Positions 1 to 64,000 of a DNA stretch of 64,000 nt are shown piece after piece. How positions within the stretch are numbered: position 1 is the first letter of the stretch; each line of letters begins with the position of its first letter. The stretch covers positions 2,294,001 to 2,358,000 of the forward strand of contig JBBELK010000060.1 of assembly GCA_037783545.1 (NCBI GenBank). Reading direction: 5' to 3'. Both the position numbers and the translations under genes were made by a program. The notes beneath the pieces are model-generated. The model ran no database searches. It saw nothing but the letters and a program-made list of their open reading frames with translations, and had not been told where the DNA came from. Origin of the DNA: Henricia sp. BOLD:AAB3569. Lineage: Eukaryota > Echinodermata > Asteroidea > Spinulosida > Echinasteridae.

Positions 1-25
1 TAGGCAAATCTGATCAGTTTTCGAG

Positions 26-30
26 AAAAA
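26..30 (-). terminator. Pol III oligo-T terminator (representative)
   Basis: T5 on the minus strand, 8 nt past the tRNA 3' end. In most copies a run of at least T4 sits at the same offset (left coordinate minus 13 to minus 9). Known exceptions are at 52227-52231 and 54743-54747. The 19355 and 21928 copies have T4 (ATTTT), 35342 and 39680 have T4, and 35130, 39468 and 43806 have T6. Confidence 0.85.
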
Positions 31-38
31 GCAGGTAC

Positions 39-53
39 CGTCCCTGGGTGGAT

Positions 54-106
<53 letters not shown>

Positions 107-112
107 AGAGAC
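39..112 (-). tRNA. tRNA-Asn(GTT), reference consensus body
   Basis: Cytosolic-type asparagine tRNA reading AAC/AAU codons. On the minus strand it folds as a full cloverleaf: acceptor stem GTCTCTG/CAGGGAC (one T4-G69 wobble), TG linker, D stem GCGC/GCGC with loop AATCGGTTA, anticodon stem TTCGG/CCGAA around loop CTGTTAA (anticodon GTT, T33 present), variable loop AGGTT, T stem GGTGG/CCACC around TTCAAAT, discriminator G. There is no intron and no encoded CCA. Box A (TGGCGCAATCGG) and box B (GGTTCAAATCC) are the internal pol III promoter; T5 lies 8 nt past the 3' end. Residue numbers in other entries follow the standard tRNA scheme on the sense strand. 'Consensus body' below means this exact 74-nt sequence. 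The 5' side is to the right; the 5' spacer is 290 bp. Confidence 0.97.
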
Positions 113-402
113 AACTGATGAGGCGTTTGTATGATGACCCGAAGGCGGCTTTGGAGACGTCTCACAAGTGATCTTCAACCAAAGCAAAAAATCGTTGATC
201 CCATCGGCATTCATTTGCCAGGATGCATTTGTTCGCTGGGCATCCTCTACTCACGATGACAGGATGTGTGCTGTTCCCCCTTTGTGTTTACATCCTCTTC
301 CTGTTTTAGAAGTTTGCTGACCAAAGTTCAAGATGCGTTTGCTTCCTGGTTATTCGGACGTTTTGAGGCAAATCTGATCGGTTTTCGAGAAAAAGCAGGT
401 AC
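39..402 (-). repeat. Prototype long unit (364 bp)
   Basis: One tRNA (39-112) plus the long spacer (113-402). On the + strand the spacer begins aactgatgaggcg, passes a tgtctcacaagtgatcttca segment, an A-rich run (T6 on the minus strand), a GGATGCATTTG block and a CATCCTCTTCCTG block, and ends gagaaaaagcaggtac before the next tRNA. The minus-strand T6 lies downstream of the next tRNA to the right and could act as a backup pol III terminator. I see no other element in it. Long spacers elsewhere differ by only a few bases. Confidence 0.95.
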
Positions 403-417
403 CGTCCCTGGGTGGAT

Positions 418-470
<53 letters not shown>

Positions 471-476
471 AGAGAC
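403..476 (-). tRNA. tRNA-Asn(GTT)
   Basis: Consensus body; 5' spacer 291 bp. Confidence 0.96.
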
Positions 477-767
477 AACTGATGAGGCGTTTGTATGATG
501 ACCCGAAGGCGCCTTTGGAGATGTCTCACAAGTGATCTTCAAACAAAGCAAAAAAATCGGGGATCCCATCGGCATTCATTTGCCAGGATGCATTTGTTCG
601 CTGGGCATCCTCTACTCACGATGACAGGATGTGTGCTGTTCCCGCTTTGTGTTTACATCCTCTTCCTGTTTTGGAAGTTTGCTGACCAATGTTCAAGATG
701 CGTTTGCTCCTTGGTTATTCGGACGTTTTTAGGCAAATCTGATCGGTTTTCGAGAAAAAGCAGTTAC

Positions 768-782
768 CGTCCCTGGGTGGAT

Positions 783-823
<41 letters not shown>

Positions 824-841
824 TGATTGCGCCACAGAGAC
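768..841 (-). tRNA. tRNA-Asn(GTT), G18A variant
   Basis: G18 of the D-loop GG is A. G18 normally pairs with position 55 of the T-loop and lies in box A, so folding and transcription may suffer. The 3' flank has gcagttac instead of gcaggtac. 5' spacer 138 bp. Same variant at 4531 and 16414. Confidence 0.85.
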
Positions 842-979
842 AACTGAGGAGGCGTTTGTATGATGACCCGAAGGCGCCTGTTTTAGAAGTTTGCTGACCA
901 AAGTTCAAGATGCGTTTGCTTCCTGGTTATTCGGACGTTTTGAGGCAAATCTGATCGGTTTTAGAGAAAAAGCAGGTAC
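768..979 (-). repeat. Prototype short unit (212 bp)
   Basis: A tRNA plus a 138-bp spacer. The spacer equals the long one with about 152 bp missing, joined at gaaggcgcct|gttttagaag; both parental sites carry CCT, so the junction has 3-bp microhomology. It lacks the internal A-run, so the only oligo-T terminator left is the one next to the tRNA 3' end. Confidence 0.93.
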
Positions 980-994
980 CGTCCCTGGGTGGAT

Positions 995-1047
<53 letters not shown>

Positions 1048-1053
1048 AGAGAC
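980..1053 (-). tRNA. tRNA-Asn(GTT)
   Basis: Consensus body; 5' spacer 138 bp with the tgaggagg flank. Confidence 0.96.
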
Positions 1054-1191
1054 AACTGAGGAGGCGTTTGTATGATGACCCGAGAGCGCCTATTTTAGAA
1101 GTTTGCTGACCAAAGTTCAAGATGCGTTTGCTTCCTGGTTATTCGGACGTTTTGAGGCAAATCTGATCAGTTTTCGAGAAAAAGCAGGTAC

Positions 1192-1265
1192 CGTCCCTGG
1201 GTGGATTTGAACCACCAACCTTTCGGTTAACAGCCTAACGCGCTAACCGATTGCGCCACAGAGAC
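1192..1265 (-). tRNA. tRNA-Asn(GTT), C29A variant
   Basis: C29A breaks the 29-41 pair of the anticodon stem (A-G mismatch). 5' spacer 290 bp. Counterpart at 4955. Confidence 0.82.
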
Positions 1266-1555
1266 AACTGATGAGGCGTTTGTATGATGACCCGAAGGCG
1301 GCTTTGGAGATGTCTCACAAGTGATCTTCAACCAAAGCAAAAAATCGTTGATCCCATCGGCATTCATTTGCCAGGATGCATTTGTTCGCTGGGCATCCTC
1401 TACTCACGATGACAGGATGTGTGCTGTTCCCCCTTTGTGTTTACATCCTCTTCCTGTTTTGGAAGTTTGCTGACCAATGTTCAAGATGCGTTTGCTCCCT
1501 GGTTATTCGGACGTTTTTAGGCAAATCTGATCGGTTTTCGAGAAAAAGCAGGTAC

Positions 1556-1570
1556 CGTCCCTGGGTGGAT

Positions 1571-1623
<53 letters not shown>

Positions 1624-1629
1624 AGAGAC
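1556..1629 (-). tRNA. tRNA-Asn(GTT)
   Basis: Consensus body; 5' spacer 290 bp. First of three nearly identical long units. Confidence 0.96.
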
Positions 1630-1919
1630 AACTGATGAGGCGTTTGTATGATGACCCGAAGGCGGCTTTGGAGATGTCTCACAAGTGATCTTCAACCAAA
1701 GCAAAAAATCGTTGATCCCATCGGCATTCATTTGCCAGGATGCATTTGTTCGCTGGGCATCCTCTACTCACGATGACAGGATGTGTGCTGTTCCCCCTTT
1801 GTGTTTACATCCTCTTCCTGTTTTGGAAGTTTGCTGACCAATGTTCAAGATGCGTTTGCTCCCTGGTTATTCGGACGTTTTTAGGCAAATCTGATCGGTT
1901 TTCGAGAAAAAGCAGGTAC

Positions 1920-1934
1920 CGTCCCTGGGTGGAT

Positions 1935-1987
<53 letters not shown>

Positions 1988-1993
1988 AGAGAC
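1920..1993 (-). tRNA. tRNA-Asn(GTT)
   Basis: Consensus body; 5' spacer 290 bp. Confidence 0.96.
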
Positions 1994-2283
1994 AACTGAT
2001 GAGGCGTTTGTATGATGACCCGAAGGCGGCTTTGGAGATGTCTCACAAGTGATCTTCAACCAAAGCAAAAAATCGTTGATCCCATCGGCATTCATTTGCC
2101 AGGATGCATTTGTTCGCTGGGCATCCTCTACTCACGATGACAGGATGTGTGCTGTTCCCCCTTTGTGTTTACATCCTCTTCCTGTTTTGGAAGTTTGCTG
2201 ACCAATGTTCAAGATGCGTTTGCTCCCTGGTTATTCGGACGTTTTTAGGCAAATCTGATCGGTTTTCGAGAAAAAGCAGGTAC

Positions 2284-2298
2284 CGTCCCTGGGTGGAT

Positions 2299-2341
<43 letters not shown>

Positions 2342-2357
2342 GTTGCGCCACAGAGAC
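2284..2357 (-). tRNA. tRNA-Asn(GTT), T16C variant
   Basis: One D-loop pyrimidine change (T16C), probably neutral. 5' spacer 138 bp. This unit has no counterpart in the second higher-order copy. Confidence 0.92.
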
Positions 2358-2495
2358 AACTGAGGAGGCGTTTGTATGATGACCCGAGAGCGCCTATTTT
2401 AGAAGTTTGCTGACCAAAGTTCAAGATGCGTTTGCTTCCTGGTTATTCGGACGTTTTGAGGCAAATCTGATCAGTTTTCGAGAAAAAGCAGGTAC

Positions 2496-2510
2496 CGTCC
2501 CTGGGTGGAT

Positions 2511-2563
<53 letters not shown>

Positions 2564-2569
2564 AGAGAC
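2496..2569 (-). tRNA. tRNA-Asn(GTT)
   Basis: Consensus body; 5' spacer 138 bp. Confidence 0.96.
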
Positions 2570-2707
2570 AACTGATGAGGCGTTTGTATGATGACCCGAA
2601 GGCGCCTGTTTTAGAAGTTTGCTGACCAAAGTTCAAGATGCGTTTGCTTCCTGGTTATTCGGACGTTTTGAGGCAAATCTGATCGGTTTTCGAGAAAAAG
2701 CAGGTAC

Positions 2708-2722
2708 CGTCCCTGGGTGGAT

Positions 2723-2775
<53 letters not shown>

Positions 2776-2781
2776 AGAGAC
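2708..2781 (-). tRNA. tRNA-Asn(GTT)
   Basis: Consensus body; 5' spacer 291 bp. Confidence 0.96.
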
Positions 2782-3072
2782 AACTGATGAGGCGTTTGTA
2801 TGATGACCCGAAGGCGCCTTTGGAGATGTCTCACAAGTGATCTTCAAACAAAGCAAAACAATCGGGGATCCCATCGGCATTCATTTGCCAGGATGCATTT
2901 GTTCGCTGGGCATCCTCTACTCACGATGACAGGATGTGTGCTGTTCCACCTTTGTGTTTACATCCTCTTCCTGTTTTGGAAGTTTGCTGACCAATGTTCA
3001 AGATGCGTTTGCTCCCTGGTTATTCGGACGTTTTTAGGCAAATCTGATCAGTTTTCGAGAAAAAGCAGGTAC

Positions 3073-3087
3073 CGTCCCTGGGTGGAT

Positions 3088-3135
<48 letters not shown>

Positions 3136-3146
3136 CCCACAGAAAC
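3073..3146 (-). tRNA. tRNA-Asn(GTT), C3T + C11G variant
   Basis: C3T leaves a T-G wobble. C11G breaks a D-stem pair and alters the conserved C of box A. 5' spacer 290 bp. Counterpart at 6472. Confidence 0.8.
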
Positions 3147-3436
3147 AACTGATGAGGCGTTTGTATGATGACCCGAAGGCGCCTTTGGAGATGTCTCACA
3201 AGTGATCTTCAACCAAAGCAAAAAATCGTTGATCCCATCGGCATTCATTTGCCAGGATGCATTTGTTCGCTGGGCATCCTCTACTCACGATGACAGGATG
3301 TGTGCTGTTCCCCCTTTGTGTTTACATCCTCTTCCTGTTTTAGAAGTTTGCTGACCAAAGTTCAAGATGCGTTTGCTTCCTGGTTATTCGGACGTTTTGA
3401 GGCAAATCTGATCGGTTTTCGAGAAAAAGCAGGTAC

Positions 3437-3451
3437 CGTCCCTGGGTGGAT

Positions 3452-3504
<53 letters not shown>

Positions 3505-3510
3505 AGAGAC
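3437..3510 (-). tRNA. tRNA-Asn(GTT)
   Basis: Consensus body; 5' spacer 291 bp. Confidence 0.96.
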
Positions 3511-3801
3511 AACTGATGAGGCGTTTGTATGATGACCCGAAGGCGCCTTTGGAGATGTCTCACAAGTGATCTTCAAACAAAGCAAAAAAATCGGGGATCC
3601 CATCGGCATTCATTTGCCAGGATGCATTTGTTCGCTGGGCATCCTCTACTCACGATGACAGGATGTGTGCTGTTCCACCTTTGTGTTTACATCCTCTTCC
3701 TGTTTTGGAAGTTTGCTGACCAATGTTCAAGATGCGTTTGCTCCCTGGTTATTCGGACGTTTTTAGGCAAATCTGATCAGTTTTCGAGAAAAAGCAGGTA
3801 C

Positions 3802-3816
3802 CGTCCCTGGGTGGAT

Positions 3817-3869
<53 letters not shown>

Positions 3870-3875
3870 AGAGAC
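3802..3875 (-). tRNA. tRNA-Asn(GTT)
   Basis: Consensus body; 5' spacer 290 bp. Counterpart of 39. Confidence 0.96.
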
Positions 3876-4165
3876 AACTGATGAGGCGTTTGTATGATGA
3901 CCCGAAGGCGGCTTTGGAGACGTCTCACAAGTGATCTTCAACCAAAGCAAAAAATCGTTGATCCCATCGGCATTCATTTGCCAGGATGCATTTGTTCGCT
4001 GGGCATCCTCTACTCACGATGACAGGATGTGTGCTGTTCCCCCTTTGTGTTTACATCCTCTTCCTGTTTTAGAAGTTTGCTGACCAAAGTTCAAGATGCG
4101 TTTGCTTCCTGGTTATTCGGACGTTTTGAGGCAAATCTGATCGGTTTTCGAGAAAAAGCAGGTAC

Positions 4166-4180
4166 CGTCCCTGGGTGGAT

Positions 4181-4233
<53 letters not shown>

Positions 4234-4239
4234 AGAGAC
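4166..4239 (-). tRNA. tRNA-Asn(GTT)
   Basis: Consensus body; 5' spacer 291 bp. Counterpart of 403. Confidence 0.96.
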
Positions 4240-4530
4240 AACTGATGAGGCGTTTGTATGATGACCCGAAGGCGCCTTTGGAGATGTCTCACAAGTGATC
4301 TTCAAACAAAGCAAAAAAATCGGGGATCCCATCGGCATTCATTTGCCAGGATGCATTTGTTCGCTGGGCATCCTCTACTCACGATGACAGGATGTGTGCT
4401 GTTCCCGCTTTGTGTTTACATCCTCTTCCTGTTTTGGAAGTTTGCTGACCAATGTTCAAGATGCGTTTGCTCCTTGGTTATTCGGACGTTTTTAGGCAAA
4501 TCTGATCGGTTTTCGAGAAAAAGCAGTTAC

Positions 4531-4545
4531 CGTCCCTGGGTGGAT

Positions 4546-4586
<41 letters not shown>

Positions 4587-4604
4587 TGATTGCGCCACAG
4601 AGAC
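4531..4604 (-). tRNA. tRNA-Asn(GTT), G18A variant
   Basis: Same G18A and gcagttac flank as 768. 5' spacer 138 bp. Confidence 0.85.
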
Positions 4605-4742
4605 AACTGAGGAGGCGTTTGTATGATGACCCGAAGGCGCCTGTTTTAGAAGTTTGCTGACCAAAGTTCAAGATGCGTTTGCTTCCTGGTTATTCGGACG
4701 TTTTGAGGCAAATCTGATCGGTTTTAGAGAAAAAGCAGGTAC

Positions 4743-4757
4743 CGTCCCTGGGTGGAT

Positions 4758-4810
<53 letters not shown>

Positions 4811-4816
4811 AGAGAC
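4743..4816 (-). tRNA. tRNA-Asn(GTT)
   Basis: Consensus body; 5' spacer 138 bp. Confidence 0.96.
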
Positions 4817-4954
4817 AACTGAGGAGGCGTTTGTATGATGACCCGAGAGCGCCTATTTTAGAAGTTTGCTGACCAAAGTTCAAGATGCGTTTGCTTCCTG
4901 GTTATTCGGACGTTTTGAGGCAAATCTGATCAGTTTTCGAGAAAAAGCAGGTAC

Positions 4955-5028
4955 CGTCCCTGGGTGGATTTGAACCACCAACCTTTCGGTTAACAGCCTA
5001 ACGCGCTAACCGATTGCGCCACAGAGAC
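4955..5028 (-). tRNA. tRNA-Asn(GTT), C29A variant
   Basis: Same anticodon-stem mismatch as 1192. 5' spacer 290 bp. Confidence 0.82.
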
Positions 5029-5318
5029 AACTGATGAGGCGTTTGTATGATGACCCGAAGGCGGCTTTGGAGATGTCTCACAAGTGATCTTCAACCAAAG
5101 CAAAAAATCGTTGATCCCATCGGCATTCATTTGCCAGGATGCATTTGTTCGCTGGGCATCCTCTACTCACGATGACAGGATGTGTGCTGTTCCCCCTTTG
5201 TGTTTACATCCTCTTCCTGTTTTGGAAGTTTGCTGACCAATGTTCAAGATGCGTTTGCTCCCTGGTTATTCGGACGTTTTTAGGCAAATCTGATCGGTTT
5301 TCGAGAAAAAGCAGGTAC

Positions 5319-5333
5319 CGTCCCTGGGTGGAT

Positions 5334-5386
<53 letters not shown>

Positions 5387-5392
5387 AGAGAC
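5319..5392 (-). tRNA. tRNA-Asn(GTT)
   Basis: Consensus body; 5' spacer 290 bp. Confidence 0.96.
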
Positions 5393-5682
5393 AACTGATG
5401 AGGCGTTTGTATGATGACCCGAAGGCGGCTTTGGAGATGTCTCACAAGTGATCTTCAACCAAAGCAAAAAATCGTTGATCCCATCGGCATTCATTTGCCA
5501 GGATGCATTTGTTCGCTGGGCATCCTCTACTCACGATGACAGGATGTGTGCTGTTCCCCCTTTGTGTTTACATCCTCTTCCTGTTTTGGAAGTTTGCTGA
5601 CCAATGTTCAAGATGCGTTTGCTCCCTGGTTATTCGGACGTTTTTAGGCAAATCTGATCGGTTTTCGAGAAAAAGCAGGTAC

Positions 5683-5697
5683 CGTCCCTGGGTGGAT

Positions 5698-5750
<53 letters not shown>

Positions 5751-5756
5751 AGAGAC
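5683..5756 (-). tRNA. tRNA-Asn(GTT)
   Basis: Consensus body; 5' spacer 138 bp. The one-unit length difference from copy 1 lies here. Confidence 0.96.
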
Positions 5757-5894
5757 AACTGAGGAGGCGTTTGTATGATGACCCGAGAGCGCCTATTTTA
5801 GAAGTTTGCTGACCAAAGTTCAAGATGCGTTTGCTTCCTGGTTATTCGGACGTTTTGAGGCAAATCTGATCAGTTTTCGAGAAAAAGCAGGTAC

Positions 5895-5909
5895 CGTCCC
5901 TGGGTGGAT

Positions 5910-5962
<53 letters not shown>

Positions 5963-5968
5963 AGAGAC
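5895..5968 (-). tRNA. tRNA-Asn(GTT)
   Basis: Consensus body; 5' spacer 138 bp. Confidence 0.96.
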
Positions 5969-6106
5969 AACTGATGAGGCGTTTGTATGATGACCCGAAG
6001 GCGCCTGTTTTAGAAGTTTGCTGACCAAAGTTCAAGATGCGTTTGCTTCCTGGTTATTCGGACGTTTTGAGGCAAATCTGATCGGTTTTCGAGAAAAAGC
6101 AGGTAC

Positions 6107-6121
6107 CGTCCCTGGGTGGAT

Positions 6122-6174
<53 letters not shown>

Positions 6175-6180
6175 AGAGAC
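6107..6180 (-). tRNA. tRNA-Asn(GTT)
   Basis: Consensus body; 5' spacer 291 bp. Confidence 0.96.
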
Positions 6181-6471
6181 AACTGATGAGGCGTTTGTAT
6201 GATGACCCGAAGGCGCCTTTGGAGATGTCTCACAAGTGATCTTCAAACAAAGCAAAACAATCGGGGATCCCATCGGCATTCATTTGCCAGGATGCATTTG
6301 TTCGCTGGGCATCCTCTACTCACGATGACAGGATGTGTGCTGTTCCACCTTTGTGTTTACATCCTCTTCCTGTTTTGGAAGTTTGCTGACCAATGTTCAA
6401 GATGCGTTTGCTCCCTGGTTATTCGGACGTTTTTAGGCAAATCTGATCAGTTTTCGAGAAAAAGCAGGTAC

Positions 6472-6486
6472 CGTCCCTGGGTGGAT

Positions 6487-6534
<48 letters not shown>

Positions 6535-6545
6535 CCCACAGAAAC
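6472..6545 (-). tRNA. tRNA-Asn(GTT), C3T + C11G variant
   Basis: Same two changes as 3073. 5' spacer 290 bp. Confidence 0.8.
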
Positions 6546-6835
6546 AACTGATGAGGCGTTTGTATGATGACCCGAAGGCGCCTTTGGAGATGTCTCACAA
6601 GTGATCTTCAACCAAAGCAAAAAATCGTTGATCCCATCGGCATTCATTTGCCAGGATGCATTTGTTCGCTGGGCATCCTCTACTCACGATGACAGGATGT
6701 GTGCTGTTCCCCCTTTGTGTTTACATCCTCTTCCTGTTTTAGAAGTTTGCTGACCAAAGTTCAAGATGCGTTTGCTTCCTGGTTATTCGGACGTTTTGAG
6801 GCAAATCTGATCGGTTTTCGAGAAAAAGCAGGTAC

Positions 6836-6850
6836 CGTCCCTGGGTGGAT

Positions 6851-6903
<53 letters not shown>

Positions 6904-6909
6904 AGAGAC
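6836..6909 (-). tRNA. tRNA-Asn(GTT)
   Basis: Consensus body. Its 5' side is a rearranged 102-bp spacer leading to the truncated copy at 7012. Confidence 0.96.
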
Positions 6910-6986
6910 AACTGATGAGGCGTTTGTATGATGACCCGAAGGCGCCTTTGGAGATGTCTCACAAGTGATCTTCAAACAAAGCAAAA

Positions 6987-7011
6987 TCCTCTTCCTGTTT
7001 TAGAAGTTTGC

Positions 7012-7012
<1 letters not shown>
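6987..7012. repeat. 26-bp templated insertion (1)
   Basis: The block tcctcttcctgttttagaag plus ttgct appears after aagcaaaa, copied from its normal place further along the unit, and runs directly into a truncated tRNA. Confidence 0.85.
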
Positions 7013-7063
<51 letters not shown>

Positions 7064-7069
7064 AGAGAC
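7012..7069 (-). pseudogene. 3'-truncated tRNA-Asn
   Basis: Only the 5' 58 nt of the body remain: acceptor 5' strand, D arm, anticodon arm with GTT, variable loop and most of the T arm up to the T-loop. The last 16 nt (part of the T arm and the acceptor 3' strand) are replaced by a 26-bp templated insertion. The junction shares TGA. No terminator follows at the normal place. 5' spacer 313 bp. Confidence 0.9.
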
Positions 7070-7146
7070 AACTGATGAGGCGTTTGTATGATGACCCGAA
7101 GGCGCCTTTGGAGATGTCTCACAAGTGATCTTCAAACAAAGCAAAA

Positions 7147-7172
7147 TCCTCTTCCTGTTTTAGAAGTTTGCT
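7147..7172. repeat. 26-bp templated insertion (2)
   Basis: Same inserted block between aagcaaaa and cggggatccc; it makes spacer 7070-7382 313 bp long. The remainder of the spacer is long type. Confidence 0.88.
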
Positions 7173-7382
7173 CGGGGATCCCATTGGCATTCATTTGCCA
7201 GGATGCATTTGTTCGCTGGGCATCCTCTACTCACGATGACAGGATGTGTGCTGTTCCCGCTTTGTGTTTACATCCTCTTCCTGTTTTGGAAGTTTGCTGA
7301 CCAATGTTCAAGATGCGTTTGCTCCTTGGTTATTCGGACGTTTTTAGGCAAATCTGATCGGTTTTCGAGAAAAAGCAGGTAC

Positions 7383-7397
7383 CGTCCCTGGGTGGAT

Positions 7398-7450
<53 letters not shown>

Positions 7451-7456
7451 AGAGAC
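7383..7456 (-). tRNA. tRNA-Asn(GTT)
   Basis: Consensus body; 3' spacer carries a 26-bp templated insertion; 5' spacer 138 bp. Confidence 0.96.
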
Positions 7457-7594
7457 AACTGAGGAGGCGTTTGTATGATGACCCGAAGGCGCCTGTTTTA
7501 GAAGTTTGCTGACCAAAGTTCAAGATGCGTTTGCTTCCTGGTTATTCGGACGTTTTGAGGCAAATCTGATCGGTTTTAGAGAAAAAGCAGGTAC

Positions 7595-7608
7595 CGTCCC
7601 TGGGTGGA

Positions 7609-7662
<54 letters not shown>

Positions 7663-7668
7663 AGAGAC
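7595..7668 (-). tRNA. tRNA-Asn(GTT), A59G variant
   Basis: A59G in the T-loop, at a box B position that tolerates any base. 5' spacer 138 bp. Same variant at 24475 and 26935. Confidence 0.92.
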
Positions 7669-7806
7669 AACTGAGGAGGCGTTTGTATGATGACCCGAGA
7701 GCGCCTATTTTAGAAGTTTGCTGACCAAAGTTCAAGATGCGTTTGCTTCCTGGTTATTCGGACGTTTTGAGGCAAATCTGATCAGTTTTCGAGAAAAAGC
7801 AGGTAC

Positions 7807-7821
7807 CGTCCCTGGGTGGAT

Positions 7822-7874
<53 letters not shown>

Positions 7875-7880
7875 AGAGAC
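7807..7880 (-). tRNA. tRNA-Asn(GTT)
   Basis: Consensus body; 5' spacer 290 bp. Confidence 0.96.
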
Positions 7881-8170
7881 AACTGATGAGGCGTTTGTAT
7901 GATGACCCGAAGGCGGCTTTGGAGATGTCTCACAAGTGATCTTCAACCAAAGCAAAAAATCGTTGATCCCATCGGCATTCATTTGCCAGGATGCATTTGT
8001 TCGCTGGGCATCCTCTACTCACGATGACAGGATGTGTGCTGTTCCCCCTTTGTGTTTACATCCTCTTCCTGTTTTGGAAGTTTGCTGACCAATGTTCAAG
8101 ATGCGTTTGCTTCCTGGTTATTCGGACGTTTTGAGGCAAATCTGATCAGTTTTCGAGAAAAAGCAGGTAC

Positions 8171-8185
8171 CGTCCCTGGGTGGAT

Positions 8186-8238
<53 letters not shown>

Positions 8239-8244
8239 AGAGAC
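8171..8244 (-). tRNA. tRNA-Asn(GTT)
   Basis: Consensus body; 5' spacer 313 bp with a templated insertion. Confidence 0.96.
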
Positions 8245-8321
8245 AACTGATGAGGCGTTTGTATGATGACCCGAAGGCGCCTTTGGAGATGTCTCACAAG
8301 TGATCTTCAAACAAAGCAAAA

Positions 8322-8347
8322 TCCTCTTCCTGTTTTAGAAGTTTGCT
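8322..8347. repeat. 26-bp templated insertion (3)
   Basis: Same block and same junctions as at 7147, in spacer 8245-8557 (313 bp); the rest is ordinary long spacer. Confidence 0.88.
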
Positions 8348-8557
8348 CGGGGATCCTATCGGCATTCATTTGCCAGGATGCATTTGTTCGCTGGGCATCC
8401 TCTACTCACGATGACAGGATGTGTGCTGTTCCCGCTTTGTGTTTACATCCTCTTCCTGTTTTGGAAGTTTGCTGACCAATGTTGAAGATGCGTTTGCTCC
8501 TTGGTTATTCGGACGTTTTTAGGCAAATCTGATCGGTTTTCGAGAAAAAGCAGGTAC

Positions 8558-8630
8558 CGTCCCTGGGTGGATTTGAACCACCAACCTTTCGGTTACAGCC
8601 GAACGCGCTAACCGATTGCGCCACAGAGAC
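8558..8630 (-). pseudogene. tRNA-Asn with 1-nt anticodon-loop deletion
   Basis: The anticodon loop reads CTGTAA, six bases rather than seven, because one T of GTT is missing. Everything else is consensus (73 nt). Box A and box B are intact, so it could be transcribed, but it should not decode normally. 5' spacer 138 bp. Confidence 0.85.
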
Positions 8631-8768
8631 AACTGAGGAGGCGTTTGTATGATGACCCGAAGGCGCCTGTTTTAGAAGTTTGCTGACCAAAGTTCAAGAT
8701 GGGTTTGCTTCCTGGTTATTCGGACGTTTTGAGGCAAATCTGATCGGTTTTAGAGAAAAAGCAGGTAC

Positions 8769-8783
8769 CGTCCCTGGGTGGAT

Positions 8784-8836
<53 letters not shown>

Positions 8837-8842
8837 AGAGAC
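8769..8842 (-). tRNA. tRNA-Asn(GTT)
   Basis: Consensus body; 5' spacer 138 bp. Confidence 0.96.
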
Positions 8843-8980
8843 AACTGAGGAGGCGTTTGTATGATGACCCGAGAGCGCCTATTTTAGAGGTTTGCTGACC
8901 AAAGTTCAAGATGCGTTTGCTTCCTGGTTATTCGGACGTTTTGAGGCAAATCTGATCAGTTTTCGAGAAAAAGCAGGTAC

Positions 8981-8995
8981 CGTCCCTGGGTGGAT

Positions 8996-9048
<53 letters not shown>

Positions 9049-9054
9049 AGAGAC
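8981..9054 (-). tRNA. tRNA-Asn(GTT)
   Basis: Consensus body; 5' spacer 290 bp. Confidence 0.96.
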
Positions 9055-9344
9055 AACTGATGAGGCGTTTGTATGATGACCCGAAGGCGGCTTTGGAGAT
9101 GTCTCACAAGTGATCTTCAACCAAAGCAAAAAATCGTTGATCCCATCGGCATTCATTTGCCAGGATGCATTTGTTCGCTGGGCATCCTCTACTCACGATG
9201 ACAGGATGTGTGCTGTTCCCCCTTTGTGTTTACATCCTCTTCCTGTTTTAGAAGTTTGCTGACCAATGTTCAAGATGCGTTTGCTCCCTGGTTATTCGGA
9301 CGTTTTTAGGCAAATCTGATCGGTTTTCGAGAAAAAGCAGGTAC

Positions 9345-9359
9345 CGTCCCTGGGTGGAT

Positions 9360-9412
<53 letters not shown>

Positions 9413-9418
9413 AGAGAC
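9345..9418 (-). tRNA. tRNA-Asn(GTT)
   Basis: Consensus body; 5' spacer 138 bp starting with aactgcgg. Confidence 0.96.
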
Positions 9419-9556
9419 AACTGCGGAGGCGTTTGTATGATGACCCGAGAGCGCCTATTTTAGAAGTTTGCTGACCAAAGTTCAAGATGCGTTTGCTTCC
9501 TGGTTATTCGGACGTTTTGAGGCAAATCTGATCAGTTTTCGAGAAAAAGCAGGTAC

Positions 9557-9571
9557 CGTCCCTGGGTGGAT

Positions 9572-9624
<53 letters not shown>

Positions 9625-9630
9625 AGAGAC
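9557..9630 (-). tRNA. tRNA-Asn(GTT)
   Basis: Consensus body; 5' spacer 138 bp. Confidence 0.96.
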
Positions 9631-9768
9631 AACTGATGAGGCGTTTGTATGATGACCCGAAGGCGCCTGTTTTAGAAGTTTGCTGACCAAAGTTCAAGAT
9701 GCGTTTGCTTCCTGGTTATTCGGACGTTTTGAGGCAAATCTGATCGGTTTTCGAGAAAAAGCAGGTAC

Positions 9769-9783
9769 CGTCCCTGGGTGGAT

Positions 9784-9836
<53 letters not shown>

Positions 9837-9842
9837 AGAGAC
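9769..9842 (-). tRNA. tRNA-Asn(GTT)
   Basis: Consensus body; 5' spacer 291 bp. Confidence 0.96.
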
Positions 9843-10133
9843 AACTGATGAGGCGTTTGTATGATGACCCGAAGGCGCCTTTGGAGATGTCTCACAAGTG
9901 ATCTTCAAACAAAGCAAAAAAATCGGGGATCCCATCGGCATTCATTTGCCAGGATGCATTTGTTCGCTGGGCATCCTCTACTCACGATGACAGGATGTGT
10001 GCTGTTCCCGCTTTGTGTTTACATCCTCTTCCTGTTTTGGAAGTTTGCTGACCAATGTTCAAGATGCGTTTGCTCCTTGGTTATTCGGACGTTTTTAGGC
10101 AAATCTGATCGGTTCTCGAGAAAAAGCAGGTAC

Positions 10134-10148
10134 CGTCCCTGGGTGGAT

Positions 10149-10201
<53 letters not shown>

Positions 10202-10207
10202 AGAGAC
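10134..10207 (-). tRNA. tRNA-Asn(GTT)
   Basis: Consensus body; 3' flank carries ggttctcgag, a mark shared with 12227, 13533 and 13898. 5' spacer 290 bp. Confidence 0.96.
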
Positions 10208-10497
10208 AACTGATGAGGCGTTTGTATGATGACCCGAAGGCGGCTTTGGAGATGTCTCACAAGTGATCTTCAACCAAAGCAAAAAATCGTTGATCCCATC
10301 GGCATTCATTTGCCAGGATGCATTTGTTCGCTGGGCATCCTCTACTCACGATGACAGGATGTGTGCTGTTCCCCCTTTGTGTTTACATCCTCTTCCTGTT
10401 TTGGAAGTTTGCTGACCATTGTTCAAGATGCGTTTGCTCCCTGGTTATTCGGACGTTTTTAGGCAAATCTGATCGGTTTTCGAGAAAAAGCAGGTAC

Positions 10498-10519
10498 CGT
10501 CCCTGGGTGGATTTGAAAA

Positions 10520-10565
<46 letters not shown>

Positions 10566-10571
10566 AGAGAC
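10498..10571 (-). pseudogene. tRNA-Asn with broken box B and internal T5
   Basis: G52 and G53 are both T. This destroys two T-stem pairs, removes the GG that opens box B and creates T5 within the gene (10516-10520). TFIIIC binding and full-length transcription are both unlikely. 5' spacer 138 bp. Confidence 0.9.
10516..10520 (-). terminator. Oligo-T run inside a tRNA body
   Basis: A CC-to-AA change on the + strand creates T5 within the T arm of the tRNA at 10498. This would be expected to terminate pol III before the 3' end. Confidence 0.7.
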
Positions 10572-10709
10572 AACTGAGGAGGCGTTTGTATGATGACCCG
10601 AGAGCGCCTATTTTAGAAGTTTGCTGACCAAAGTTCAAGATGCGTTTGCTTCCTGGTTATTCGGACGTTTTGAGGCAAATCTGATCAGTTTTCGAGAAAA
10701 AGCAGGTAC

Positions 10710-10724
10710 CGTCCCTGGGTGGAT

Positions 10725-10777
<53 letters not shown>

Positions 10778-10783
10778 AGAGAC
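10710..10783 (-). tRNA. tRNA-Asn(GTT)
   Basis: Consensus body; 5' spacer 138 bp. Confidence 0.96.
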
Positions 10784-10921
10784 AACTGATGAGGCGTTTG
10801 TATGATGACCCGAAGCCGCCTGTTTTAGAAGTTTGCTGACCAAAGTTCAAGATGCGTTTGCTTCCTGGTTATTCGGACGTTTTGAGGCAAATCTGATCGG
10901 TTTTCGAGAAAAAGCAGGTAC

Positions 10922-10936
10922 CGTCCCTGGGTGGAT

Positions 10937-10989
<53 letters not shown>

Positions 10990-10995
10990 AGAGAC
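10922..10995 (-). tRNA. tRNA-Asn(GTT)
   Basis: Consensus body; 5' spacer 137 bp (one C lost in gaccgaagg). Confidence 0.96.
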
Positions 10996-11132
10996 AACTG
11001 AGGAGGCGTTTGTATGATGACCGAAGGCGCCTGTTTTAGACGTTTGCTGACCAAAGTTCAAGATGCGTTTGCTTCCTGGTTATTCGGACGTTTTGAGGCA
11101 AATCTGATCGGTTTTCGAGAAAAAGCAGGTAC

Positions 11133-11147
11133 CGTCCCTGGGTGGAT

Positions 11148-11200
<53 letters not shown>

Positions 11201-11206
11201 AGAGAC
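11133..11206 (-). tRNA. tRNA-Asn(GTT)
   Basis: Consensus body; 5' spacer 291 bp. Confidence 0.96.
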
Positions 11207-11497
11207 AACTGATGAGGCGTTTGTATGATGACCCGAAGGCGCCTTTGGAGATGTCTCACAAGTGATCTTCAAACAAAGCAAAAAAATCGGGGATCCCATC
11301 GGCATTCATTTGCCAGGATGCATTTGTTCGCTGGGCATCCTCTACTCACGATGACAGGATGTGTGCTGTTCCACCTTTGTGTTTACATCCTCTTCCTGTT
11401 TTGGAAGTTTGCTGACCAATGTTCAAGATGCGTTTGCTCCCTGGTTATTCGGACGTTTTTAGGCAAATCTGATCAGTTTTCGAGAAAAAGCAGGTAC

Positions 11498-11512
11498 CGT
11501 CCCTGGGTGGAT

Positions 11513-11565
<53 letters not shown>

Positions 11566-11571
11566 AGAGAC
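11498..11571 (-). tRNA. tRNA-Asn(GTT)
   Basis: Consensus body; 5' spacer 290 bp. Related to 12804 at +1306. Confidence 0.96.
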
Positions 11572-11861
11572 AACTGATGAGGCGTTTGTATGATGACCCG
11601 AAGGCGGCTTTGGAGACGTCTCACAAGTGATCTTCAACCAAAGCAAAAAATCGTTGATCCCATCGGCATTCATTTGCCAGGATGCATTTGTTCGCTGGGC
11701 ATCCTCTACTCACGATGACAGGATGTGTGCTGTTCCCCCTTTGTGTTTACATCCTCTTCCTGTTTTAGAAGTTTGCTGACCAAAGTTCAAGATGCGTTTG
11801 CTTCCTGGTTATTCGGACGTTTTGAGGCAAATCTGATCGGTTTTCGAGAAAAAGCAGGTAC

Positions 11862-11876
11862 CGTCCCTGGGTGGAT

Positions 11877-11929
<53 letters not shown>

Positions 11930-11935
11930 AGAGAC
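11862..11935 (-). tRNA. tRNA-Asn(GTT)
   Basis: Consensus body; 5' spacer 291 bp. Confidence 0.96.
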
Positions 11936-12226
11936 AACTGATGAGGCGTTTGTATGATGACCTGAAGGCGCCTTTGGAGATGTCTCACAAGTGATCTTCA
12001 AACAAAGCAAAAAAATCGGGGATCCCATCGGCATTCATTTGCCAGGATGCATTTGTTCGCTGGGCATCCTCTACTCACGATGACAGGATGTGTGCTGTTC
12101 CCGCTTTGTGTTTACATCCTCTTCCTGTTTTGGAAGTTTGCTGACCAATGTTCAAGATGCGTTTGCTCCTTGGTTATTCGGACGTTTTTAGGCAAATCTG
12201 ATCGGTTCTCGAGAAAAAGCAGGTAC

Positions 12227-12241
12227 CGTCCCTGGGTGGAT

Positions 12242-12294
<53 letters not shown>

Positions 12295-12300
12295 AGAGAC
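12227..12300 (-). tRNA. tRNA-Asn(GTT)
   Basis: Consensus body; ggttctcgag 3' flank; 5' spacer 138 bp. Confidence 0.96.
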
Positions 12301-12438
12301 AACTGATGAGGCGTTTGTATGATGACCCGAAGGCGCCTGTTTTAGAAGTTTGCTGACCAAAGTTCAAGATGCGTTTGCTTCCTGGTTATTCGGACGTTTT
12401 GAGGCAAATCTGATCGGTTTTCGAGAAAAAGCAGGTAC

Positions 12439-12453
12439 CGTCCCAGGGTGGAT

Positions 12454-12489
<36 letters not shown>

Positions 12490-12512
12490 ATAACCGATTG
12501 CGCCACAGAGAC
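12439..12512 (-). tRNA. tRNA-Asn(GTT), A67T + G22T variant
   Basis: A67T opposes T6 and G22T opposes C13, so one acceptor pair and one D-stem pair are lost. G22T is also found in the ATT class. 5' spacer 291 bp. Confidence 0.75.
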
Positions 12513-12803
12513 AACTGATGAGGCGTTTGTATGATGACCCGAAGGCGCCTTTGGAGATGTCTCACAAGTGATCTTCAAACAAAGCAAAAAAATCGGGGAT
12601 CCCATCGGCATTCATTTGCCAGGATGCATTTGTTCGCTGGGCATCCTCTACTCACGATGACAGGATGTGTGCTGTTCCACCTTTGTGTTTACATCCTCTT
12701 CCTGTTTTGGAAGTTTGCTGACCAATGTTCAAGATGCGTTTGCTCCCTGGTTATTCGGACGTTTTTAGGCAAATCTGATCAGTTTTCGAGAAAAAGCAGG
12801 TAC

Positions 12804-12818
12804 CGTCCCTGGGTGGAT

Positions 12819-12871
<53 letters not shown>

Positions 12872-12877
12872 AGAGAC
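12804..12877 (-). tRNA. tRNA-Asn(GTT)
   Basis: Consensus body; 5' spacer 290 bp. Confidence 0.96.
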
Positions 12878-13167
12878 AACTGATGAGGCGTTTGTATGAT
12901 GACCCGAAGGCGGCTTTGGAGACGTCTCACAAGTGATCTTCAACCAAAGCAAAAAATCGTTGATCCTATCGGCATTCATTTGCCAGGATGCATTTGTTCG
13001 CTGGGCATCCTCTACTCACGATGACAGGATGTGTGCTGTTCCCCCTTTGTGTTTACATCCTCTTCCTGTTTTAGAAGTTTGCTGACCAAAGTTCAAGATG
13101 CGTTTGCTTCCTGGTTATTCGGACGTTTTGAGGCAAATCTGATCGGTTTTCGAGAAAAAGCAGGTAC

Positions 13168-13182
13168 CGTCCCTGGGTGGAT

Positions 13183-13235
<53 letters not shown>

Positions 13236-13241
13236 AGAGAC
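13168..13241 (-). tRNA. tRNA-Asn(GTT)
   Basis: Consensus body; 5' spacer 291 bp. Confidence 0.96.
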
Positions 13242-13532
13242 AACTGATGAGGCGTTTGTATGATGACCCGAAGGCGCCTTTGGAGATGTCTCACAAGTGA
13301 TCTTCAAACAAAGCAAAAAAATCGGGGATCCCATCGGCATTCATTTGCCAGGATGCATTTGTTCGCTGGGCATCCTCTACTCACGATGACAGGATGTGTG
13401 CTGTTCCCGCTTTGTGTTTACATCCTCTTCCTGTTTTGGAAGTTTGCTGACCAATGTTCAAGATGCGTTTGCTCCTTGGTTATTCGGACGTTTTTAGGCA
13501 AATCTGATCGGTTCTCGAGAAAAAGCAGGTAC

Positions 13533-13547
13533 CGTCCCTGGGTGGAT

Positions 13548-13600
<53 letters not shown>

Positions 13601-13606
13601 AGAGAC
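13533..13606 (-). tRNA. tRNA-Asn(GTT)
   Basis: Consensus body; ggttctcgag 3' flank; 5' spacer 291 bp. Confidence 0.96.
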
Positions 13607-13897
13607 AACTGATGAGGCGTTTGTATGATGACCCGAAGGCGCCTTTGGAGATGTCTCACAAGTGATCTTCAAACAAAGCAAAAAAATCGGGGATCCCATC
13701 GGCATTCATTTGCCAGGATGCATTTGTTCGCTGGGCATCCTCTACTCACGATGACAGGATGTGTGCTGTTCCCGCTTTGTGTTTACATCCTCTTCCTGTT
13801 TTGGAAGTTTGCTGACCAATGTTTAAGATGCGTTTGCTCCTTGGTTATTCGGACGTTTTTAGGCAAATCTGATCGGTTCTCGAGAAAAAGCAGGTAC

Positions 13898-13912
13898 CGT
13901 CCCTGGGTGGAT

Positions 13913-13965
<53 letters not shown>

Positions 13966-13971
13966 AGAGAC
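13898..13971 (-). tRNA. tRNA-Asn(GTT)
   Basis: Consensus body; its unit closely copies that of 13533. 5' spacer 138 bp. Confidence 0.96.
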
Positions 13972-14109
13972 AACTGAGGAGGCGTTTGTATGATGACCCG
14001 AAGGCGCCTGTTTTAGAAGTTTGCTGACCAAAGTTCAAGATGCGTTTGCTTCCTGGTTATTCGGACGTTTTGAGGCAAATCTGATCAGTTTTCGAGAAAA
14101 AGCAGGTAC

Positions 14110-14124
14110 CGTCCCTGGGTGGAT

Positions 14125-14177
<53 letters not shown>

Positions 14178-14183
14178 AGAGAC
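14110..14183 (-). tRNA. tRNA-Asn(GTT)
   Basis: Consensus body; opens the 576-bp repeats; 5' spacer 290 bp. Confidence 0.96.
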
Positions 14184-14473
14184 AACTGATGAGGCGTTTG
14201 TATGATGACCCGAAGGCGGCTTTGGAGATGTCTCACAAGTGATCTTCAACCAAAGCAAAAAATCGTTGATCCCATCGGCATTCATTTGCCAGGATGCATT
14301 TGTTCGCTGGGCATCCTCTACTCACGATGACAGGATGTGTGCTGTTCCCCCTTTGTGTTTACATCCTCTTCCTGTTTTGGAAGTTTGCTGACCAATGTTC
14401 AAGATGCGTTTGCTCCCTGGTTATTCGGACGTTTTTAGGCAAATCTGATCGGTTTTCGAGAAAAAGCAGGTAC

Positions 14474-14488
14474 CGTCCCTGGGTGGAT

Positions 14489-14541
<53 letters not shown>

Positions 14542-14547
14542 AGAGAC
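14474..14547 (-). tRNA. tRNA-Asn(GTT)
   Basis: Consensus body; 5' spacer 138 bp. Confidence 0.96.
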
Positions 14548-14685
14548 AACTGAGGAGGCGTTTGTATGATGACCCGAGAGCGCCTATTTTAGAAGTTTGC
14601 TGACCAAAGCTCAAGATGCGTTTGCTTCCTGGTTATTCGGACGTTTTGAGGCAAATCTGATCAGTTTTCGAGAAAAAGCAGGTAC

Positions 14686-14700
14686 CGTCCCTGGGTGGAT

Positions 14701-14753
<53 letters not shown>

Positions 14754-14759
14754 AGAGAC
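14686..14759 (-). tRNA. tRNA-Asn(GTT)
   Basis: Consensus body; 5' spacer 290 bp with tgatgaagcg. Confidence 0.96.
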
Positions 14760-15049
14760 AACTGATGAAGCGTTTGTATGATGACCCGAAGGCGGCTTTG
14801 GAGATGTCTCACAAGTGATCTTCAACCAAAGCAAAAAATCGTTGATCCCATCGGCATTCATTTGCCAGGATGCATTTGTTCGCTGGGCATCCTCTACTCA
14901 CGATGACAGGATGTGTGCTGTTCCCCCTTTGTGTTTACATCCTCTTCCTGTTTTGGAAGTTTGCTGACCAATGTTCAAGATGCGTTTGCTCCCTGGTTAT
15001 TCGGACGTTTTTAGGCAAATCTGATCGGTTTTCGAGAAAAAGCAGGTAC

Positions 15050-15064
15050 CGTCCCTGGGTGGAT

Positions 15065-15114
<50 letters not shown>

Positions 15115-15123
15115 TACAGAGAC
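15050..15123 (-). tRNA. tRNA-Asn(GTT), G9A variant
   Basis: G9A fits the purine allowed in box A and the linker; probably functional. 5' spacer 138 bp. Confidence 0.92.
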
Positions 15124-15261
15124 AACTGAGGAGGCGTTTGTATGATGACCCGAGAGCGCCTATTTTAGAAGTTTGCTGACCAAAGTTCAAGATGCGTTTG
15201 CTTCCTGGTTATTCGGACGTTTTGAGGCAAATCTGATCAGTTTTCGAGAAAAAGCAGGTAC

Positions 15262-15276
15262 CGTCCCTGGGTGGAT

Positions 15277-15329
<53 letters not shown>

Positions 15330-15335
15330 AGAGAC
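15262..15335 (-). tRNA. tRNA-Asn(GTT)
   Basis: Consensus body; 5' spacer 290 bp. Confidence 0.96.
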
Positions 15336-15625
15336 AACTGATGAGGCGTTTGTATGATGACCCGAAGGCGGCTTTGGAGATGTCTCACAAGTGATCTTCA
15401 ACCAAAGCAAAAAATCGTTGATCCCATCGGCATTCATTTGCCAGGATGCATTTGTTCGCTGGGCATCCTCTACTCACGATGACAGGATGTGTGCTGTTCC
15501 CCCTTTGTGTTTACATCCTCTTCCTGTTTTGGAAGTTTGCTGACCAATGTTCAAGATGCGTTTGCTCCCTGGTTATTCGGACGTTTTTAGGCAAATCTGA
15601 TCGGTTTTCGAGAAAAAGCAGGTAC

Positions 15626-15640
15626 CGTCCCTGGGTGGAT

Positions 15641-15693
<53 letters not shown>

Positions 15694-15699
15694 AGAGAC
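15626..15699 (-). tRNA. tRNA-Asn(GTT)
   Basis: Consensus body; 5' spacer 138 bp. Confidence 0.96.
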
Positions 15700-15837
15700 A
15701 ACTGAGGAGGCGTTTGTATGATGACCCGAGAGCGCCTATTTTAGAAGTTTGCTGACCAAAGCTCAAGATGCGTTTGCTTCCTGGTTATTCGGACGTTTTG
15801 AGGCAAATCTGATCAGTTTTCGAGAAAAAGCAGGTAC

Positions 15838-15852
15838 CGTCCCTGGGTGGAT

Positions 15853-15905
<53 letters not shown>

Positions 15906-15911
15906 AGAGAC
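15838..15911 (-). tRNA. tRNA-Asn(GTT)
   Basis: Consensus body; 5' spacer 290 bp with tgatgaagcg. Confidence 0.96.
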
Positions 15912-16201
15912 AACTGATGAAGCGTTTGTATGATGACCCGAAGGCGGCTTTGGAGATGTCTCACAAGTGATCTTCAACCAAAGCAAAAAATCGTTGATCC
16001 CATCGGCATTCATTTGCCAGGATGCATTTGTTCGCTGGGCATCCTCTACTCACGATGACAGGATGTGTGCTGTTCCCCCTTTGTGTTTACATCCTCTTCC
16101 TGTTTTGGAAGTTTGCTGACCAATGTTCAAGATGCGTTTGCTCCCTGGTTATTCGGACGTTTTTAGGCAAATCTGATCGGTTTTCGAGAAAAAGCAGGTA
16201 C

Positions 16202-16216
16202 CGTCCCTGGGTGGAT

Positions 16217-16266
<50 letters not shown>

Positions 16267-16275
16267 TACAGAGAC
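16202..16275 (-). tRNA. tRNA-Asn(GTT), G9A variant
   Basis: Same G9A as 15050; 5' spacer 138 bp. Confidence 0.92.
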
Positions 16276-16413
16276 AACTGAGGAGGCGTTTGTATGATGA
16301 CCCGAGAGCGCCTATTTTAGAAGTTTGCTGACCAAAGTTCAAGATGCGTTTGCTTCCTGGTTATTCGGACGTTTTGAGGCAAATCTGATCAGTTTTCGAG
16401 AAAAAGCAGGTAC

Positions 16414-16428
16414 CGTCCCTGGGTGGAT

Positions 16429-16469
<41 letters not shown>

Positions 16470-16487
16470 TGATTGCGCCACAGAGAC
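16414..16487 (-). tRNA. tRNA-Asn(GTT), G18A variant
   Basis: G18A as at 768, but with the normal gcaggtac flank. 5' spacer 139 bp with the unusual ttttaggtgaggacc. Confidence 0.85.
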
Positions 16488-16626
16488 AACTGATGAGGCG
16501 TTTTAGGTGAGGACCCGAAGGCGCCTGTTTTAGAAGTTTGCTGACCAAAGTTCAAGATGCGTTTGCTTCCTGGTTATTCGGACGTTTTGAGGCAAATCTG
16601 ATCAGTTTTAGAGAAAAAGCAGGTAC

Positions 16627-16641
16627 CGTCCCTGGGTGGAT

Positions 16642-16694
<53 letters not shown>

Positions 16695-16700
16695 AGAGAC
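16627..16700 (-). tRNA. tRNA-Asn(GTT)
   Basis: Consensus body; 5' spacer 137 bp. Confidence 0.96.
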
Positions 16701-16837
16701 AACTGAGGAGGCGTTTGTATGATGACCGAAGGCGCCTGTTTTAGACGTTTGCTGACCAAAGTTCAAGATGCGTTTGCTTCCTGGTTATTCGGACGTTTTG
16801 AGGCAAATCTGATCGGTTTTCGACAAAAAGCAGGTAC

Positions 16838-16852
16838 CGTCCCTGGGTGGAT

Positions 16853-16905
<53 letters not shown>

Positions 16906-16911
16906 AGAGAC
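16838..16911 (-). tRNA. tRNA-Asn(GTT)
   Basis: Consensus body; 3' flank cgacaaaaag still gives T5. 5' spacer 138 bp. Confidence 0.96.
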
Positions 16912-17049
16912 AACTGAGGAGGCGTTTGTATGATGACCCGAGAGCGCCTATTTTAGAAGTTTGCTGACCAAAGTTCAAGATGCGTTTGCTTCCTGGTTAT
17001 TCGGACGTTTTGAGGCAAATCTGATCAGTTTTCGAGAAAAAGCAGGTAC

Positions 17050-17064
17050 CGTCCCTGGGTGGAT

Positions 17065-17117
<53 letters not shown>

Positions 17118-17123
17118 AGAGAC
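17050..17123 (-). tRNA. tRNA-Asn(GTT)
   Basis: Consensus body; 5' spacer 290 bp. Confidence 0.96.
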
Positions 17124-17413
17124 AACTGATGAGGCGTTTGTATGATGACCCGAAGGCGGCTTTGGAGATGTCTCACAAGTGATCTTCAACCAAAGCAAAA
17201 AATCGTTGATCCCATCGGCATTCATTTGCCAGGATGCATTTGTTCGCTGGGCATCCTCTACTCACGATGACAGGATGTGTGCTGTTCCCCCTTTGTGTTT
17301 ACATCCTCTTCCTGTTTTGGAAGTTTGCTGACCAATGTTCAAGATGCGTTTGCTCCCTGGTTATTCGGACGTTTTTAGGCAAATCTGATCGGTTTTCGAG
17401 AAAAAGCAGGTAC

Positions 17414-17428
17414 CGTCCCTGGGTGGAT

Positions 17429-17481
<53 letters not shown>

Positions 17482-17487
17482 AGAGAC
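17414..17487 (-). tRNA. tRNA-Asn(GTT)
   Basis: Consensus body; 5' spacer 138 bp (tgatgagtcg). Confidence 0.96.
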
Positions 17488-17625
17488 AACTGATGAGTCG
17501 TTTGTATGATGACCCGAGAGCGCCTATTTTAGAAGTTTGCTGACCAAAGTTCAAGATGCGTTTGCTTCCTGGTTATTCGGACGTTTTGAGGCAAATCTGA
17601 TCAGTTTTCGAGAAAAAGCAGGTAC

Positions 17626-17640
17626 CGTCCCTGGGTGGAT

Positions 17641-17693
<53 letters not shown>

Positions 17694-17699
17694 AGAGAC
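17626..17699 (-). tRNA. tRNA-Asn(GTT)
   Basis: Consensus body; 5' spacer 137 bp. Confidence 0.96.
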
Positions 17700-17836
17700 A
17701 ACTGAGGAGGCGTTTGTATGATGACCGAAGGCGCCTGTTTTAGACGTTTGCTGACCAAAGTTCAAGATGCGTTTGCTTCCTGGTTATTCGGACGTTTTGA
17801 GGCAAATCTGATCGGTTTTCGAGAAAAAGCAGGTAC

Positions 17837-17850
17837 CGTCCCGGGTGGAT

Positions 17851-17903
<53 letters not shown>

Positions 17904-17909
17904 AGAGAC
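17837..17909 (-). pseudogene. tRNA-Asn with 1-nt acceptor-stem deletion
   Basis: A67 is missing (CCCGGGAC instead of CCCAGGGAC), so the acceptor 3' strand is one base short and the stem cannot close fully. Anticodon and promoters are intact. 5' spacer 291 bp. Confidence 0.82.
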
Positions 17910-18200
17910 AACTGATGAGGCGTTTGTATGATGACCCGAAGGCGCCTTTGGAGATGTCTCACAAGTGATCTTCAAACAAAGCAAAAAAATCGGGGATCCC
18001 ATCGGCATTCATTTGCCAGTATGCATTTGTTCGCTGGGCATCCTCCACTCACGATGACAGGATGTGTGCTCTTCCGCCTTTGTGTTTACATCCTCTTCCT
18101 GTTTTAGAAGTTTGCTGACCAATGTTCAAGATGCGTTTGATTCCTGGTTATTCGGACGTTTTGAGGCAAATCTGATCGGTTTTCGAGAAAAAGCAGGTAC

Positions 18201-18215
18201 CGTCCCTGGGTGGAT

Positions 18216-18268
<53 letters not shown>

Positions 18269-18274
18269 AGAGAC
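18201..18274 (-). tRNA. tRNA-Asn(GTT)
   Basis: Consensus body; 5' spacer 138 bp. Confidence 0.96.
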
Positions 18275-18412
18275 AACTGAGGAGGCGTTTGTATGATGAC
18301 CCGAAGGCGCCTGTTTTAGACGTTTGCTGACCAAAGTTCAAGATGCGTTTGCTTCCTGGTTATTCGGACGTTTTGAGGCAAATCTGATCGGTTTTCGAGA
18401 AAAAGCAGGTAC

Positions 18413-18437
18413 CGTCCCTGGGTGGATTTGAACCACA

Positions 18438-18480
<43 letters not shown>

Positions 18481-18486
18481 AGAAAC
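18413..18486 (-). tRNA. tRNA-Asn(GTT), G49T + C3T variant
   Basis: G49T opens the T-stem base (T-C); C3T keeps a wobble. 5' spacer 291 bp. Same pair of changes at 19720 and 20986. Confidence 0.8.
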
Positions 18487-18777
18487 AACTGATGAGGCGT
18501 TTGTATGATGACCCGAAGGCGCCTTTGGAGATGTCTCACAAGTGATCTTCAAACAAAGCAAAAAAATCGGGGATCCCATCGGCATTCATTTGCCAGTATG
18601 CATTTGTTCGCTGGGCATCCTCTACTCACGATGACAGGATGTGTGCTGTTCCGCCTTTGTGTTTACATCCTCTTCCTGTTTTGGAAGTTTGCTGACCAAT
18701 GTTCAAGATGCGTTTGCTCCCTGTATATTCGAACGTTTTGAGGCAAATCTGATCGGTTTTCGAGAAAAAGCAGGTAC

Positions 18778-18792
18778 CGTCCCTGGGTGGAT

Positions 18793-18845
<53 letters not shown>

Positions 18846-18851
18846 AGAGAC
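18778..18851 (-). tRNA. tRNA-Asn(GTT)
   Basis: Consensus body; the 3' spacer has ctgtatattcgaacg. 5' spacer 138 bp. Confidence 0.96.
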
Positions 18852-18989
18852 AACTGAGGAGACGTTTGTATGATGACCCGAAGGCGCCTGTTTTAGACGT
18901 TTGCTGACCAAAGTTCAAGATGCATTTGCTTCCTGGTTATTCGGACGTTTTGAGGCAAATCTGATCGGTTTTCGAGAAAAAGCAGGTAC

Positions 18990-19022
18990 CGTCCCTGGGT
19001 GGATTTGAACCAGCAACCTTAA

Positions 19023-19057
<35 letters not shown>

Positions 19058-19063
19058 AGAGAC
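18990..19063 (-). pseudogene. tRNA-Asn with damaged anticodon stem (palindromic)
   Basis: G41T and A42T mismatch the anticodon stem and G50C breaks the T stem. The new sequence holds the 12-bp palindrome AACCTTAAGGTT, which could compete with the cloverleaf. Anticodon GTT is unchanged. 5' spacer 291 bp. Relative at 21563. Confidence 0.85.
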
Positions 19064-19354
19064 AACTGATGAGGCGTTTGTATGATGACCCGAAGGCTTC
19101 TTTGGAGATGTCTCACAAGTGATCATCAACCAAAGCAAAAAAATCGGGGATCCCATCGGCATTCATTTGCCAGGATGCATTTGTTCGCTGGGCATCCTCT
19201 ACTCACGATGACAGGATGTGTGCTGTTCCCCCTTTGCGTTTACATCCTCTTCCTGTTTTGGAAGTTTGCTGACCAATGTTCAAGATGCGTTTGCTCCCTG
19301 GTTATTCGGACGTTTTGAGGCAAATCTGATCGGTTTTTGAGAAAATGCAGGTAC

Positions 19355-19369
19355 CGTCCCTGGGTGGAT

Positions 19370-19413
<44 letters not shown>

Positions 19414-19428
19414 ATGCGCCACAGAGAC
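19355..19428 (-). tRNA. tRNA-Asn(GTT), A15T variant
   Basis: A15T changes the residue that normally pairs with position 48 and a box A base. The terminator is reduced to T4. 5' spacer 291 bp. Counterpart at 21928. Confidence 0.82.
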
Positions 19429-19719
19429 AACTGATGAGGCGTTTGTATGATGACCCGAAGGCGGCTTTGCAGATGTCTCACAAGTGATCTTCAAACAAAG
19501 CAAAAAAATCGGGGATCCCATCGGCATTCATTTGCCAGGATGCATTTGTTCGCTGGGCATCCTCTACTCACGATGACAGGATGTGTGCTGTTCCCCCTTT
19601 GCGTTTACATCCTCTTCCTGTTTTGGAAGTTTGCTGACCAATGTTCAAGATGCGTTTGCTTCCTGGTTATTCGGACGTTTTGAGGCAAATCTGATCGGTT
19701 TTCGAGAAAAAGCAGGTAC

Positions 19720-19744
19720 CGTCCCTGGGTGGATTTGAACCACA

Positions 19745-19787
<43 letters not shown>

Positions 19788-19793
19788 AGAAAC
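19720..19793 (-). tRNA. tRNA-Asn(GTT), G49T + C3T variant
   Basis: As 18413; 5' spacer 291 bp. Confidence 0.8.
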
Positions 19794-20084
19794 AACTGAT
19801 GAGGCGTTTGTATGATGACCCGAAGGCGCCTTTGGAGATGTCTCACAAGTGATTTTCAAACAAAGCAAAAAAATCGGGGATCCCATCGGCATTCATTTGC
19901 CAGTATGCATTTGTTCGCTGGGCATCCTCTACTCACGATGACAGGATGTGTGCTGTTCCGCCTTTGTGTTTACATCCTCTTCCTGTTTTGGAAGTTTGCT
20001 GACCAATGTTCAAGATGCGTTTGCTCCCTGTATTTTCGAACGTTTTGAGGCAAATCTGATCGGTTTTCGAGAAAAAGCAGGTAC

Positions 20085-20099
20085 CGTCCCTGGGTGGAT

Positions 20100-20152
<53 letters not shown>

Positions 20153-20158
20153 AGAGAC
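20085..20158 (-). tRNA. tRNA-Asn(GTT)
   Basis: Consensus body; 5' spacer 138 bp. Confidence 0.96.
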
Positions 20159-20296
20159 AACTGAGGAGACGTTTGTATGATGACCCGAAGGCGCCTGTTT
20201 TAGACGTTTGCTGACCAAAGTTCAAGATGCATTTGCTTCCTGGTTATTCGGACGTTTTGAGGCAAATCTGATCGGTTTTCGAGAAAAAGCAGGTAC

Positions 20297-20311
20297 CGTC
20301 ACTGGGTGGAT

Positions 20312-20343
<32 letters not shown>

Positions 20344-20370
20344 AGCGCTAACCGATTGCGCCACAGAGAC
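20297..20370 (-). tRNA. tRNA-Asn(GTT), G69T + G26T variant
   Basis: G69T faces T4 (mismatch) and G26T alters the D/anticodon junction. 5' spacer 250 bp. Counterpart at 22309. Confidence 0.8.
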
Positions 20371-20620
20371 AACTGATGAGGCGTTTGTATGATGACCAGA
20401 AGGCGCCTTTGGGGATGTCTCACAAGTGATCTTCAGCCAAAGCAAAAAATCGTGGATCCCATCGGCATTCATTTGCCAGGATGCATTTGTACGCTGGGCA
20501 TCCTTTACTCACGATGACAGGATGTGTGCTGTTCCGCCTTTGTGTTCAAGATGCGTTTTCTCCCTGGTTATTCGGACGTTTTGAGGCAAATCTGATCGGT
20601 TTTCGAGAAAAAGCAGGTAC
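20297..20620 (-). repeat. Prototype 324-bp unit
   Basis: A long unit lacking about 40 bp; the join ctttgtgttcaagatg fuses two TGTT-containing sites. The same form follows the tRNAs at 22309 and 22633. Confidence 0.88.
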
Positions 20621-20635
20621 CGTCCCTGGGTGGAT

Positions 20636-20688
<53 letters not shown>

Positions 20689-20694
20689 AGAGAC
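20621..20694 (-). tRNA. tRNA-Asn(GTT)
   Basis: Consensus body; 5' spacer 291 bp. Confidence 0.96.
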
Positions 20695-20985
20695 AACTGA
20701 TGAGGCGTTTGTATGATGACCCGAAGGCGCCTTTGGAGATGTCTCACAAGTGATCTTCAAACAAAGCAAAAAAATCGGGGATCCCATCGGCATTCATTTG
20801 CCAGGATGCATTTGTTCGCTGGGCATCCTCTACTCACGATGACAGGATGTGTGCTGTTCCCCCTTTGCGTTTACATCCTCTTCCTGTTTTGGAAGTTTGC
20901 TGACCAATGTTCAAGATGCGTTTGCTTCCTGGTTATTCGGACGTTTTGAGGCAAATCTGATCGGTTTTCGAGAAAAAGCAGGTAC

Positions 20986-21010
20986 CGTCCCTGGGTGGAT
21001 TTGAACCACA

Positions 21011-21053
<43 letters not shown>

Positions 21054-21059
21054 AGAAAC
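20986..21059 (-). tRNA. tRNA-Asn(GTT), G49T + C3T variant
   Basis: As 18413; 5' spacer 291 bp. Confidence 0.8.
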
Positions 21060-21350
21060 AACTGATGAGGCGTTTGTATGATGACACGAAGGCGCCTTTG
21101 GAGATGTCTCACAAGTGATTTTCAAACAAAGCAAAAAAATCGGGGATCCCATCGGCATTCATTTGCCAGTATGCATTTGTTCGCTGGGCATCCTCTACTC
21201 ACGATGACAGGATGTGTGCTGTTCCGCCTTTGTGTTTACATCCTCTTCCTGTTTTGGAAGTTTGCTGACCAATGTTCAAGATGCGTTTGCTCCCTGTATT
21301 TTCGAACGTTTTGAGGCAAATCTGATCGGTTTTCGAGAAAAAGCAGGTAC

Positions 21351-21365
21351 CGTCCCTGGGTGGAT

Positions 21366-21418
<53 letters not shown>

Positions 21419-21424
21419 AGAGAC
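21351..21424 (-). tRNA. tRNA-Asn(GTT)
   Basis: Consensus body; 5' spacer 138 bp. Confidence 0.96.
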
Positions 21425-21562
21425 AACTGAGGAGACGTTTGTATGATGACCCGAAGGCGCCTGTTTTAGACGTTTGCTGACCAAAGTTCAAGATGCATTT
21501 GCTTCCTGGTTATTCGGACGTTTTGAGGCAAATCTGATCGGTTTTCGAGAAAAAGCAGGTAC

Positions 21563-21595
21563 CGTCCCTGGGTGGATTTGAACCAGCAACGTTAA

Positions 21596-21630
<35 letters not shown>

Positions 21631-21636
21631 AGAGAC
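21563..21636 (-). pseudogene. tRNA-Asn with damaged anticodon stem
   Basis: Same G41T, A42T and G50C as 18990, plus G45C, which breaks the palindrome. 5' spacer 291 bp. Confidence 0.85.
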
Positions 21637-21927
21637 AACTGATGAGGCGTTTGTATGATGACCCGAAGGCGCCTTTGGAGATGTCTCACAAGTGATCATC
21701 AACCAAAGCAAAAAAATCGGGGATCCCATCGGCATTCATTTGCCAGGATGCATTTGTTCGCTGGGCATCCTCTACTCACGATGACAGGATGTGTGCTGTT
21801 CCCCCTTTGCGTTTACATCCTCTTCCTGTTTTGGAAGTTTGCTGACCAATGTTCAAGATGCGTTTGCTCCCTGGTTATTCGGACGTTTTGAGGCAAATCT
21901 GATCGGTTTTTGAGAAAATGCAGGTAC

Positions 21928-21942
21928 CGTCCCTGGGTGGAT

Positions 21943-21986
<44 letters not shown>

Positions 21987-22001
21987 ATGCGCCACAGAGA
22001 C
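21928..22001 (-). tRNA. tRNA-Asn(GTT), A15T variant
   Basis: As 19355, with the T4 terminator. 5' spacer 307 bp because of a 16-bp duplication. Confidence 0.82.
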
Positions 22002-22014
22002 AACTGATGAGGCG

Positions 22015-22046
22015 TTTGTATGATGACCCGTTTGTATGATGACCCG
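22015..22046. repeat. 16-bp tandem duplication in spacer
   Basis: The segment tttgtatgatgacccg occurs twice in a row (22015-22030 and 22031-22046), lengthening this spacer to 307 bp. The rest of spacer 22002-22308 is ordinary long type. Confidence 0.93.
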
Positions 22047-22308
22047 AAGGCGGCTTTGCAGATGTCTCACAAGTGATCTTCAAACAAAGCAAACAAATCG
22101 GGGATCCCATCGGCATTCATTTGCCAGGATGCATTTGTTCGCTGGGCATCCTCTACTCACGATGACAGGATGTGTGCTGTTCCCCCTTTGCGTTTACATC
22201 CTCTTCCTGTTTTGGAAGTTTGCTGACCAATGTTCAAGATGCCTTTGCTCCCTGGTTATTCGGACGTTTTGAGGCAAATCTGATCGGTTTTCGAGAAAAA
22301 GCAGGTAC

Positions 22309-22323
22309 CGTCACTGGGTGGAT

Positions 22324-22355
<32 letters not shown>

Positions 22356-22382
22356 AGCGCTAACCGATTGCGCCACAGAGAC
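22309..22382 (-). tRNA. tRNA-Asn(GTT), G69T + G26T variant
   Basis: As 20297; 5' spacer 250 bp. Confidence 0.8.
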
Positions 22383-22632
22383 AACTGATGAGGCGTTTGT
22401 ATGATGACCAGAAGGCGCCTTTGGGGATGTCTCACAAGTGATCTTCAGCCAAAGCAAAAAATCGTGGATCCCATCGGCATTCATTTGCCAGGATGCATTT
22501 GTACGCTGGGCATCCTTTACTCACGATGACAGGATGTGTGCTGTTCCGCCTTTGTGTTCAAGATGCGTTTTCTCCCTGGTTATTCGGACGTTTTGAGGCA
22601 AATCTGATCGGTTTTCGAGAAAAAGCAGGTAC

Positions 22633-22647
22633 CGTCCCTGGGTGGAT

Positions 22648-22700
<53 letters not shown>

Positions 22701-22706
22701 AGAGAC
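22633..22706 (-). tRNA. tRNA-Asn(GTT)
   Basis: Consensus body; 5' spacer 250 bp. Confidence 0.96.
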
Positions 22707-22956
22707 AACTGATGAGGCGTTTGTATGATGACCAGAAGGCGCCTTTGGGGATGTCTCACAAGTGATCTTCAGCCAAAGCAAAAAATCGTGGATCCCATCG
22801 GCATTCATTTGCCAGGATGCATTTGTACGCTGGGCATCCTTTACTCACGATGACAGGATGTGTGCTGTTCCGCCTTTGTGTTCAAGATGCGTTTTCTCCC
22901 TGGTTATCCGGACGTTTTGAGGCAAATCTGATCGGTTTTCGAGAAAAAGCAGGTAC

Positions 22957-22987
22957 CGTCCCTGGGTGGATTTGAACCACCAACCTG

Positions 22988-23024
<37 letters not shown>

Positions 23025-23030
23025 AGAGAC
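22957..23030 (-). tRNA. tRNA-Asn(GTT), A43C variant
   Basis: A43C opens the outermost anticodon-stem pair (T27-C43). 5' spacer 290 bp. Confidence 0.85.
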
Positions 23031-23320
23031 AACTGATGAGGCGTTTGTATGATGACCCGAAGGCGGCTTTGGAGATGTCTCACAAGTGATCTTCAACCAA
23101 AGCAAAAAATTGTGGATCCCATCGGCATTCATTTGCCAGGATGCACTTGTACGCTGGGCATCCTCTACTCACGATGACAGGATGTGTGCTGTTCCGCCTT
23201 TGTGTTTACATCCTCTTCCTGTTTTGGAAGTTTGCTGACCAATGTTCAAGATGCGTTTGCACCCTGGTTATTCGGACGTTTTGAGGCAAATCTGATCGGT
23301 TTTCGAGAAAAAGCAGGTAC

Positions 23321-23335
23321 CGTCCCTGGGTGGAT

Positions 23336-23388
<53 letters not shown>

Positions 23389-23394
23389 AGAGAC
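23321..23394 (-). tRNA. tRNA-Asn(GTT)
   Basis: Consensus body; 5' spacer 138 bp starting the gatgccccgaggg flank type. Confidence 0.96.
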
Positions 23395-23532
23395 AACTGA
23401 TGAGGCGTTTGTATGATGCCCCGAGGGCGCCTGTTTTAGAGGTTTGCTGACCAAAGTTCAAGATGCGTTTGCTTCCTGGTTATTCGGACGTTTTGAGGCA
23501 AATCTGATCGGTTTTCGAGAAAAAGCAGGTAC

Positions 23533-23547
23533 CGTCCCTGGGTGGAT

Positions 23548-23600
<53 letters not shown>

Positions 23601-23606
23601 AGCGAC
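23533..23606 (-). tRNA. tRNA-Asn(GTT), T4G variant
   Basis: T4G turns the 4-69 wobble into a G-G mismatch. 5' spacer 291 bp. Counterpart at 25993. Confidence 0.82.
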
Positions 23607-23897
23607 AACTGATGAGGCGTTTGTATGATGACCCGAAGGCGCCTTTGGAGATGTCTCACAAGTGATCTTCAAACAAAGCAAAAAAATCGGGGATCCCATC
23701 GGCATTCATTTGCCAGGATGCATTTGTTCACTGGGCATCCTCTACTCACGATGACAGGATGTGTGCTGTTCCCCCTTTGTGTTTACATCCTCTTCCTGTT
23801 TTGGAAGTTTGCTGACCAATGTTCAAGATGCGTTTGCTCCCTGGTTATTCGGACGTTTTGAGGCAAATCTGATCGGTTTTCGAGAAAAAGCAGGTAC

Positions 23898-23922
23898 CGT
23901 CCCTGGGTGGATTTGAACCACA

Positions 23923-23958
<36 letters not shown>

Positions 23959-23971
23959 ACGCCACAGAGAC
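23898..23971 (-). tRNA. tRNA-Asn(GTT), G49T + C13T variant
   Basis: G49T opens the T-stem base; C13T leaves a T-G wobble in the D stem. 5' spacer 138 bp. Counterpart at 26358. Confidence 0.8.
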
Positions 23972-24109
23972 AACTGATGAGGCGTTTGTATGATGCCCCG
24001 AGGGCGCCTGTTTTAGAAGTTTGCTGACCAAAGTTCAAGATGCGTTTGCTTCCTGGTTATTCGGACGTTTTGAGGCAAATCTGATCGGTTTTCGAGAAAA
24101 AGCAGGTAC

Positions 24110-24124
24110 CGTCCCTGGGTGGAT

Positions 24125-24177
<53 letters not shown>

Positions 24178-24183
24178 AGAGAC
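24110..24183 (-). tRNA. tRNA-Asn(GTT)
   Basis: Consensus body; 5' spacer 291 bp. Confidence 0.96.
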
Positions 24184-24474
24184 AACTGATGAGGCATTTG
24201 TATGATGACCCGAAGGCGCCTTTGGAGATGTCTCACAAGTGATCTTCAAACAAAGCAAAAAAATCTGGGATCCCATCGGCATTCATTTGCCAGGATGCAT
24301 TTGTTCGCTGGGCATCCTCTACTCACGATGACAGGATGTGTGCTGTTCCCCCTTTGTGTTTACATCCTCTTCCTGTTTTGGAAGTTTGCTGACCAATGTT
24401 CAAGATGCGTTTGCTCCCTGGTTATTCGGACGTTTTTAGGCAAATCTGATCGGTTTTAGAGAAAAAGCAGGTAC

Positions 24475-24488
24475 CGTCCCTGGGTGGA

Positions 24489-24542
<54 letters not shown>

Positions 24543-24548
24543 AGAGAC
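24475..24548 (-). tRNA. tRNA-Asn(GTT), A59G variant
   Basis: A59G as at 7595, likely neutral. 5' spacer 140 bp. Confidence 0.92.
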
Positions 24549-24688
24549 AACTGAGGAGGCGTTTGTATGATGACCCGAAGGCGCCCTTGTTTTAGACGTT
24601 TGCTGACCAAAGTTCAAGATGCGTTTGCTTCCTGGTTATTCGGACGTTTTGAGGCAAATCTGATCGGTTTTCGAGAAAAAGCAGGTAC

Positions 24689-24703
24689 CGTCCCTGGGTG
24701 AAT

Positions 24704-24750
<47 letters not shown>

Positions 24751-24762
24751 GGCCACAGAGAC
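24689..24762 (-). tRNA. tRNA-Asn(GTT), C61T + G12C variant
   Basis: C61T weakens the near-invariant 53-61 pair to G-T and touches box B; G12C breaks a D-stem pair. Likely impaired. 5' spacer 291 bp. Confidence 0.75.
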
Positions 24763-25053
24763 AACTGAGGAGGCGTTTGTATGATGACCCGAAGGCGGCT
24801 TTGGAGATGTCTCACAAGTGATCTTCAAACAAAACAAAACAATCGGGGATCCCATCGGCATTCATTTGCCAGGATGCATTTGTTCGCTGGGCATCCTCTA
24901 CTCACGACGACAGGATGTGTGCTGTTCCCCCTTTGTGTTTACATCCTCTTCCTGTTTTGGAAGTTTGCTGACCAAGCTTCAAGATGCGTTTGCTCCCTGG
25001 TTATTCGGACGTTTTGAGGCAAATCTGATCGGTTTTCGAGAAAAAGCAGGTAC

Positions 25054-25127
25054 CGTCCCTGGGTGGATTTGAACAACATACCTTTCGGTTAATAGCCGAA
25101 CGCGATAACCGATTGCGACACAGAGAC
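25054..25127 (-). pseudogene. Degenerate tRNA-Asn, anticodon ATT (class reference)
   Basis: Six changes from consensus: G10T, G22T, G34A, T48A, G49T and G52T. The anticodon becomes ATT. Two of four D-stem pairs and two of five T-stem pairs become T-C mismatches, and the first G of box B and the G10 of box A are lost. Cloverleaf and internal promoter are both weakened, so I call it a pseudogene. The same six-change body recurs 21 times between 25 and 44.5 kb ('ATT class'), normally with an aactgatgatacg 5' flank. 5' spacer 290 bp. Confidence 0.88.
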
Positions 25128-25417
25128 AACTGATGATACGTTTGTATGATGACCCGAAGGCGCCTTTGGAGATGTCTCACAAGTGATCTTCAACCAAAGC
25201 AAAAAATCGTGGATCCCATCGGCATTCATTTGCCAGGATGCATTTGTACGCTGGGCATCCTTTACTCACGATGACAGGATGTGTGCTGTTCCGCCTTTGT
25301 GTTTACATCCTCTTCCTGTTTTGGAAGTTTGCTGACCAATGTTCAAGATGCGTTTGCTCCCTGGTTATTCGGACGTTTTGAGGCAAATCTGATCGGTTTT
25401 CGAGAAAAAGCAGGTAC

Positions 25418-25432
25418 CGTCCCTGGGTGGAT

Positions 25433-25485
<53 letters not shown>

Positions 25486-25491
25486 AGAGAC
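25418..25491 (-). tRNA. tRNA-Asn(GTT)
   Basis: Consensus body; 5' spacer 289 bp. Confidence 0.96.
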
Positions 25492-25780
25492 AACTGATGA
25501 GGCGTTTGTATGATGATCCGAAGGCGCCTTTGGAGATGTCTCACAAGTGATCTTCAAACAAAGCAAAAAAATCGGGATCCCATCGGCATTCATTTGCCAG
25601 GATGCATTTGTTCGCTGGGCATCCTCTACTAACGATGACAGGATGTGTGCTGTTCCCCCTTTGTGTTTACATCCTCTTCCTGTTTTGGAAGTTTGCTGAC
25701 CAATGTTCAAGATGCGTTTGCTCCCTGGTTATTCGGACGTTTTTAGGCAAACCGATCGGTTTTCGAGAAAAAGCAGGTAC

Positions 25781-25795
25781 CGTCCCTGGGTGGAT

Positions 25796-25848
<53 letters not shown>

Positions 25849-25854
25849 AGAGAC
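25781..25854 (-). tRNA. tRNA-Asn(GTT)
   Basis: Consensus body; 3' flank gcaaaccgatcgg lacks one base. 5' spacer 138 bp. Confidence 0.96.
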
Positions 25855-25992
25855 AACTGATGAGGCGTTTGTATGATGCCCCGAGGGCGCCTGTTTTAGA
25901 GGTTTGCTGACCAAAGTTCAAGATGCGTTTGCTTCCTGGTTATTCGGACGTTTTGAGGCAAATCTGATCGGTTTTCGAGAAAAAGCAGGTAC

Positions 25993-26007
25993 CGTCCCTG
26001 GGTGGAT

Positions 26008-26060
<53 letters not shown>

Positions 26061-26066
26061 AGCGAC
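25993..26066 (-). tRNA. tRNA-Asn(GTT), T4G variant
   Basis: As 23533; 5' spacer 291 bp. Confidence 0.82.
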
Positions 26067-26357
26067 AACTGATGAGGCGTTTGTATGATGACCCGAAGGC
26101 GCCTTTGGAGATGTCTCACAAGTGATCTTCAAACAAAGCAAAAAAATCGGGGATCCCATCGGCATTCATTTGCCAGGATGCATTTGTTCACTGGGCATCC
26201 TCTACTCACGATGACAGGATGTGTGCTGTTCCCCCTTTGTGTTTACATCCTCTTCCTGTTTTGGAAGTTTGCTGACCAATGTTCAAGATGCGTTTGCTCC
26301 CTGGTTATTCGGACGTTTTGAGGCAAATCTGATCGGTTTTCGAGAAAAAGCAGGTAC

Positions 26358-26382
26358 CGTCCCTGGGTGGATTTGAACCACA

Positions 26383-26418
<36 letters not shown>

Positions 26419-26431
26419 ACGCCACAGAGAC
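26358..26431 (-). tRNA. tRNA-Asn(GTT), G49T + C13T variant
   Basis: As 23898; 5' spacer 138 bp. Confidence 0.8.
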
Positions 26432-26569
26432 AACTGATGAGGCGTTTGTATGATGCCCCGAGGGCGCCTGTTTTAGAAGTTTGCTGACCAAAGTTCAAGA
26501 TGCGTTTGCTTCCTGGTTATTCGGACGTTTTGAGGCAAATCTGATCGGTTTTCGAGAAAAAGCAGGTAC

Positions 26570-26584
26570 CGTCCCTGGGTGGAT

Positions 26585-26637
<53 letters not shown>

Positions 26638-26643
26638 AGAGAC
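26570..26643 (-). tRNA. tRNA-Asn(GTT)
   Basis: Consensus body; 5' spacer 291 bp. Confidence 0.96.
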
Positions 26644-26934
26644 AACTGATGAGGCATTTGTATGATGACCCGAAGGCGCCTTTGGAGATGTCTCACAAGT
26701 GATCTTCAAACAAAGCAAAAAAATCTGGGATCCCATCGGCATTCATTTGCCAGGATGCATTTGTTCGCTGGGCATCCTCTACTCACGATGACAGGATGTG
26801 TGCTGTTCCCCCTTTGTGTTTACATCCTCTTCCTGTTTTGGAAGTTTGCTGACCAATGTTCAAGATGCGTTTGCTCCCTGGTTATTCGGACGTTTTTAGG
26901 CAAATCTGATCGGTTTTAGAGAAAAAGCAGGTAC

Positions 26935-26948
26935 CGTCCCTGGGTGGA

Positions 26949-27002
<54 letters not shown>

Positions 27003-27008
27003 AGAGAC
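26935..27008 (-). tRNA. tRNA-Asn(GTT), A59G variant
   Basis: As 24475; 5' spacer 140 bp. Confidence 0.92.
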
Positions 27009-27148
27009 AACTGAGGAGGCGTTTGTATGATGACCCGAAGGCGCCCTTGTTTCAGACGTTTGCTGACCAAAGTTCAAGATGCGTTTGCTTCCTGGTTATT
27101 CGGACGTTTTGAGGCAAATCTGATCGGTTTTCGAGAAAAAGCAGGTAC

Positions 27149-27163
27149 CGTCCCTGGGTGAAT

Positions 27164-27210
<47 letters not shown>

Positions 27211-27222
27211 GGCCACAGAGAC
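27149..27222 (-). tRNA. tRNA-Asn(GTT), C61T + G12C variant
   Basis: As 24689; 5' spacer 291 bp. Confidence 0.75.
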
Positions 27223-27513
27223 AACTGAGGAGGCGTTTGTATGATGACCCGAAGGCGGCTTTGGAGATGTCTCACAAGTGATCTTCAAACAAAACAAAAC
27301 AATCGGGGATCCCATCGGCATTCATTTGCCAGGATGCATTTGTTCGCTGGGCATCCTCTACTCACGACGACAGGATGTGTGCTGTTCCCCCTTTGTGTTT
27401 ACATCCTCTTCCTGTTTTGGAAGTTTGCTGACCAAGCTTCAAGATGCGTTTGCTCCCTGGTTATTCGGACATTTTGAGGCAAATCTGATCGGTTTTCGAG
27501 AAAAAGCAGGTAC

Positions 27514-27587
27514 CGTCCCTGGGTGGATTTGAACAACATACCTTTCGGTTAATAGCCGAACGCGATAACCGATTGCGACACAGAGAC
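27514..27587 (-). pseudogene. tRNA-Asn ATT class
   Basis: Same six changes as 25054; 5' spacer 290 bp. Confidence 0.86.
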
Positions 27588-27877
27588 AACTGATGATACG
27601 TTTGTATGATGACCCGAAGGCGCCTTTGGAGATGTCTCACAAGTGATCTTCAACCAAAGCAAAAAATCGTGGATCCCATCGGCATTCATTTGCCAGGATG
27701 CATTTGTACGCTGGGCATCCTTTACTCACGATGACAGGATGTGTGCTGTTCCGCCTTTGTGTTTACATCCTCTTCCTGTTTTGGAAGTTTGCTGACCAAT
27801 GTTCAAGATGCGTTTGCTCCCTGGTTATTCGGACGTTTTGAGGCAAATCTGATCGGTTTTCGAGAAAAAGCAGGTAC

Positions 27878-27892
27878 CGTCCCTGGGTGGAT

Positions 27893-27945
<53 letters not shown>

Positions 27946-27951
27946 AGAGAC
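27878..27951 (-). tRNA. tRNA-Asn(GTT)
   Basis: Consensus body; 5' spacer 289 bp. Confidence 0.96.
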
Positions 27952-28240
27952 AACTGATGAGGCGTTTGTATGATGACCCGAAGGCGCCTTTGGAGATGTC
28001 TCACAAGTGATCTTCAAACAAAGCAAAAAAATCGGGATCCCATCGGCATTCATTTGCCAGGATGCATTTGTTCGCTGGGCATCCTCTACTAACGATGACA
28101 GTATGTGTGCTGTTCCCCCTTTGTGTTTACATCCTCTTCCTGTTTTGGAAGTTTGCTGACCAATGTTCAAGATGCGTTTGCTCCCTGGTTATTCGGACGT
28201 TTTTAGGCAAACCGATCGGTTTTCGAGAAAAAGCAGGTAC

Positions 28241-28255
28241 CGTCCCTGGGTGGAT

Positions 28256-28308
<53 letters not shown>

Positions 28309-28314
28309 AGAGAC
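28241..28314 (-). tRNA. tRNA-Asn(GTT)
   Basis: Consensus body; 5' spacer 291 bp. Confidence 0.96.
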
Positions 28315-28605
28315 AACTGAGGAGGCGTTTGTATGATGACCCGAAGGCGGCTTTGGAGATGTCTCACAAGTGATCTTTAAACAAAACAAAACAATCGGGG
28401 ATCCCATCGGCATTCATTTGCCAGGATGCATTTGTTCGCTGGGCATCCTCTACTCACGACGACAGGATGTGTGCTGTTCCCCCTTTGTGTTTACATCCTC
28501 TTCCTGTTTTGGAAGTTTGCTGACCAAGCTTCAAGATGCGTTTGCTCCCTGGTTATTCGGACGTTTTGAGGCAAATCTGATTGGTTTTCGAGAAAAAGCA
28601 GGTAC

Positions 28606-28679
28606 CGTCCCTGGGTGGATTTGAACAACATACCTTTCGGTTAATAGCCGAACGCGATAACCGATTGCGACACAGAGAC
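28606..28679 (-). pseudogene. tRNA-Asn ATT class
   Basis: ATT-class body; first of three in a row. 5' spacer 290 bp. Confidence 0.86.
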
Positions 28680-28969
28680 AACTGATGATACGTTTGTATG
28701 ATGACCCGAAGGCGCCTTTGGAGATGTCTCACAAGTGATCTTCAACCAAAGCAAAAAATCGTGGATCCCATCGGCATTCATTTGCCAGGATGCATTTGTA
28801 CGCTGGGCATCCTTTACTCACGATGACAGGATGTGTGCTGTTCCGCCTTTGTGTTTACATCCTCTTCCTGTTTTGGAAGTTTGCTGACCAATGTTCAAGA
28901 TGCGTTTGCTCCCTGGTTATTCGGACGTTTTGAGGCAAATCTGATCGGTTTTCGAGAAAAAGCAGGTAC

Positions 28970-29043
28970 CGTCCCTGGGTGGATTTGAACAACATACCTT
29001 TCGGTTAATAGCCGAACGCGATAACCGATTGCGACACAGAGAC
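28970..29043 (-). pseudogene. tRNA-Asn ATT class
   Basis: ATT-class body; 5' spacer 290 bp. Confidence 0.86.
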
Positions 29044-29333
29044 AACTGATGATACGTTTGTATGATGACCCGAAGGCGCCTTTGGAGATGTCTCACAAGT
29101 GATCTTCAACCAAAGCAAAAAATCGTGGATCCCATCGGCATTCATTTGCCAGGATGCATTTGTACGCTGGGCATCCTTTACTCACGATGACAGGATGTGT
29201 GCTGTTCCGCCTTTGTGTTTACATCCTCTTCCTGTTTTGGAAGTTTGCTGACCAATGTTCAAGATGCGTTTGCTCCCTGGTTATTCGGACGTTTTGAGGC
29301 AAATCTGATCGGTTTTCGAGAAAAAGCAGGTAC

Positions 29334-29407
29334 CGTCCCTGGGTGGATTTGAACAACATACCTTTCGGTTAATAGCCGAACGCGATAACCGATTGCGACA
29401 CAGAGAC
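29334..29407 (-). pseudogene. tRNA-Asn ATT class
   Basis: ATT-class body; 5' spacer 290 bp. Confidence 0.86.
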
Positions 29408-29697
29408 AACTGATGATACGTTTGTATGATGACCCGAAGGCGCCTTTGGAGATGTCTCACAAGTGATCTTCAACCAAAGCAAAAAATCGTGGATCCCATC
29501 GGCATTCATTTGCCAGGATGCATTTGTACGCTGGGCATCCTTTACTCACGATGACAGGATGTGTGCTGTTCCGCCTTTGTGTTTACATCCTCTTCCTGTT
29601 TTGGAAGTTTGCTGACCAATGTTCAAGATGCGTCTGCTCCCTGGTTATTCGGACGTTTTGAGGCAAATCTGATCGGTTTTCGAGAAAAAGCAGGTAC

Positions 29698-29730
29698 CGT
29701 CCCTGGGTGGATTTGAACCACCAACCTTTT

Positions 29731-29765
<35 letters not shown>

Positions 29766-29771
29766 AGAGAC
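29698..29771 (-). tRNA. tRNA-Asn(GTT), G41A variant
   Basis: G41A makes a C29-A41 mismatch in the anticodon stem. 5' spacer 138 bp. Same at 34918, 39256 and 43594. Confidence 0.83.
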
Positions 29772-29909
29772 AACTGATGAGGCGTTTGTATGATGCCCCG
29801 AGGGCGCCTGTTTTAGAAGTTTGCTGACCAAAGTTCAAGATGCGTTTGCTTCCTGGTTATTCGGACGTTTTGAGGCAAATCTGATCGGTTTTCGAGAAAA
29901 AGCAGGTAC

Positions 29910-29924
29910 CGTCCCTGGGTGGAT

Positions 29925-29977
<53 letters not shown>

Positions 29978-29983
29978 AGAGAC
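29910..29983 (-). tRNA. tRNA-Asn(GTT)
   Basis: Consensus body; 5' spacer 138 bp. Confidence 0.96.
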
Positions 29984-30121
29984 AACTGATGAGGCGTTTG
30001 TATGATGCCCCGAGGGCGCCTGTTTTAGAAGTTTGCTGACCAAAGTTCAAGATGCGTTTGCTTCCTGGTTATTCGGACGTTTTGAGGCAAATCTGATCGG
30101 TTTTCGAGAAAAAGCAGGTAC

Positions 30122-30136
30122 CGTCCCTGGGTGGAT

Positions 30137-30189
<53 letters not shown>

Positions 30190-30195
30190 AGAGAC
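30122..30195 (-). tRNA. tRNA-Asn(GTT)
   Basis: Consensus body; 5' spacer 138 bp. Confidence 0.96.
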
Positions 30196-30333
30196 AACTG
30201 ATGAGGCGTTTGTATGATGCCCCGAGGGCGCCTGTTTTAGAAGTTTGCTGACCAAAGTTCAAGATGCGTTTGCTTCCTGGTTATTCGGACGTTTTGAGGC
30301 AAATCTGATCGGTTTTCGAGAAAAAGCAGGTAC

Positions 30334-30348
30334 CGTCCCTGGGTGGAT

Positions 30349-30401
<53 letters not shown>

Positions 30402-30407
30402 AGAGAC
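30334..30407 (-). tRNA. tRNA-Asn(GTT)
   Basis: Consensus body; the extra short unit absent from the 33-36 kb relative. 5' spacer 290 bp. Confidence 0.96.
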
Positions 30408-30697
30408 AACTGATGAGGCGTTTGTATGATGACCCGAAGGCGGCTTTGGAGATGTCTCACAAGTGATCTTCAACCAAAGCAAAAAATCGTGGATCCCATC
30501 GGCATTCATTTGCCAGGATGCATTTGTCCGCTGGGCATCCTCTACTCACGATGACAGGATGTGTGCTGTTCCCCCTTTGTGTTTACATCCTCTTCCTGTT
30601 TTGGAAGTTTGCTGACCAAGCTTCAATATGCGTTTGCTCCCTGGTTATTCGGACGTTTTGAGGCAAATCTGATCGGTTTTCGAGAAAAAGCAGGTAC

Positions 30698-30712
30698 CGT
30701 CCCTGGGTGGAT

Positions 30713-30771
<59 letters not shown>
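30698..30771 (-). tRNA. tRNA-Asn(GTT), T6C variant
   Basis: T6C makes a C-A mismatch in the acceptor stem. 5' spacer 291 bp. Confidence 0.84.
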
Positions 30772-31062
30772 AACTGAGGAGGCGTTTGTATGATGACCCG
30801 AAGGCGGCTTTGGAGATGTCTCACAAGTGATCTTCAAACAAAACAAAACAATCGGGGATCCCATCGGCATTCATTTGCCAGGATGCATTTGTTCGCTGGG
30901 CATCCTCTACTCACGACGACAGGATGTGTGCTGTTCCCCCTTTGTGTTTACATCCTCTTCCTGTTTTGGAAGTTTGCTGACCAAGCTTCAAGATGCGTTT
31001 GCTCCCTGGTTATTCGGACGTTTTGAGGCAAATCTGATCGGTTTTCGAGAAAAAGCAGGTAC

Positions 31063-31136
31063 CGTCCCTGGGTGGATTTGAACAACATACCTTTCGGTTA
31101 ATAGCCGAACGCGATAACCGATTGCGACACAGAGAC
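31063..31136 (-). pseudogene. tRNA-Asn ATT class
   Basis: ATT-class body; 5' spacer 290 bp. Confidence 0.86.
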
Positions 31137-31426
31137 AACTGATGATACGTTTGTATGATGACCCGAAGGCGCCTTTGGAGATGTCTCACAAGTGATCTTC
31201 AACCAAAGCAAAAAATCGTGGATCCCATCGGCATTCATTTGCCAGGATGCATTTGTACGCTGGGCATCCTTTACTCACGATGACAGGATGTGTGCTGTTC
31301 CGCCTTTGTGTTTACATCCTCTTCCTGTTTTGGAAGTTTGCTGACCAATGTTCAAGATGCGTTTGCTCCCTGGTTATTCGGACGTTTTGAGGCAAATCTG
31401 ATCGGTTTTCGAGAAAAAGCAGGTAC

Positions 31427-31455
31427 CGTCCCTGGGTGGATTTGAACCACCAACT

Positions 31456-31494
<39 letters not shown>

Positions 31495-31500
31495 AGAGAC
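31427..31500 (-). tRNA. tRNA-Asn(GTT), G45A variant
   Basis: One variable-loop change (G45A), likely neutral. 5' spacer 290 bp. Confidence 0.92.
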
Positions 31501-31790
31501 AACTGATGAGGCGTTTGTATGATGACCCGAAGGCGCCTTTGGAGATGTCTCACAAGTGATCTTCAAACAAAGCAAAAAAATCGGGGATCCCATCGGCATT
31601 CATTTGCCAGGATGCATTTGTTCGCTGGGCATCCTCTACTAACGATGACAGGATGTGTGCTGTTCCCCCTTTGTGTTTACATCCTCTTCCTGTTTTGGAA
31701 GTTTGCTGACCAATGTTCAAGATGCGTTTGCTCCCTGGTTATTCGGACGTTTTTAGGCAAACCGATCGGTTTTCGAGAAAAAGCAGGTAC

Positions 31791-31805
31791 CGTCCCTGGG
31801 TGGAT

Positions 31806-31858
<53 letters not shown>

Positions 31859-31864
31859 AGAGAC
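31791..31864 (-). tRNA. tRNA-Asn(GTT)
   Basis: Consensus body; accgatcgg 3' flank. 5' spacer 291 bp. Confidence 0.96.
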
Positions 31865-32155
31865 AACTGAGGAGGCGTTTGTATGATGACCCGAAGGCGG
31901 CTTTGGAGATGTCTCACAAGTGATCTTCAAACAAAACAAAACAATCGGGGATCCCATCGGCATTCATTTGCCAGGATGCATTTGTTCGCTGGGCATCCTC
32001 TACTCACGACGACAGGATGTGTGCTGTTCCCCCTTTGTGTTTACGTCCACTTCCTGTTTTGGAAGTTTGCTGACCAAGCTTCAAGATGCGTTTGCTCCCT
32101 GGTTATTCGGACGTTTTGAGGCAAATCTGATCAGTTTTCGAGAAAAAGCAGGTAC

Positions 32156-32170
32156 CGTCCCTGGGTGGAT

Positions 32171-32223
<53 letters not shown>

Positions 32224-32229
32224 AGAGAC
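32156..32229 (-). tRNA. tRNA-Asn(GTT)
   Basis: Consensus body; the 3' spacer has ttacgtccacttcc. 5' spacer 138 bp. Confidence 0.96.
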
Positions 32230-32367
32230 AACTGATGAGGCGTTTGTATGATGCCCCGAGGGCGCCTGTTTTAGAGGTTTGCTGACCAAAGTTCAAGATG
32301 CGTTTGCTTCCTGGTTATTCGGACGTTTTGAGGCAAATCTGATCAGTTTTCGAGAAAAAGCAGGTAC

Positions 32368-32396
32368 CGTCCCTGGGTGGATTTGAACCACCAACG

Positions 32397-32429
<33 letters not shown>

Positions 32430-32441
32430 GGCCACAGAGAC
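32368..32441 (-). tRNA. tRNA-Asn(GTT), G45C + G12C variant
   Basis: G12C breaks a D-stem pair (C-C); G45C is in the variable loop. 5' spacer 291 bp. Same at 37070 and 41408. Confidence 0.8.
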
Positions 32442-32732
32442 AACTGAGGAGGCGTTTGTATGATGACCCGAAGGCGGCTTTGGAGATGTCTCACAAGTGA
32501 TCTTCAAACAAAACAAAACAATCGGGGATCCCATCGGCATTCATTTGCCAGGATGCATTTGTTCGCTGGGCATCCTCTACTCACGACGACAGGATGTGTG
32601 CTGTTCCCCCTTTGTGTTTACATCCTCTTCCTGTTTTGGAAGTTTGCTGACCAAGCTTCAAGATGCGTTTGCTCCCTGGTTATTCGGACGTTTTGAGGCA
32701 AATCTGATCGGTTTTCGAGAAAAAGCAGGTAC

Positions 32733-32806
32733 CGTCCCTGGGTGGATTTGAACAACATACCTTTCGGTTAATAGCCGAACGCGATAACCGATTGCGACAC
32801 AGAGAC
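32733..32806 (-). pseudogene. tRNA-Asn ATT class
   Basis: ATT-class body; 5' spacer 290 bp. Confidence 0.86.
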
Positions 32807-33096
32807 AACTGATGATACGTTTGTATGATGACCCGAAGGCGCCTTTGGAGATGTCTCACAAGTGATCTTCAACCAAAGCAAAAAATCGTGGATCCCATCG
32901 GCATTCATTTGCCAGGATGCATTTGTACGCTGGGCATCCTTTACTCACGATGACAGGATGTGTGCTGTTCCGCCTTTGTGTTTACATCCTCTTCCTGTTT
33001 TGGAAGTTTGCTGACCAATGTTCAAGATGCGTTTGCTCCCTGGTTATTCGGACGTTTTGAGGCAAATCTGATCGGTTTTCGAGAAAAAGCAGGTAC

Positions 33097-33111
33097 CGTC
33101 CCTGGGTGGAT

Positions 33112-33164
<53 letters not shown>

Positions 33165-33170
33165 AGAGAC
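33097..33170 (-). tRNA. tRNA-Asn(GTT)
   Basis: Consensus body; 5' spacer 290 bp. Confidence 0.96.
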
Positions 33171-33460
33171 AACTGATGAGGCGTTTGTATGATGACCCGA
33201 AGGCGCCTTTGGAGATGTCTCACAAGTGATCTTCAAACAAAGCAAAAAAATCGGGGATCCCATCGGCATTCATTTGCCAGGATGCATTTGTTCGCTGGGC
33301 ATCCTCTACTAACGATGACAGGATGTGTGCTGTTCCCCCTTTGTGTTTACATCCTCTTCCTGTTTTGGAAGTTTGCTGACCAATGTTCAAGATGCGTTTG
33401 CTCCCTGGTTATTCGGACGTTTTTAGGCAAACCGATCGGTTTTCGAGAAAAAGCAGGTAC

Positions 33461-33495
33461 CGTCCCTGGGTGGATTTGAACCACCAACCTTTCGA

Positions 33496-33528
<33 letters not shown>

Positions 33529-33534
33529 AGAGAC
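33461..33534 (-). tRNA. tRNA-Asn(GTT), C39T variant
   Basis: C39T leaves a G31-T39 wobble next to the anticodon loop. 5' spacer 291 bp. Same at 37799 and 42137. Confidence 0.88.
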
Positions 33535-33825
33535 AACTGAGGAGGCGTTTGTATGATGACCCGAAGGCGGCTTTGGAGATGTCTCACAAGTGATCTTCAA
33601 ACAAAACAAAACAATCGGGGATCCCATCGGCATTCATTTGCCAGGATGCATTTGTTCGCTGGGCATCCTCTACTCACGACGACAGGATGTGTGCTGTTCC
33701 CCCTTTGTGTTTACATCCTCTTCCTGTTTTGGAAGTTTGCTGACCAAGCTTCAAGATGCGTTTGCTCCCTGGTTATTCGGACGTTTTGAGGCAAATCTGA
33801 TCGGTTTTCGAGAAAAAGCAGGTAC

Positions 33826-33899
33826 CGTCCCTGGGTGGATTTGAACAACATACCTTTCGGTTAATAGCCGAACGCGATAACCGATTGCGACACAGAGAC
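33826..33899 (-). pseudogene. tRNA-Asn ATT class
   Basis: ATT-class body; first of three in a row. 5' spacer 290 bp. Confidence 0.86.
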
Positions 33900-34189
33900 A
33901 ACTGATGATACGTTTGTATGATGACCCGAAGGCGCCTTTGGAGATGTCTCACAAGTGATCTTCAACCAAAGCAAAAAATCGTGGATCCCATCGGCATTCA
34001 TTTGCCAGGATGCATTTGTACGCTGGGCATCCTTTACTCACGATGACAGGATGTGTGCTGTTCCGCCTTTGTGTTTACATCCTCTTCCTGTTTTGGAAGT
34101 TTGCTGACCAATGTTCAAGATGCGTTTGCTCCCTGGTTATTCGGACGTTTTGAGGCAAATCTGATCGGTTTTCGAGAAAAAGCAGGTAC

Positions 34190-34263
34190 CGTCCCTGGGT
34201 GGATTTGAACAACATACCTTTCGGTTAATAGCCGAACGCGATAACCGATTGCGACACAGAGAC
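34190..34263 (-). pseudogene. tRNA-Asn ATT class
   Basis: ATT-class body; 5' spacer 290 bp. Confidence 0.86.
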
Positions 34264-34553
34264 AACTGATGATACGTTTGTATGATGACCCGAAGGCGCC
34301 TTTGGAGATGTCTCACAAGTGATCTTCAACCAAAGCAAAAAATCGTGGATCCCATCGGCATTCATTTGCCAGGATGCATTTGTACGCTGGGCATCCTTTA
34401 CTCACGATGACAGGATGTGTGCTGTTCCGCCTTTGTGTTTACATCCTCTTCCTGTTTTGGAAGTTTGCTGACCAATGTTCAAGATGCGTTTGCTCCCTGG
34501 TTATTCGGACGTTTTGAGGCAAATCTGATCGGTTTTCGAGAAAAAGCAGGTAC

Positions 34554-34627
34554 CGTCCCTGGGTGGATTTGAACAACATACCTTTCGGTTAATAGCCGAA
34601 CGCGATAACCGATTGCGACACAGAGAC
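34554..34627 (-). pseudogene. tRNA-Asn ATT class
   Basis: ATT-class body; 5' spacer 290 bp. Confidence 0.86.
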
Positions 34628-34917
34628 AACTGATGATACGTTTGTATGATGACCCGAAGGCGCCTTTGGAGATGTCTCACAAGTGATCTTCAACCAAAGC
34701 AAAAAATCGTGGATCCCATCGGCATTCATTTGCCAGGATGCATTTGTACGCTGGGCATCCTTTACTCACGATGACAGGATGTGTGCTGTTCCGCCTTTGT
34801 GTTTACATCCTCTTCCTGTTTTGGAAGTTTGCTGACCAATGTTCAAGATGCGTCTGCTCCCTGGTTATTCGGACGTTTTGAGGCAAATCTGATCGGTTTT
34901 CGAGAAAAAGCAGGTAC

Positions 34918-34950
34918 CGTCCCTGGGTGGATTTGAACCACCAACCTTTT

Positions 34951-34985
<35 letters not shown>

Positions 34986-34991
34986 AGAGAC
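34918..34991 (-). tRNA. tRNA-Asn(GTT), G41A variant
   Basis: As 29698; 5' spacer 138 bp. Confidence 0.83.
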
Positions 34992-35129
34992 AACTGATGA
35001 GGCGTTTGTATGATGCCCCGAGGGCGCCTGTTTTAGAAGTTTGTTGACCAAAGTTCAAGATGCGTTTGCTTCCTGGTTATTCGGACGTTTTGAGGCAAAT
35101 CTGATCGGTTTTCGAGAAAAAACAGGTAC

Positions 35130-35144
35130 CGTCCCTGGGTGGAT

Positions 35145-35197
<53 letters not shown>

Positions 35198-35203
35198 AGA
35201 GAC
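35130..35203 (-). tRNA. tRNA-Asn(GTT)
   Basis: Consensus body with a T6 terminator; 5' spacer 138 bp. Confidence 0.96.
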
Positions 35204-35341
35204 AACTGATGAGGCGTTTGTATGATGCCCCGAGGGCGCCTGTTTTAGAAGTTTGCTGACCAAAGTTCAAGATGCGTTTGCTTCCTGGTTATTCGGACGT
35301 TTTGAGGCAAATCTGATCGGTTTTCGAGAAAAGGCAGGTAC

Positions 35342-35356
35342 CGTCCCTGGGTGGAT

Positions 35357-35409
<53 letters not shown>

Positions 35410-35415
35410 AGAGAC
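35342..35415 (-). tRNA. tRNA-Asn(GTT)
   Basis: Consensus body with the terminator shortened to T4; 5' spacer 290 bp. Confidence 0.95.
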
Positions 35416-35705
35416 AACTGATGAGGCGTTTGTATGATGACCCGAAGGCGGCTTTGGAGATGTCTCACAAGTGATATTCAACCAAAGCAAAAAATCGTGG
35501 ATCCCATCGGCATTCATTTGCCAGGATGCATTTGTTCGCTGGGCATCCTCTACTCACGATGACAGGATGTGTGCTGTTCCCCCTTTGTGTTTACATCCTC
35601 TTCCTGTTATGGAAGTTTGCTGACCAAGCTTCAATATGCGTTTGCTCCCTGGTTATTCGGACGTTTTGAGGCAAATCTGATCGGTTTTCGAGAAAAAGCA
35701 GGTAC

Positions 35706-35779
35706 CGTCCCTGGGTGGATTTGAACAACATACCTTTCGGTTAATAGCCGAACGCGATAACCGATTGCGACACAGAGAC
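35706..35779 (-). pseudogene. tRNA-Asn ATT class
   Basis: ATT-class body; 5' spacer 290 bp. Confidence 0.86.
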
Positions 35780-36069
35780 AACTGATGATACGTTTGTATG
35801 ATGACCCGAAGGCGCCTTTGGAGATGTCTCACAAGTGATCTTCAACCAAAGCAAAAAATCGTGGATCCCATCGGCATTCATTTGCCAGGATGCATTTGTA
35901 CGCTGGGCATCCTTTACTCACGATGACAGGATGTGTGCTGTTCCGCCTTTGTGTTTACATCCTCTTCCTGTTTTGGAAGTTTGCTGACCAATGTTCAAGA
36001 TGCGTTTGCTCCCTGGTTATTCGGACGTTTTGAGGCAAATCTGATCGGTTTTCGAGAAAAAGCAGGTAC

Positions 36070-36084
36070 CGTCCCTGGGTGGAT

Positions 36085-36137
<53 letters not shown>

Positions 36138-36143
36138 AGAGAC
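36070..36143 (-). tRNA. tRNA-Asn(GTT)
   Basis: Consensus body; 5' spacer 137 bp (tgatgagcg, one G lost). Confidence 0.96.
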
Positions 36144-36280
36144 AACTGATGAGCGTTTGTATGATGCCCCGAGGGCGCCTGTTTTAGAGGTTTGCTGACC
36201 AAAGTTCAAGATGCGTTTGCTTCCTGGTTATTCAGACGTTTTGAGGCAAATCTGATCGGTTTTCGAGAAAAAGCAGGTAC

Positions 36281-36354
36281 CGTCCCTGGGTGGATTTGAA
36301 CCACCAACCTTTCGGTTAACAACCGAACGCGCTAACCGATTGCGCCACAGAGAC
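36281..36354 (-). tRNA. tRNA-Asn(GTT), C32T variant
   Basis: C32T keeps a pyrimidine at the start of the anticodon loop; likely functional. 5' spacer 138 bp. Confidence 0.92.
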
Positions 36355-36492
36355 AACTGAGGAGGCGTTTGTATGATGACCCGAGAGCGCCTATTTTAGA
36401 AGTTTGCTGAACAAAGTTCAAGATGCGTTTGCTTCCTGGTTATTCGGACGTTTTGAGGCAAATCTGATCAGTTTTCGAGAAAAAGCAGGTAC

Positions 36493-36507
36493 CGTCCCTG
36501 GGTGGAT

Positions 36508-36560
<53 letters not shown>

Positions 36561-36566
36561 AGAGAC
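36493..36566 (-). tRNA. tRNA-Asn(GTT)
   Basis: Consensus body; 5' spacer 291 bp. Confidence 0.96.
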
Positions 36567-36857
36567 AACTGAGGAGGCGTTTGTATGATGACCCGAAGGC
36601 GGCTTTGGAGATGTCTCACAAGTGATCTTTAAACAAAACAAATCAATCGGGGATCCCATCGGCATTCATTTGCCAGGATGCATTTGTTCGCTGGGCATCC
36701 TCTACTCACGACGACAGGATGTGTGCTGTTCCCCCTTTGTGTTTACATCCTCTTCCTGTTTTGGAAGTTTGCTGACCAAGCTTCAAGATGCGTTTGCTCC
36801 CTGGTTATTCGGACGTTTTGAGGCAAATCTGATCAGTTTTCGAGAAAAAGCAGGTAC

Positions 36858-36872
36858 CGTCCCTGGGTGGAT

Positions 36873-36925
<53 letters not shown>

Positions 36926-36931
36926 AGAGAC
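36858..36931 (-). tRNA. tRNA-Asn(GTT)
   Basis: Consensus body; 5' spacer 138 bp. Confidence 0.96.
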
Positions 36932-37069
36932 AACTGATGAGGCGTTTGTATGATGCCCCGAGGGCGCCTGTTTTAGAGGTTTGCTGACCAAAGTTCAAGA
37001 TGCGTTTGCTTCCTGGTTATTCGGACGTTTTGAGGCAAATCTGATCAGTTTTCGAGAAAAAGCAGGTAC

Positions 37070-37098
37070 CGTCCCTGGGTGGATTTGAACCACCAACG

Positions 37099-37131
<33 letters not shown>

Positions 37132-37143
37132 GGCCACAGAGAC
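37070..37143 (-). tRNA. tRNA-Asn(GTT), G45C + G12C variant
   Basis: As 32368; 5' spacer 291 bp. Confidence 0.8.
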
Positions 37144-37434
37144 AACTGAGGAGGCGTTTGTATGATGACCCGAAGGCGGCTTTGGAGATGTCTCACAAGT
37201 GATCTTCAAACAAAACAAAACAATCGGGGATCCCATCGGCATTCATTTGCCAGGATGCATTTGTTCGCTGGGCATCCTCTACTCACGACGACAGGATGTG
37301 TGCTGTTCCCCCTTTGTGTTTACATCCTCTTCCTGTTTTGGAAGTTTGCTGACCAAGCTTCAAGATGCGTTTGCTCCCTGGTTATTCGGACGTTTTGAGG
37401 CAAATCTGATCGGTTTTCGAGAAAAAGCAGGTAC

Positions 37435-37508
37435 CGTCCCTGGGTGGATTTGAACAACATACCTTTCGGTTAATAGCCGAACGCGATAACCGATTGCGAC
37501 ACAGAGAC
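37435..37508 (-). pseudogene. tRNA-Asn ATT class at a repeat junction
   Basis: ATT-class body, but its 5' flank is the ordinary tgatgaggcg rather than tgatgatacg, so a recombination junction between unit types lies at about this tRNA. 5' spacer 290 bp. Confidence 0.86.
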
Positions 37509-37798
37509 AACTGATGAGGCGTTTGTATGATGACCCGAAGGCGCCTTTGGAGATGTCTCACAAGTGATCTTCAAACAAAGCAAAAAAATCGGGGATCCCA
37601 TCGGCATTCATTTGCCAGGATGCATTTGTTCGCTGGGCATCCTCTACTAACGATGACAGGATGTGTGCTGTTCCCCCTTTGTGTTTACATCCTCTTCCTG
37701 TTTTGGAAGTTTGCTGACCAATGTTCAAGATGCGTTTGCTCCCTGGTTATTCGGACGTTTTTAGGCAAACCGATCGGTTTTCGAGAAAAAGCAGGTAC

Positions 37799-37833
37799 CG
37801 TCCCTGGGTGGATTTGAACCACCAACCTTTCGA

Positions 37834-37866
<33 letters not shown>

Positions 37867-37872
37867 AGAGAC
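37799..37872 (-). tRNA. tRNA-Asn(GTT), C39T variant
   Basis: As 33461; 5' spacer 291 bp. Confidence 0.88.
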
Positions 37873-38163
37873 AACTGAGGAGGCGTTTGTATGATGACCC
37901 GAAGGCGGCTTTGGAGATGTCTCACAAGTGATCTTCAAACAAAACAAAACAATCGGGGATCCCATCGGCATTCATTTGCCAGGATGCATTTGTTCGCTGG
38001 GCATCCTCTACTCACGACGACAGGATGTGTGCTGTTCCCCCTTTGTGTTTACATCCTCTTCCTGTTTTGGAAGTTTGCTGACCAAGCTTCAAGATGCGTT
38101 TGCTCCCTGGTTATTCGGACGTTTTGAGGCAAATCTGATCGGTTTTCGAGAAAAAGCAGGTAC

Positions 38164-38237
38164 CGTCCCTGGGTGGATTTGAACAACATACCTTTCGGTT
38201 AATAGCCGAACGCGATAACCGATTGCGACACAGAGAC
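38164..38237 (-). pseudogene. tRNA-Asn ATT class
   Basis: ATT-class body; counterpart of 33826. 5' spacer 290 bp. Confidence 0.86.
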
Positions 38238-38527
38238 AACTGATGATACGTTTGTATGATGACCCGAAGGCGCCTTTGGAGATGTCTCACAAGTGATCTT
38301 CAACCAAAGCAAAAAATCGTGGATCCCATCGGCATTCATTTGCCAGGATGCATTTGTACGCTGGGCATCCTTTACTCACGATGACAGGATGTGTGCTGTT
38401 CCGCCTTTGTGTTTACATCCTCTTCCTGTTTTGGAAGTTTGCTGACCAATGTTCAAGATGCGTTTGCTCCCTGGTTATTCGGACGTTTTGAGGCAAATCT
38501 GATCGGTTTTCGAGAAAAAGCAGGTAC

Positions 38528-38601
38528 CGTCCCTGGGTGGATTTGAACAACATACCTTTCGGTTAATAGCCGAACGCGATAACCGATTGCGACACAGAGA
38601 C
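38528..38601 (-). pseudogene. tRNA-Asn ATT class
   Basis: ATT-class body; counterpart of 34190. 5' spacer 290 bp. Confidence 0.86.
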
Positions 38602-38891
38602 AACTGATGATACGTTTGTATGATGACCCGAAGGCGCCTTTGGAGATGTCTCACAAGTGATCTTCAACCAAAGCAAAAAATCGTGGATCCCATCGGCATT
38701 CATTTGCCAGGATGCATTTGTACGCTGGGCATCCTTTACTCACGATGACAGGATGTGTGCTGTTCCGCCTTTGTGTTTACATCCTCTTCCTGTTTTGGAA
38801 GTTTGCTGACCAATGTTCAAGATGCGTTTGCTCCCTGGTTATTCGGACGTTTTGAGGCAAATCTGATCGGTTTTCGAGAAAAAGCAGGTAC

Positions 38892-38965
38892 CGTCCCTGG
38901 GTGGATTTGAACAACATACCTTTCGGTTAATAGCCGAACGCGATAACCGATTGCGACACAGAGAC
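38892..38965 (-). pseudogene. tRNA-Asn ATT class
   Basis: ATT-class body; counterpart of 34554. 5' spacer 290 bp. Confidence 0.86.
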
Positions 38966-39255
38966 AACTGATGATACGTTTGTATGATGACCCGAAGGCG
39001 CCTTTGGAGATGTCTCACAAGTGATCTTCAACCAAAGCAAAAAATCGTGGATCCCATCGGCATTCATTTGCCAGGATGCATTTGTACGCTGGGCATCCTT
39101 TACTCACGATGACAGGATGTGTGCTGTTCCGCCTTTGTGTTTACATCCTCTTCCTGTTTTGGAAGTTTGCTGACCAATGTTCAAGATGCGTCTGCTCCCT
39201 GGTTATTCGGACGTTTTGAGGCAAATCTGATCGGTTTTCGAGAAAAAGCAGGTAC

Positions 39256-39288
39256 CGTCCCTGGGTGGATTTGAACCACCAACCTTTT

Positions 39289-39323
<35 letters not shown>

Positions 39324-39329
39324 AGAGAC
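39256..39329 (-). tRNA. tRNA-Asn(GTT), G41A variant
   Basis: As 29698; 5' spacer 138 bp. Confidence 0.83.
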
Positions 39330-39467
39330 AACTGATGAGGCGTTTGTATGATGCCCCGAGGGCGCCTGTTTTAGAAGTTTGTTGACCAAAGTTCAAGATG
39401 CGTTTGCTTCCTGGTTATTCGGACGTTTTGAGGCAAATCTGATCGGTTTTCGAGAAAAAACAGGTAC

Positions 39468-39482
39468 CGTCCCTGGGTGGAT

Positions 39483-39535
<53 letters not shown>

Positions 39536-39541
39536 AGAGAC
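39468..39541 (-). tRNA. tRNA-Asn(GTT)
   Basis: Consensus body with a T6 terminator; 5' spacer 138 bp. Confidence 0.96.
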
Positions 39542-39679
39542 AACTGATGAGGCGTTTGTATGATGCCCCGAGGGCGCCTGTTTTAGAAGTTTGCTGACCA
39601 AAGTTCAAGATGCGTTTGCTTCCTGGTTATTCGGACGTTTTGAGGCAAATCTGATCGGTTTTCGAGAAAAGGCAGGTAC

Positions 39680-39694
39680 CGTCCCTGGGTGGAT

Positions 39695-39747
<53 letters not shown>

Positions 39748-39753
39748 AGAGAC
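39680..39753 (-). tRNA. tRNA-Asn(GTT)
   Basis: Consensus body with a T4 terminator; 5' spacer 290 bp. Confidence 0.95.
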
Positions 39754-40043
39754 AACTGATGAGGCGTTTGTATGATGACCCGAAGGCGGCTTTGGAGATG
39801 TCTCACAAGTGATATTCAACCAAAGCAAAAAATCGTGGATCCCATCGGCATTCATTTGCCAGGATGCATTTGTTCGCTGGGCATCCTCTACTCACGATGA
39901 CAGGATGTGTGCTGTTCCCCCTTTGTGTTTACATCCTCTTCCTGTTATGGAAGTTTGCTGACCAAGCTTCAATATGCGTTTGCTCCCTGGTTATTCGGAC
40001 GTTTTGAGGCAAATCTGATCGGTTTTCGAGAAAAAGCAGGTAC

Positions 40044-40117
40044 CGTCCCTGGGTGGATTTGAACAACATACCTTTCGGTTAATAGCCGAACGCGATAACC
40101 GATTGCGACACAGAGAC
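40044..40117 (-). pseudogene. tRNA-Asn ATT class
   Basis: ATT-class body; counterpart of 35706. 5' spacer 290 bp. Confidence 0.86.
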
Positions 40118-40407
40118 AACTGATGATACGTTTGTATGATGACCCGAAGGCGCCTTTGGAGATGTCTCACAAGTGATCTTCAACCAAAGCAAAAAATCGT
40201 GGATCCCATCGGCATTCATTTGCCAGGATGCATTTGTACGCTGGGCATCCTTTACTCACGATGACAGGATGTGTGCTGTTCCGCCTTTGTGTTTACATCC
40301 TCTTCCTGTTTTGGAAGTTTGCTGACCAATGTTCAAGATGCGTTTGCTCCCTGGTTATTCGGACGTTTTGAGGCAAATCTGATCGGTTTTCGAGAAAAAG
40401 CAGGTAC

Positions 40408-40422
40408 CGTCCCTGGGTGGAT

Positions 40423-40475
<53 letters not shown>

Positions 40476-40481
40476 AGAGAC
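40408..40481 (-). tRNA. tRNA-Asn(GTT)
   Basis: Consensus body; 5' spacer 137 bp. Confidence 0.96.
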
Positions 40482-40618
40482 AACTGATGAGCGTTTGTAT
40501 GATGCCCCGAGGGCGCCTGTTTTAGAGGTTTGCTGACCAAAGTTCAAGATGCGTTTGCTTCCTGGTTATTCAGACGTTTTGAGGCAAATCTGATCGGTTT
40601 TCGAGAAAAAGCAGGTAC

Positions 40619-40692
40619 CGTCCCTGGGTGGATTTGAACCACCAACCTTTCGGTTAACAACCGAACGCGCTAACCGATTGCGCCACAGAGAC
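40619..40692 (-). tRNA. tRNA-Asn(GTT), C32T variant
   Basis: As 36281; 5' spacer 138 bp. Confidence 0.92.
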
Positions 40693-40830
40693 AACTGAGG
40701 AGGCGTTTGTATGATGACCCGAGAGCGCCTATTTTAGAAGTTTGCTGAACAAAGTTCAAGATGCGTTTGCTTCCTGGTTATTCGGACGTTTTGAGGCAAA
40801 TCTGATCAGTTTTCGAGAAAAAGCAGGTAC

Positions 40831-40845
40831 CGTCCCTGGGTGGAT

Positions 40846-40898
<53 letters not shown>

Positions 40899-40904
40899 AG
40901 AGAC
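40831..40904 (-). tRNA. tRNA-Asn(GTT)
   Basis: Consensus body; 5' spacer 291 bp. Confidence 0.96.
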
Positions 40905-41195
40905 AACTGAGGAGGCGTTTGTATGATGACCCGAAGGCGGCTTTGGAGATGTCTCACAAGTGATCTTTAAACAAAACAAATCAATCGGGGATCCCATCGG
41001 CATTCATTTGCCAGGATGCATTTGTTCGCTGGGCATCCTCTACTCACGACGACAGGATGTGTGCTGTTCCCCCTTTGTGTTTACATCCTCTTCCTGTTTT
41101 GGAAGTTTGCTGACCAAGCTTCAAGATGCGTTTGCTCCCTGGTTATTCGGACGTTTTGAGGCAAATCTGATCAGTTTTCGAGAAAAAGCAGGTAC

Positions 41196-41210
41196 CGTCC
41201 CTGGGTGGAT

Positions 41211-41263
<53 letters not shown>

Positions 41264-41269
41264 AGAGAC
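41196..41269 (-). tRNA. tRNA-Asn(GTT)
   Basis: Consensus body; 5' spacer 138 bp. Confidence 0.96.
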
Positions 41270-41407
41270 AACTGATGAGGCGTTTGTATGATGCCCCGAG
41301 GGCGCCTGTTTTAGAGGTTTGCTGACCAAAGTTCAAGATGCGTTTGCTTCCTGGTTATTCGGACGTTTTGAGGCAAATCTGATCAGTTTTCGAGAAAAAG
41401 CAGGTAC

Positions 41408-41436
41408 CGTCCCTGGGTGGATTTGAACCACCAACG

Positions 41437-41469
<33 letters not shown>

Positions 41470-41481
41470 GGCCACAGAGAC
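41408..41481 (-). tRNA. tRNA-Asn(GTT), G45C + G12C variant
   Basis: As 32368; 5' spacer 291 bp. Confidence 0.8.
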
Positions 41482-41772
41482 AACTGAGGAGGCGTTTGTA
41501 TGATGACCCGAAGGCGGCTTTGGAGATGTCTCACAAGTGATCTTCAAACAAAACAAAACAATCGGGGATCCCATCGGCATTCATTTGCCAGGATGCATTT
41601 GTTCGCTGGGCATCCTCTACTCACGACGACAGGATGTGTGCTGTTCCCCCTTTGTGTTTACATCCTCTTCCTGTTTTGGAAGTTTGCTGACCAAGCTTCA
41701 AGATGCGTTTGCTCCCTGGTTATTCGGACGTTTTGAGGCAAATCTGATCGGTTTTCGAGAAAAAGCAGGTAC

Positions 41773-41846
41773 CGTCCCTGGGTGGATTTGAACAACATAC
41801 CTTTCGGTTAATAGCCGAACGCGATAACCGATTGCGACACAGAGAC
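41773..41846 (-). pseudogene. tRNA-Asn ATT class at a repeat junction
   Basis: As 37435, with the ordinary tgatgaggcg 5' flank. 5' spacer 290 bp. Confidence 0.86.
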
Positions 41847-42136
41847 AACTGATGAGGCGTTTGTATGATGACCCGAAGGCGCCTTTGGAGATGTCTCACA
41901 AGTGATCTTCAAACAAAGCAAAAAAATCGGGGATCCCATCGGCATTCATTTGCCAGGATGCATTTGTTCGCTGGGCATCCTCTACTAACGATGACAGGAT
42001 GTGTGCTGTTCCCCCTTTGTGTTTACATCCTCTTCCTGTTTTGGAAGTTTGCTGACCAATGTTCAAGATGCGTTTGCTCCCTGGTTATTCGGACGTTTTT
42101 AGGCAAACCGATCGGTTTTCGAGAAAAAGCAGGTAC

Positions 42137-42171
42137 CGTCCCTGGGTGGATTTGAACCACCAACCTTTCGA

Positions 42172-42204
<33 letters not shown>

Positions 42205-42210
42205 AGAGAC
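42137..42210 (-). tRNA. tRNA-Asn(GTT), C39T variant
   Basis: As 33461; 5' spacer 291 bp. Confidence 0.88.
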
Positions 42211-42501
42211 AACTGAGGAGGCGTTTGTATGATGACCCGAAGGCGGCTTTGGAGATGTCTCACAAGTGATCTTCAAACAAAACAAAACAATCGGGGATCC
42301 CATCGGCATTCATTTGCCAGGATGCATTTGTTCGCTGGGCATCCTCTACTCACGACGACAGGATGTGTGCTGTTCCCCCTTTGTGTTTACATCCTCTTCC
42401 TGTTTTGGAAGTTTGCTGACCAAGCTTCAAGATGCGTTTGCTCCCTGGTTATTCGGACGTTTTGAGGCAAATCTGATCGGTTTTCGAGAAAAAGCAGGTA
42501 C

Positions 42502-42575
42502 CGTCCCTGGGTGGATTTGAACAACATACCTTTCGGTTAATAGCCGAACGCGATAACCGATTGCGACACAGAGAC
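42502..42575 (-). pseudogene. tRNA-Asn ATT class
   Basis: ATT-class body; 5' spacer 290 bp. Confidence 0.86.
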
Positions 42576-42865
42576 AACTGATGATACGTTTGTATGATGA
42601 CCCGAAGGCGCCTTTGGAGATGTCTCACAAGTGATCTTCAACCAAAGCAAAAAATCGTGGATCCCATCGGCATTCATTTGCCAGGATGCATTTGTACGCT
42701 GGGCATCCTTTACTCACGATGACAGGATGTGTGCTGTTCCGCCTTTGTGTTTACATCCTCTTCCTGTTTTGGAAGTTTGCTGACCAATGTTCAAGATGCG
42801 TTTGCTCCCTGGTTATTCGGACGTTTTGAGGCAAATCTGATCGGTTTTCGAGAAAAAGCAGGTAC

Positions 42866-42939
42866 CGTCCCTGGGTGGATTTGAACAACATACCTTTCGG
42901 TTAATAGCCGAACGCGATAACCGATTGCGACACAGAGAC
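42866..42939 (-). pseudogene. tRNA-Asn ATT class
   Basis: ATT-class body; 5' spacer 290 bp. Confidence 0.86.
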
Positions 42940-43229
42940 AACTGATGATACGTTTGTATGATGACCCGAAGGCGCCTTTGGAGATGTCTCACAAGTGATC
43001 TTCAACCAAAGCAAAAAATCGTGGATCCCATCGGCATTCATTTGCCAGGATGCATTTGTACGCTGGGCATCCTTTACTCACGATGACAGGATGTGTGCTG
43101 TTCCGCCTTTGTGTTTACATCCTCTTCCTGTTTTGGAAGTTTGCTGACCAATGTTCAAGATGCGTTTGCTCCCTGGTTATTCGGACGTTTTGAGGCAAAT
43201 CTGATCGGTTTTCGAGAAAAAGCAGGTAC

Positions 43230-43303
43230 CGTCCCTGGGTGGATTTGAACAACATACCTTTCGGTTAATAGCCGAACGCGATAACCGATTGCGACACAGA
43301 GAC
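43230..43303 (-). pseudogene. tRNA-Asn ATT class
   Basis: ATT-class body; 5' spacer 290 bp. Confidence 0.86.
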
Positions 43304-43593
43304 AACTGATGATACGTTTGTATGATGACCCGAAGGCGCCTTTGGAGATGTCTCACAAGTGATCTTCAACCAAAGCAAAAAATCGTGGATCCCATCGGCA
43401 TTCATTTGCCAGGATGCATTTGTACGCTGGGCATCCTTTACTCACGATGACAGGATGTGTGCTGTTCCGCCTTTGTGTTTACATCCTCTTCCTGTTTTGG
43501 AAGTTTGCTGACCAATGTTCAAGATGCGTCTGCTCCCTGGTTATTCGGACGTTTTGAGGCAAATCTGATCGGTTTTCGAGAAAAAGCAGGTAC

Positions 43594-43626
43594 CGTCCCT
43601 GGGTGGATTTGAACCACCAACCTTTT

Positions 43627-43661
<35 letters not shown>

Positions 43662-43667
43662 AGAGAC
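43594..43667 (-). tRNA. tRNA-Asn(GTT), G41A variant
   Basis: As 29698; 5' spacer 138 bp. Confidence 0.83.
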
Positions 43668-43805
43668 AACTGATGAGGCGTTTGTATGATGCCCCGAGGG
43701 CGCCTGTTTTAGAAGTTTGCTGACCAAAGTTCAAGATGCGTTTGCTTCCTGGTTATTCGGACGTTTTGAGGCAAATCTGATCGGTTTTCGAGAAAAAACA
43801 GGTAC

Positions 43806-43820
43806 CGTCCCTGGGTGGAT

Positions 43821-43871
<51 letters not shown>

Positions 43872-43879
43872 GCAGAGAC
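43806..43879 (-). tRNA. tRNA-Asn(GTT), T8C variant
   Basis: T8C, the only copy with this change, alters the near-invariant T8 (pairs with A14) and the first base of box A. T6 terminator. 5' spacer 138 bp. Confidence 0.83.
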
Positions 43880-44017
43880 AACTGATGAGGCGTTTGTATG
43901 ATGCCCCGAGGGCGCCTGTTTTAGAAGTTTGCTGACCAAAGTTCAAGATGCGTTTGCTTCCTGGTTATTCGGACGTTTTGAGGCAAATCTGATCGGTTTT
44001 CGAGAAAAAGCAGGTAC

Positions 44018-44032
44018 CGTCCCTGGGTGGAT

Positions 44033-44085
<53 letters not shown>

Positions 44086-44091
44086 AGAGAC
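44018..44091 (-). tRNA. tRNA-Asn(GTT)
   Basis: Consensus body; 5' spacer 290 bp. Confidence 0.96.
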
Positions 44092-44381
44092 AACTGATGA
44101 GGCGTTTGTATGATGACCCGAAGGCGGCTTTGGAGATGTCTCACAAGTGATATTCAACCAAAGCAAAAAATCGTGGATCCCATCGGCATTCATTTGCCAG
44201 GATGCATTTGTTCGCTGGGCATCCTCTACTCACGATGACAGGATGTGTGCTGTTCCCCCTTTGTGTTTACATCCTCTTCCTGTTTTGGAAGTTTGCTGAC
44301 CAAGCTTCAATATGCGTTTGCTCCCTGGTTATTTGGACGTTTTGAGGCAAATCTGATCGGTTTTCGAGAAAAAGCAGGTAC

Positions 44382-44455
44382 CGTCCCTGGGTGGATTTGA
44401 ACAACATACCTTTCGGTTAATAGCCGAACGCGATAACCGATTGCGACACAGAGAC
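44382..44455 (-). pseudogene. tRNA-Asn ATT class
   Basis: ATT-class body; last copy of the class in the window. 5' spacer 290 bp. Confidence 0.86.
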
Positions 44456-44745
44456 AACTGATGATACGTTTGTATGATGACCCGAAGGCGCCTTTGGAGA
44501 TGTCTCACAAGTGATCTTCAACCAAAGCAAAAAATCGTGGATCCCATCGGCATTCATTTGCCAGGATGCATTTGTACGCTGGGCATCCTTTACTCACGAT
44601 GACAGGATGTGTGCTGTTCCGCCTTTGTGTTTACATCCTCTTCCTGTTTTGGAAGTTTGCTGACCAATGTTCAAGATGCGTTTGCTCCCTGGTTATTCGG
44701 ACGTTTTGAGGCAAATCTGATCGGTTTTCGAGAAAAAGCAGGTAC

Positions 44746-44760
44746 CGTCCCTGGGTGGAT

Positions 44761-44813
<53 letters not shown>

Positions 44814-44819
44814 AGAGAC
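44746..44819 (-). tRNA. tRNA-Asn(GTT)
   Basis: Consensus body; end of the 4338-bp repeat. 5' spacer 138 bp. Confidence 0.96.
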
Positions 44820-44957
44820 AACTGATGAGGCGTTTGTATGATGCCCCGAGGGCGCCTATTTTAGAAGTTTGCTGAACAAAGTTCAAGATGCGTTTGCTTC
44901 CTGGTTATTCGGACGTTTTGAGGCAAATCTGATCAGTTTTCGAGAAAAAGCAGGTAC

Positions 44958-45031
44958 CGTCCCTGGGTGGATTTGAACCTCCAACCTTTCGGTTAATTGC
45001 CGAACGCGCTAACCGATTGCGCCACAGAAAC
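44958..45031 (-). pseudogene. tRNA-Asn with anticodon loop CAATTAA
   Basis: T33A and G34A give anticodon ATT and remove the near-invariant T33; T51A breaks the T stem; C3T is a wobble. It lacks the other ATT-class changes, so this ATT arose separately. 5' spacer 290 bp. Confidence 0.85.
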
Positions 45032-45321
45032 AACTGATGAGGCGTTTGTATGATGACCCGAAGGCGCCTTTGGAGATGTCTCACAAGTGATCTTCAACCT
45101 AAGCAAAAAATCGTGGATCCCATCGGCATTCATTTGCCAGGATACATTTGTTCGCTGGGCATCCTTTACTCACGATGACAGGATGTGTGCTGTTCCGCCT
45201 TTGTGTTTACATCCTCTTCCTGTTTTGGAAGTTTGCTGACCAATGTTCAAGATGCGTTTGCTCCCTGGTTATTCGGACGTTTTGAGGCAAATCTGATCGG
45301 TTTTCGAGAAAAAGCAGGTAC

Positions 45322-45395
45322 CGTCCCTGGGTGGATTTGAACCACCAACCTTTCGGTTAATTACCGAACGCGCTAACCGATTGCGCCACAGAAAC
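45322..45395 (-). pseudogene. tRNA-Asn with anticodon loop TAATTAA
   Basis: C32T, T33A and G34A in the loop, plus C3T. T33 is lost, so decoding is unlikely, although stems and promoters are intact. 5' flank aaatgatg. 5' spacer 290 bp. Duplicate at 47730. Confidence 0.82.
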
Positions 45396-45685
45396 AAATG
45401 ATGAGGCGTTTGTATGATGACCCGAAGGCGCCTTTGGAGATGTCTCACAAGTGATCTTCAACCAAAGCAAAAAATCGTGGATCCCATCGGCATTCATTTG
45501 CCAGGATGCATTTGTTCGCTGGGCATCCTCTACTCACGATGACAGGATGTATGCTGTTCCCCCTTTGTGTTTACATCCTCTTCCTGTTTTGGAAGTTTGC
45601 TGACCAATGTTCAAGATGCGTTTGCTCCCTGGTTATTCGGACGTTTTTAGGCAAATCTGATCGGTTTTCGAGAAAAAGCAGGTAC

Positions 45686-45700
45686 CGTCCCTGGGTGGAT

Positions 45701-45753
<53 letters not shown>

Positions 45754-45759
45754 AGAGAC
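45686..45759 (-). tRNA. tRNA-Asn(GTT)
   Basis: Consensus body; 5' spacer 290 bp. Confidence 0.96.
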
Positions 45760-46049
45760 AACTGAGGAGGCGTTTGTATGATGACCCGAAGGCGGCTTTG
45801 GAGATGTCTCACAAGTGATCTTCAACCAAAGCAAAAAATCGTGGATCCCATCGGCATTCATTTGCCAGGATGCATTTGTACGCTGGGCATCCTTTACTCA
45901 CGATGACAGGAGGTGTGCTGTTCCGCCTTTGTGTTTACATCCTCTTCCTGTTTTGGAAGTTTGCGGACCAATGTTCAAGATGCGTTTGCTCCCTGGTTAT
46001 TCGGACATTTTGAGGCAAATCTGATCTGTTTTCGAGAAAAAGCAGGTAC

Positions 46050-46083
46050 CGTCCCTGGGTGGATTTGAACCACCAACCTTTCC

Positions 46084-46117
<34 letters not shown>

Positions 46118-46123
46118 AGAGAC
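46050..46123 (-). tRNA. tRNA-Asn(GTT), C40G variant
   Basis: C40G makes a G-G mismatch in the anticodon stem. 5' spacer 138 bp. Confidence 0.82.
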
Positions 46124-46261
46124 AACTGATGAGGCGTTTGTATGATGCCCCGAAGGCGCCTGTTTTAGAAGTTTGCTGACCAAAGTTCAAGATGCGTTTG
46201 CTTCCTGGTTATTCGGACGTTTTGAGGCAAATCTGATCGGTTTTCGAGAAAAAGCAGGTAC

Positions 46262-46276
46262 CGTCCCTGGGTGGAT

Positions 46277-46329
<53 letters not shown>

Positions 46330-46335
46330 AGAGAC
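46262..46335 (-). tRNA. tRNA-Asn(GTT)
   Basis: Consensus body; 5' spacer 138 bp. Confidence 0.96.
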
Positions 46336-46473
46336 AACTGCGGAGGCGTATGTATGATGACCCGAGAGCGCCTATTTTAGAAGATTGCTGACCAAAGTTC
46401 AAGATGCGTTTGCTTCCTGGTTATTCGGACGTTTTGAGGCAAATCTGATCGGTTTTCGAGAAAAAGCAGGTAC

Positions 46474-46488
46474 CGTCCCTGGGTGGAT

Positions 46489-46537
<49 letters not shown>

Positions 46538-46547
46538 GCACAGAGAC
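46474..46547 (-). tRNA. tRNA-Asn(GTT), G10C variant
   Basis: G10C breaks the first D-stem pair and changes a conserved box A base. 5' spacer 291 bp. Confidence 0.82.
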
Positions 46548-46838
46548 AACTGATGAGGCGTTTGTATGATGACCCGAAGGCGCCTTTGAAGATGTCTCAC
46601 AAGTGATCTTCAAACAAAGCAAAAAAATCGGGGATCCCATCGGCATTCATTTGCCAGGATGCATTTGTTCGCTGGGCATCCTCTACTCACGATGACAGGA
46701 TGTGTGCTGTTCCCCCTTTGTGTTTACATCCTCTTCCTGTTTTGGAAGTTTGCTGACCAATGTTCAAGATGCGTTTGCTCCCTGGTTATTCGGACGTTTT
46801 TTGGCAAATCTGATCGGTTTTCGAGAAAAAGCAGGTAC

Positions 46839-46853
46839 CGTCCCTGGGTGGAT

Positions 46854-46906
<53 letters not shown>

Positions 46907-46912
46907 AGAGAC
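46839..46912 (-). tRNA. tRNA-Asn(GTT)
   Basis: Consensus body; 5' spacer only 45 bp, leading to the mini-tRNA at 46958. Confidence 0.96.
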
Positions 46913-46957
46913 AACTGAGGAGGCGTTTGTATGATGACCCGAAGAAAAAGCAGGTAC

Positions 46958-47015
46958 CGTCCCTGGGTGGATTTGAACCACCAATCTTTCGGTTAACCGA
47001 TTGCGCCACAGAGAC
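46958..47015 (-). pseudogene. 58-nt deleted tRNA-Asn (mini-tRNA)
   Basis: A 16-nt internal deletion between two TAAC copies on the + strand removes the 3' D strand, the anticodon-stem 5' strand and most of the anticodon loop, including GTT. The acceptor stem, 5' D strand, T arm, box A start, box B and T5 terminator remain. The join makes CGGTTAACCG, a self-complementary 10-mer. G46A is also present. The spacer to its left is only 45 bp. 5' spacer 138 bp. Confidence 0.9.
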
Positions 47016-47153
47016 AACTGAGGAGGCGTTTGTATGATGACCCGAAGGCGCCTGTTTTAGACGTTTGCTGACCAAAGTTCAAGATGCGTTTGCTTCCTGG
47101 TTATTCGGACGTTTTAAGGCAAATCTGATCGCTTTTCGAGAAAAAGCAGGTAC

Positions 47154-47168
47154 CGTCCCTGGGTGGAT

Positions 47169-47221
<53 letters not shown>

Positions 47222-47227
47222 AGAGAC
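47154..47227 (-). tRNA. tRNA-Asn(GTT)
   Basis: Consensus body; 3' flank has ttttaaggc and tcgcttttcg. 5' spacer 138 bp. Confidence 0.96.
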
Positions 47228-47365
47228 AACTGATGAGGCGTTTGTATGATGCCCCGAGGGCGCCTGTTTTAGAAGTTTGCTGACCAAAGTTCAAGATGCG
47301 TTTGCTTCCTGGTTATTCGGACGTTTTGAGGCAAATCTGATCGGTTTTCGAGAAAAAGCAGGTAC

Positions 47366-47380
47366 CGTCCCTGGGTGGAT

Positions 47381-47433
<53 letters not shown>

Positions 47434-47439
47434 AGAAAC
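47366..47439 (-). tRNA. tRNA-Asn(GTT), C3T variant
   Basis: C3T only, retaining a T-G pair; probably functional. 5' spacer 290 bp. Confidence 0.92.
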
Positions 47440-47729
47440 AACTGATGAGGCGTTTGTATGATGACCCGAAGGCGCCTTTGGAGATGTCTCACAAGTGATC
47501 TTCAACCTAAGCAAAAAATCGTGGATCCCATCGGCATTCATTTGCCAGGATACATTTGTTCGCTGGGCATCCTTTACTCACGATGACAGGATGTGTGCTG
47601 TTCCGCCTTTGTGTTTACATCCTCTTCCTGTTTTGGAAGTTTGCTGACCAATGTTCAAGATGCGTTTGCTCCCTGGTTATTCGGACGTTTTGAGGCAAAT
47701 CTGATCGGTTTTCGAGAAAAAGCAGGTAC

Positions 47730-47803
47730 CGTCCCTGGGTGGATTTGAACCACCAACCTTTCGGTTAATTACCGAACGCGCTAACCGATTGCGCCACAGA
47801 AAC
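47730..47803 (-). pseudogene. tRNA-Asn with anticodon loop TAATTAA
   Basis: Same changes as 45322; 5' spacer 290 bp. Confidence 0.82.
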
Positions 47804-48093
47804 AAATGATGAGGCGTTTGTATGATGACCCGAAGGCGCCTTTGGAGATGTCTCACAAGTGATCTTCAACCAAAGCAAAAAATCGTGGATCCCATCGGCA
47901 TTCATTTGCCAGGATGCATTTGTTCGCTGGGCATCCTCTACTCACGATGACAGGATGTATGCTGTTCCCCCTTTGTGTTTACATCCTCTTCCTGTTTTGG
48001 AAGTTTGCTGACCAATGTTCAAGATGCGTTTGCTCCCTGGTTATTCGGACGTTTTTAGGCAAATCTGATCGGTTTTCGAGAAAAAGCAGGTAC

Positions 48094-48108
48094 CGTCCCT
48101 GGGTGGAT

Positions 48109-48161
<53 letters not shown>

Positions 48162-48167
48162 AGAGAC
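48094..48167 (-). tRNA. tRNA-Asn(GTT)
   Basis: Consensus body; 5' spacer 290 bp. Confidence 0.96.
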
Positions 48168-48457
48168 AACTGAGGAGGCGTTTGTATGATGACCCGAAGG
48201 CGGCTTTGGAGATGTCTCACAAGTGATCTTCAACCAAAGCAAAAAATCGTGGATCCCATCGGCATTCATTTGCCAGGATGCATTTGTACGCTGGGCATCC
48301 TTTACTCACGATGACAGGAGGTGTGCTGTTCCGCCTTTGTGTTTACATCCTCTTCCTGTTTTGGAAGTTTGCGGACCAATGTTCAAGATGCGTTTGCTCC
48401 CTGGTTATTCGGACATTTTGAGGCAAATCTGATCTGTTTTCGAGAAAAAGCAGGTAC

Positions 48458-48491
48458 CGTCCCTGGGTGGATTTGAACCACCAACCTTTCC

Positions 48492-48525
<34 letters not shown>

Positions 48526-48531
48526 AGAGAC
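48458..48531 (-). tRNA. tRNA-Asn(GTT), C40G variant
   Basis: As 46050; 5' spacer 138 bp. Confidence 0.82.
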
Positions 48532-48669
48532 AACTGATGAGGCGTTTGTATGATGCCCCGAAGGCGCCTGTTTTAGAAGTTTGCTGACCAAAGTTCAAGA
48601 TGCGTTTGCTTCCTGGTTATTCGGACGTTTTGAGGCAAATCTGATCGGTTTTCGAGAAAAAGCAGGTAC

Positions 48670-48684
48670 CGTCCCTGGGTGGAT

Positions 48685-48737
<53 letters not shown>

Positions 48738-48743
48738 AGAGAC
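48670..48743 (-). tRNA. tRNA-Asn(GTT)
   Basis: Consensus body; 5' spacer 138 bp. Confidence 0.96.
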
Positions 48744-48881
48744 AACTGAGGAGGCGTATGTATGATGACCCGAGAGCGCCTATTTTAGAAGATTGCTGAC
48801 CAAAGTTCAAGATGCGTTTGCTTCCTGGTTATTCGGACGTTTTGAGGCAAATCTGATCGGTTTTCGAGAAAAAGCAGGTAC

Positions 48882-48896
48882 CGTCCCTGGGTGGAT

Positions 48897-48945
<49 letters not shown>

Positions 48946-48955
48946 GCACAGAGAC
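48882..48955 (-). tRNA. tRNA-Asn(GTT), G10C variant
   Basis: As 46474; 5' spacer 291 bp. Confidence 0.82.
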
Positions 48956-49246
48956 AACTGATGAGGCGTTTGTATGATGACCCGAAGGCGCCTTTGAAGA
49001 TGTCTCACAAGTGATCTTCAAACAAAGCAAAAAAATCGGGGATCCCATCGGCATTCATTTGCCAGGATGCATTTGTTCGCTGGGCATCCTCTACTCACGA
49101 TGACAGGATGTGTGCTGTTCCCCCTTTGTGTTTACATCCTCTTCCTGTTTTGGAAGTTTGCTGACCAATGTTCAAGATGCGTTTGCTCCCTGGTTATTCG
49201 GACGTTTTTTGGCAAATCTGATCGGTTTTCGAGAAAAAGCAGGTAC

Positions 49247-49261
49247 CGTCCCTGGGTGGAT

Positions 49262-49314
<53 letters not shown>

Positions 49315-49320
49315 AGAGAC
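49247..49320 (-). tRNA. tRNA-Asn(GTT)
   Basis: Consensus body; 5' spacer 45 bp. Confidence 0.96.
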
Positions 49321-49365
49321 AACTGAGGAGGCGTTTGTATGATGACCCGAAGAAAAAGCAGGTAC

Positions 49366-49423
49366 CGTCCCTGGGTGGATTTGAACCACCAATCTTTCGG
49401 TTAACCGATTGCGCCACAGAGAC
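49366..49423 (-). pseudogene. 58-nt deleted tRNA-Asn (mini-tRNA)
   Basis: Same deletion and G46A as 46958; 5' spacer 138 bp. Confidence 0.9.
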
Positions 49424-49561
49424 AACTGAGGAGGCGTTTGTATGATGACCCGAAGGCGCCTGTTTTAGACGTTTGCTGACCAAAGTTCAAGATGCGTTTG
49501 CTTCCTGGTTATTCGGACGTTTTAAGGCAAATCTGATCGCTTTTCGAGAAAAAGCAGGTAC

Positions 49562-49576
49562 CGTCCCTGGGTGGAT

Positions 49577-49629
<53 letters not shown>

Positions 49630-49635
49630 AGAGAC
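49562..49635 (-). tRNA. tRNA-Asn(GTT)
   Basis: Consensus body; 5' spacer 138 bp. Confidence 0.96.
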
Positions 49636-49773
49636 AACTGATGAGGCGTTTGTATGATGCCCCGAGGGCGCCTGTTTTAGAAGTTTGCTGACCAAAGTTC
49701 AAGATGCGTTTGCTTCCTGGTTATTCGGACGTTTTGAGGCAAATCTGATCGGTTTTCGAGAAAAAGCAGGTAC

Positions 49774-49788
49774 CGTCCCTGGGTGGAT

Positions 49789-49841
<53 letters not shown>

Positions 49842-49847
49842 AGAGAC
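49774..49847 (-). tRNA. tRNA-Asn(GTT)
   Basis: Consensus body; 5' spacer 138 bp. Confidence 0.96.
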
Positions 49848-49985
49848 AACTGAGGAGGCGTATGTATGATGACCCGAGAGCGCCTATTTTAGAAGTTTGC
49901 TGACCAAAGTTCAAGATGCGTTTGCTTCCTGGTTATTCGGACGTTTTGAGGCAAATCTGATCGGTTTTCGAGAAAAAGCAGGTAC

Positions 49986-50000
49986 CGTCCCTGGGTGGAT

Positions 50001-50053
<53 letters not shown>

Positions 50054-50059
50054 AGAGAC
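49986..50059 (-). tRNA. tRNA-Asn(GTT)
   Basis: Consensus body; 5' spacer 290 bp with ttcgatggaatcc, shared with the unit after 51089. Confidence 0.96.
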
Positions 50060-50349
50060 AACTGATGAGGCGTTTGTATGATGACCCGAAGGCGCCTTTG
50101 GAGATGTCTCACAAGTGATCTTCAAACAAAGCAAAAAAATCGGGTATCCCATCGGCATTCATTTGCCAGGATGCATTTGTTCGATGGAATCCTCTACTCA
50201 CGATGACAGGATGTGTGCTGTTCCCCCTTTGTGTTTACATCCTCTTCCTGTTTTGGAAGTTTGCTGACCAATGTTCAAGATGCGTTTGCTCCCTGGTTAT
50301 TCGGACGTTTTTAGGCAAATCTGATCGGTTTTCGAGAAAAAGCAGGTAC

Positions 50350-50364
50350 CGTCCCTGGGTGGAT

Positions 50365-50417
<53 letters not shown>

Positions 50418-50423
50418 AGAGAC
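50350..50423 (-). tRNA. tRNA-Asn(GTT)
   Basis: Consensus body; 5' spacer 45 bp. Confidence 0.96.
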
Positions 50424-50468
50424 AACTGAGGAGGCGTTTGTATGATGACCCGAAGAAAAAGCAGGTAC

Positions 50469-50526
50469 CGTCCCTGGGTGGATTTGAACCACCAACCTTT
50501 CGGTTAACCGATTGCGCCACAGAGAC
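50469..50526 (-). pseudogene. 58-nt deleted tRNA-Asn (mini-tRNA)
   Basis: Same 16-nt deletion as 46958 but without G46A; 5' spacer 138 bp. Confidence 0.9.
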
Positions 50527-50664
50527 AACTGAGGAGGCGTTTGTATGATGACCCGAAGGCGCCTGTTTTAGACGTTTGCTGACCAAAGTTCAAGATGCGT
50601 TTGCTTCCTGGTTATTCGGACGTTTTAAGGCAAATCTGATCGCTTTTCGAGAAAAAGAAGGTAC

Positions 50665-50679
50665 CGTCCCTGGGTGGAT

Positions 50680-50732
<53 letters not shown>

Positions 50733-50738
50733 AGAGAC
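50665..50738 (-). tRNA. tRNA-Asn(GTT)
   Basis: Consensus body; 3' flank gaaaaagaagg. 5' spacer 138 bp. Confidence 0.96.
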
Positions 50739-50876
50739 AACTGATGAGGCGTTTGTATGATGCCCCGAGGGCGCCTGTTTTAGAAGTTTGCTGACCAAAG
50801 TTCAAGATGCGTTTGCTTCCTGGTTATTCGGACGTTTTGAGGCAAATCTGATCGGTTTTCGAGAAAAAGCAGGTAC

Positions 50877-50891
50877 CGTCCCTGGGTGGAT

Positions 50892-50944
<53 letters not shown>

Positions 50945-50950
50945 AGAGAC
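50877..50950 (-). tRNA. tRNA-Asn(GTT)
   Basis: Consensus body; 5' spacer 138 bp. Confidence 0.96.
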
Positions 50951-51088
50951 AACTGATGAGGCGTTTGTATGATGCCCCGAGGGCGCCTGTTTTAGAAGTT
51001 TGCTGACCAAAGTTCAAGATGCGTTTGCTTCCTGGTTATTCGGACGTTTTGAGGCAAATCTGATCGGTTTTCGAGAAAAAGCAGGTAC

Positions 51089-51103
51089 CGTCCCTGGGTG
51101 GAT

Positions 51104-51156
<53 letters not shown>

Positions 51157-51162
51157 AGAGAC
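51089..51162 (-). tRNA. tRNA-Asn(GTT)
   Basis: Consensus body; 5' spacer 290 bp. Confidence 0.96.
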
Positions 51163-51452
51163 AACTGATGAGGCGTTTGTATGATGACCCGAAGGCGCCT
51201 TTGGAGATGTCTCACAAGTGATCTTCAAACAAAGCAAAAAAATCGGGGATCCCATCGGCATTCATTTGCCAGGATGCATTTGTTCGATGGAATCCTCTAC
51301 TCACGATGACAGGATGTGTGCTGTTCCCCCTTTGTGTTTACATCCTCTTCCTGTTTTGGAAGTTTGCTGACCAATGTTCAAGATGCGTTTGCTCCCTGGT
51401 TATTCGGACGTTTTTAGGCAAATCTGATCAGTTTTAGAGAAAAAGCAGGTAC

Positions 51453-51467
51453 CGTCCCTGGGTGGAT

Positions 51468-51503
<36 letters not shown>

Positions 51504-51526
51504 GTAACCGATTGCGCCACAGAGAC
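51453..51526 (-). tRNA. tRNA-Asn(GTT), G22C variant
   Basis: G22C makes a C-C mismatch closing the D loop. 5' spacer 138 bp. Confidence 0.83.
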
Positions 51527-51664
51527 AACTGATGAGGCGTTTGTATGATGCCCCGAGGGCGCCTGTTTTAGAAGTTTGCTAACCAAAGTTCAAGATGCGT
51601 TTGCTTCCTGGTTATTCGGACGTTTTGAGGCAAATCTGATCGGTTTTCGAGAAAAAGCAGGTAC

Positions 51665-51678
51665 CGTCCTGGGTGGAT

Positions 51679-51726
<48 letters not shown>

Positions 51727-51737
51727 CCCACAGAGAC
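51665..51737 (-). pseudogene. tRNA-Asn with acceptor deletion + C11G
   Basis: One G of the acceptor 3' strand GGG is missing (73 nt), and C11G breaks a D-stem pair and box A. 5' spacer 290 bp. Confidence 0.82.
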
Positions 51738-52027
51738 AACTGATGAGGCGTTTGTATGATGACCCGAAGCCGCCTTTGGAGATGTCTCACAAGTGATCTT
51801 CAAACAAAGCAAAAAAATCGGGGATCCCATCGGCATTCATTTGCCAGGATGCATTTGTTCGCTGGGCATCCTCTACTCACGATGACAGGATGTGTGCTGT
51901 TCCTCTTTGTGTTTACATCCTCTTCCTGTTTTGGAAGTTTGCTGACCAATGTTCAAGATGCGTTTGCTCCCTGGTTATTCGGACGTTTTTAGGCAAATCT
52001 GATCGGTTTTCGAGAAAAAGCAGGTAC

Positions 52028-52042
52028 CGTCCCTGGGTGGAT

Positions 52043-52095
<53 letters not shown>

Positions 52096-52101
52096 AGAGA
52101 C
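52028..52101 (-). tRNA. tRNA-Asn(GTT)
   Basis: Consensus body; it lies downstream of the terminator-less GTG copy and may be cotranscribed with it. 5' spacer 138 bp. Confidence 0.96.
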
Positions 52102-52226
52102 AACTGAGGAGGTGTTTGTATGATGACCCGAGAGCGCCTATTTTAGAAGTTTGCTGACCAAAGTTCAAGATGCGTTTGCTTCCTGGTTATTCAGACGTTT
52201 TGAGGCAAATCTGATCAGTTTTAGAG

Positions 52227-52231
52227 AATAA
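52227..52231 (-). other. Disrupted terminator of the GTG-anticodon copy
   Basis: The usual T5 reads TTATT. No other T4 run is present on the minus strand through the 138-bp spacer, so transcription could read through into the tRNA at 52028. Confidence 0.8.
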
Positions 52232-52239
52232 GCAGGTAC

Positions 52240-52313
52240 CGTCCCTGGGTGGATTTGAACCACCAACCTTTCGGTTCACAGCCGAACGCGCTAACCGATT
52301 GCGCCACAGAGAC
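52240..52313 (-). tRNA. tRNA-Asn body with anticodon GTG
   Basis: The only body change is T36G, so the loop reads CTGTGAA and the anticodon is GTG, which would read His codons CAC/CAU. All stems, box A and box B are intact. It lacks the extra 5' G that histidyl-tRNA synthetase normally requires, and GTT is a main identity element for asparaginyl-tRNA synthetase, so charging is uncertain. The terminator is TTATT. Most likely a decaying copy; missense decoding is the alternative. 5' spacer 290 bp. Confidence 0.85.
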
Positions 52314-52603
52314 AATTGATGAGGCGTTTGTATGATGACCCGAAGGCGGCTTTGGAGATGTCTCACAAGTGATCCTCAACCAAAGCAAAAAATCGTTGAT
52401 CCCATCGGCATTCATTTGCCAGGATGCATTTGTTCGCTGGGCATCCTCTACTCACGATGACAGGATGTGTGCTGTTCCCCCTTTGTGTTTACATCCTCTT
52501 CCTGTTTTGGAAGTTTGCTGACCAATGTTCAAGATGCGTTTGCTCCCTGGTTATTCGGACGTTTTTAGGCAAATCTGATCGGTTTTCGAGAAAAAGCAGG
52601 TAC

Positions 52604-52618
52604 CGTCCCTGGGTGGAT

Positions 52619-52671
<53 letters not shown>

Positions 52672-52677
52672 ATAGAC
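52604..52677 (-). tRNA. tRNA-Asn(GTT), C5A variant
   Basis: C5A makes an A-G mismatch in the acceptor stem. 5' spacer 138 bp. Same at 55120, 55696, 59630 and 60206. Confidence 0.83.
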
Positions 52678-52815
52678 AACTGATGAGGCGTTTGTATGAT
52701 GCCCCGAGGGGGCCTGTTTTAGAAGTTTGCTGACCAAAGTTCAAGATGCGTTTGCTTCCTGGTTATTCGGACGTTTTGAGGCAAATCTGATCGGTTTTTG
52801 AGAAAAAGCAGGTAC

Positions 52816-52830
52816 CGTCCCTGGGTGGAT

Positions 52831-52883
<53 letters not shown>

Positions 52884-52889
52884 AGAGAC
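52816..52889 (-). tRNA. tRNA-Asn(GTT)
   Basis: Consensus body; 5' flank aattaatg. 5' spacer 290 bp. Confidence 0.96.
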
Positions 52890-53179
52890 AATTAATGAGG
52901 CGTTTGTATGATGACCCGAAGGCGGCTTTGGAGATGTCTCACAAGTGATCCTCAACCAAAGCAAAAAATCGTTGATCCCATCGGCATTCATTTGCCAGGA
53001 TGCATTTGTTCGCTGGGCATCCTCTACTCACGATGACAGGATGTGTGCTGTTCCCCCTTTGTGTTTACATCCTCTTCCTGTTTTGGAAGTTTGCTGACCA
53101 ATGTTCAAGATGCGTTTGCTCCCTGGTTATTCGGACGTTTTTAGGCAAATCTGATCGGTTTTCGAGAAAAAGCAGGTAC

Positions 53180-53194
53180 CGTCCCTGCGTGGAT

Positions 53195-53247
<53 letters not shown>

Positions 53248-53253
53248 TGAGAC
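53180..53253 (-). tRNA. tRNA-Asn(GTT), C65G + T6A variant
   Basis: C65G (G-G) and T6A (A-A) break one T-stem and one acceptor pair. 5' spacer 138 bp. Confidence 0.77.
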
Positions 53254-53391
53254 AACTGATGAGGCGTTTGTATGATGCCCCGAGGGCGCCTATTTTAGAA
53301 GTTTGCTGACCAAAGTTCAAGATGCGTTTGCTTCCTGGTTATTCGGACGTTTTGAGGCAAATCTGATCAGTTTTAGAGAAAAAGCAGGTAC

Positions 53392-53406
53392 CGTCCCTGG
53401 GTGGAT

Positions 53407-53459
<53 letters not shown>

Positions 53460-53465
53460 AGAGAC
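53392..53465 (-). tRNA. tRNA-Asn(GTT)
   Basis: Consensus body; 5' spacer 290 bp with the aattgatg flank. Confidence 0.96.
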
Positions 53466-53755
53466 AATTGATGAGGCGTTTGTATGATGACCCGAAGGCG
53501 GCTTTAGAGATGTCTCACAAGTGATCCTCAACCAAAGGAAAAAATCGTTGATCCCATCGGCATTCATTTGCCAGGATGCATTTGTTCGCTGGGCATCCTC
53601 TACTCACGATGACAGGATGTGTGCTGTTCCCCCTTTGTGTTTACATCCTCTTCCTGTTTTGGAAGTTTGCTGACCAATGTTCAAGATGCGTTTGCTCCCT
53701 GGTTATTCGGACGTTTTTAGGCAAATCTGATCGGTTTTCGAGAAAAAGCAGGTAC

Positions 53756-53770
53756 CGTCCCTGGGTGGAT

Positions 53771-53823
<53 letters not shown>

Positions 53824-53829
53824 AGAGAC
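53756..53829 (-). tRNA. tRNA-Asn(GTT)
   Basis: Consensus body; 5' spacer 138 bp. Confidence 0.96.
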
Positions 53830-53967
53830 AACTGATGAGGCGTTTGTATGATTCCCCGAGGGCGCCTGTTTTAGAAGTTTGCTGACCAAAGTTCAAGATG
53901 CGTTTGCTTCCTGGTTATTCGGACGTTTTGAGGCAAATCTGATCGGTTTTCGAGAAAAAGCAGGTAC

Positions 53968-53982
53968 CGTCCCTGGGTGGAT

Positions 53983-54035
<53 letters not shown>

Positions 54036-54041
54036 AGAGAC
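53968..54041 (-). tRNA. tRNA-Asn(GTT)
   Basis: Consensus body; 5' spacer 138 bp. Confidence 0.96.
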
Positions 54042-54179
54042 AACTGATGAGGCGTTTGTATGATGCCCCGAGGGCGCCTGTTTTAGAAGTTTGCTGACCA
54101 AAGTTCAAGATGCGTTTGCTTCCTGGTTATTCGGACGTTTTGAGGCAAATCTGATCGGTTTTCGAGAAAAAGCAGGTAC

Positions 54180-54253
54180 CGTCCCTGGGTGGATTTGAAC
54201 CACCAACCTTTCGGTTAACAGCGGAACGCGCTAACCGATTGCGCCACAGAGAC
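54180..54253 (-). tRNA. tRNA-Asn(GTT), G30C variant
   Basis: G30C makes a C-C mismatch in the anticodon stem. 5' spacer 290 bp. Confidence 0.83.
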
Positions 54254-54543
54254 AACTGATGAGGCGTTTGTATGATGACCCGAAGGCGCCTTTGGAGATG
54301 TCTCACAAGTGATCTTCAAACAAAGCAAAAAAATCGGGGATCCCATCGGCATTCATTTGCCAGGATGCATTTGTTCGCTGGGCATCCTCTACTCACGATG
54401 ACAGGATGTGTGCTGTTCCTCTTTGTGTTTACATCCTCTTCCTGTTTTGGAAGTTTGCTGACCAATGTTCAAGATGCGTTTGCTCCCTGGTTATTCGGAC
54501 GTTTTTAGGCAAATCTGATCGGTTTTCGAGAAAAAGCAGGTAC

Positions 54544-54558
54544 CGTCCCTGGGTGGAT

Positions 54559-54611
<53 letters not shown>

Positions 54612-54617
54612 AGAGAC
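54544..54617 (-). tRNA. tRNA-Asn(GTT)
   Basis: Consensus body; downstream of the second GTG copy. 5' spacer 138 bp. Confidence 0.96.
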
Positions 54618-54742
54618 AACTGAGGAGGTGTTTGTATGATGACCCGAGAGCGCCTATTTTAGAAGTTTGCTGACCAAAGTTCAAGATGCGTTTGCTTCCT
54701 GGTTATTCAGACGTTTTGAGGCAAATCTGATCAGTTTTAGAG

Positions 54743-54747
54743 AATAA
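54743..54747 (-). other. Disrupted terminator of the second GTG-anticodon copy
   Basis: Same TTATT change as at 52227, retained in the 2516-bp duplicate; the next tRNA downstream is at 54544. Confidence 0.8.
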
Positions 54748-54755
54748 GCAGGTAC

Positions 54756-54829
54756 CGTCCCTGGGTGGATTTGAACCACCAACCTTTCGGTTCACAGCCG
54801 AACGCGCTAACCGATTGCGCCACAGAGAC
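54756..54829 (-). tRNA. tRNA-Asn body with anticodon GTG
   Basis: Same T36G and the same TTATT terminator as 52240, retained through the 2516-bp duplication. 5' spacer 290 bp. Confidence 0.85.
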
Positions 54830-55119
54830 AATTGATGAGGCGTTTGTATGATGACCCGAAGGCGGCTTTGGAGATGTCTCACAAGTGATCCTCAACCAAA
54901 GCAAAAAATCGTTGATCCCATCGGCATTCATTTGCCAGGATGCATTTGTTCGCTGGGCATCCTCTACTCACGATGACAGGATGTGTGCTGTTCCCCCTTT
55001 GTGTTTACATCCTCTTCCTGTTTTGGAAGTTTGCTGACCAATGTTCAAGATGCGTTTGCTCCCTGGTTATTCGGACGTTTTTAGGCAAATCTGATCGGTT
55101 TTCGAGAAAAAGCAGGTAC

Positions 55120-55134
55120 CGTCCCTGGGTGGAT

Positions 55135-55187
<53 letters not shown>

Positions 55188-55193
55188 ATAGAC
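55120..55193 (-). tRNA. tRNA-Asn(GTT), C5A variant
   Basis: As 52604; 5' spacer 138 bp. Confidence 0.83.
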
Positions 55194-55331
55194 AACTGAT
55201 GAGGCGTTTGTATGATGCCCCGAGGGGGCCTGTTTTAGAAGTTTGCTGACCAAAGTTCAAGATGCGTTTGCTTCCTGGTTATTCGGACGTTTTGAGGCAA
55301 ATCTGATCGGTTTTTGAGAAAAAGCAGGTAC

Positions 55332-55346
55332 CGTCCCTGGGTGGAT

Positions 55347-55399
<53 letters not shown>

Positions 55400-55405
55400 A
55401 GAGAC
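55332..55405 (-). tRNA. tRNA-Asn(GTT)
   Basis: Consensus body; 3' flank tttttgagaaaaag. 5' spacer 290 bp. Confidence 0.96.
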
Positions 55406-55695
55406 AATTGATGAGGCGTTTGTATGATGACCCGAAGGCGGCTTTGGAGATGTCTCACAAGTGATCCTCAACCAAAGCAAAAAATCGTTGATCCCATCGG
55501 CATTCATTTGCCAGGATGCATTTGTTCGCTGGGCATCCTCTACTCACGATGACAGGATGTGTGCTGTTCCCCCTTTGTGTTTACATCCTCTTCCTGTTTT
55601 GGAAGTTTGCTGACCAATGTTCAAGATGCGTTTGCTCCCTGGTTATTCGGACGTTTTTAGGCAAATCTGATCGGTTTTCGAGAAAAAGCAGGTAC

Positions 55696-55710
55696 CGTCC
55701 CTGGGTGGAT

Positions 55711-55763
<53 letters not shown>

Positions 55764-55769
55764 ATAGAC
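55696..55769 (-). tRNA. tRNA-Asn(GTT), C5A variant
   Basis: As 52604; 5' spacer 138 bp. Confidence 0.83.
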
Positions 55770-55907
55770 AACTGATGAGGCGTTTGTATGATGCCCCGAG
55801 GGGGCCTGTTTTAGAAGTTTGCTGACCAAAGTTCAAGATGCGTTTGCTTCCTGGTTATTCGGACGTTTTGAGGCAAATCTGATCGGTTTTTGAGAAAAAG
55901 CAGGTAC

Positions 55908-55922
55908 CGTCCCTGGGTGGAT

Positions 55923-55975
<53 letters not shown>

Positions 55976-55981
55976 AGAGAC
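55908..55981 (-). tRNA. tRNA-Asn(GTT)
   Basis: Consensus body; 5' spacer 290 bp. Confidence 0.96.
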
Positions 55982-56271
55982 AATTGATGAGGCGTTTGTA
56001 TGATGACCCGAAGGCGGCTTTGGAGATGTCTCACAAGTGATCCTCAACCAAAGCAAAAAATCGTTGATCCCATCGGCATTCATTTGCCAGGATGCATTTG
56101 TTCGCTGGGCATCCTCTACTCACGATGACAGGATGTGTGCTGTTCCCCCTTTGTGTTTACATCCTCTTCCTGTTTTGGAAGTTTGCTGACCAATGTTCAA
56201 GATGCGTTTGCTCCCTGGTTATTCGGACGTTTTTAGGCAAATCTGATCGGTTTTCGAGAAAAAGCAGGTAC

Positions 56272-56345
56272 CGTCCCTGGGTGGATTTGAACCACCAACC
56301 TTTCGGTTAACAGCAGAACGCGCTAACCGATTGCGCCACTGAGAC
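56272..56345 (-). tRNA. tRNA-Asn(GTT), G30T + T6A variant
   Basis: G30T and T6A break one anticodon-stem and one acceptor pair. 5' spacer 138 bp. Counterpart at 60782. Confidence 0.77.
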
Positions 56346-56483
56346 AACTGATGAGGCGTTTGTATGATGCCCCGAGGGCGCCTGTTTTAGAAGTTTGCTG
56401 ACCAAAGTTCAAGATGCGTTTGCTTCCTGGTTATTCGGACGTTTTGAGGCAAATCTGATCGGTTTTCGAGAAAAAGCAGGTAC

Positions 56484-56498
56484 CGTCCCTGGGTGGAT

Positions 56499-56551
<53 letters not shown>

Positions 56552-56557
56552 AGAGAC
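56484..56557 (-). tRNA. tRNA-Asn(GTT)
   Basis: Consensus body; 5' spacer 290 bp. Confidence 0.96.
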
Positions 56558-56847
56558 AACTGATGAGGCGTTTGTATGATGACCCGAAAGCGCCTTTGGA
56601 GATGTCTCACAAGTGATCTTCAAACAAAGCAAAAAAATCGGGGATCCCATCGGCATTCATTTGCCAGGATGCATTTGTTCGCTGGGCATCCTCTACTCAC
56701 GATGACAGGATGTGTGCTGTTCCCCTTTGTGTTTACATCCTCTTCCTGTTTTGGAAGTTTGCTGACCAATGTTCAAGATGCGTTTGCTCCCTGGTTATTC
56801 GGACGTTTTTAGGCAAATCTGATCGGTTTTCGAGAAAAAGCAGGTAC

Positions 56848-56862
56848 CGTCCCTGGGTGGAT

Positions 56863-56915
<53 letters not shown>

Positions 56916-56921
56916 AGAGAC
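56848..56921 (-). tRNA. tRNA-Asn(GTT)
   Basis: Consensus body; starts the first nested 1679-bp repeat. 5' spacer 138 bp. Confidence 0.96.
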
Positions 56922-57059
56922 AACTGAGGAGGCGTTTGTATGATGACCCGAGAGCGCCTATTTTAGAAGTTTGCTGACCAATGTTCAAGATGCGTTTGCT
57001 CCCTGGTTATTCGGACGTTTTTTGGCAAATCTGATCGGTTTTCGAGAAAAAGCAGGTAC

Positions 57060-57074
57060 CGTCCCTGGGTGGAT

Positions 57075-57127
<53 letters not shown>

Positions 57128-57133
57128 AGAGAC
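57060..57133 (-). tRNA. tRNA-Asn(GTT)
   Basis: Consensus body; 3' flank acgttttttggc. 5' spacer 45 bp. Confidence 0.96.
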
Positions 57134-57178
57134 AACTGAGGAGGCGTTTGTATGATGACCCGAAGAAAAAGCAGGTAC

Positions 57179-57236
57179 CGTCCCTGGGTGGATTTGAACC
57201 ACCAACCTTTCGGTTAACCGATTGCGCCACAGAGAC
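57179..57236 (-). pseudogene. 58-nt deleted tRNA-Asn (mini-tRNA)
   Basis: As 46958, without G46A; 5' spacer 138 bp. Confidence 0.9.
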
Positions 57237-57374
57237 AACTGAGGAGGCGTTTGTATGATGACCCGAAGGCGCCTGTTTTAGACGTTTGCTGACCAAAGTT
57301 CAAGATGCGTTTGCTTCCTGGTTATTCGGACGTTTTAAGGCAAATCTGATCGCTTTTCGAGAAAAAGCAGGTAC

Positions 57375-57389
57375 CGTCCCTGGGTGGAT

Positions 57390-57442
<53 letters not shown>

Positions 57443-57448
57443 AGAGAC
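57375..57448 (-). tRNA. tRNA-Asn(GTT)
   Basis: Consensus body; 5' spacer 138 bp. Confidence 0.96.
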
Positions 57449-57586
57449 AACTGAGGAGGCGTTTGTATGATGACCCGAGAGCGCCTATTTTAGAAGTTTG
57501 CTGACCAAAGTTCAAGATGCGTTTGCTTCCTGGTTATTCGGACGTTTTGAGGCAAATCTGATCAGTTTTAGAGAAAAAGCAGGTAC

Positions 57587-57601
57587 CGTCCCTGGGTGGA
57601 T

Positions 57602-57654
<53 letters not shown>

Positions 57655-57660
57655 AGAGAC
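57587..57660 (-). tRNA. tRNA-Asn(GTT)
   Basis: Consensus body; 5' spacer 290 bp. Confidence 0.96.
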
Positions 57661-57950
57661 AATTGATGAGGCGTTTGTATGATGACCCGAAGGCGGCTTT
57701 AGAGATGTCTCACAAGTGATCCTCAACCAAAGGAAAAAATCGTTGATCCCATCGGCATTCATTTGCCAGGATGCATTTGTTCGCTGGGCATCCTCTACTC
57801 ACGATGACAGGATGTGTGCTGTTCCCCCTTTGTGTTTACATCCTCTTCCTGTTTTGGAAGTTTGCTGACCAATGTTCAAGATGCGTTTGCTCCCTGGTTA
57901 TTCGGACGTTTTTAGGCAAATCTGATCGGTTTTCGAGAAAAAGCAGGTAC

Positions 57951-57965
57951 CGTCCCTGGGTGGAT

Positions 57966-58018
<53 letters not shown>

Positions 58019-58024
58019 AGAGAC
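57951..58024 (-). tRNA. tRNA-Asn(GTT)
   Basis: Consensus body; 5' spacer 138 bp. Confidence 0.96.
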
Positions 58025-58162
58025 AACTGATGAGGCGTTTGTATGATGCCCCGAGGGCGCCTGTTTTAGAAGTTTGCTGACCAAAGTTCAAGATGCGTTT
58101 GCTTCCTGGTTATTCGGACGTTTTGAGGCAAATCTGATCGGTTTTCGAGAAAAAGCAGGTAC

Positions 58163-58177
58163 CGTCCCTGGGTGGAT

Positions 58178-58230
<53 letters not shown>

Positions 58231-58236
58231 AGAGAC
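58163..58236 (-). tRNA. tRNA-Asn(GTT)
   Basis: Consensus body; 5' spacer 290 bp. Confidence 0.96.
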
Positions 58237-58526
58237 AACTGATGAGGCGTTTGTATGATGCCCCGAAAGCGCCTTTGGAGATGTCTCACAAGTGATCTTC
58301 AAACAAAGCAAAAAAATCGGGGATCCCATCGGCATTCATTTGCCAGGATGCATTTGTTCGCTGGGCATCCTCTACTCACGATGACAGGATGTGTGCTGTT
58401 CCCCTTTGTGTTTACATCCTCTTCCTGTTTTGGAAGTTTGCTGACCAATGTTCAAGATGCGTTTGCTCCATGGTTATTCGGACGTTTTTAGGCAAATCTG
58501 ATCGGTTTTCGAGAAAAAGCAGGTAC

Positions 58527-58541
58527 CGTCCCTGGGTGGAT

Positions 58542-58594
<53 letters not shown>

Positions 58595-58600
58595 AGAGAC
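58527..58600 (-). tRNA. tRNA-Asn(GTT)
   Basis: Consensus body; 5' spacer 138 bp. Confidence 0.96.
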
Positions 58601-58738
58601 AACTGAGGAGGCGTTTGTATGATGACCCGAGAGCGCCTATTTTAGAAGTTTGCTGACCAATGTTCAAGATGCGTTTGCTCCCTGGTTATTCGGACGTTTT
58701 TTGGCAAATCTGATCGGTTTTCGAGAAAAAGCAGGTAC

Positions 58739-58753
58739 CGTCCCTGGGTGGAT

Positions 58754-58806
<53 letters not shown>

Positions 58807-58812
58807 AGAGAC
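58739..58812 (-). tRNA. tRNA-Asn(GTT)
   Basis: Consensus body; 5' spacer 45 bp. Confidence 0.96.
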
Positions 58813-58857
58813 AACTGAGGAGGCGTTTGTATGATGACCCGAAGAAAAAGCAGGTAC

Positions 58858-58915
58858 CGTCCCTGGGTGGATTTGAACCACCAACCTTTCGGTTAACCGA
58901 TTGCGCCACAGAGAC
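58858..58915 (-). pseudogene. 58-nt deleted tRNA-Asn (mini-tRNA)
   Basis: As 57179; 5' spacer 138 bp. Confidence 0.9.
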
Positions 58916-59053
58916 AACTGAGGAGGCGTTTGTATGATGACCCGAATGCGCCTGTTTTAGACGTTTGCTGACCAAAGTTCAAGATGCGTTTGCTTCCTGG
59001 TTATTCGGACGTTTTAAGGCAAATCTGATCGCTTTTCGAGAAAAAGCAGGTAC

Positions 59054-59068
59054 CGTCCCTGGGTGGAT

Positions 59069-59121
<53 letters not shown>

Positions 59122-59127
59122 AGAGAC
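59054..59127 (-). tRNA. tRNA-Asn(GTT)
   Basis: Consensus body; 5' spacer 138 bp. Confidence 0.96.
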
Positions 59128-59265
59128 AACTGAGGAGGCGTTTGTATGATGACCCGAGAGCGCCTATTTTAGAAGTTTGCTGACCAAAGTTCAAGATGCG
59201 TTTGCTTCCTGGTTATTCGGACGTTTTGAGGCAAATCTGATCAGTTTTAGAGAAAAAGCAGGTAC

Positions 59266-59280
59266 CGTCCCTGGGTGGAT

Positions 59281-59333
<53 letters not shown>

Positions 59334-59339
59334 AGAGAC
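59266..59339 (-). tRNA. tRNA-Asn(GTT)
   Basis: Consensus body; 5' spacer 290 bp. Confidence 0.96.
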
Positions 59340-59629
59340 AATTGATGAGGCGTTTGTATGATGACCCGAAGGCGGCTTTAGAGATGTCTCACAAGTGATC
59401 CTCAACCAAAGGAAAAAATCGTTGATCCCATCGGCATTCATTTGCCAGGATGCATTTGTTCGCTGGGCATCCTCTACTCACGATGACAGGATGTGTGCTG
59501 TTCCCCCTTTGTGTTTACATCCTCTTCCTGTTTTGGAAGTTTGCTGACCAATGTTCAAGATGCGTTTGCTCCCTGGTTATTCGGACGTTTTTAGGCAAAT
59601 CTGATCGGTTTTCGAGAAAAAGCAGGTAC

Positions 59630-59644
59630 CGTCCCTGGGTGGAT

Positions 59645-59697
<53 letters not shown>

Positions 59698-59703
59698 ATA
59701 GAC
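59630..59703 (-). tRNA. tRNA-Asn(GTT), C5A variant
   Basis: As 52604; 5' spacer 138 bp. Confidence 0.83.
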
Positions 59704-59841
59704 AACTGATGAGGCGTTTGTATGATGCCCCGAGGGGGCCTGTTTTAGAAGTTTGCTGACCAAAGTTCAAGATGCGTTTGCTTCCTGGTTATTCGGACGT
59801 TTTGAGGCAAATCTGATCAGTTTTAGAGAAAAAGCAGGTAC

Positions 59842-59856
59842 CGTCCCTGGGTGGAT

Positions 59857-59909
<53 letters not shown>

Positions 59910-59915
59910 AGAGAC
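59842..59915 (-). tRNA. tRNA-Asn(GTT)
   Basis: Consensus body; 3' flank cagttttagag differs from its counterpart at 55332, a mosaic mark. 5' spacer 290 bp. Confidence 0.96.
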
Positions 59916-60205
59916 AATTGATGAGGCGTTTGTATGATGACCCGAAGGCGGCTTTGGAGATGTCTCACAAGTGATCCTCAACCAAAGCAAAAAATCGTTG
60001 ATCCCATCGGCATTCATTTGCCAGGATGCATTTGTTCGCTGGGCATCCTCTACTCACGATGACAGGATGTGTGCTGTTCCCCCTTTGTGTTTACATCCTC
60101 TTCCTGTTTTGGAAGTTTGCTGACCAATGTTCAAGATGCGTTTGCTCCCTGGTTATTCGGACGTTTTTAGGCAAATCTGATCGGTTTTCGAGAAAAAGCA
60201 GGTAC

Positions 60206-60220
60206 CGTCCCTGGGTGGAT

Positions 60221-60273
<53 letters not shown>

Positions 60274-60279
60274 ATAGAC
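60206..60279 (-). tRNA. tRNA-Asn(GTT), C5A variant
   Basis: As 52604; 5' spacer 138 bp. Confidence 0.83.
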
Positions 60280-60417
60280 AACTGATGAGGCGTTTGTATG
60301 ATGCCCCGAGGGGGCCTGTTTTAGAAGTTTGCTGACCAAAGTTCAAGATGCGTTTGCTTCCTGGTTATTCGGACGTTTTGAGGCAAATCTGATCGGTTTT
60401 TGAGAAAAAGCAGGTAC

Positions 60418-60432
60418 CGTCCCTGGGTGGAT

Positions 60433-60485
<53 letters not shown>

Positions 60486-60491
60486 AGAGAC
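60418..60491 (-). tRNA. tRNA-Asn(GTT)
   Basis: Consensus body; 5' spacer 290 bp. Confidence 0.96.
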
Positions 60492-60781
60492 AATTGATGA
60501 GGCGTTTGTATGATGACCCGAAGGCGGCTTTGGAGATGTCTCACAAGTGATCCTCAACCAAAGCAAAAAATCGTTGATCCCATCGGCATTCATTTGCCAG
60601 GATGCATTTGTTCGCTGGGCATCCTCTACTCACGATGACAGGATGTGTGCTGTTCCCCCTTTGTGTTTACATCCTCTTCCTGTTTTGGAAGTTTGCTGAC
60701 CAATGTTCAAGATGCGTTTGCTCCCTGGTTATTCGGACGTTTTTAGGCAAATCTGATCGGTTTTCGAGAAAAAGCAGGTAC

Positions 60782-60855
60782 CGTCCCTGGGTGGATTTGA
60801 ACCACCAACCTTTCGGTTAACAGCAGAACGCGCTAACCGATTGCGCCACTGAGAC
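60782..60855 (-). tRNA. tRNA-Asn(GTT), G30T + T6A variant
   Basis: As 56272; 5' spacer 138 bp. Confidence 0.77.
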
Positions 60856-60993
60856 AACTGATGAGGCGTTTGTATGATGCCCCGAGGGCGCCTGTTTTAG
60901 AAGTTTGCTGACCAAAGTTCAAGATGCGTTTGCTTCCTGGTTATTCGGACGTTTTGAGGCAAATCTGATCGGTTTTCGAGAAAAAGCAGGTAC

Positions 60994-61008
60994 CGTCCCT
61001 GGGTGGAT

Positions 61009-61061
<53 letters not shown>

Positions 61062-61067
61062 AGAGAC
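60994..61067 (-). tRNA. tRNA-Asn(GTT)
   Basis: Consensus body; 5' spacer 290 bp. Confidence 0.96.
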
Positions 61068-61357
61068 AACTGATGAGGCGTTTGTATGATGACCCGAAAG
61101 CGCCTTTGGAGATGTCTCACAAGTGATCTTCAAACAAAGCAAAAAAATCGGGGATCCCATCGGCATTCATTTGCCAGGATGCATTTGTTCGCTGGGCATC
61201 CTCTACTCACGATGACAGGATGTGTGCTGTTCCCCTTTGTGTTTACATCCTCTTCCTGTTTTGGAAGTTTGCTGACCAATGTTCAAGATGCGTTTGCTCC
61301 CTGGTTATTCGGACGTTTTTAGGCAAATCTGATCGGTTTTCGAGAAAAAGCAGGTAC

Positions 61358-61372
61358 CGTCCCTGGGTGGAT

Positions 61373-61425
<53 letters not shown>

Positions 61426-61431
61426 AGAGAC
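61358..61431 (-). tRNA. tRNA-Asn(GTT)
   Basis: Consensus body; 5' spacer 138 bp. Confidence 0.96.
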
Positions 61432-61569
61432 AACTGAGGAGGCGTTTGTATGATGACCCGAGAGCGCCTATTTTAGAAGTTTGCTGACCAATGTTCAAGA
61501 TGCGTTTGCTCCCTGGTTATTCGGACGTTTTTTGGCAAATCTGATCGGTTTTCGAGAAAAAGCAGGTAC

Positions 61570-61584
61570 CGTCCCTGGGTGGAT

Positions 61585-61637
<53 letters not shown>

Positions 61638-61643
61638 AGAGAC
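61570..61643 (-). tRNA. tRNA-Asn(GTT)
   Basis: Consensus body; 5' spacer 45 bp. Confidence 0.96.
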
Positions 61644-61688
61644 AACTGAGGAGGCGTTTGTATGATGACCCGAAGAAAAAGCAGGTAC

Positions 61689-61746
61689 CGTCCCTGGGTG
61701 GATTTGAACCACCAACCTTTCGGTTAACCGATTGCGCCACAGAGAC
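61689..61746 (-). pseudogene. 58-nt deleted tRNA-Asn (mini-tRNA)
   Basis: As 57179; 5' spacer 138 bp. Confidence 0.9.
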
Positions 61747-61884
61747 AACTGAGGAGGCGTTTGTATGATGACCCGAAGGCGCCTGTTTTAGACGTTTGCT
61801 GACCAAAGTTCAAGATGCGTTTGCTTCCTGGTTATTCGGACGTTTTAAGGCAAATCTGATCGCTTTTCGAGAAAAAGCAGGTAC

Positions 61885-61899
61885 CGTCCCTGGGTGGAT

Positions 61900-61952
<53 letters not shown>

Positions 61953-61958
61953 AGAGAC
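61885..61958 (-). tRNA. tRNA-Asn(GTT)
   Basis: Consensus body; 5' spacer 138 bp. Confidence 0.96.
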
Positions 61959-62096
61959 AACTGAGGAGGCGTTTGTATGATGACCCGAGAGCGCCTATTT
62001 TAGAAGTTTGCTGACCAAAGTTCAAGATGCGTTTGCTTCCTGGTTATTCGGACGTTTTGAGGCAAATCTGATCAGTTTTAGAGAAAAAGCAGGTAC

Positions 62097-62111
62097 CGTC
62101 CCTGGGTGGAT

Positions 62112-62164
<53 letters not shown>

Positions 62165-62170
62165 AGAGAC
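62097..62170 (-). tRNA. tRNA-Asn(GTT)
   Basis: Consensus body; 5' spacer 290 bp. Confidence 0.96.
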
Positions 62171-62460
62171 AATTGATGAGGCGTTTGTATGATGACCCGA
62201 AGGCGGCTTTAGAGATGTCTCACAAGTGATCCTCAACCAAAGGAAAAAATCGTTGATCCCATCGGCATTCATTTGCCAGGATGCATTTGTTCGCTGGGCA
62301 TCCTCTACTCACGATGACAGGATGTGTGCTGTTCCCCCTTTGTGTTTACATCCTCTTCCTGTTTTGGAAGTTTGCTGACCAATGTTCAAGATGCGTTTGC
62401 TCCCTGGTTATTCGGACGTTTTTAGGCAAATCTGATCGGTTTTCGAGAAAAAGCAGGTAC

Positions 62461-62475
62461 CGTCCCTGGGTGGAT

Positions 62476-62528
<53 letters not shown>

Positions 62529-62534
62529 AGAGAC
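62461..62534 (-). tRNA. tRNA-Asn(GTT)
   Basis: Consensus body; 5' spacer 138 bp. Confidence 0.96.
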
Positions 62535-62672
62535 AACTGATGAGGCGTTTGTATGATGCCCCGAGGGCGCCTGTTTTAGAAGTTTGCTGACCAAAGTTCA
62601 AGATGCGTTTGCTTCCTGGTTATTCGGACGTTTTGAGGCAAATCTGATCGGTTTTCGAGAAAAAGCAGGTAC

Positions 62673-62687
62673 CGTCCCTGGGTGGAT

Positions 62688-62740
<53 letters not shown>

Positions 62741-62746
62741 AGAGAC
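62673..62746 (-). tRNA. tRNA-Asn(GTT)
   Basis: Consensus body; 5' spacer 290 bp. Confidence 0.96.
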
Positions 62747-63036
62747 AACTGATGAGGCGTTTGTATGATGCCCCGAAAGCGCCTTTGGAGATGTCTCACA
62801 AGTGATCTTCAAACAAAGCAAAAAAATCGGGGATCCCATCGGCATTCATTTGCCAGGATGCATTTGTTCGCTGGGCATCCTCTACTCACGATGACAGGAT
62901 GTGTGCTGTTCCCCTTTGTGTTTACATCCTCTTCCTGTTTTGGAAGTTTGCTGACCAATGTTCAAGATGCGTTTGCTCCATGGTTATTCGGACGTTTTTA
63001 GGCAAATCTGATCGGTTTTCGAGAAAAAGCAGGTAC

Positions 63037-63051
63037 CGTCCCTGGGTGGAT

Positions 63052-63104
<53 letters not shown>

Positions 63105-63110
63105 AGAGAC
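63037..63110 (-). tRNA. tRNA-Asn(GTT)
   Basis: Consensus body; 5' spacer 138 bp. Confidence 0.96.
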
Positions 63111-63248
63111 AACTGAGGAGGCGTTTGTATGATGACCCGAGAGCGCCTATTTTAGAAGTTTGCTGACCAATGTTCAAGATGCGTTTGCTCCCTGGTTATT
63201 CGGACGTTTTTTGGCAAATCTGATCGGTTTTCGAGAAAAAGCAGGTAC

Positions 63249-63263
63249 CGTCCCTGGGTGGAT

Positions 63264-63316
<53 letters not shown>

Positions 63317-63322
63317 AGAGAC
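63249..63322 (-). tRNA. tRNA-Asn(GTT)
   Basis: Consensus body; 5' spacer 45 bp. Confidence 0.96.
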
Positions 63323-63367
63323 AACTGAGGAGGCGTTTGTATGATGACCCGAAGAAAAAGCAGGTAC

Positions 63368-63425
63368 CGTCCCTGGGTGGATTTGAACCACCAACCTTTC
63401 GGTTAACCGATTGCGCCACAGAGAC
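63368..63425 (-). pseudogene. 58-nt deleted tRNA-Asn (mini-tRNA)
   Basis: As 57179; 5' spacer 138 bp. Confidence 0.9.
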
Positions 63426-63563
63426 AACTGAGGAGGCGTTTGTATGATGACCCGAATGCGCCTGTTTTAGACGTTTGCTGACCAAAGTTCAAGATGCGTT
63501 TGCTTCCTGGTTATTCGGACGTTTTAAGGCAAATCTGATCGCTTTTCGAGAAAAAGCAGGTAC

Positions 63564-63578
63564 CGTCCCTGGGTGGAT

Positions 63579-63631
<53 letters not shown>

Positions 63632-63637
63632 AGAGAC
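63564..63637 (-). tRNA. tRNA-Asn(GTT)
   Basis: Consensus body; 5' spacer 138 bp. Confidence 0.96.
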
Positions 63638-63775
63638 AACTGAGGAGGCGTTTGTATGATGACCCGAGAGCGCCTATTTTAGAAGTTTGCTGACCAAAGT
63701 TCAAGATGCGTTTGCTTCCTGGTTATTCGGACGTTTTGAGGCAAATCTGATCAGTTTTAGAGAAAAAGCAGGTAC

Positions 63776-63790
63776 CGTCCCTGGGTGGAT

Positions 63791-63843
<53 letters not shown>

Positions 63844-63849
63844 AGAGAC
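63776..63849 (-). tRNA. tRNA-Asn(GTT), last copy in window
   Basis: Consensus body. The window ends 151 bases into its long 5' spacer (63850-64000), so the array continues. Confidence 0.96.
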
Positions 63850-64000
63850 AATTGATGAGGCGTTTGTATGATGACCCGAAGGCGGCTTTAGAGATGTCTC
63901 ACAAGTGATCCTCAACCAAAGGAAAAAATCGTTGATCCCATCGGCATTCATTTGCCAGGATGCATTTGTTCGCTGGGCATCCTCTACTCACGATGACAGG

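Follow-up and report, generated by a model that had tools for sequence, protein, structure and literature searches.

A tandem array of tRNA-Asn genes in the genome of a sea star, and dispersed genes for another isodecoder

The DNA analysed here, a window of 64,000 nucleotides (C60:2,294,001-2,358,000), is filled with copies of one tRNA gene, and this raises the question of what such an array represents. A preliminary description left two options, a true dosage array and a satellite that includes a tRNA by accident. In agreement with that description, 221 merged tRNA-Asn bodies were found, all of them on the minus strand (221/221). ARAGORN called 214 tRNA genes in the window, and scanning its first 8 kb against Rfam yielded 27 matches to RF00005 (32.9-72 bits) and no other family at gathering score. 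The interval between bodies is 212 bp in 77 out of 220 cases and 364/365 bp in 109. The main features are as follows.

1..64000, minus strand: part of the tRNA-Asn array; whole array at C60:2,233,727-2,424,578, 651 copies
113..476, minus strand: example of a long unit, 364 bp, gene of 74 plus spacer of 290 (from sequence)
403..476, minus strand: example of a tRNA-Asn(GTT) body, 74 bases, consensus, CCA not encoded (from sequence; RF00005, 72 bits)
390..394, minus strand: T5 run 8 bases past the example gene, resembling a pol III terminator (from sequence)
842..1053, minus strand: example of a short unit, 212 bp, with 152 bp less spacer (from sequence)
151..302, minus strand: the 152-bp spacer part absent from short units (from unit-consensus alignment; ends read from sequence)
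25054..47803, minus strand: region with 24 ATT-anticodon copies amid GTT copies (from tRNA calls and body analysis)
33162..43719, minus strand: higher-order repeat with a lag of 4,338 bp, containing the longest exact repeat, 6,220 bp, which starts at 33162 and 37500
46958..63441, minus strand: region with seven copies carrying a 12-base deletion that removes the anticodon (from body analysis)
52240..52313, minus strand: Asn-type body with GTG anticodon and intact stem pairs; a second such body is at 54756

Full length is retained by 212 of the 221 bodies, with the anticodons GTT in 186, ATT in 24, and GTG in two. The remaining nine have deletions, and the same loss of 12 bases is seen in seven of them (at 46958, 49366, 50469, 57179, 58858, 61689, and 63368). 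The assumption of the preliminary description that every copy specifies GTT is therefore not correct. The exact consensus body is present 123 times (123/221), and 142 of the 221 copies are intact GTT genes, defined by a GTT anticodon, no broken stem pair, and a downstream run of at least four T.

A pattern of 30 bases for tRNA-Asn was run genome-wide with up to three mismatches. It gave 628 matches, its reversed control none, and an origin of the matches by chance or from low-complexity sequence can thus be dismissed. A single array contains 609 of the 628. Such a distribution also bears on the proposal that the copies belong to a tRNA-derived SINE or a retroposed family. Dispersed tRNA-like elements do exist in the genome, but many dispersed copies of this gene were not found, the tRNA of the body is intact and not reduced to a degenerate head, and the few dispersed genes are either surrounded by unrelated sequence or represent a stray unit of the array. 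A SINE origin was accordingly rejected and is regarded as exceedingly improbable.

The whole array comprises 651 copies over approximately 191 kb, of which 647 are located on one strand; the others form an inverted block of four copies near its right end. Both edges of the window lie within the array, as had been stated, which runs on within the same contig for about 60 kb beyond the left edge and about 66 kb beyond the right one. Units consisting of a tRNA-Asn body and a spacer are arranged head to tail and are patchily homogeneous, with higher-order repeats detected as a recurrence of exact units at lags of 14 and 23 units. Exact repeats of at least 1 kb cover 45.6% of the array. A small cluster is located apart from the array at a distance of 250 kb; the bodies of its units show 97.3% identity to the array consensus (six out of six), and spacer identity ranges from 85.7 to 96.5%. 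Inflated or mis-joined copies in the assembly could be suspected from a run of 1,121 N within the array (C60:2,237,170-2,238,290, which may be a gap), from the inverted block, and from the length of the exact repeats. An artefact is nevertheless very unlikely, considering that 337 distinct sequences are found among 628 units, that the array is contained in one contig of 4.43 Mb with non-array sequence at both sides, that a retrotransposon breaks its right edge, and that other tRNAs are arrayed elsewhere in the genome. We are highly confident that nuclear tRNA-Asn genes are truly arrayed in tandem here.

Are these genes capable of function? In the entire array, 625 copies are full length, with the anticodon GTT in 585 of them and ATT, GTG, or TTT in the remainder. 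No broken stem pair was detected in the cloverleaf of 471, A-box and B-box consensus sequences are present in 554 and 575, respectively, and a run of at least four T follows 620. Together with the absence of an encoded CCA, these are the properties of nuclear eukaryotic tRNA-Asn genes. By the definition used above, 454 of the 651 copies are intact GTT genes and 197 are not. Four broken stem pairs are found in 22 of the 27 ATT copies. Since 197 copies are not intact and the broken ATT type was amplified along with the others, individual copies can be under weak selection at most. Variants reaching 5% of the copies are missing in the body (0 of 92 distinct variants) and account for 12 of 169 in the shared spacer (Fisher p=0.005), a value that is uncorrected and rests in part on linked differences between short and long units. 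The variant spectra of body and spacer did not differ significantly (Mann-Whitney p=0.26), nor was the comparison significant with a threshold of 2% (p=0.135); the number of distinct variants per column is equal, 1.243 in both.

These data can be read in two ways. A tRNA gene may have been caught in a unit that was expanded by recombination alone, leaving nearly all copies as silent heterochromatin while the dispersed genes suffice. The amplification of broken ATT and anticodon-less copies, the extent of exact repeats as a sign of recent turnover, and the equal density of variants in body and spacer are consistent with such a passenger, and we consider it a serious possibility, though not the favoured one. 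The lack of common variants in the body, the promoter boxes and terminator retained by most copies, the arraying of several isoacceptors with unrelated spacers in one genome, and the small number of dispersed Asn genes argue against it. Real tRNA genes that were amplified by unequal exchange and form a second isodecoder class provide the best explanation overall, to which we assign an even chance. Under this explanation, unequal crossing-over or conversion would account for both the growth and the homogenisation of the array, deletion of the 152-bp spacer part (bordered by CCT/CT microhomology in the copy at 151..302) could have turned long units into short ones, and weak selection might have kept mutated bodies from spreading.

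Six further tRNA patterns, for Lys, iMet, Phe, Trp, Asp, and His, were also run genome-wide. Matches numbered 1,735 for Lys, 815 for iMet, 500 for Phe, and 23 for Trp, and the reversed patterns of Lys, iMet, and Phe gave none. The Asp and His patterns had no match genome-wide; they were based on vertebrates and may simply misfit the sea star. Several further tRNA types are arrayed in the same genome, Lys with Tyr, iMet, and Phe with Ile, and the iMet stretches are homogeneous like those of Asn. Because other isoacceptors are arrayed as well, the notion of a lone satellite with a tRNA included by accident loses ground. What stands of the preliminary interpretation is a single-isoacceptor array, nearly uniformly oriented, that exceeds the window and is bounded by other sequence. 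A generic D-arm plus B-box pattern produced 191 matches, which among those listed were mainly SINE-like by eye, and is unfit as a tRNA count. One Ile gene folded alone gave a z of -0.58. In the mitochondrial DNA of the assembly, AAA occurs where COI has Asn, TGA specifies Trp, and the order is ND1(-)-L-G-Y-D-M-V-C-W-A-L-N-Q-P-COI-R-ND4L-COII-K, which we take to be the asteroid order; mitochondrial code and gene arrangement are thus compatible with a sea star.

No spacer in common with the Asn unit was found in the two Lys/Tyr loci compared. This speaks against an array that is maintained as a chromatin boundary or a replication-fork pause site for the sake of its pol III complexes and not of the tRNA product. 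The co-orientation of the copies would fit such a role, a human tRNA tandem repeat has been proposed as a boundary element (PMC4041453), and interference of tDNA clusters with replication forks is discussed in a passage of (PMC2888827), but co-orientation follows from tandem duplication alone. We consider this role quite improbable.

Comparison of arrayed and dispersed genes revealed a difference in the tRNA itself. Dispersed Asn genes are very few. At body base index 16, all 625 full-length array copies have C, whereas the four dispersed genes with unrelated flanks have T; in three of these four, a compensated acceptor pair C:G replaces T:A, and the two bases of this pair occur together in none of the 625. 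The four dispersed genes therefore encode another isodecoder than the array. The two dispersed Lys genes examined share one sequence, which departs from that of the array Lys body at five sites (counted by eye). Trp matches have A in 20 of 20 cases on contig C490 and G at the same site in three of three on C515. The two-class pattern is not universal, since for iMet, two of two dispersed bodies are the same as the consensus of the array. Two parallel sets of tRNA genes, oocyte-type isodecoder satellites for several isoacceptors with hundreds of copies or more each and a few dispersed somatic-type genes, are conceivable but doubtful.

Oocyte-type tRNA and 5S arrays are known from Xenopus, in which the arrayed class is used in oocytes and a separate class is somatic. 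The split in the sea star resembles this arrangement, with classes that are defined here by sequence only. Large tRNA arrays are already known as a kind, and the Asn array is a new member. Clusters were thought in the preliminary description to be often mixed or shorter; according to the portions of the literature cited here, homogeneous clusters and clusters of at least 50 have been described (PMC2888827), and 5,227 tRNA genes are predicted on zebrafish chromosome 4 (PMC11574265). On this chromosome and in other large zebrafish clusters, thousands of tRNA genes are clustered and isolated genes for other isodecoders are found elsewhere (excerpts of PMC11417395, PMC11574265), but neighbouring pairs are mostly heterogeneous (passage in PMC2888827), in contrast to the homogeneous Asn and iMet stretches. 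The same passage attributes very large tDNA numbers and clusters of at least 50 to Nematostella, stickleback, and other eukaryotes. Nematostella has more than 17,000 tDNAs, 89% of them clustered, with mostly heterogeneous pairs, unlike the 651 consecutive genes for one isoacceptor. Most tRNA genes of Entamoeba are in isoacceptor-specific tandem arrays with near-identical units containing one or several tRNAs; the section of (PMC2652664) concerned describes STR-rich spacers and no clear evidence of pseudogene copies and calls the function obscure. The sea star array differs by frequent broken copies and by its animal host, and probably also by its spacers, which by eye do not resemble STRs; among 95 TRF rows for the window, one short-period array was reported (16 bp, 2.6 copies). 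The Arabidopsis Ser/Tyr (SYY) cluster is likewise tandem, though with two isoacceptors and in a plant, and its expression demonstrates that particular cells can activate an array that is otherwise largely silent (PMC12308677). The human 1q23.3 tRNA VNTR is a tandem repeat of variable copy number, but with 7.3-kb units in 9-43 copies that are CTCF-bound (PMC4041453). Among the matches listed in one open-access library, none of the titles concerned nuclear tRNA genes arrayed in tandem in a sea star.

If the array consists of amplified genes, its copies may be pol III-competent and could constitute a second, chromatin-gated tRNA supply at peak demand, in the oocyte or early embryo, with other cells served by the dispersed genes. 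It is fairly probable that a good share of them is transcribed in some tissue. By analogy to the zebrafish clusters, for which expression is known, a maternal role is suggested tentatively. According to parts of the two zebrafish papers, maternally deposited tRNAs stem from repetitive clusters and later isodecoders from isolated genes (PMC11417395), yet the clusters show near-complete CpG methylation in early embryos, are inaccessible, and have tRNA levels that do not track copy number (PMC11574265). The latter results disagree with a maternal role, and the closed state is in line with silent passengers.

Large tRNA arrays thus have no settled function, and in the portions cited these two papers diverge. 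Because the base distinguishing arrayed from dispersed Asn genes is fixed, sequencing of tRNAs from eggs and adults could tell which class is used. If two sets do exist, the tRNA sequence produced would itself encode the cell type, as in oocyte and somatic 5S rRNA. Should arrayed isodecoders be kept for the egg in animals as distant as fish and sea stars, this would amount to a general rule for stocking eggs with tRNA.

A Blast search with the 74-base tRNA-Asn consensus as query, with split rows merged, detected 221 tRNA-Asn bodies in the window, all of them on the minus strand, and the 214 tRNA genes found there by ARAGORN are likewise exclusively minus. The copy number and the common orientation given in the preliminary description are thereby confirmed. 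Its assignment of the copies to tRNA-Asn(GTT) holds for 186 of the 212 full-length bodies, but not for 24 with the anticodon ATT and two with GTG. Nine copies have deletions, and seven of these have lost the same 12 bases including the anticodon. The consensus is matched exactly by 123 of the 221 copies. Copies were considered intact if they had the GTT anticodon, kept 21 stem pairs, and were followed by a run of at least four T residues within 40 bases; 142 copies in the window passed all tests.

The window occupies positions 2,294,001-2,358,000 of contig C60. Of this contig, 22 stretches were analyzed, comprising 224 kb contiguous around the window and six 10-kb samples further out. The features referred to are listed below.

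Features on contig C60 and in the window
C60:1,981,106-1,985,258, strand opposite to the array: second, small tRNA-Asn cluster, 7 exact pattern matches
C60:2,233,727-2,424,578, 647 bodies minus and 4 plus: tRNA-Asn array, 651 bodies
C60:2,237,170-2,238,290: run of N, 1,121 bases
C60:2,417,560-2,422,300: retrotransposon of ~4.7 kb within the right array edge; open frames hit PF00078 (reverse transcriptase) and PF00589 (phage-type integrase, tyrosine-recombinase-type)
C60:3,099,084 and beyond: Phe array, 346 bp spacing, from the pattern search
Window 52240-52313 and 54756-54829, minus: Asn-type bodies with the His-type anticodon GTG, 11 in the whole array

The four plus-strand bodies form a single block close to the right end. 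In the stretch that follows the fetched array on either side, and likewise in the six outer C60 samples, the array unit had no match. From its reverse transcriptase and phage-type integrase frames, we take the retrotransposon to be DIRS-like.

The main spacing classes of the whole array are 212 bp (277), 364 bp (164), 365 bp (93), and 363 bp (20), the short unit being the long one without 152 bp of spacer. Since the spacer of the small C60 cluster is long-type, the long unit is probably the older one. Among 628 array units, 337 distinct sequences were found. Identical units return most often with a lag of 14 or 23 units. Exact repeats of up to 6,220 bp occur, and those of 1 kb or longer cover 45.6% of the array. 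Such unit diversity, lags and long repeats are the expected product of unequal exchange, which probably shaped the array.

Among the 625 full-length array copies, the A box agrees with the consensus in 554 and the B-box stretch in 575, and the T run follows 620; 454 of all 651 are intact. Genuine tRNA-Asn gene bodies, equipped with promoter boxes and terminators, are thereby shown for the array. The ATT copies, 27 in the whole array, have four broken stem pairs in 22 cases; this type, with several changes in common, was amplified alongside good copies (window 25054-47803). The anticodon TTT occurs twice in the array. All stem pairs are kept in 10 of the 11 GTG copies, which, if made and charged, could misread His codons; that they are uncharged appears more likely.

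Comparison of body and shared spacer gave 1.243 distinct variants per column for each, so that mutation input looks equal. Variants present in at least 5% of the copies, however, number 0 of 92 in the body versus 12 of 169 in the spacer (Fisher p=0.005), with mean non-major frequencies of 0.0099 and 0.0337. The evidence for a body held more constant than the spacer is moderate, because two further tests did not reach significance (p=0.26, and p=0.135 with the threshold at 2%) and the spacer variants compared include linked differences between short and long units. In the small C60 cluster, body identity is 97.3% in six out of six units and spacer identity 85.7-96.5%. Weak purifying selection may act on the bodies.

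In the whole assembly (740.7 Mb, 2,104 contigs), the Asn pattern matched 628 times, 609 times in the array and 19 times outside. Among the outside matches listed (at least 12), seven belong to the small C60 cluster and one each to contigs C127, C130, C340, C370, and C829. C130 holds a stray unit of the array type; the remaining four single loci have unrelated flanks. These dispersed genes differ from the array by a fixed substitution: at body index 16, C is present in 625 of 625 array copies and T in all four. In three of them (C127, C340, C370) a C:G pair also replaces T:A in the acceptor stem. A pattern for the dispersed type yielded three exact matches, with C829 and one array copy each at one mismatch. 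The C340 and C370 stretches, 95% identical over 790 bases, may be alleles, with two haplotypes retained in the assembly, or a duplication.

Seven isoacceptor patterns (Asn, Lys, iMet, Phe, Trp, Asp, His) were searched genome-wide. Lys, with TTT and CTT anticodons admitted, gave 1,735 matches, iMet 815, Phe 500, and Trp 23; Asp and His gave none in the genome, nor did the reversed control of any pattern. The structure of the Asn array and the presence of arrays of other isoacceptors in the same genome are established. In the pieces read, the units on C109 and C837 measure ~590 bp and hold a Lys(TTT) and a Tyr(GTA) gene in divergent orientation, being 92.6% alike between the contigs, and the iMet unit is 179 bp. 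The one Phe unit read (C60:3,120,180-3,120,640) also contains an Ile-type tRNA in opposite orientation with the anticodon GAT, which is unusual for eukaryotic nuclear tRNA-Ile, AAT being usual. Judging from these units, Asn and iMet arrays carry one tRNA per unit and the other arrays two. The dispersed Lys genes on C376 and C453 are identical and, by eye, five sites apart from the array Lys body; dispersed iMet genes (C250, C450) equal the array iMet consensus. For Trp, 20 of 20 C490 matches have A where three of three C515 matches have G. Three tandem tRNA-Lys with anticodons CTT, TTT, and CTT, spaced ~204-209 bp (C120:1,672,400-1,673,100), may represent another Lys array. Elements resembling tRNAs, with a GGTAGAGC...GGTTCGAATCC core and dispersed over many contigs, are probably SINE families. 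A loose first genome-wide count gave 135,043 tRNA candidates.

COI had four matches in the assembly, each with 11 in-frame TGA codons. AAA occupies COI positions of Asn, and we take this usage to be the echinoderm code. The mitochondrial order, ND1(-)-L-G-Y-D-M-V-C-W-A-L-N-Q-P-COI-R-ND4L-COII-K, we take to be that of asteroids. On C955, three COI copies are spaced by 16,221 bp, the mitochondrial genome being assembled as a tandem concatemer.

Since tRNA clusters both large and homogeneous are already known (PMC2888827) and Entamoeba generally keeps its tRNA genes in isoacceptor-specific arrays (PMC2652664), the array is a further example of a known cluster type. For a sea cucumber, 1,032 tRNA genes and substantial differences among echinoderms are reported; neither "tandem" nor "cluster" occurs in the main text of that article (PMC8580430). 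An Arabidopsis tRNA cluster is active in root-tip cells and silent in most tissues (PMC12308677). In zebrafish, CpG methylation of clustered tRNA genes (chromosomes 4, 8, and 3) is nearly complete, and tRNA level is uncorrelated with copy number (PMC11574265). In another zebrafish study, the isodecoders found in eggs originate from repetitive regions, those appearing later from isolated genes (PMC11417395). By analogy with these egg isodecoders, the array may have a maternal role, and it could be used as a second tRNA supply.
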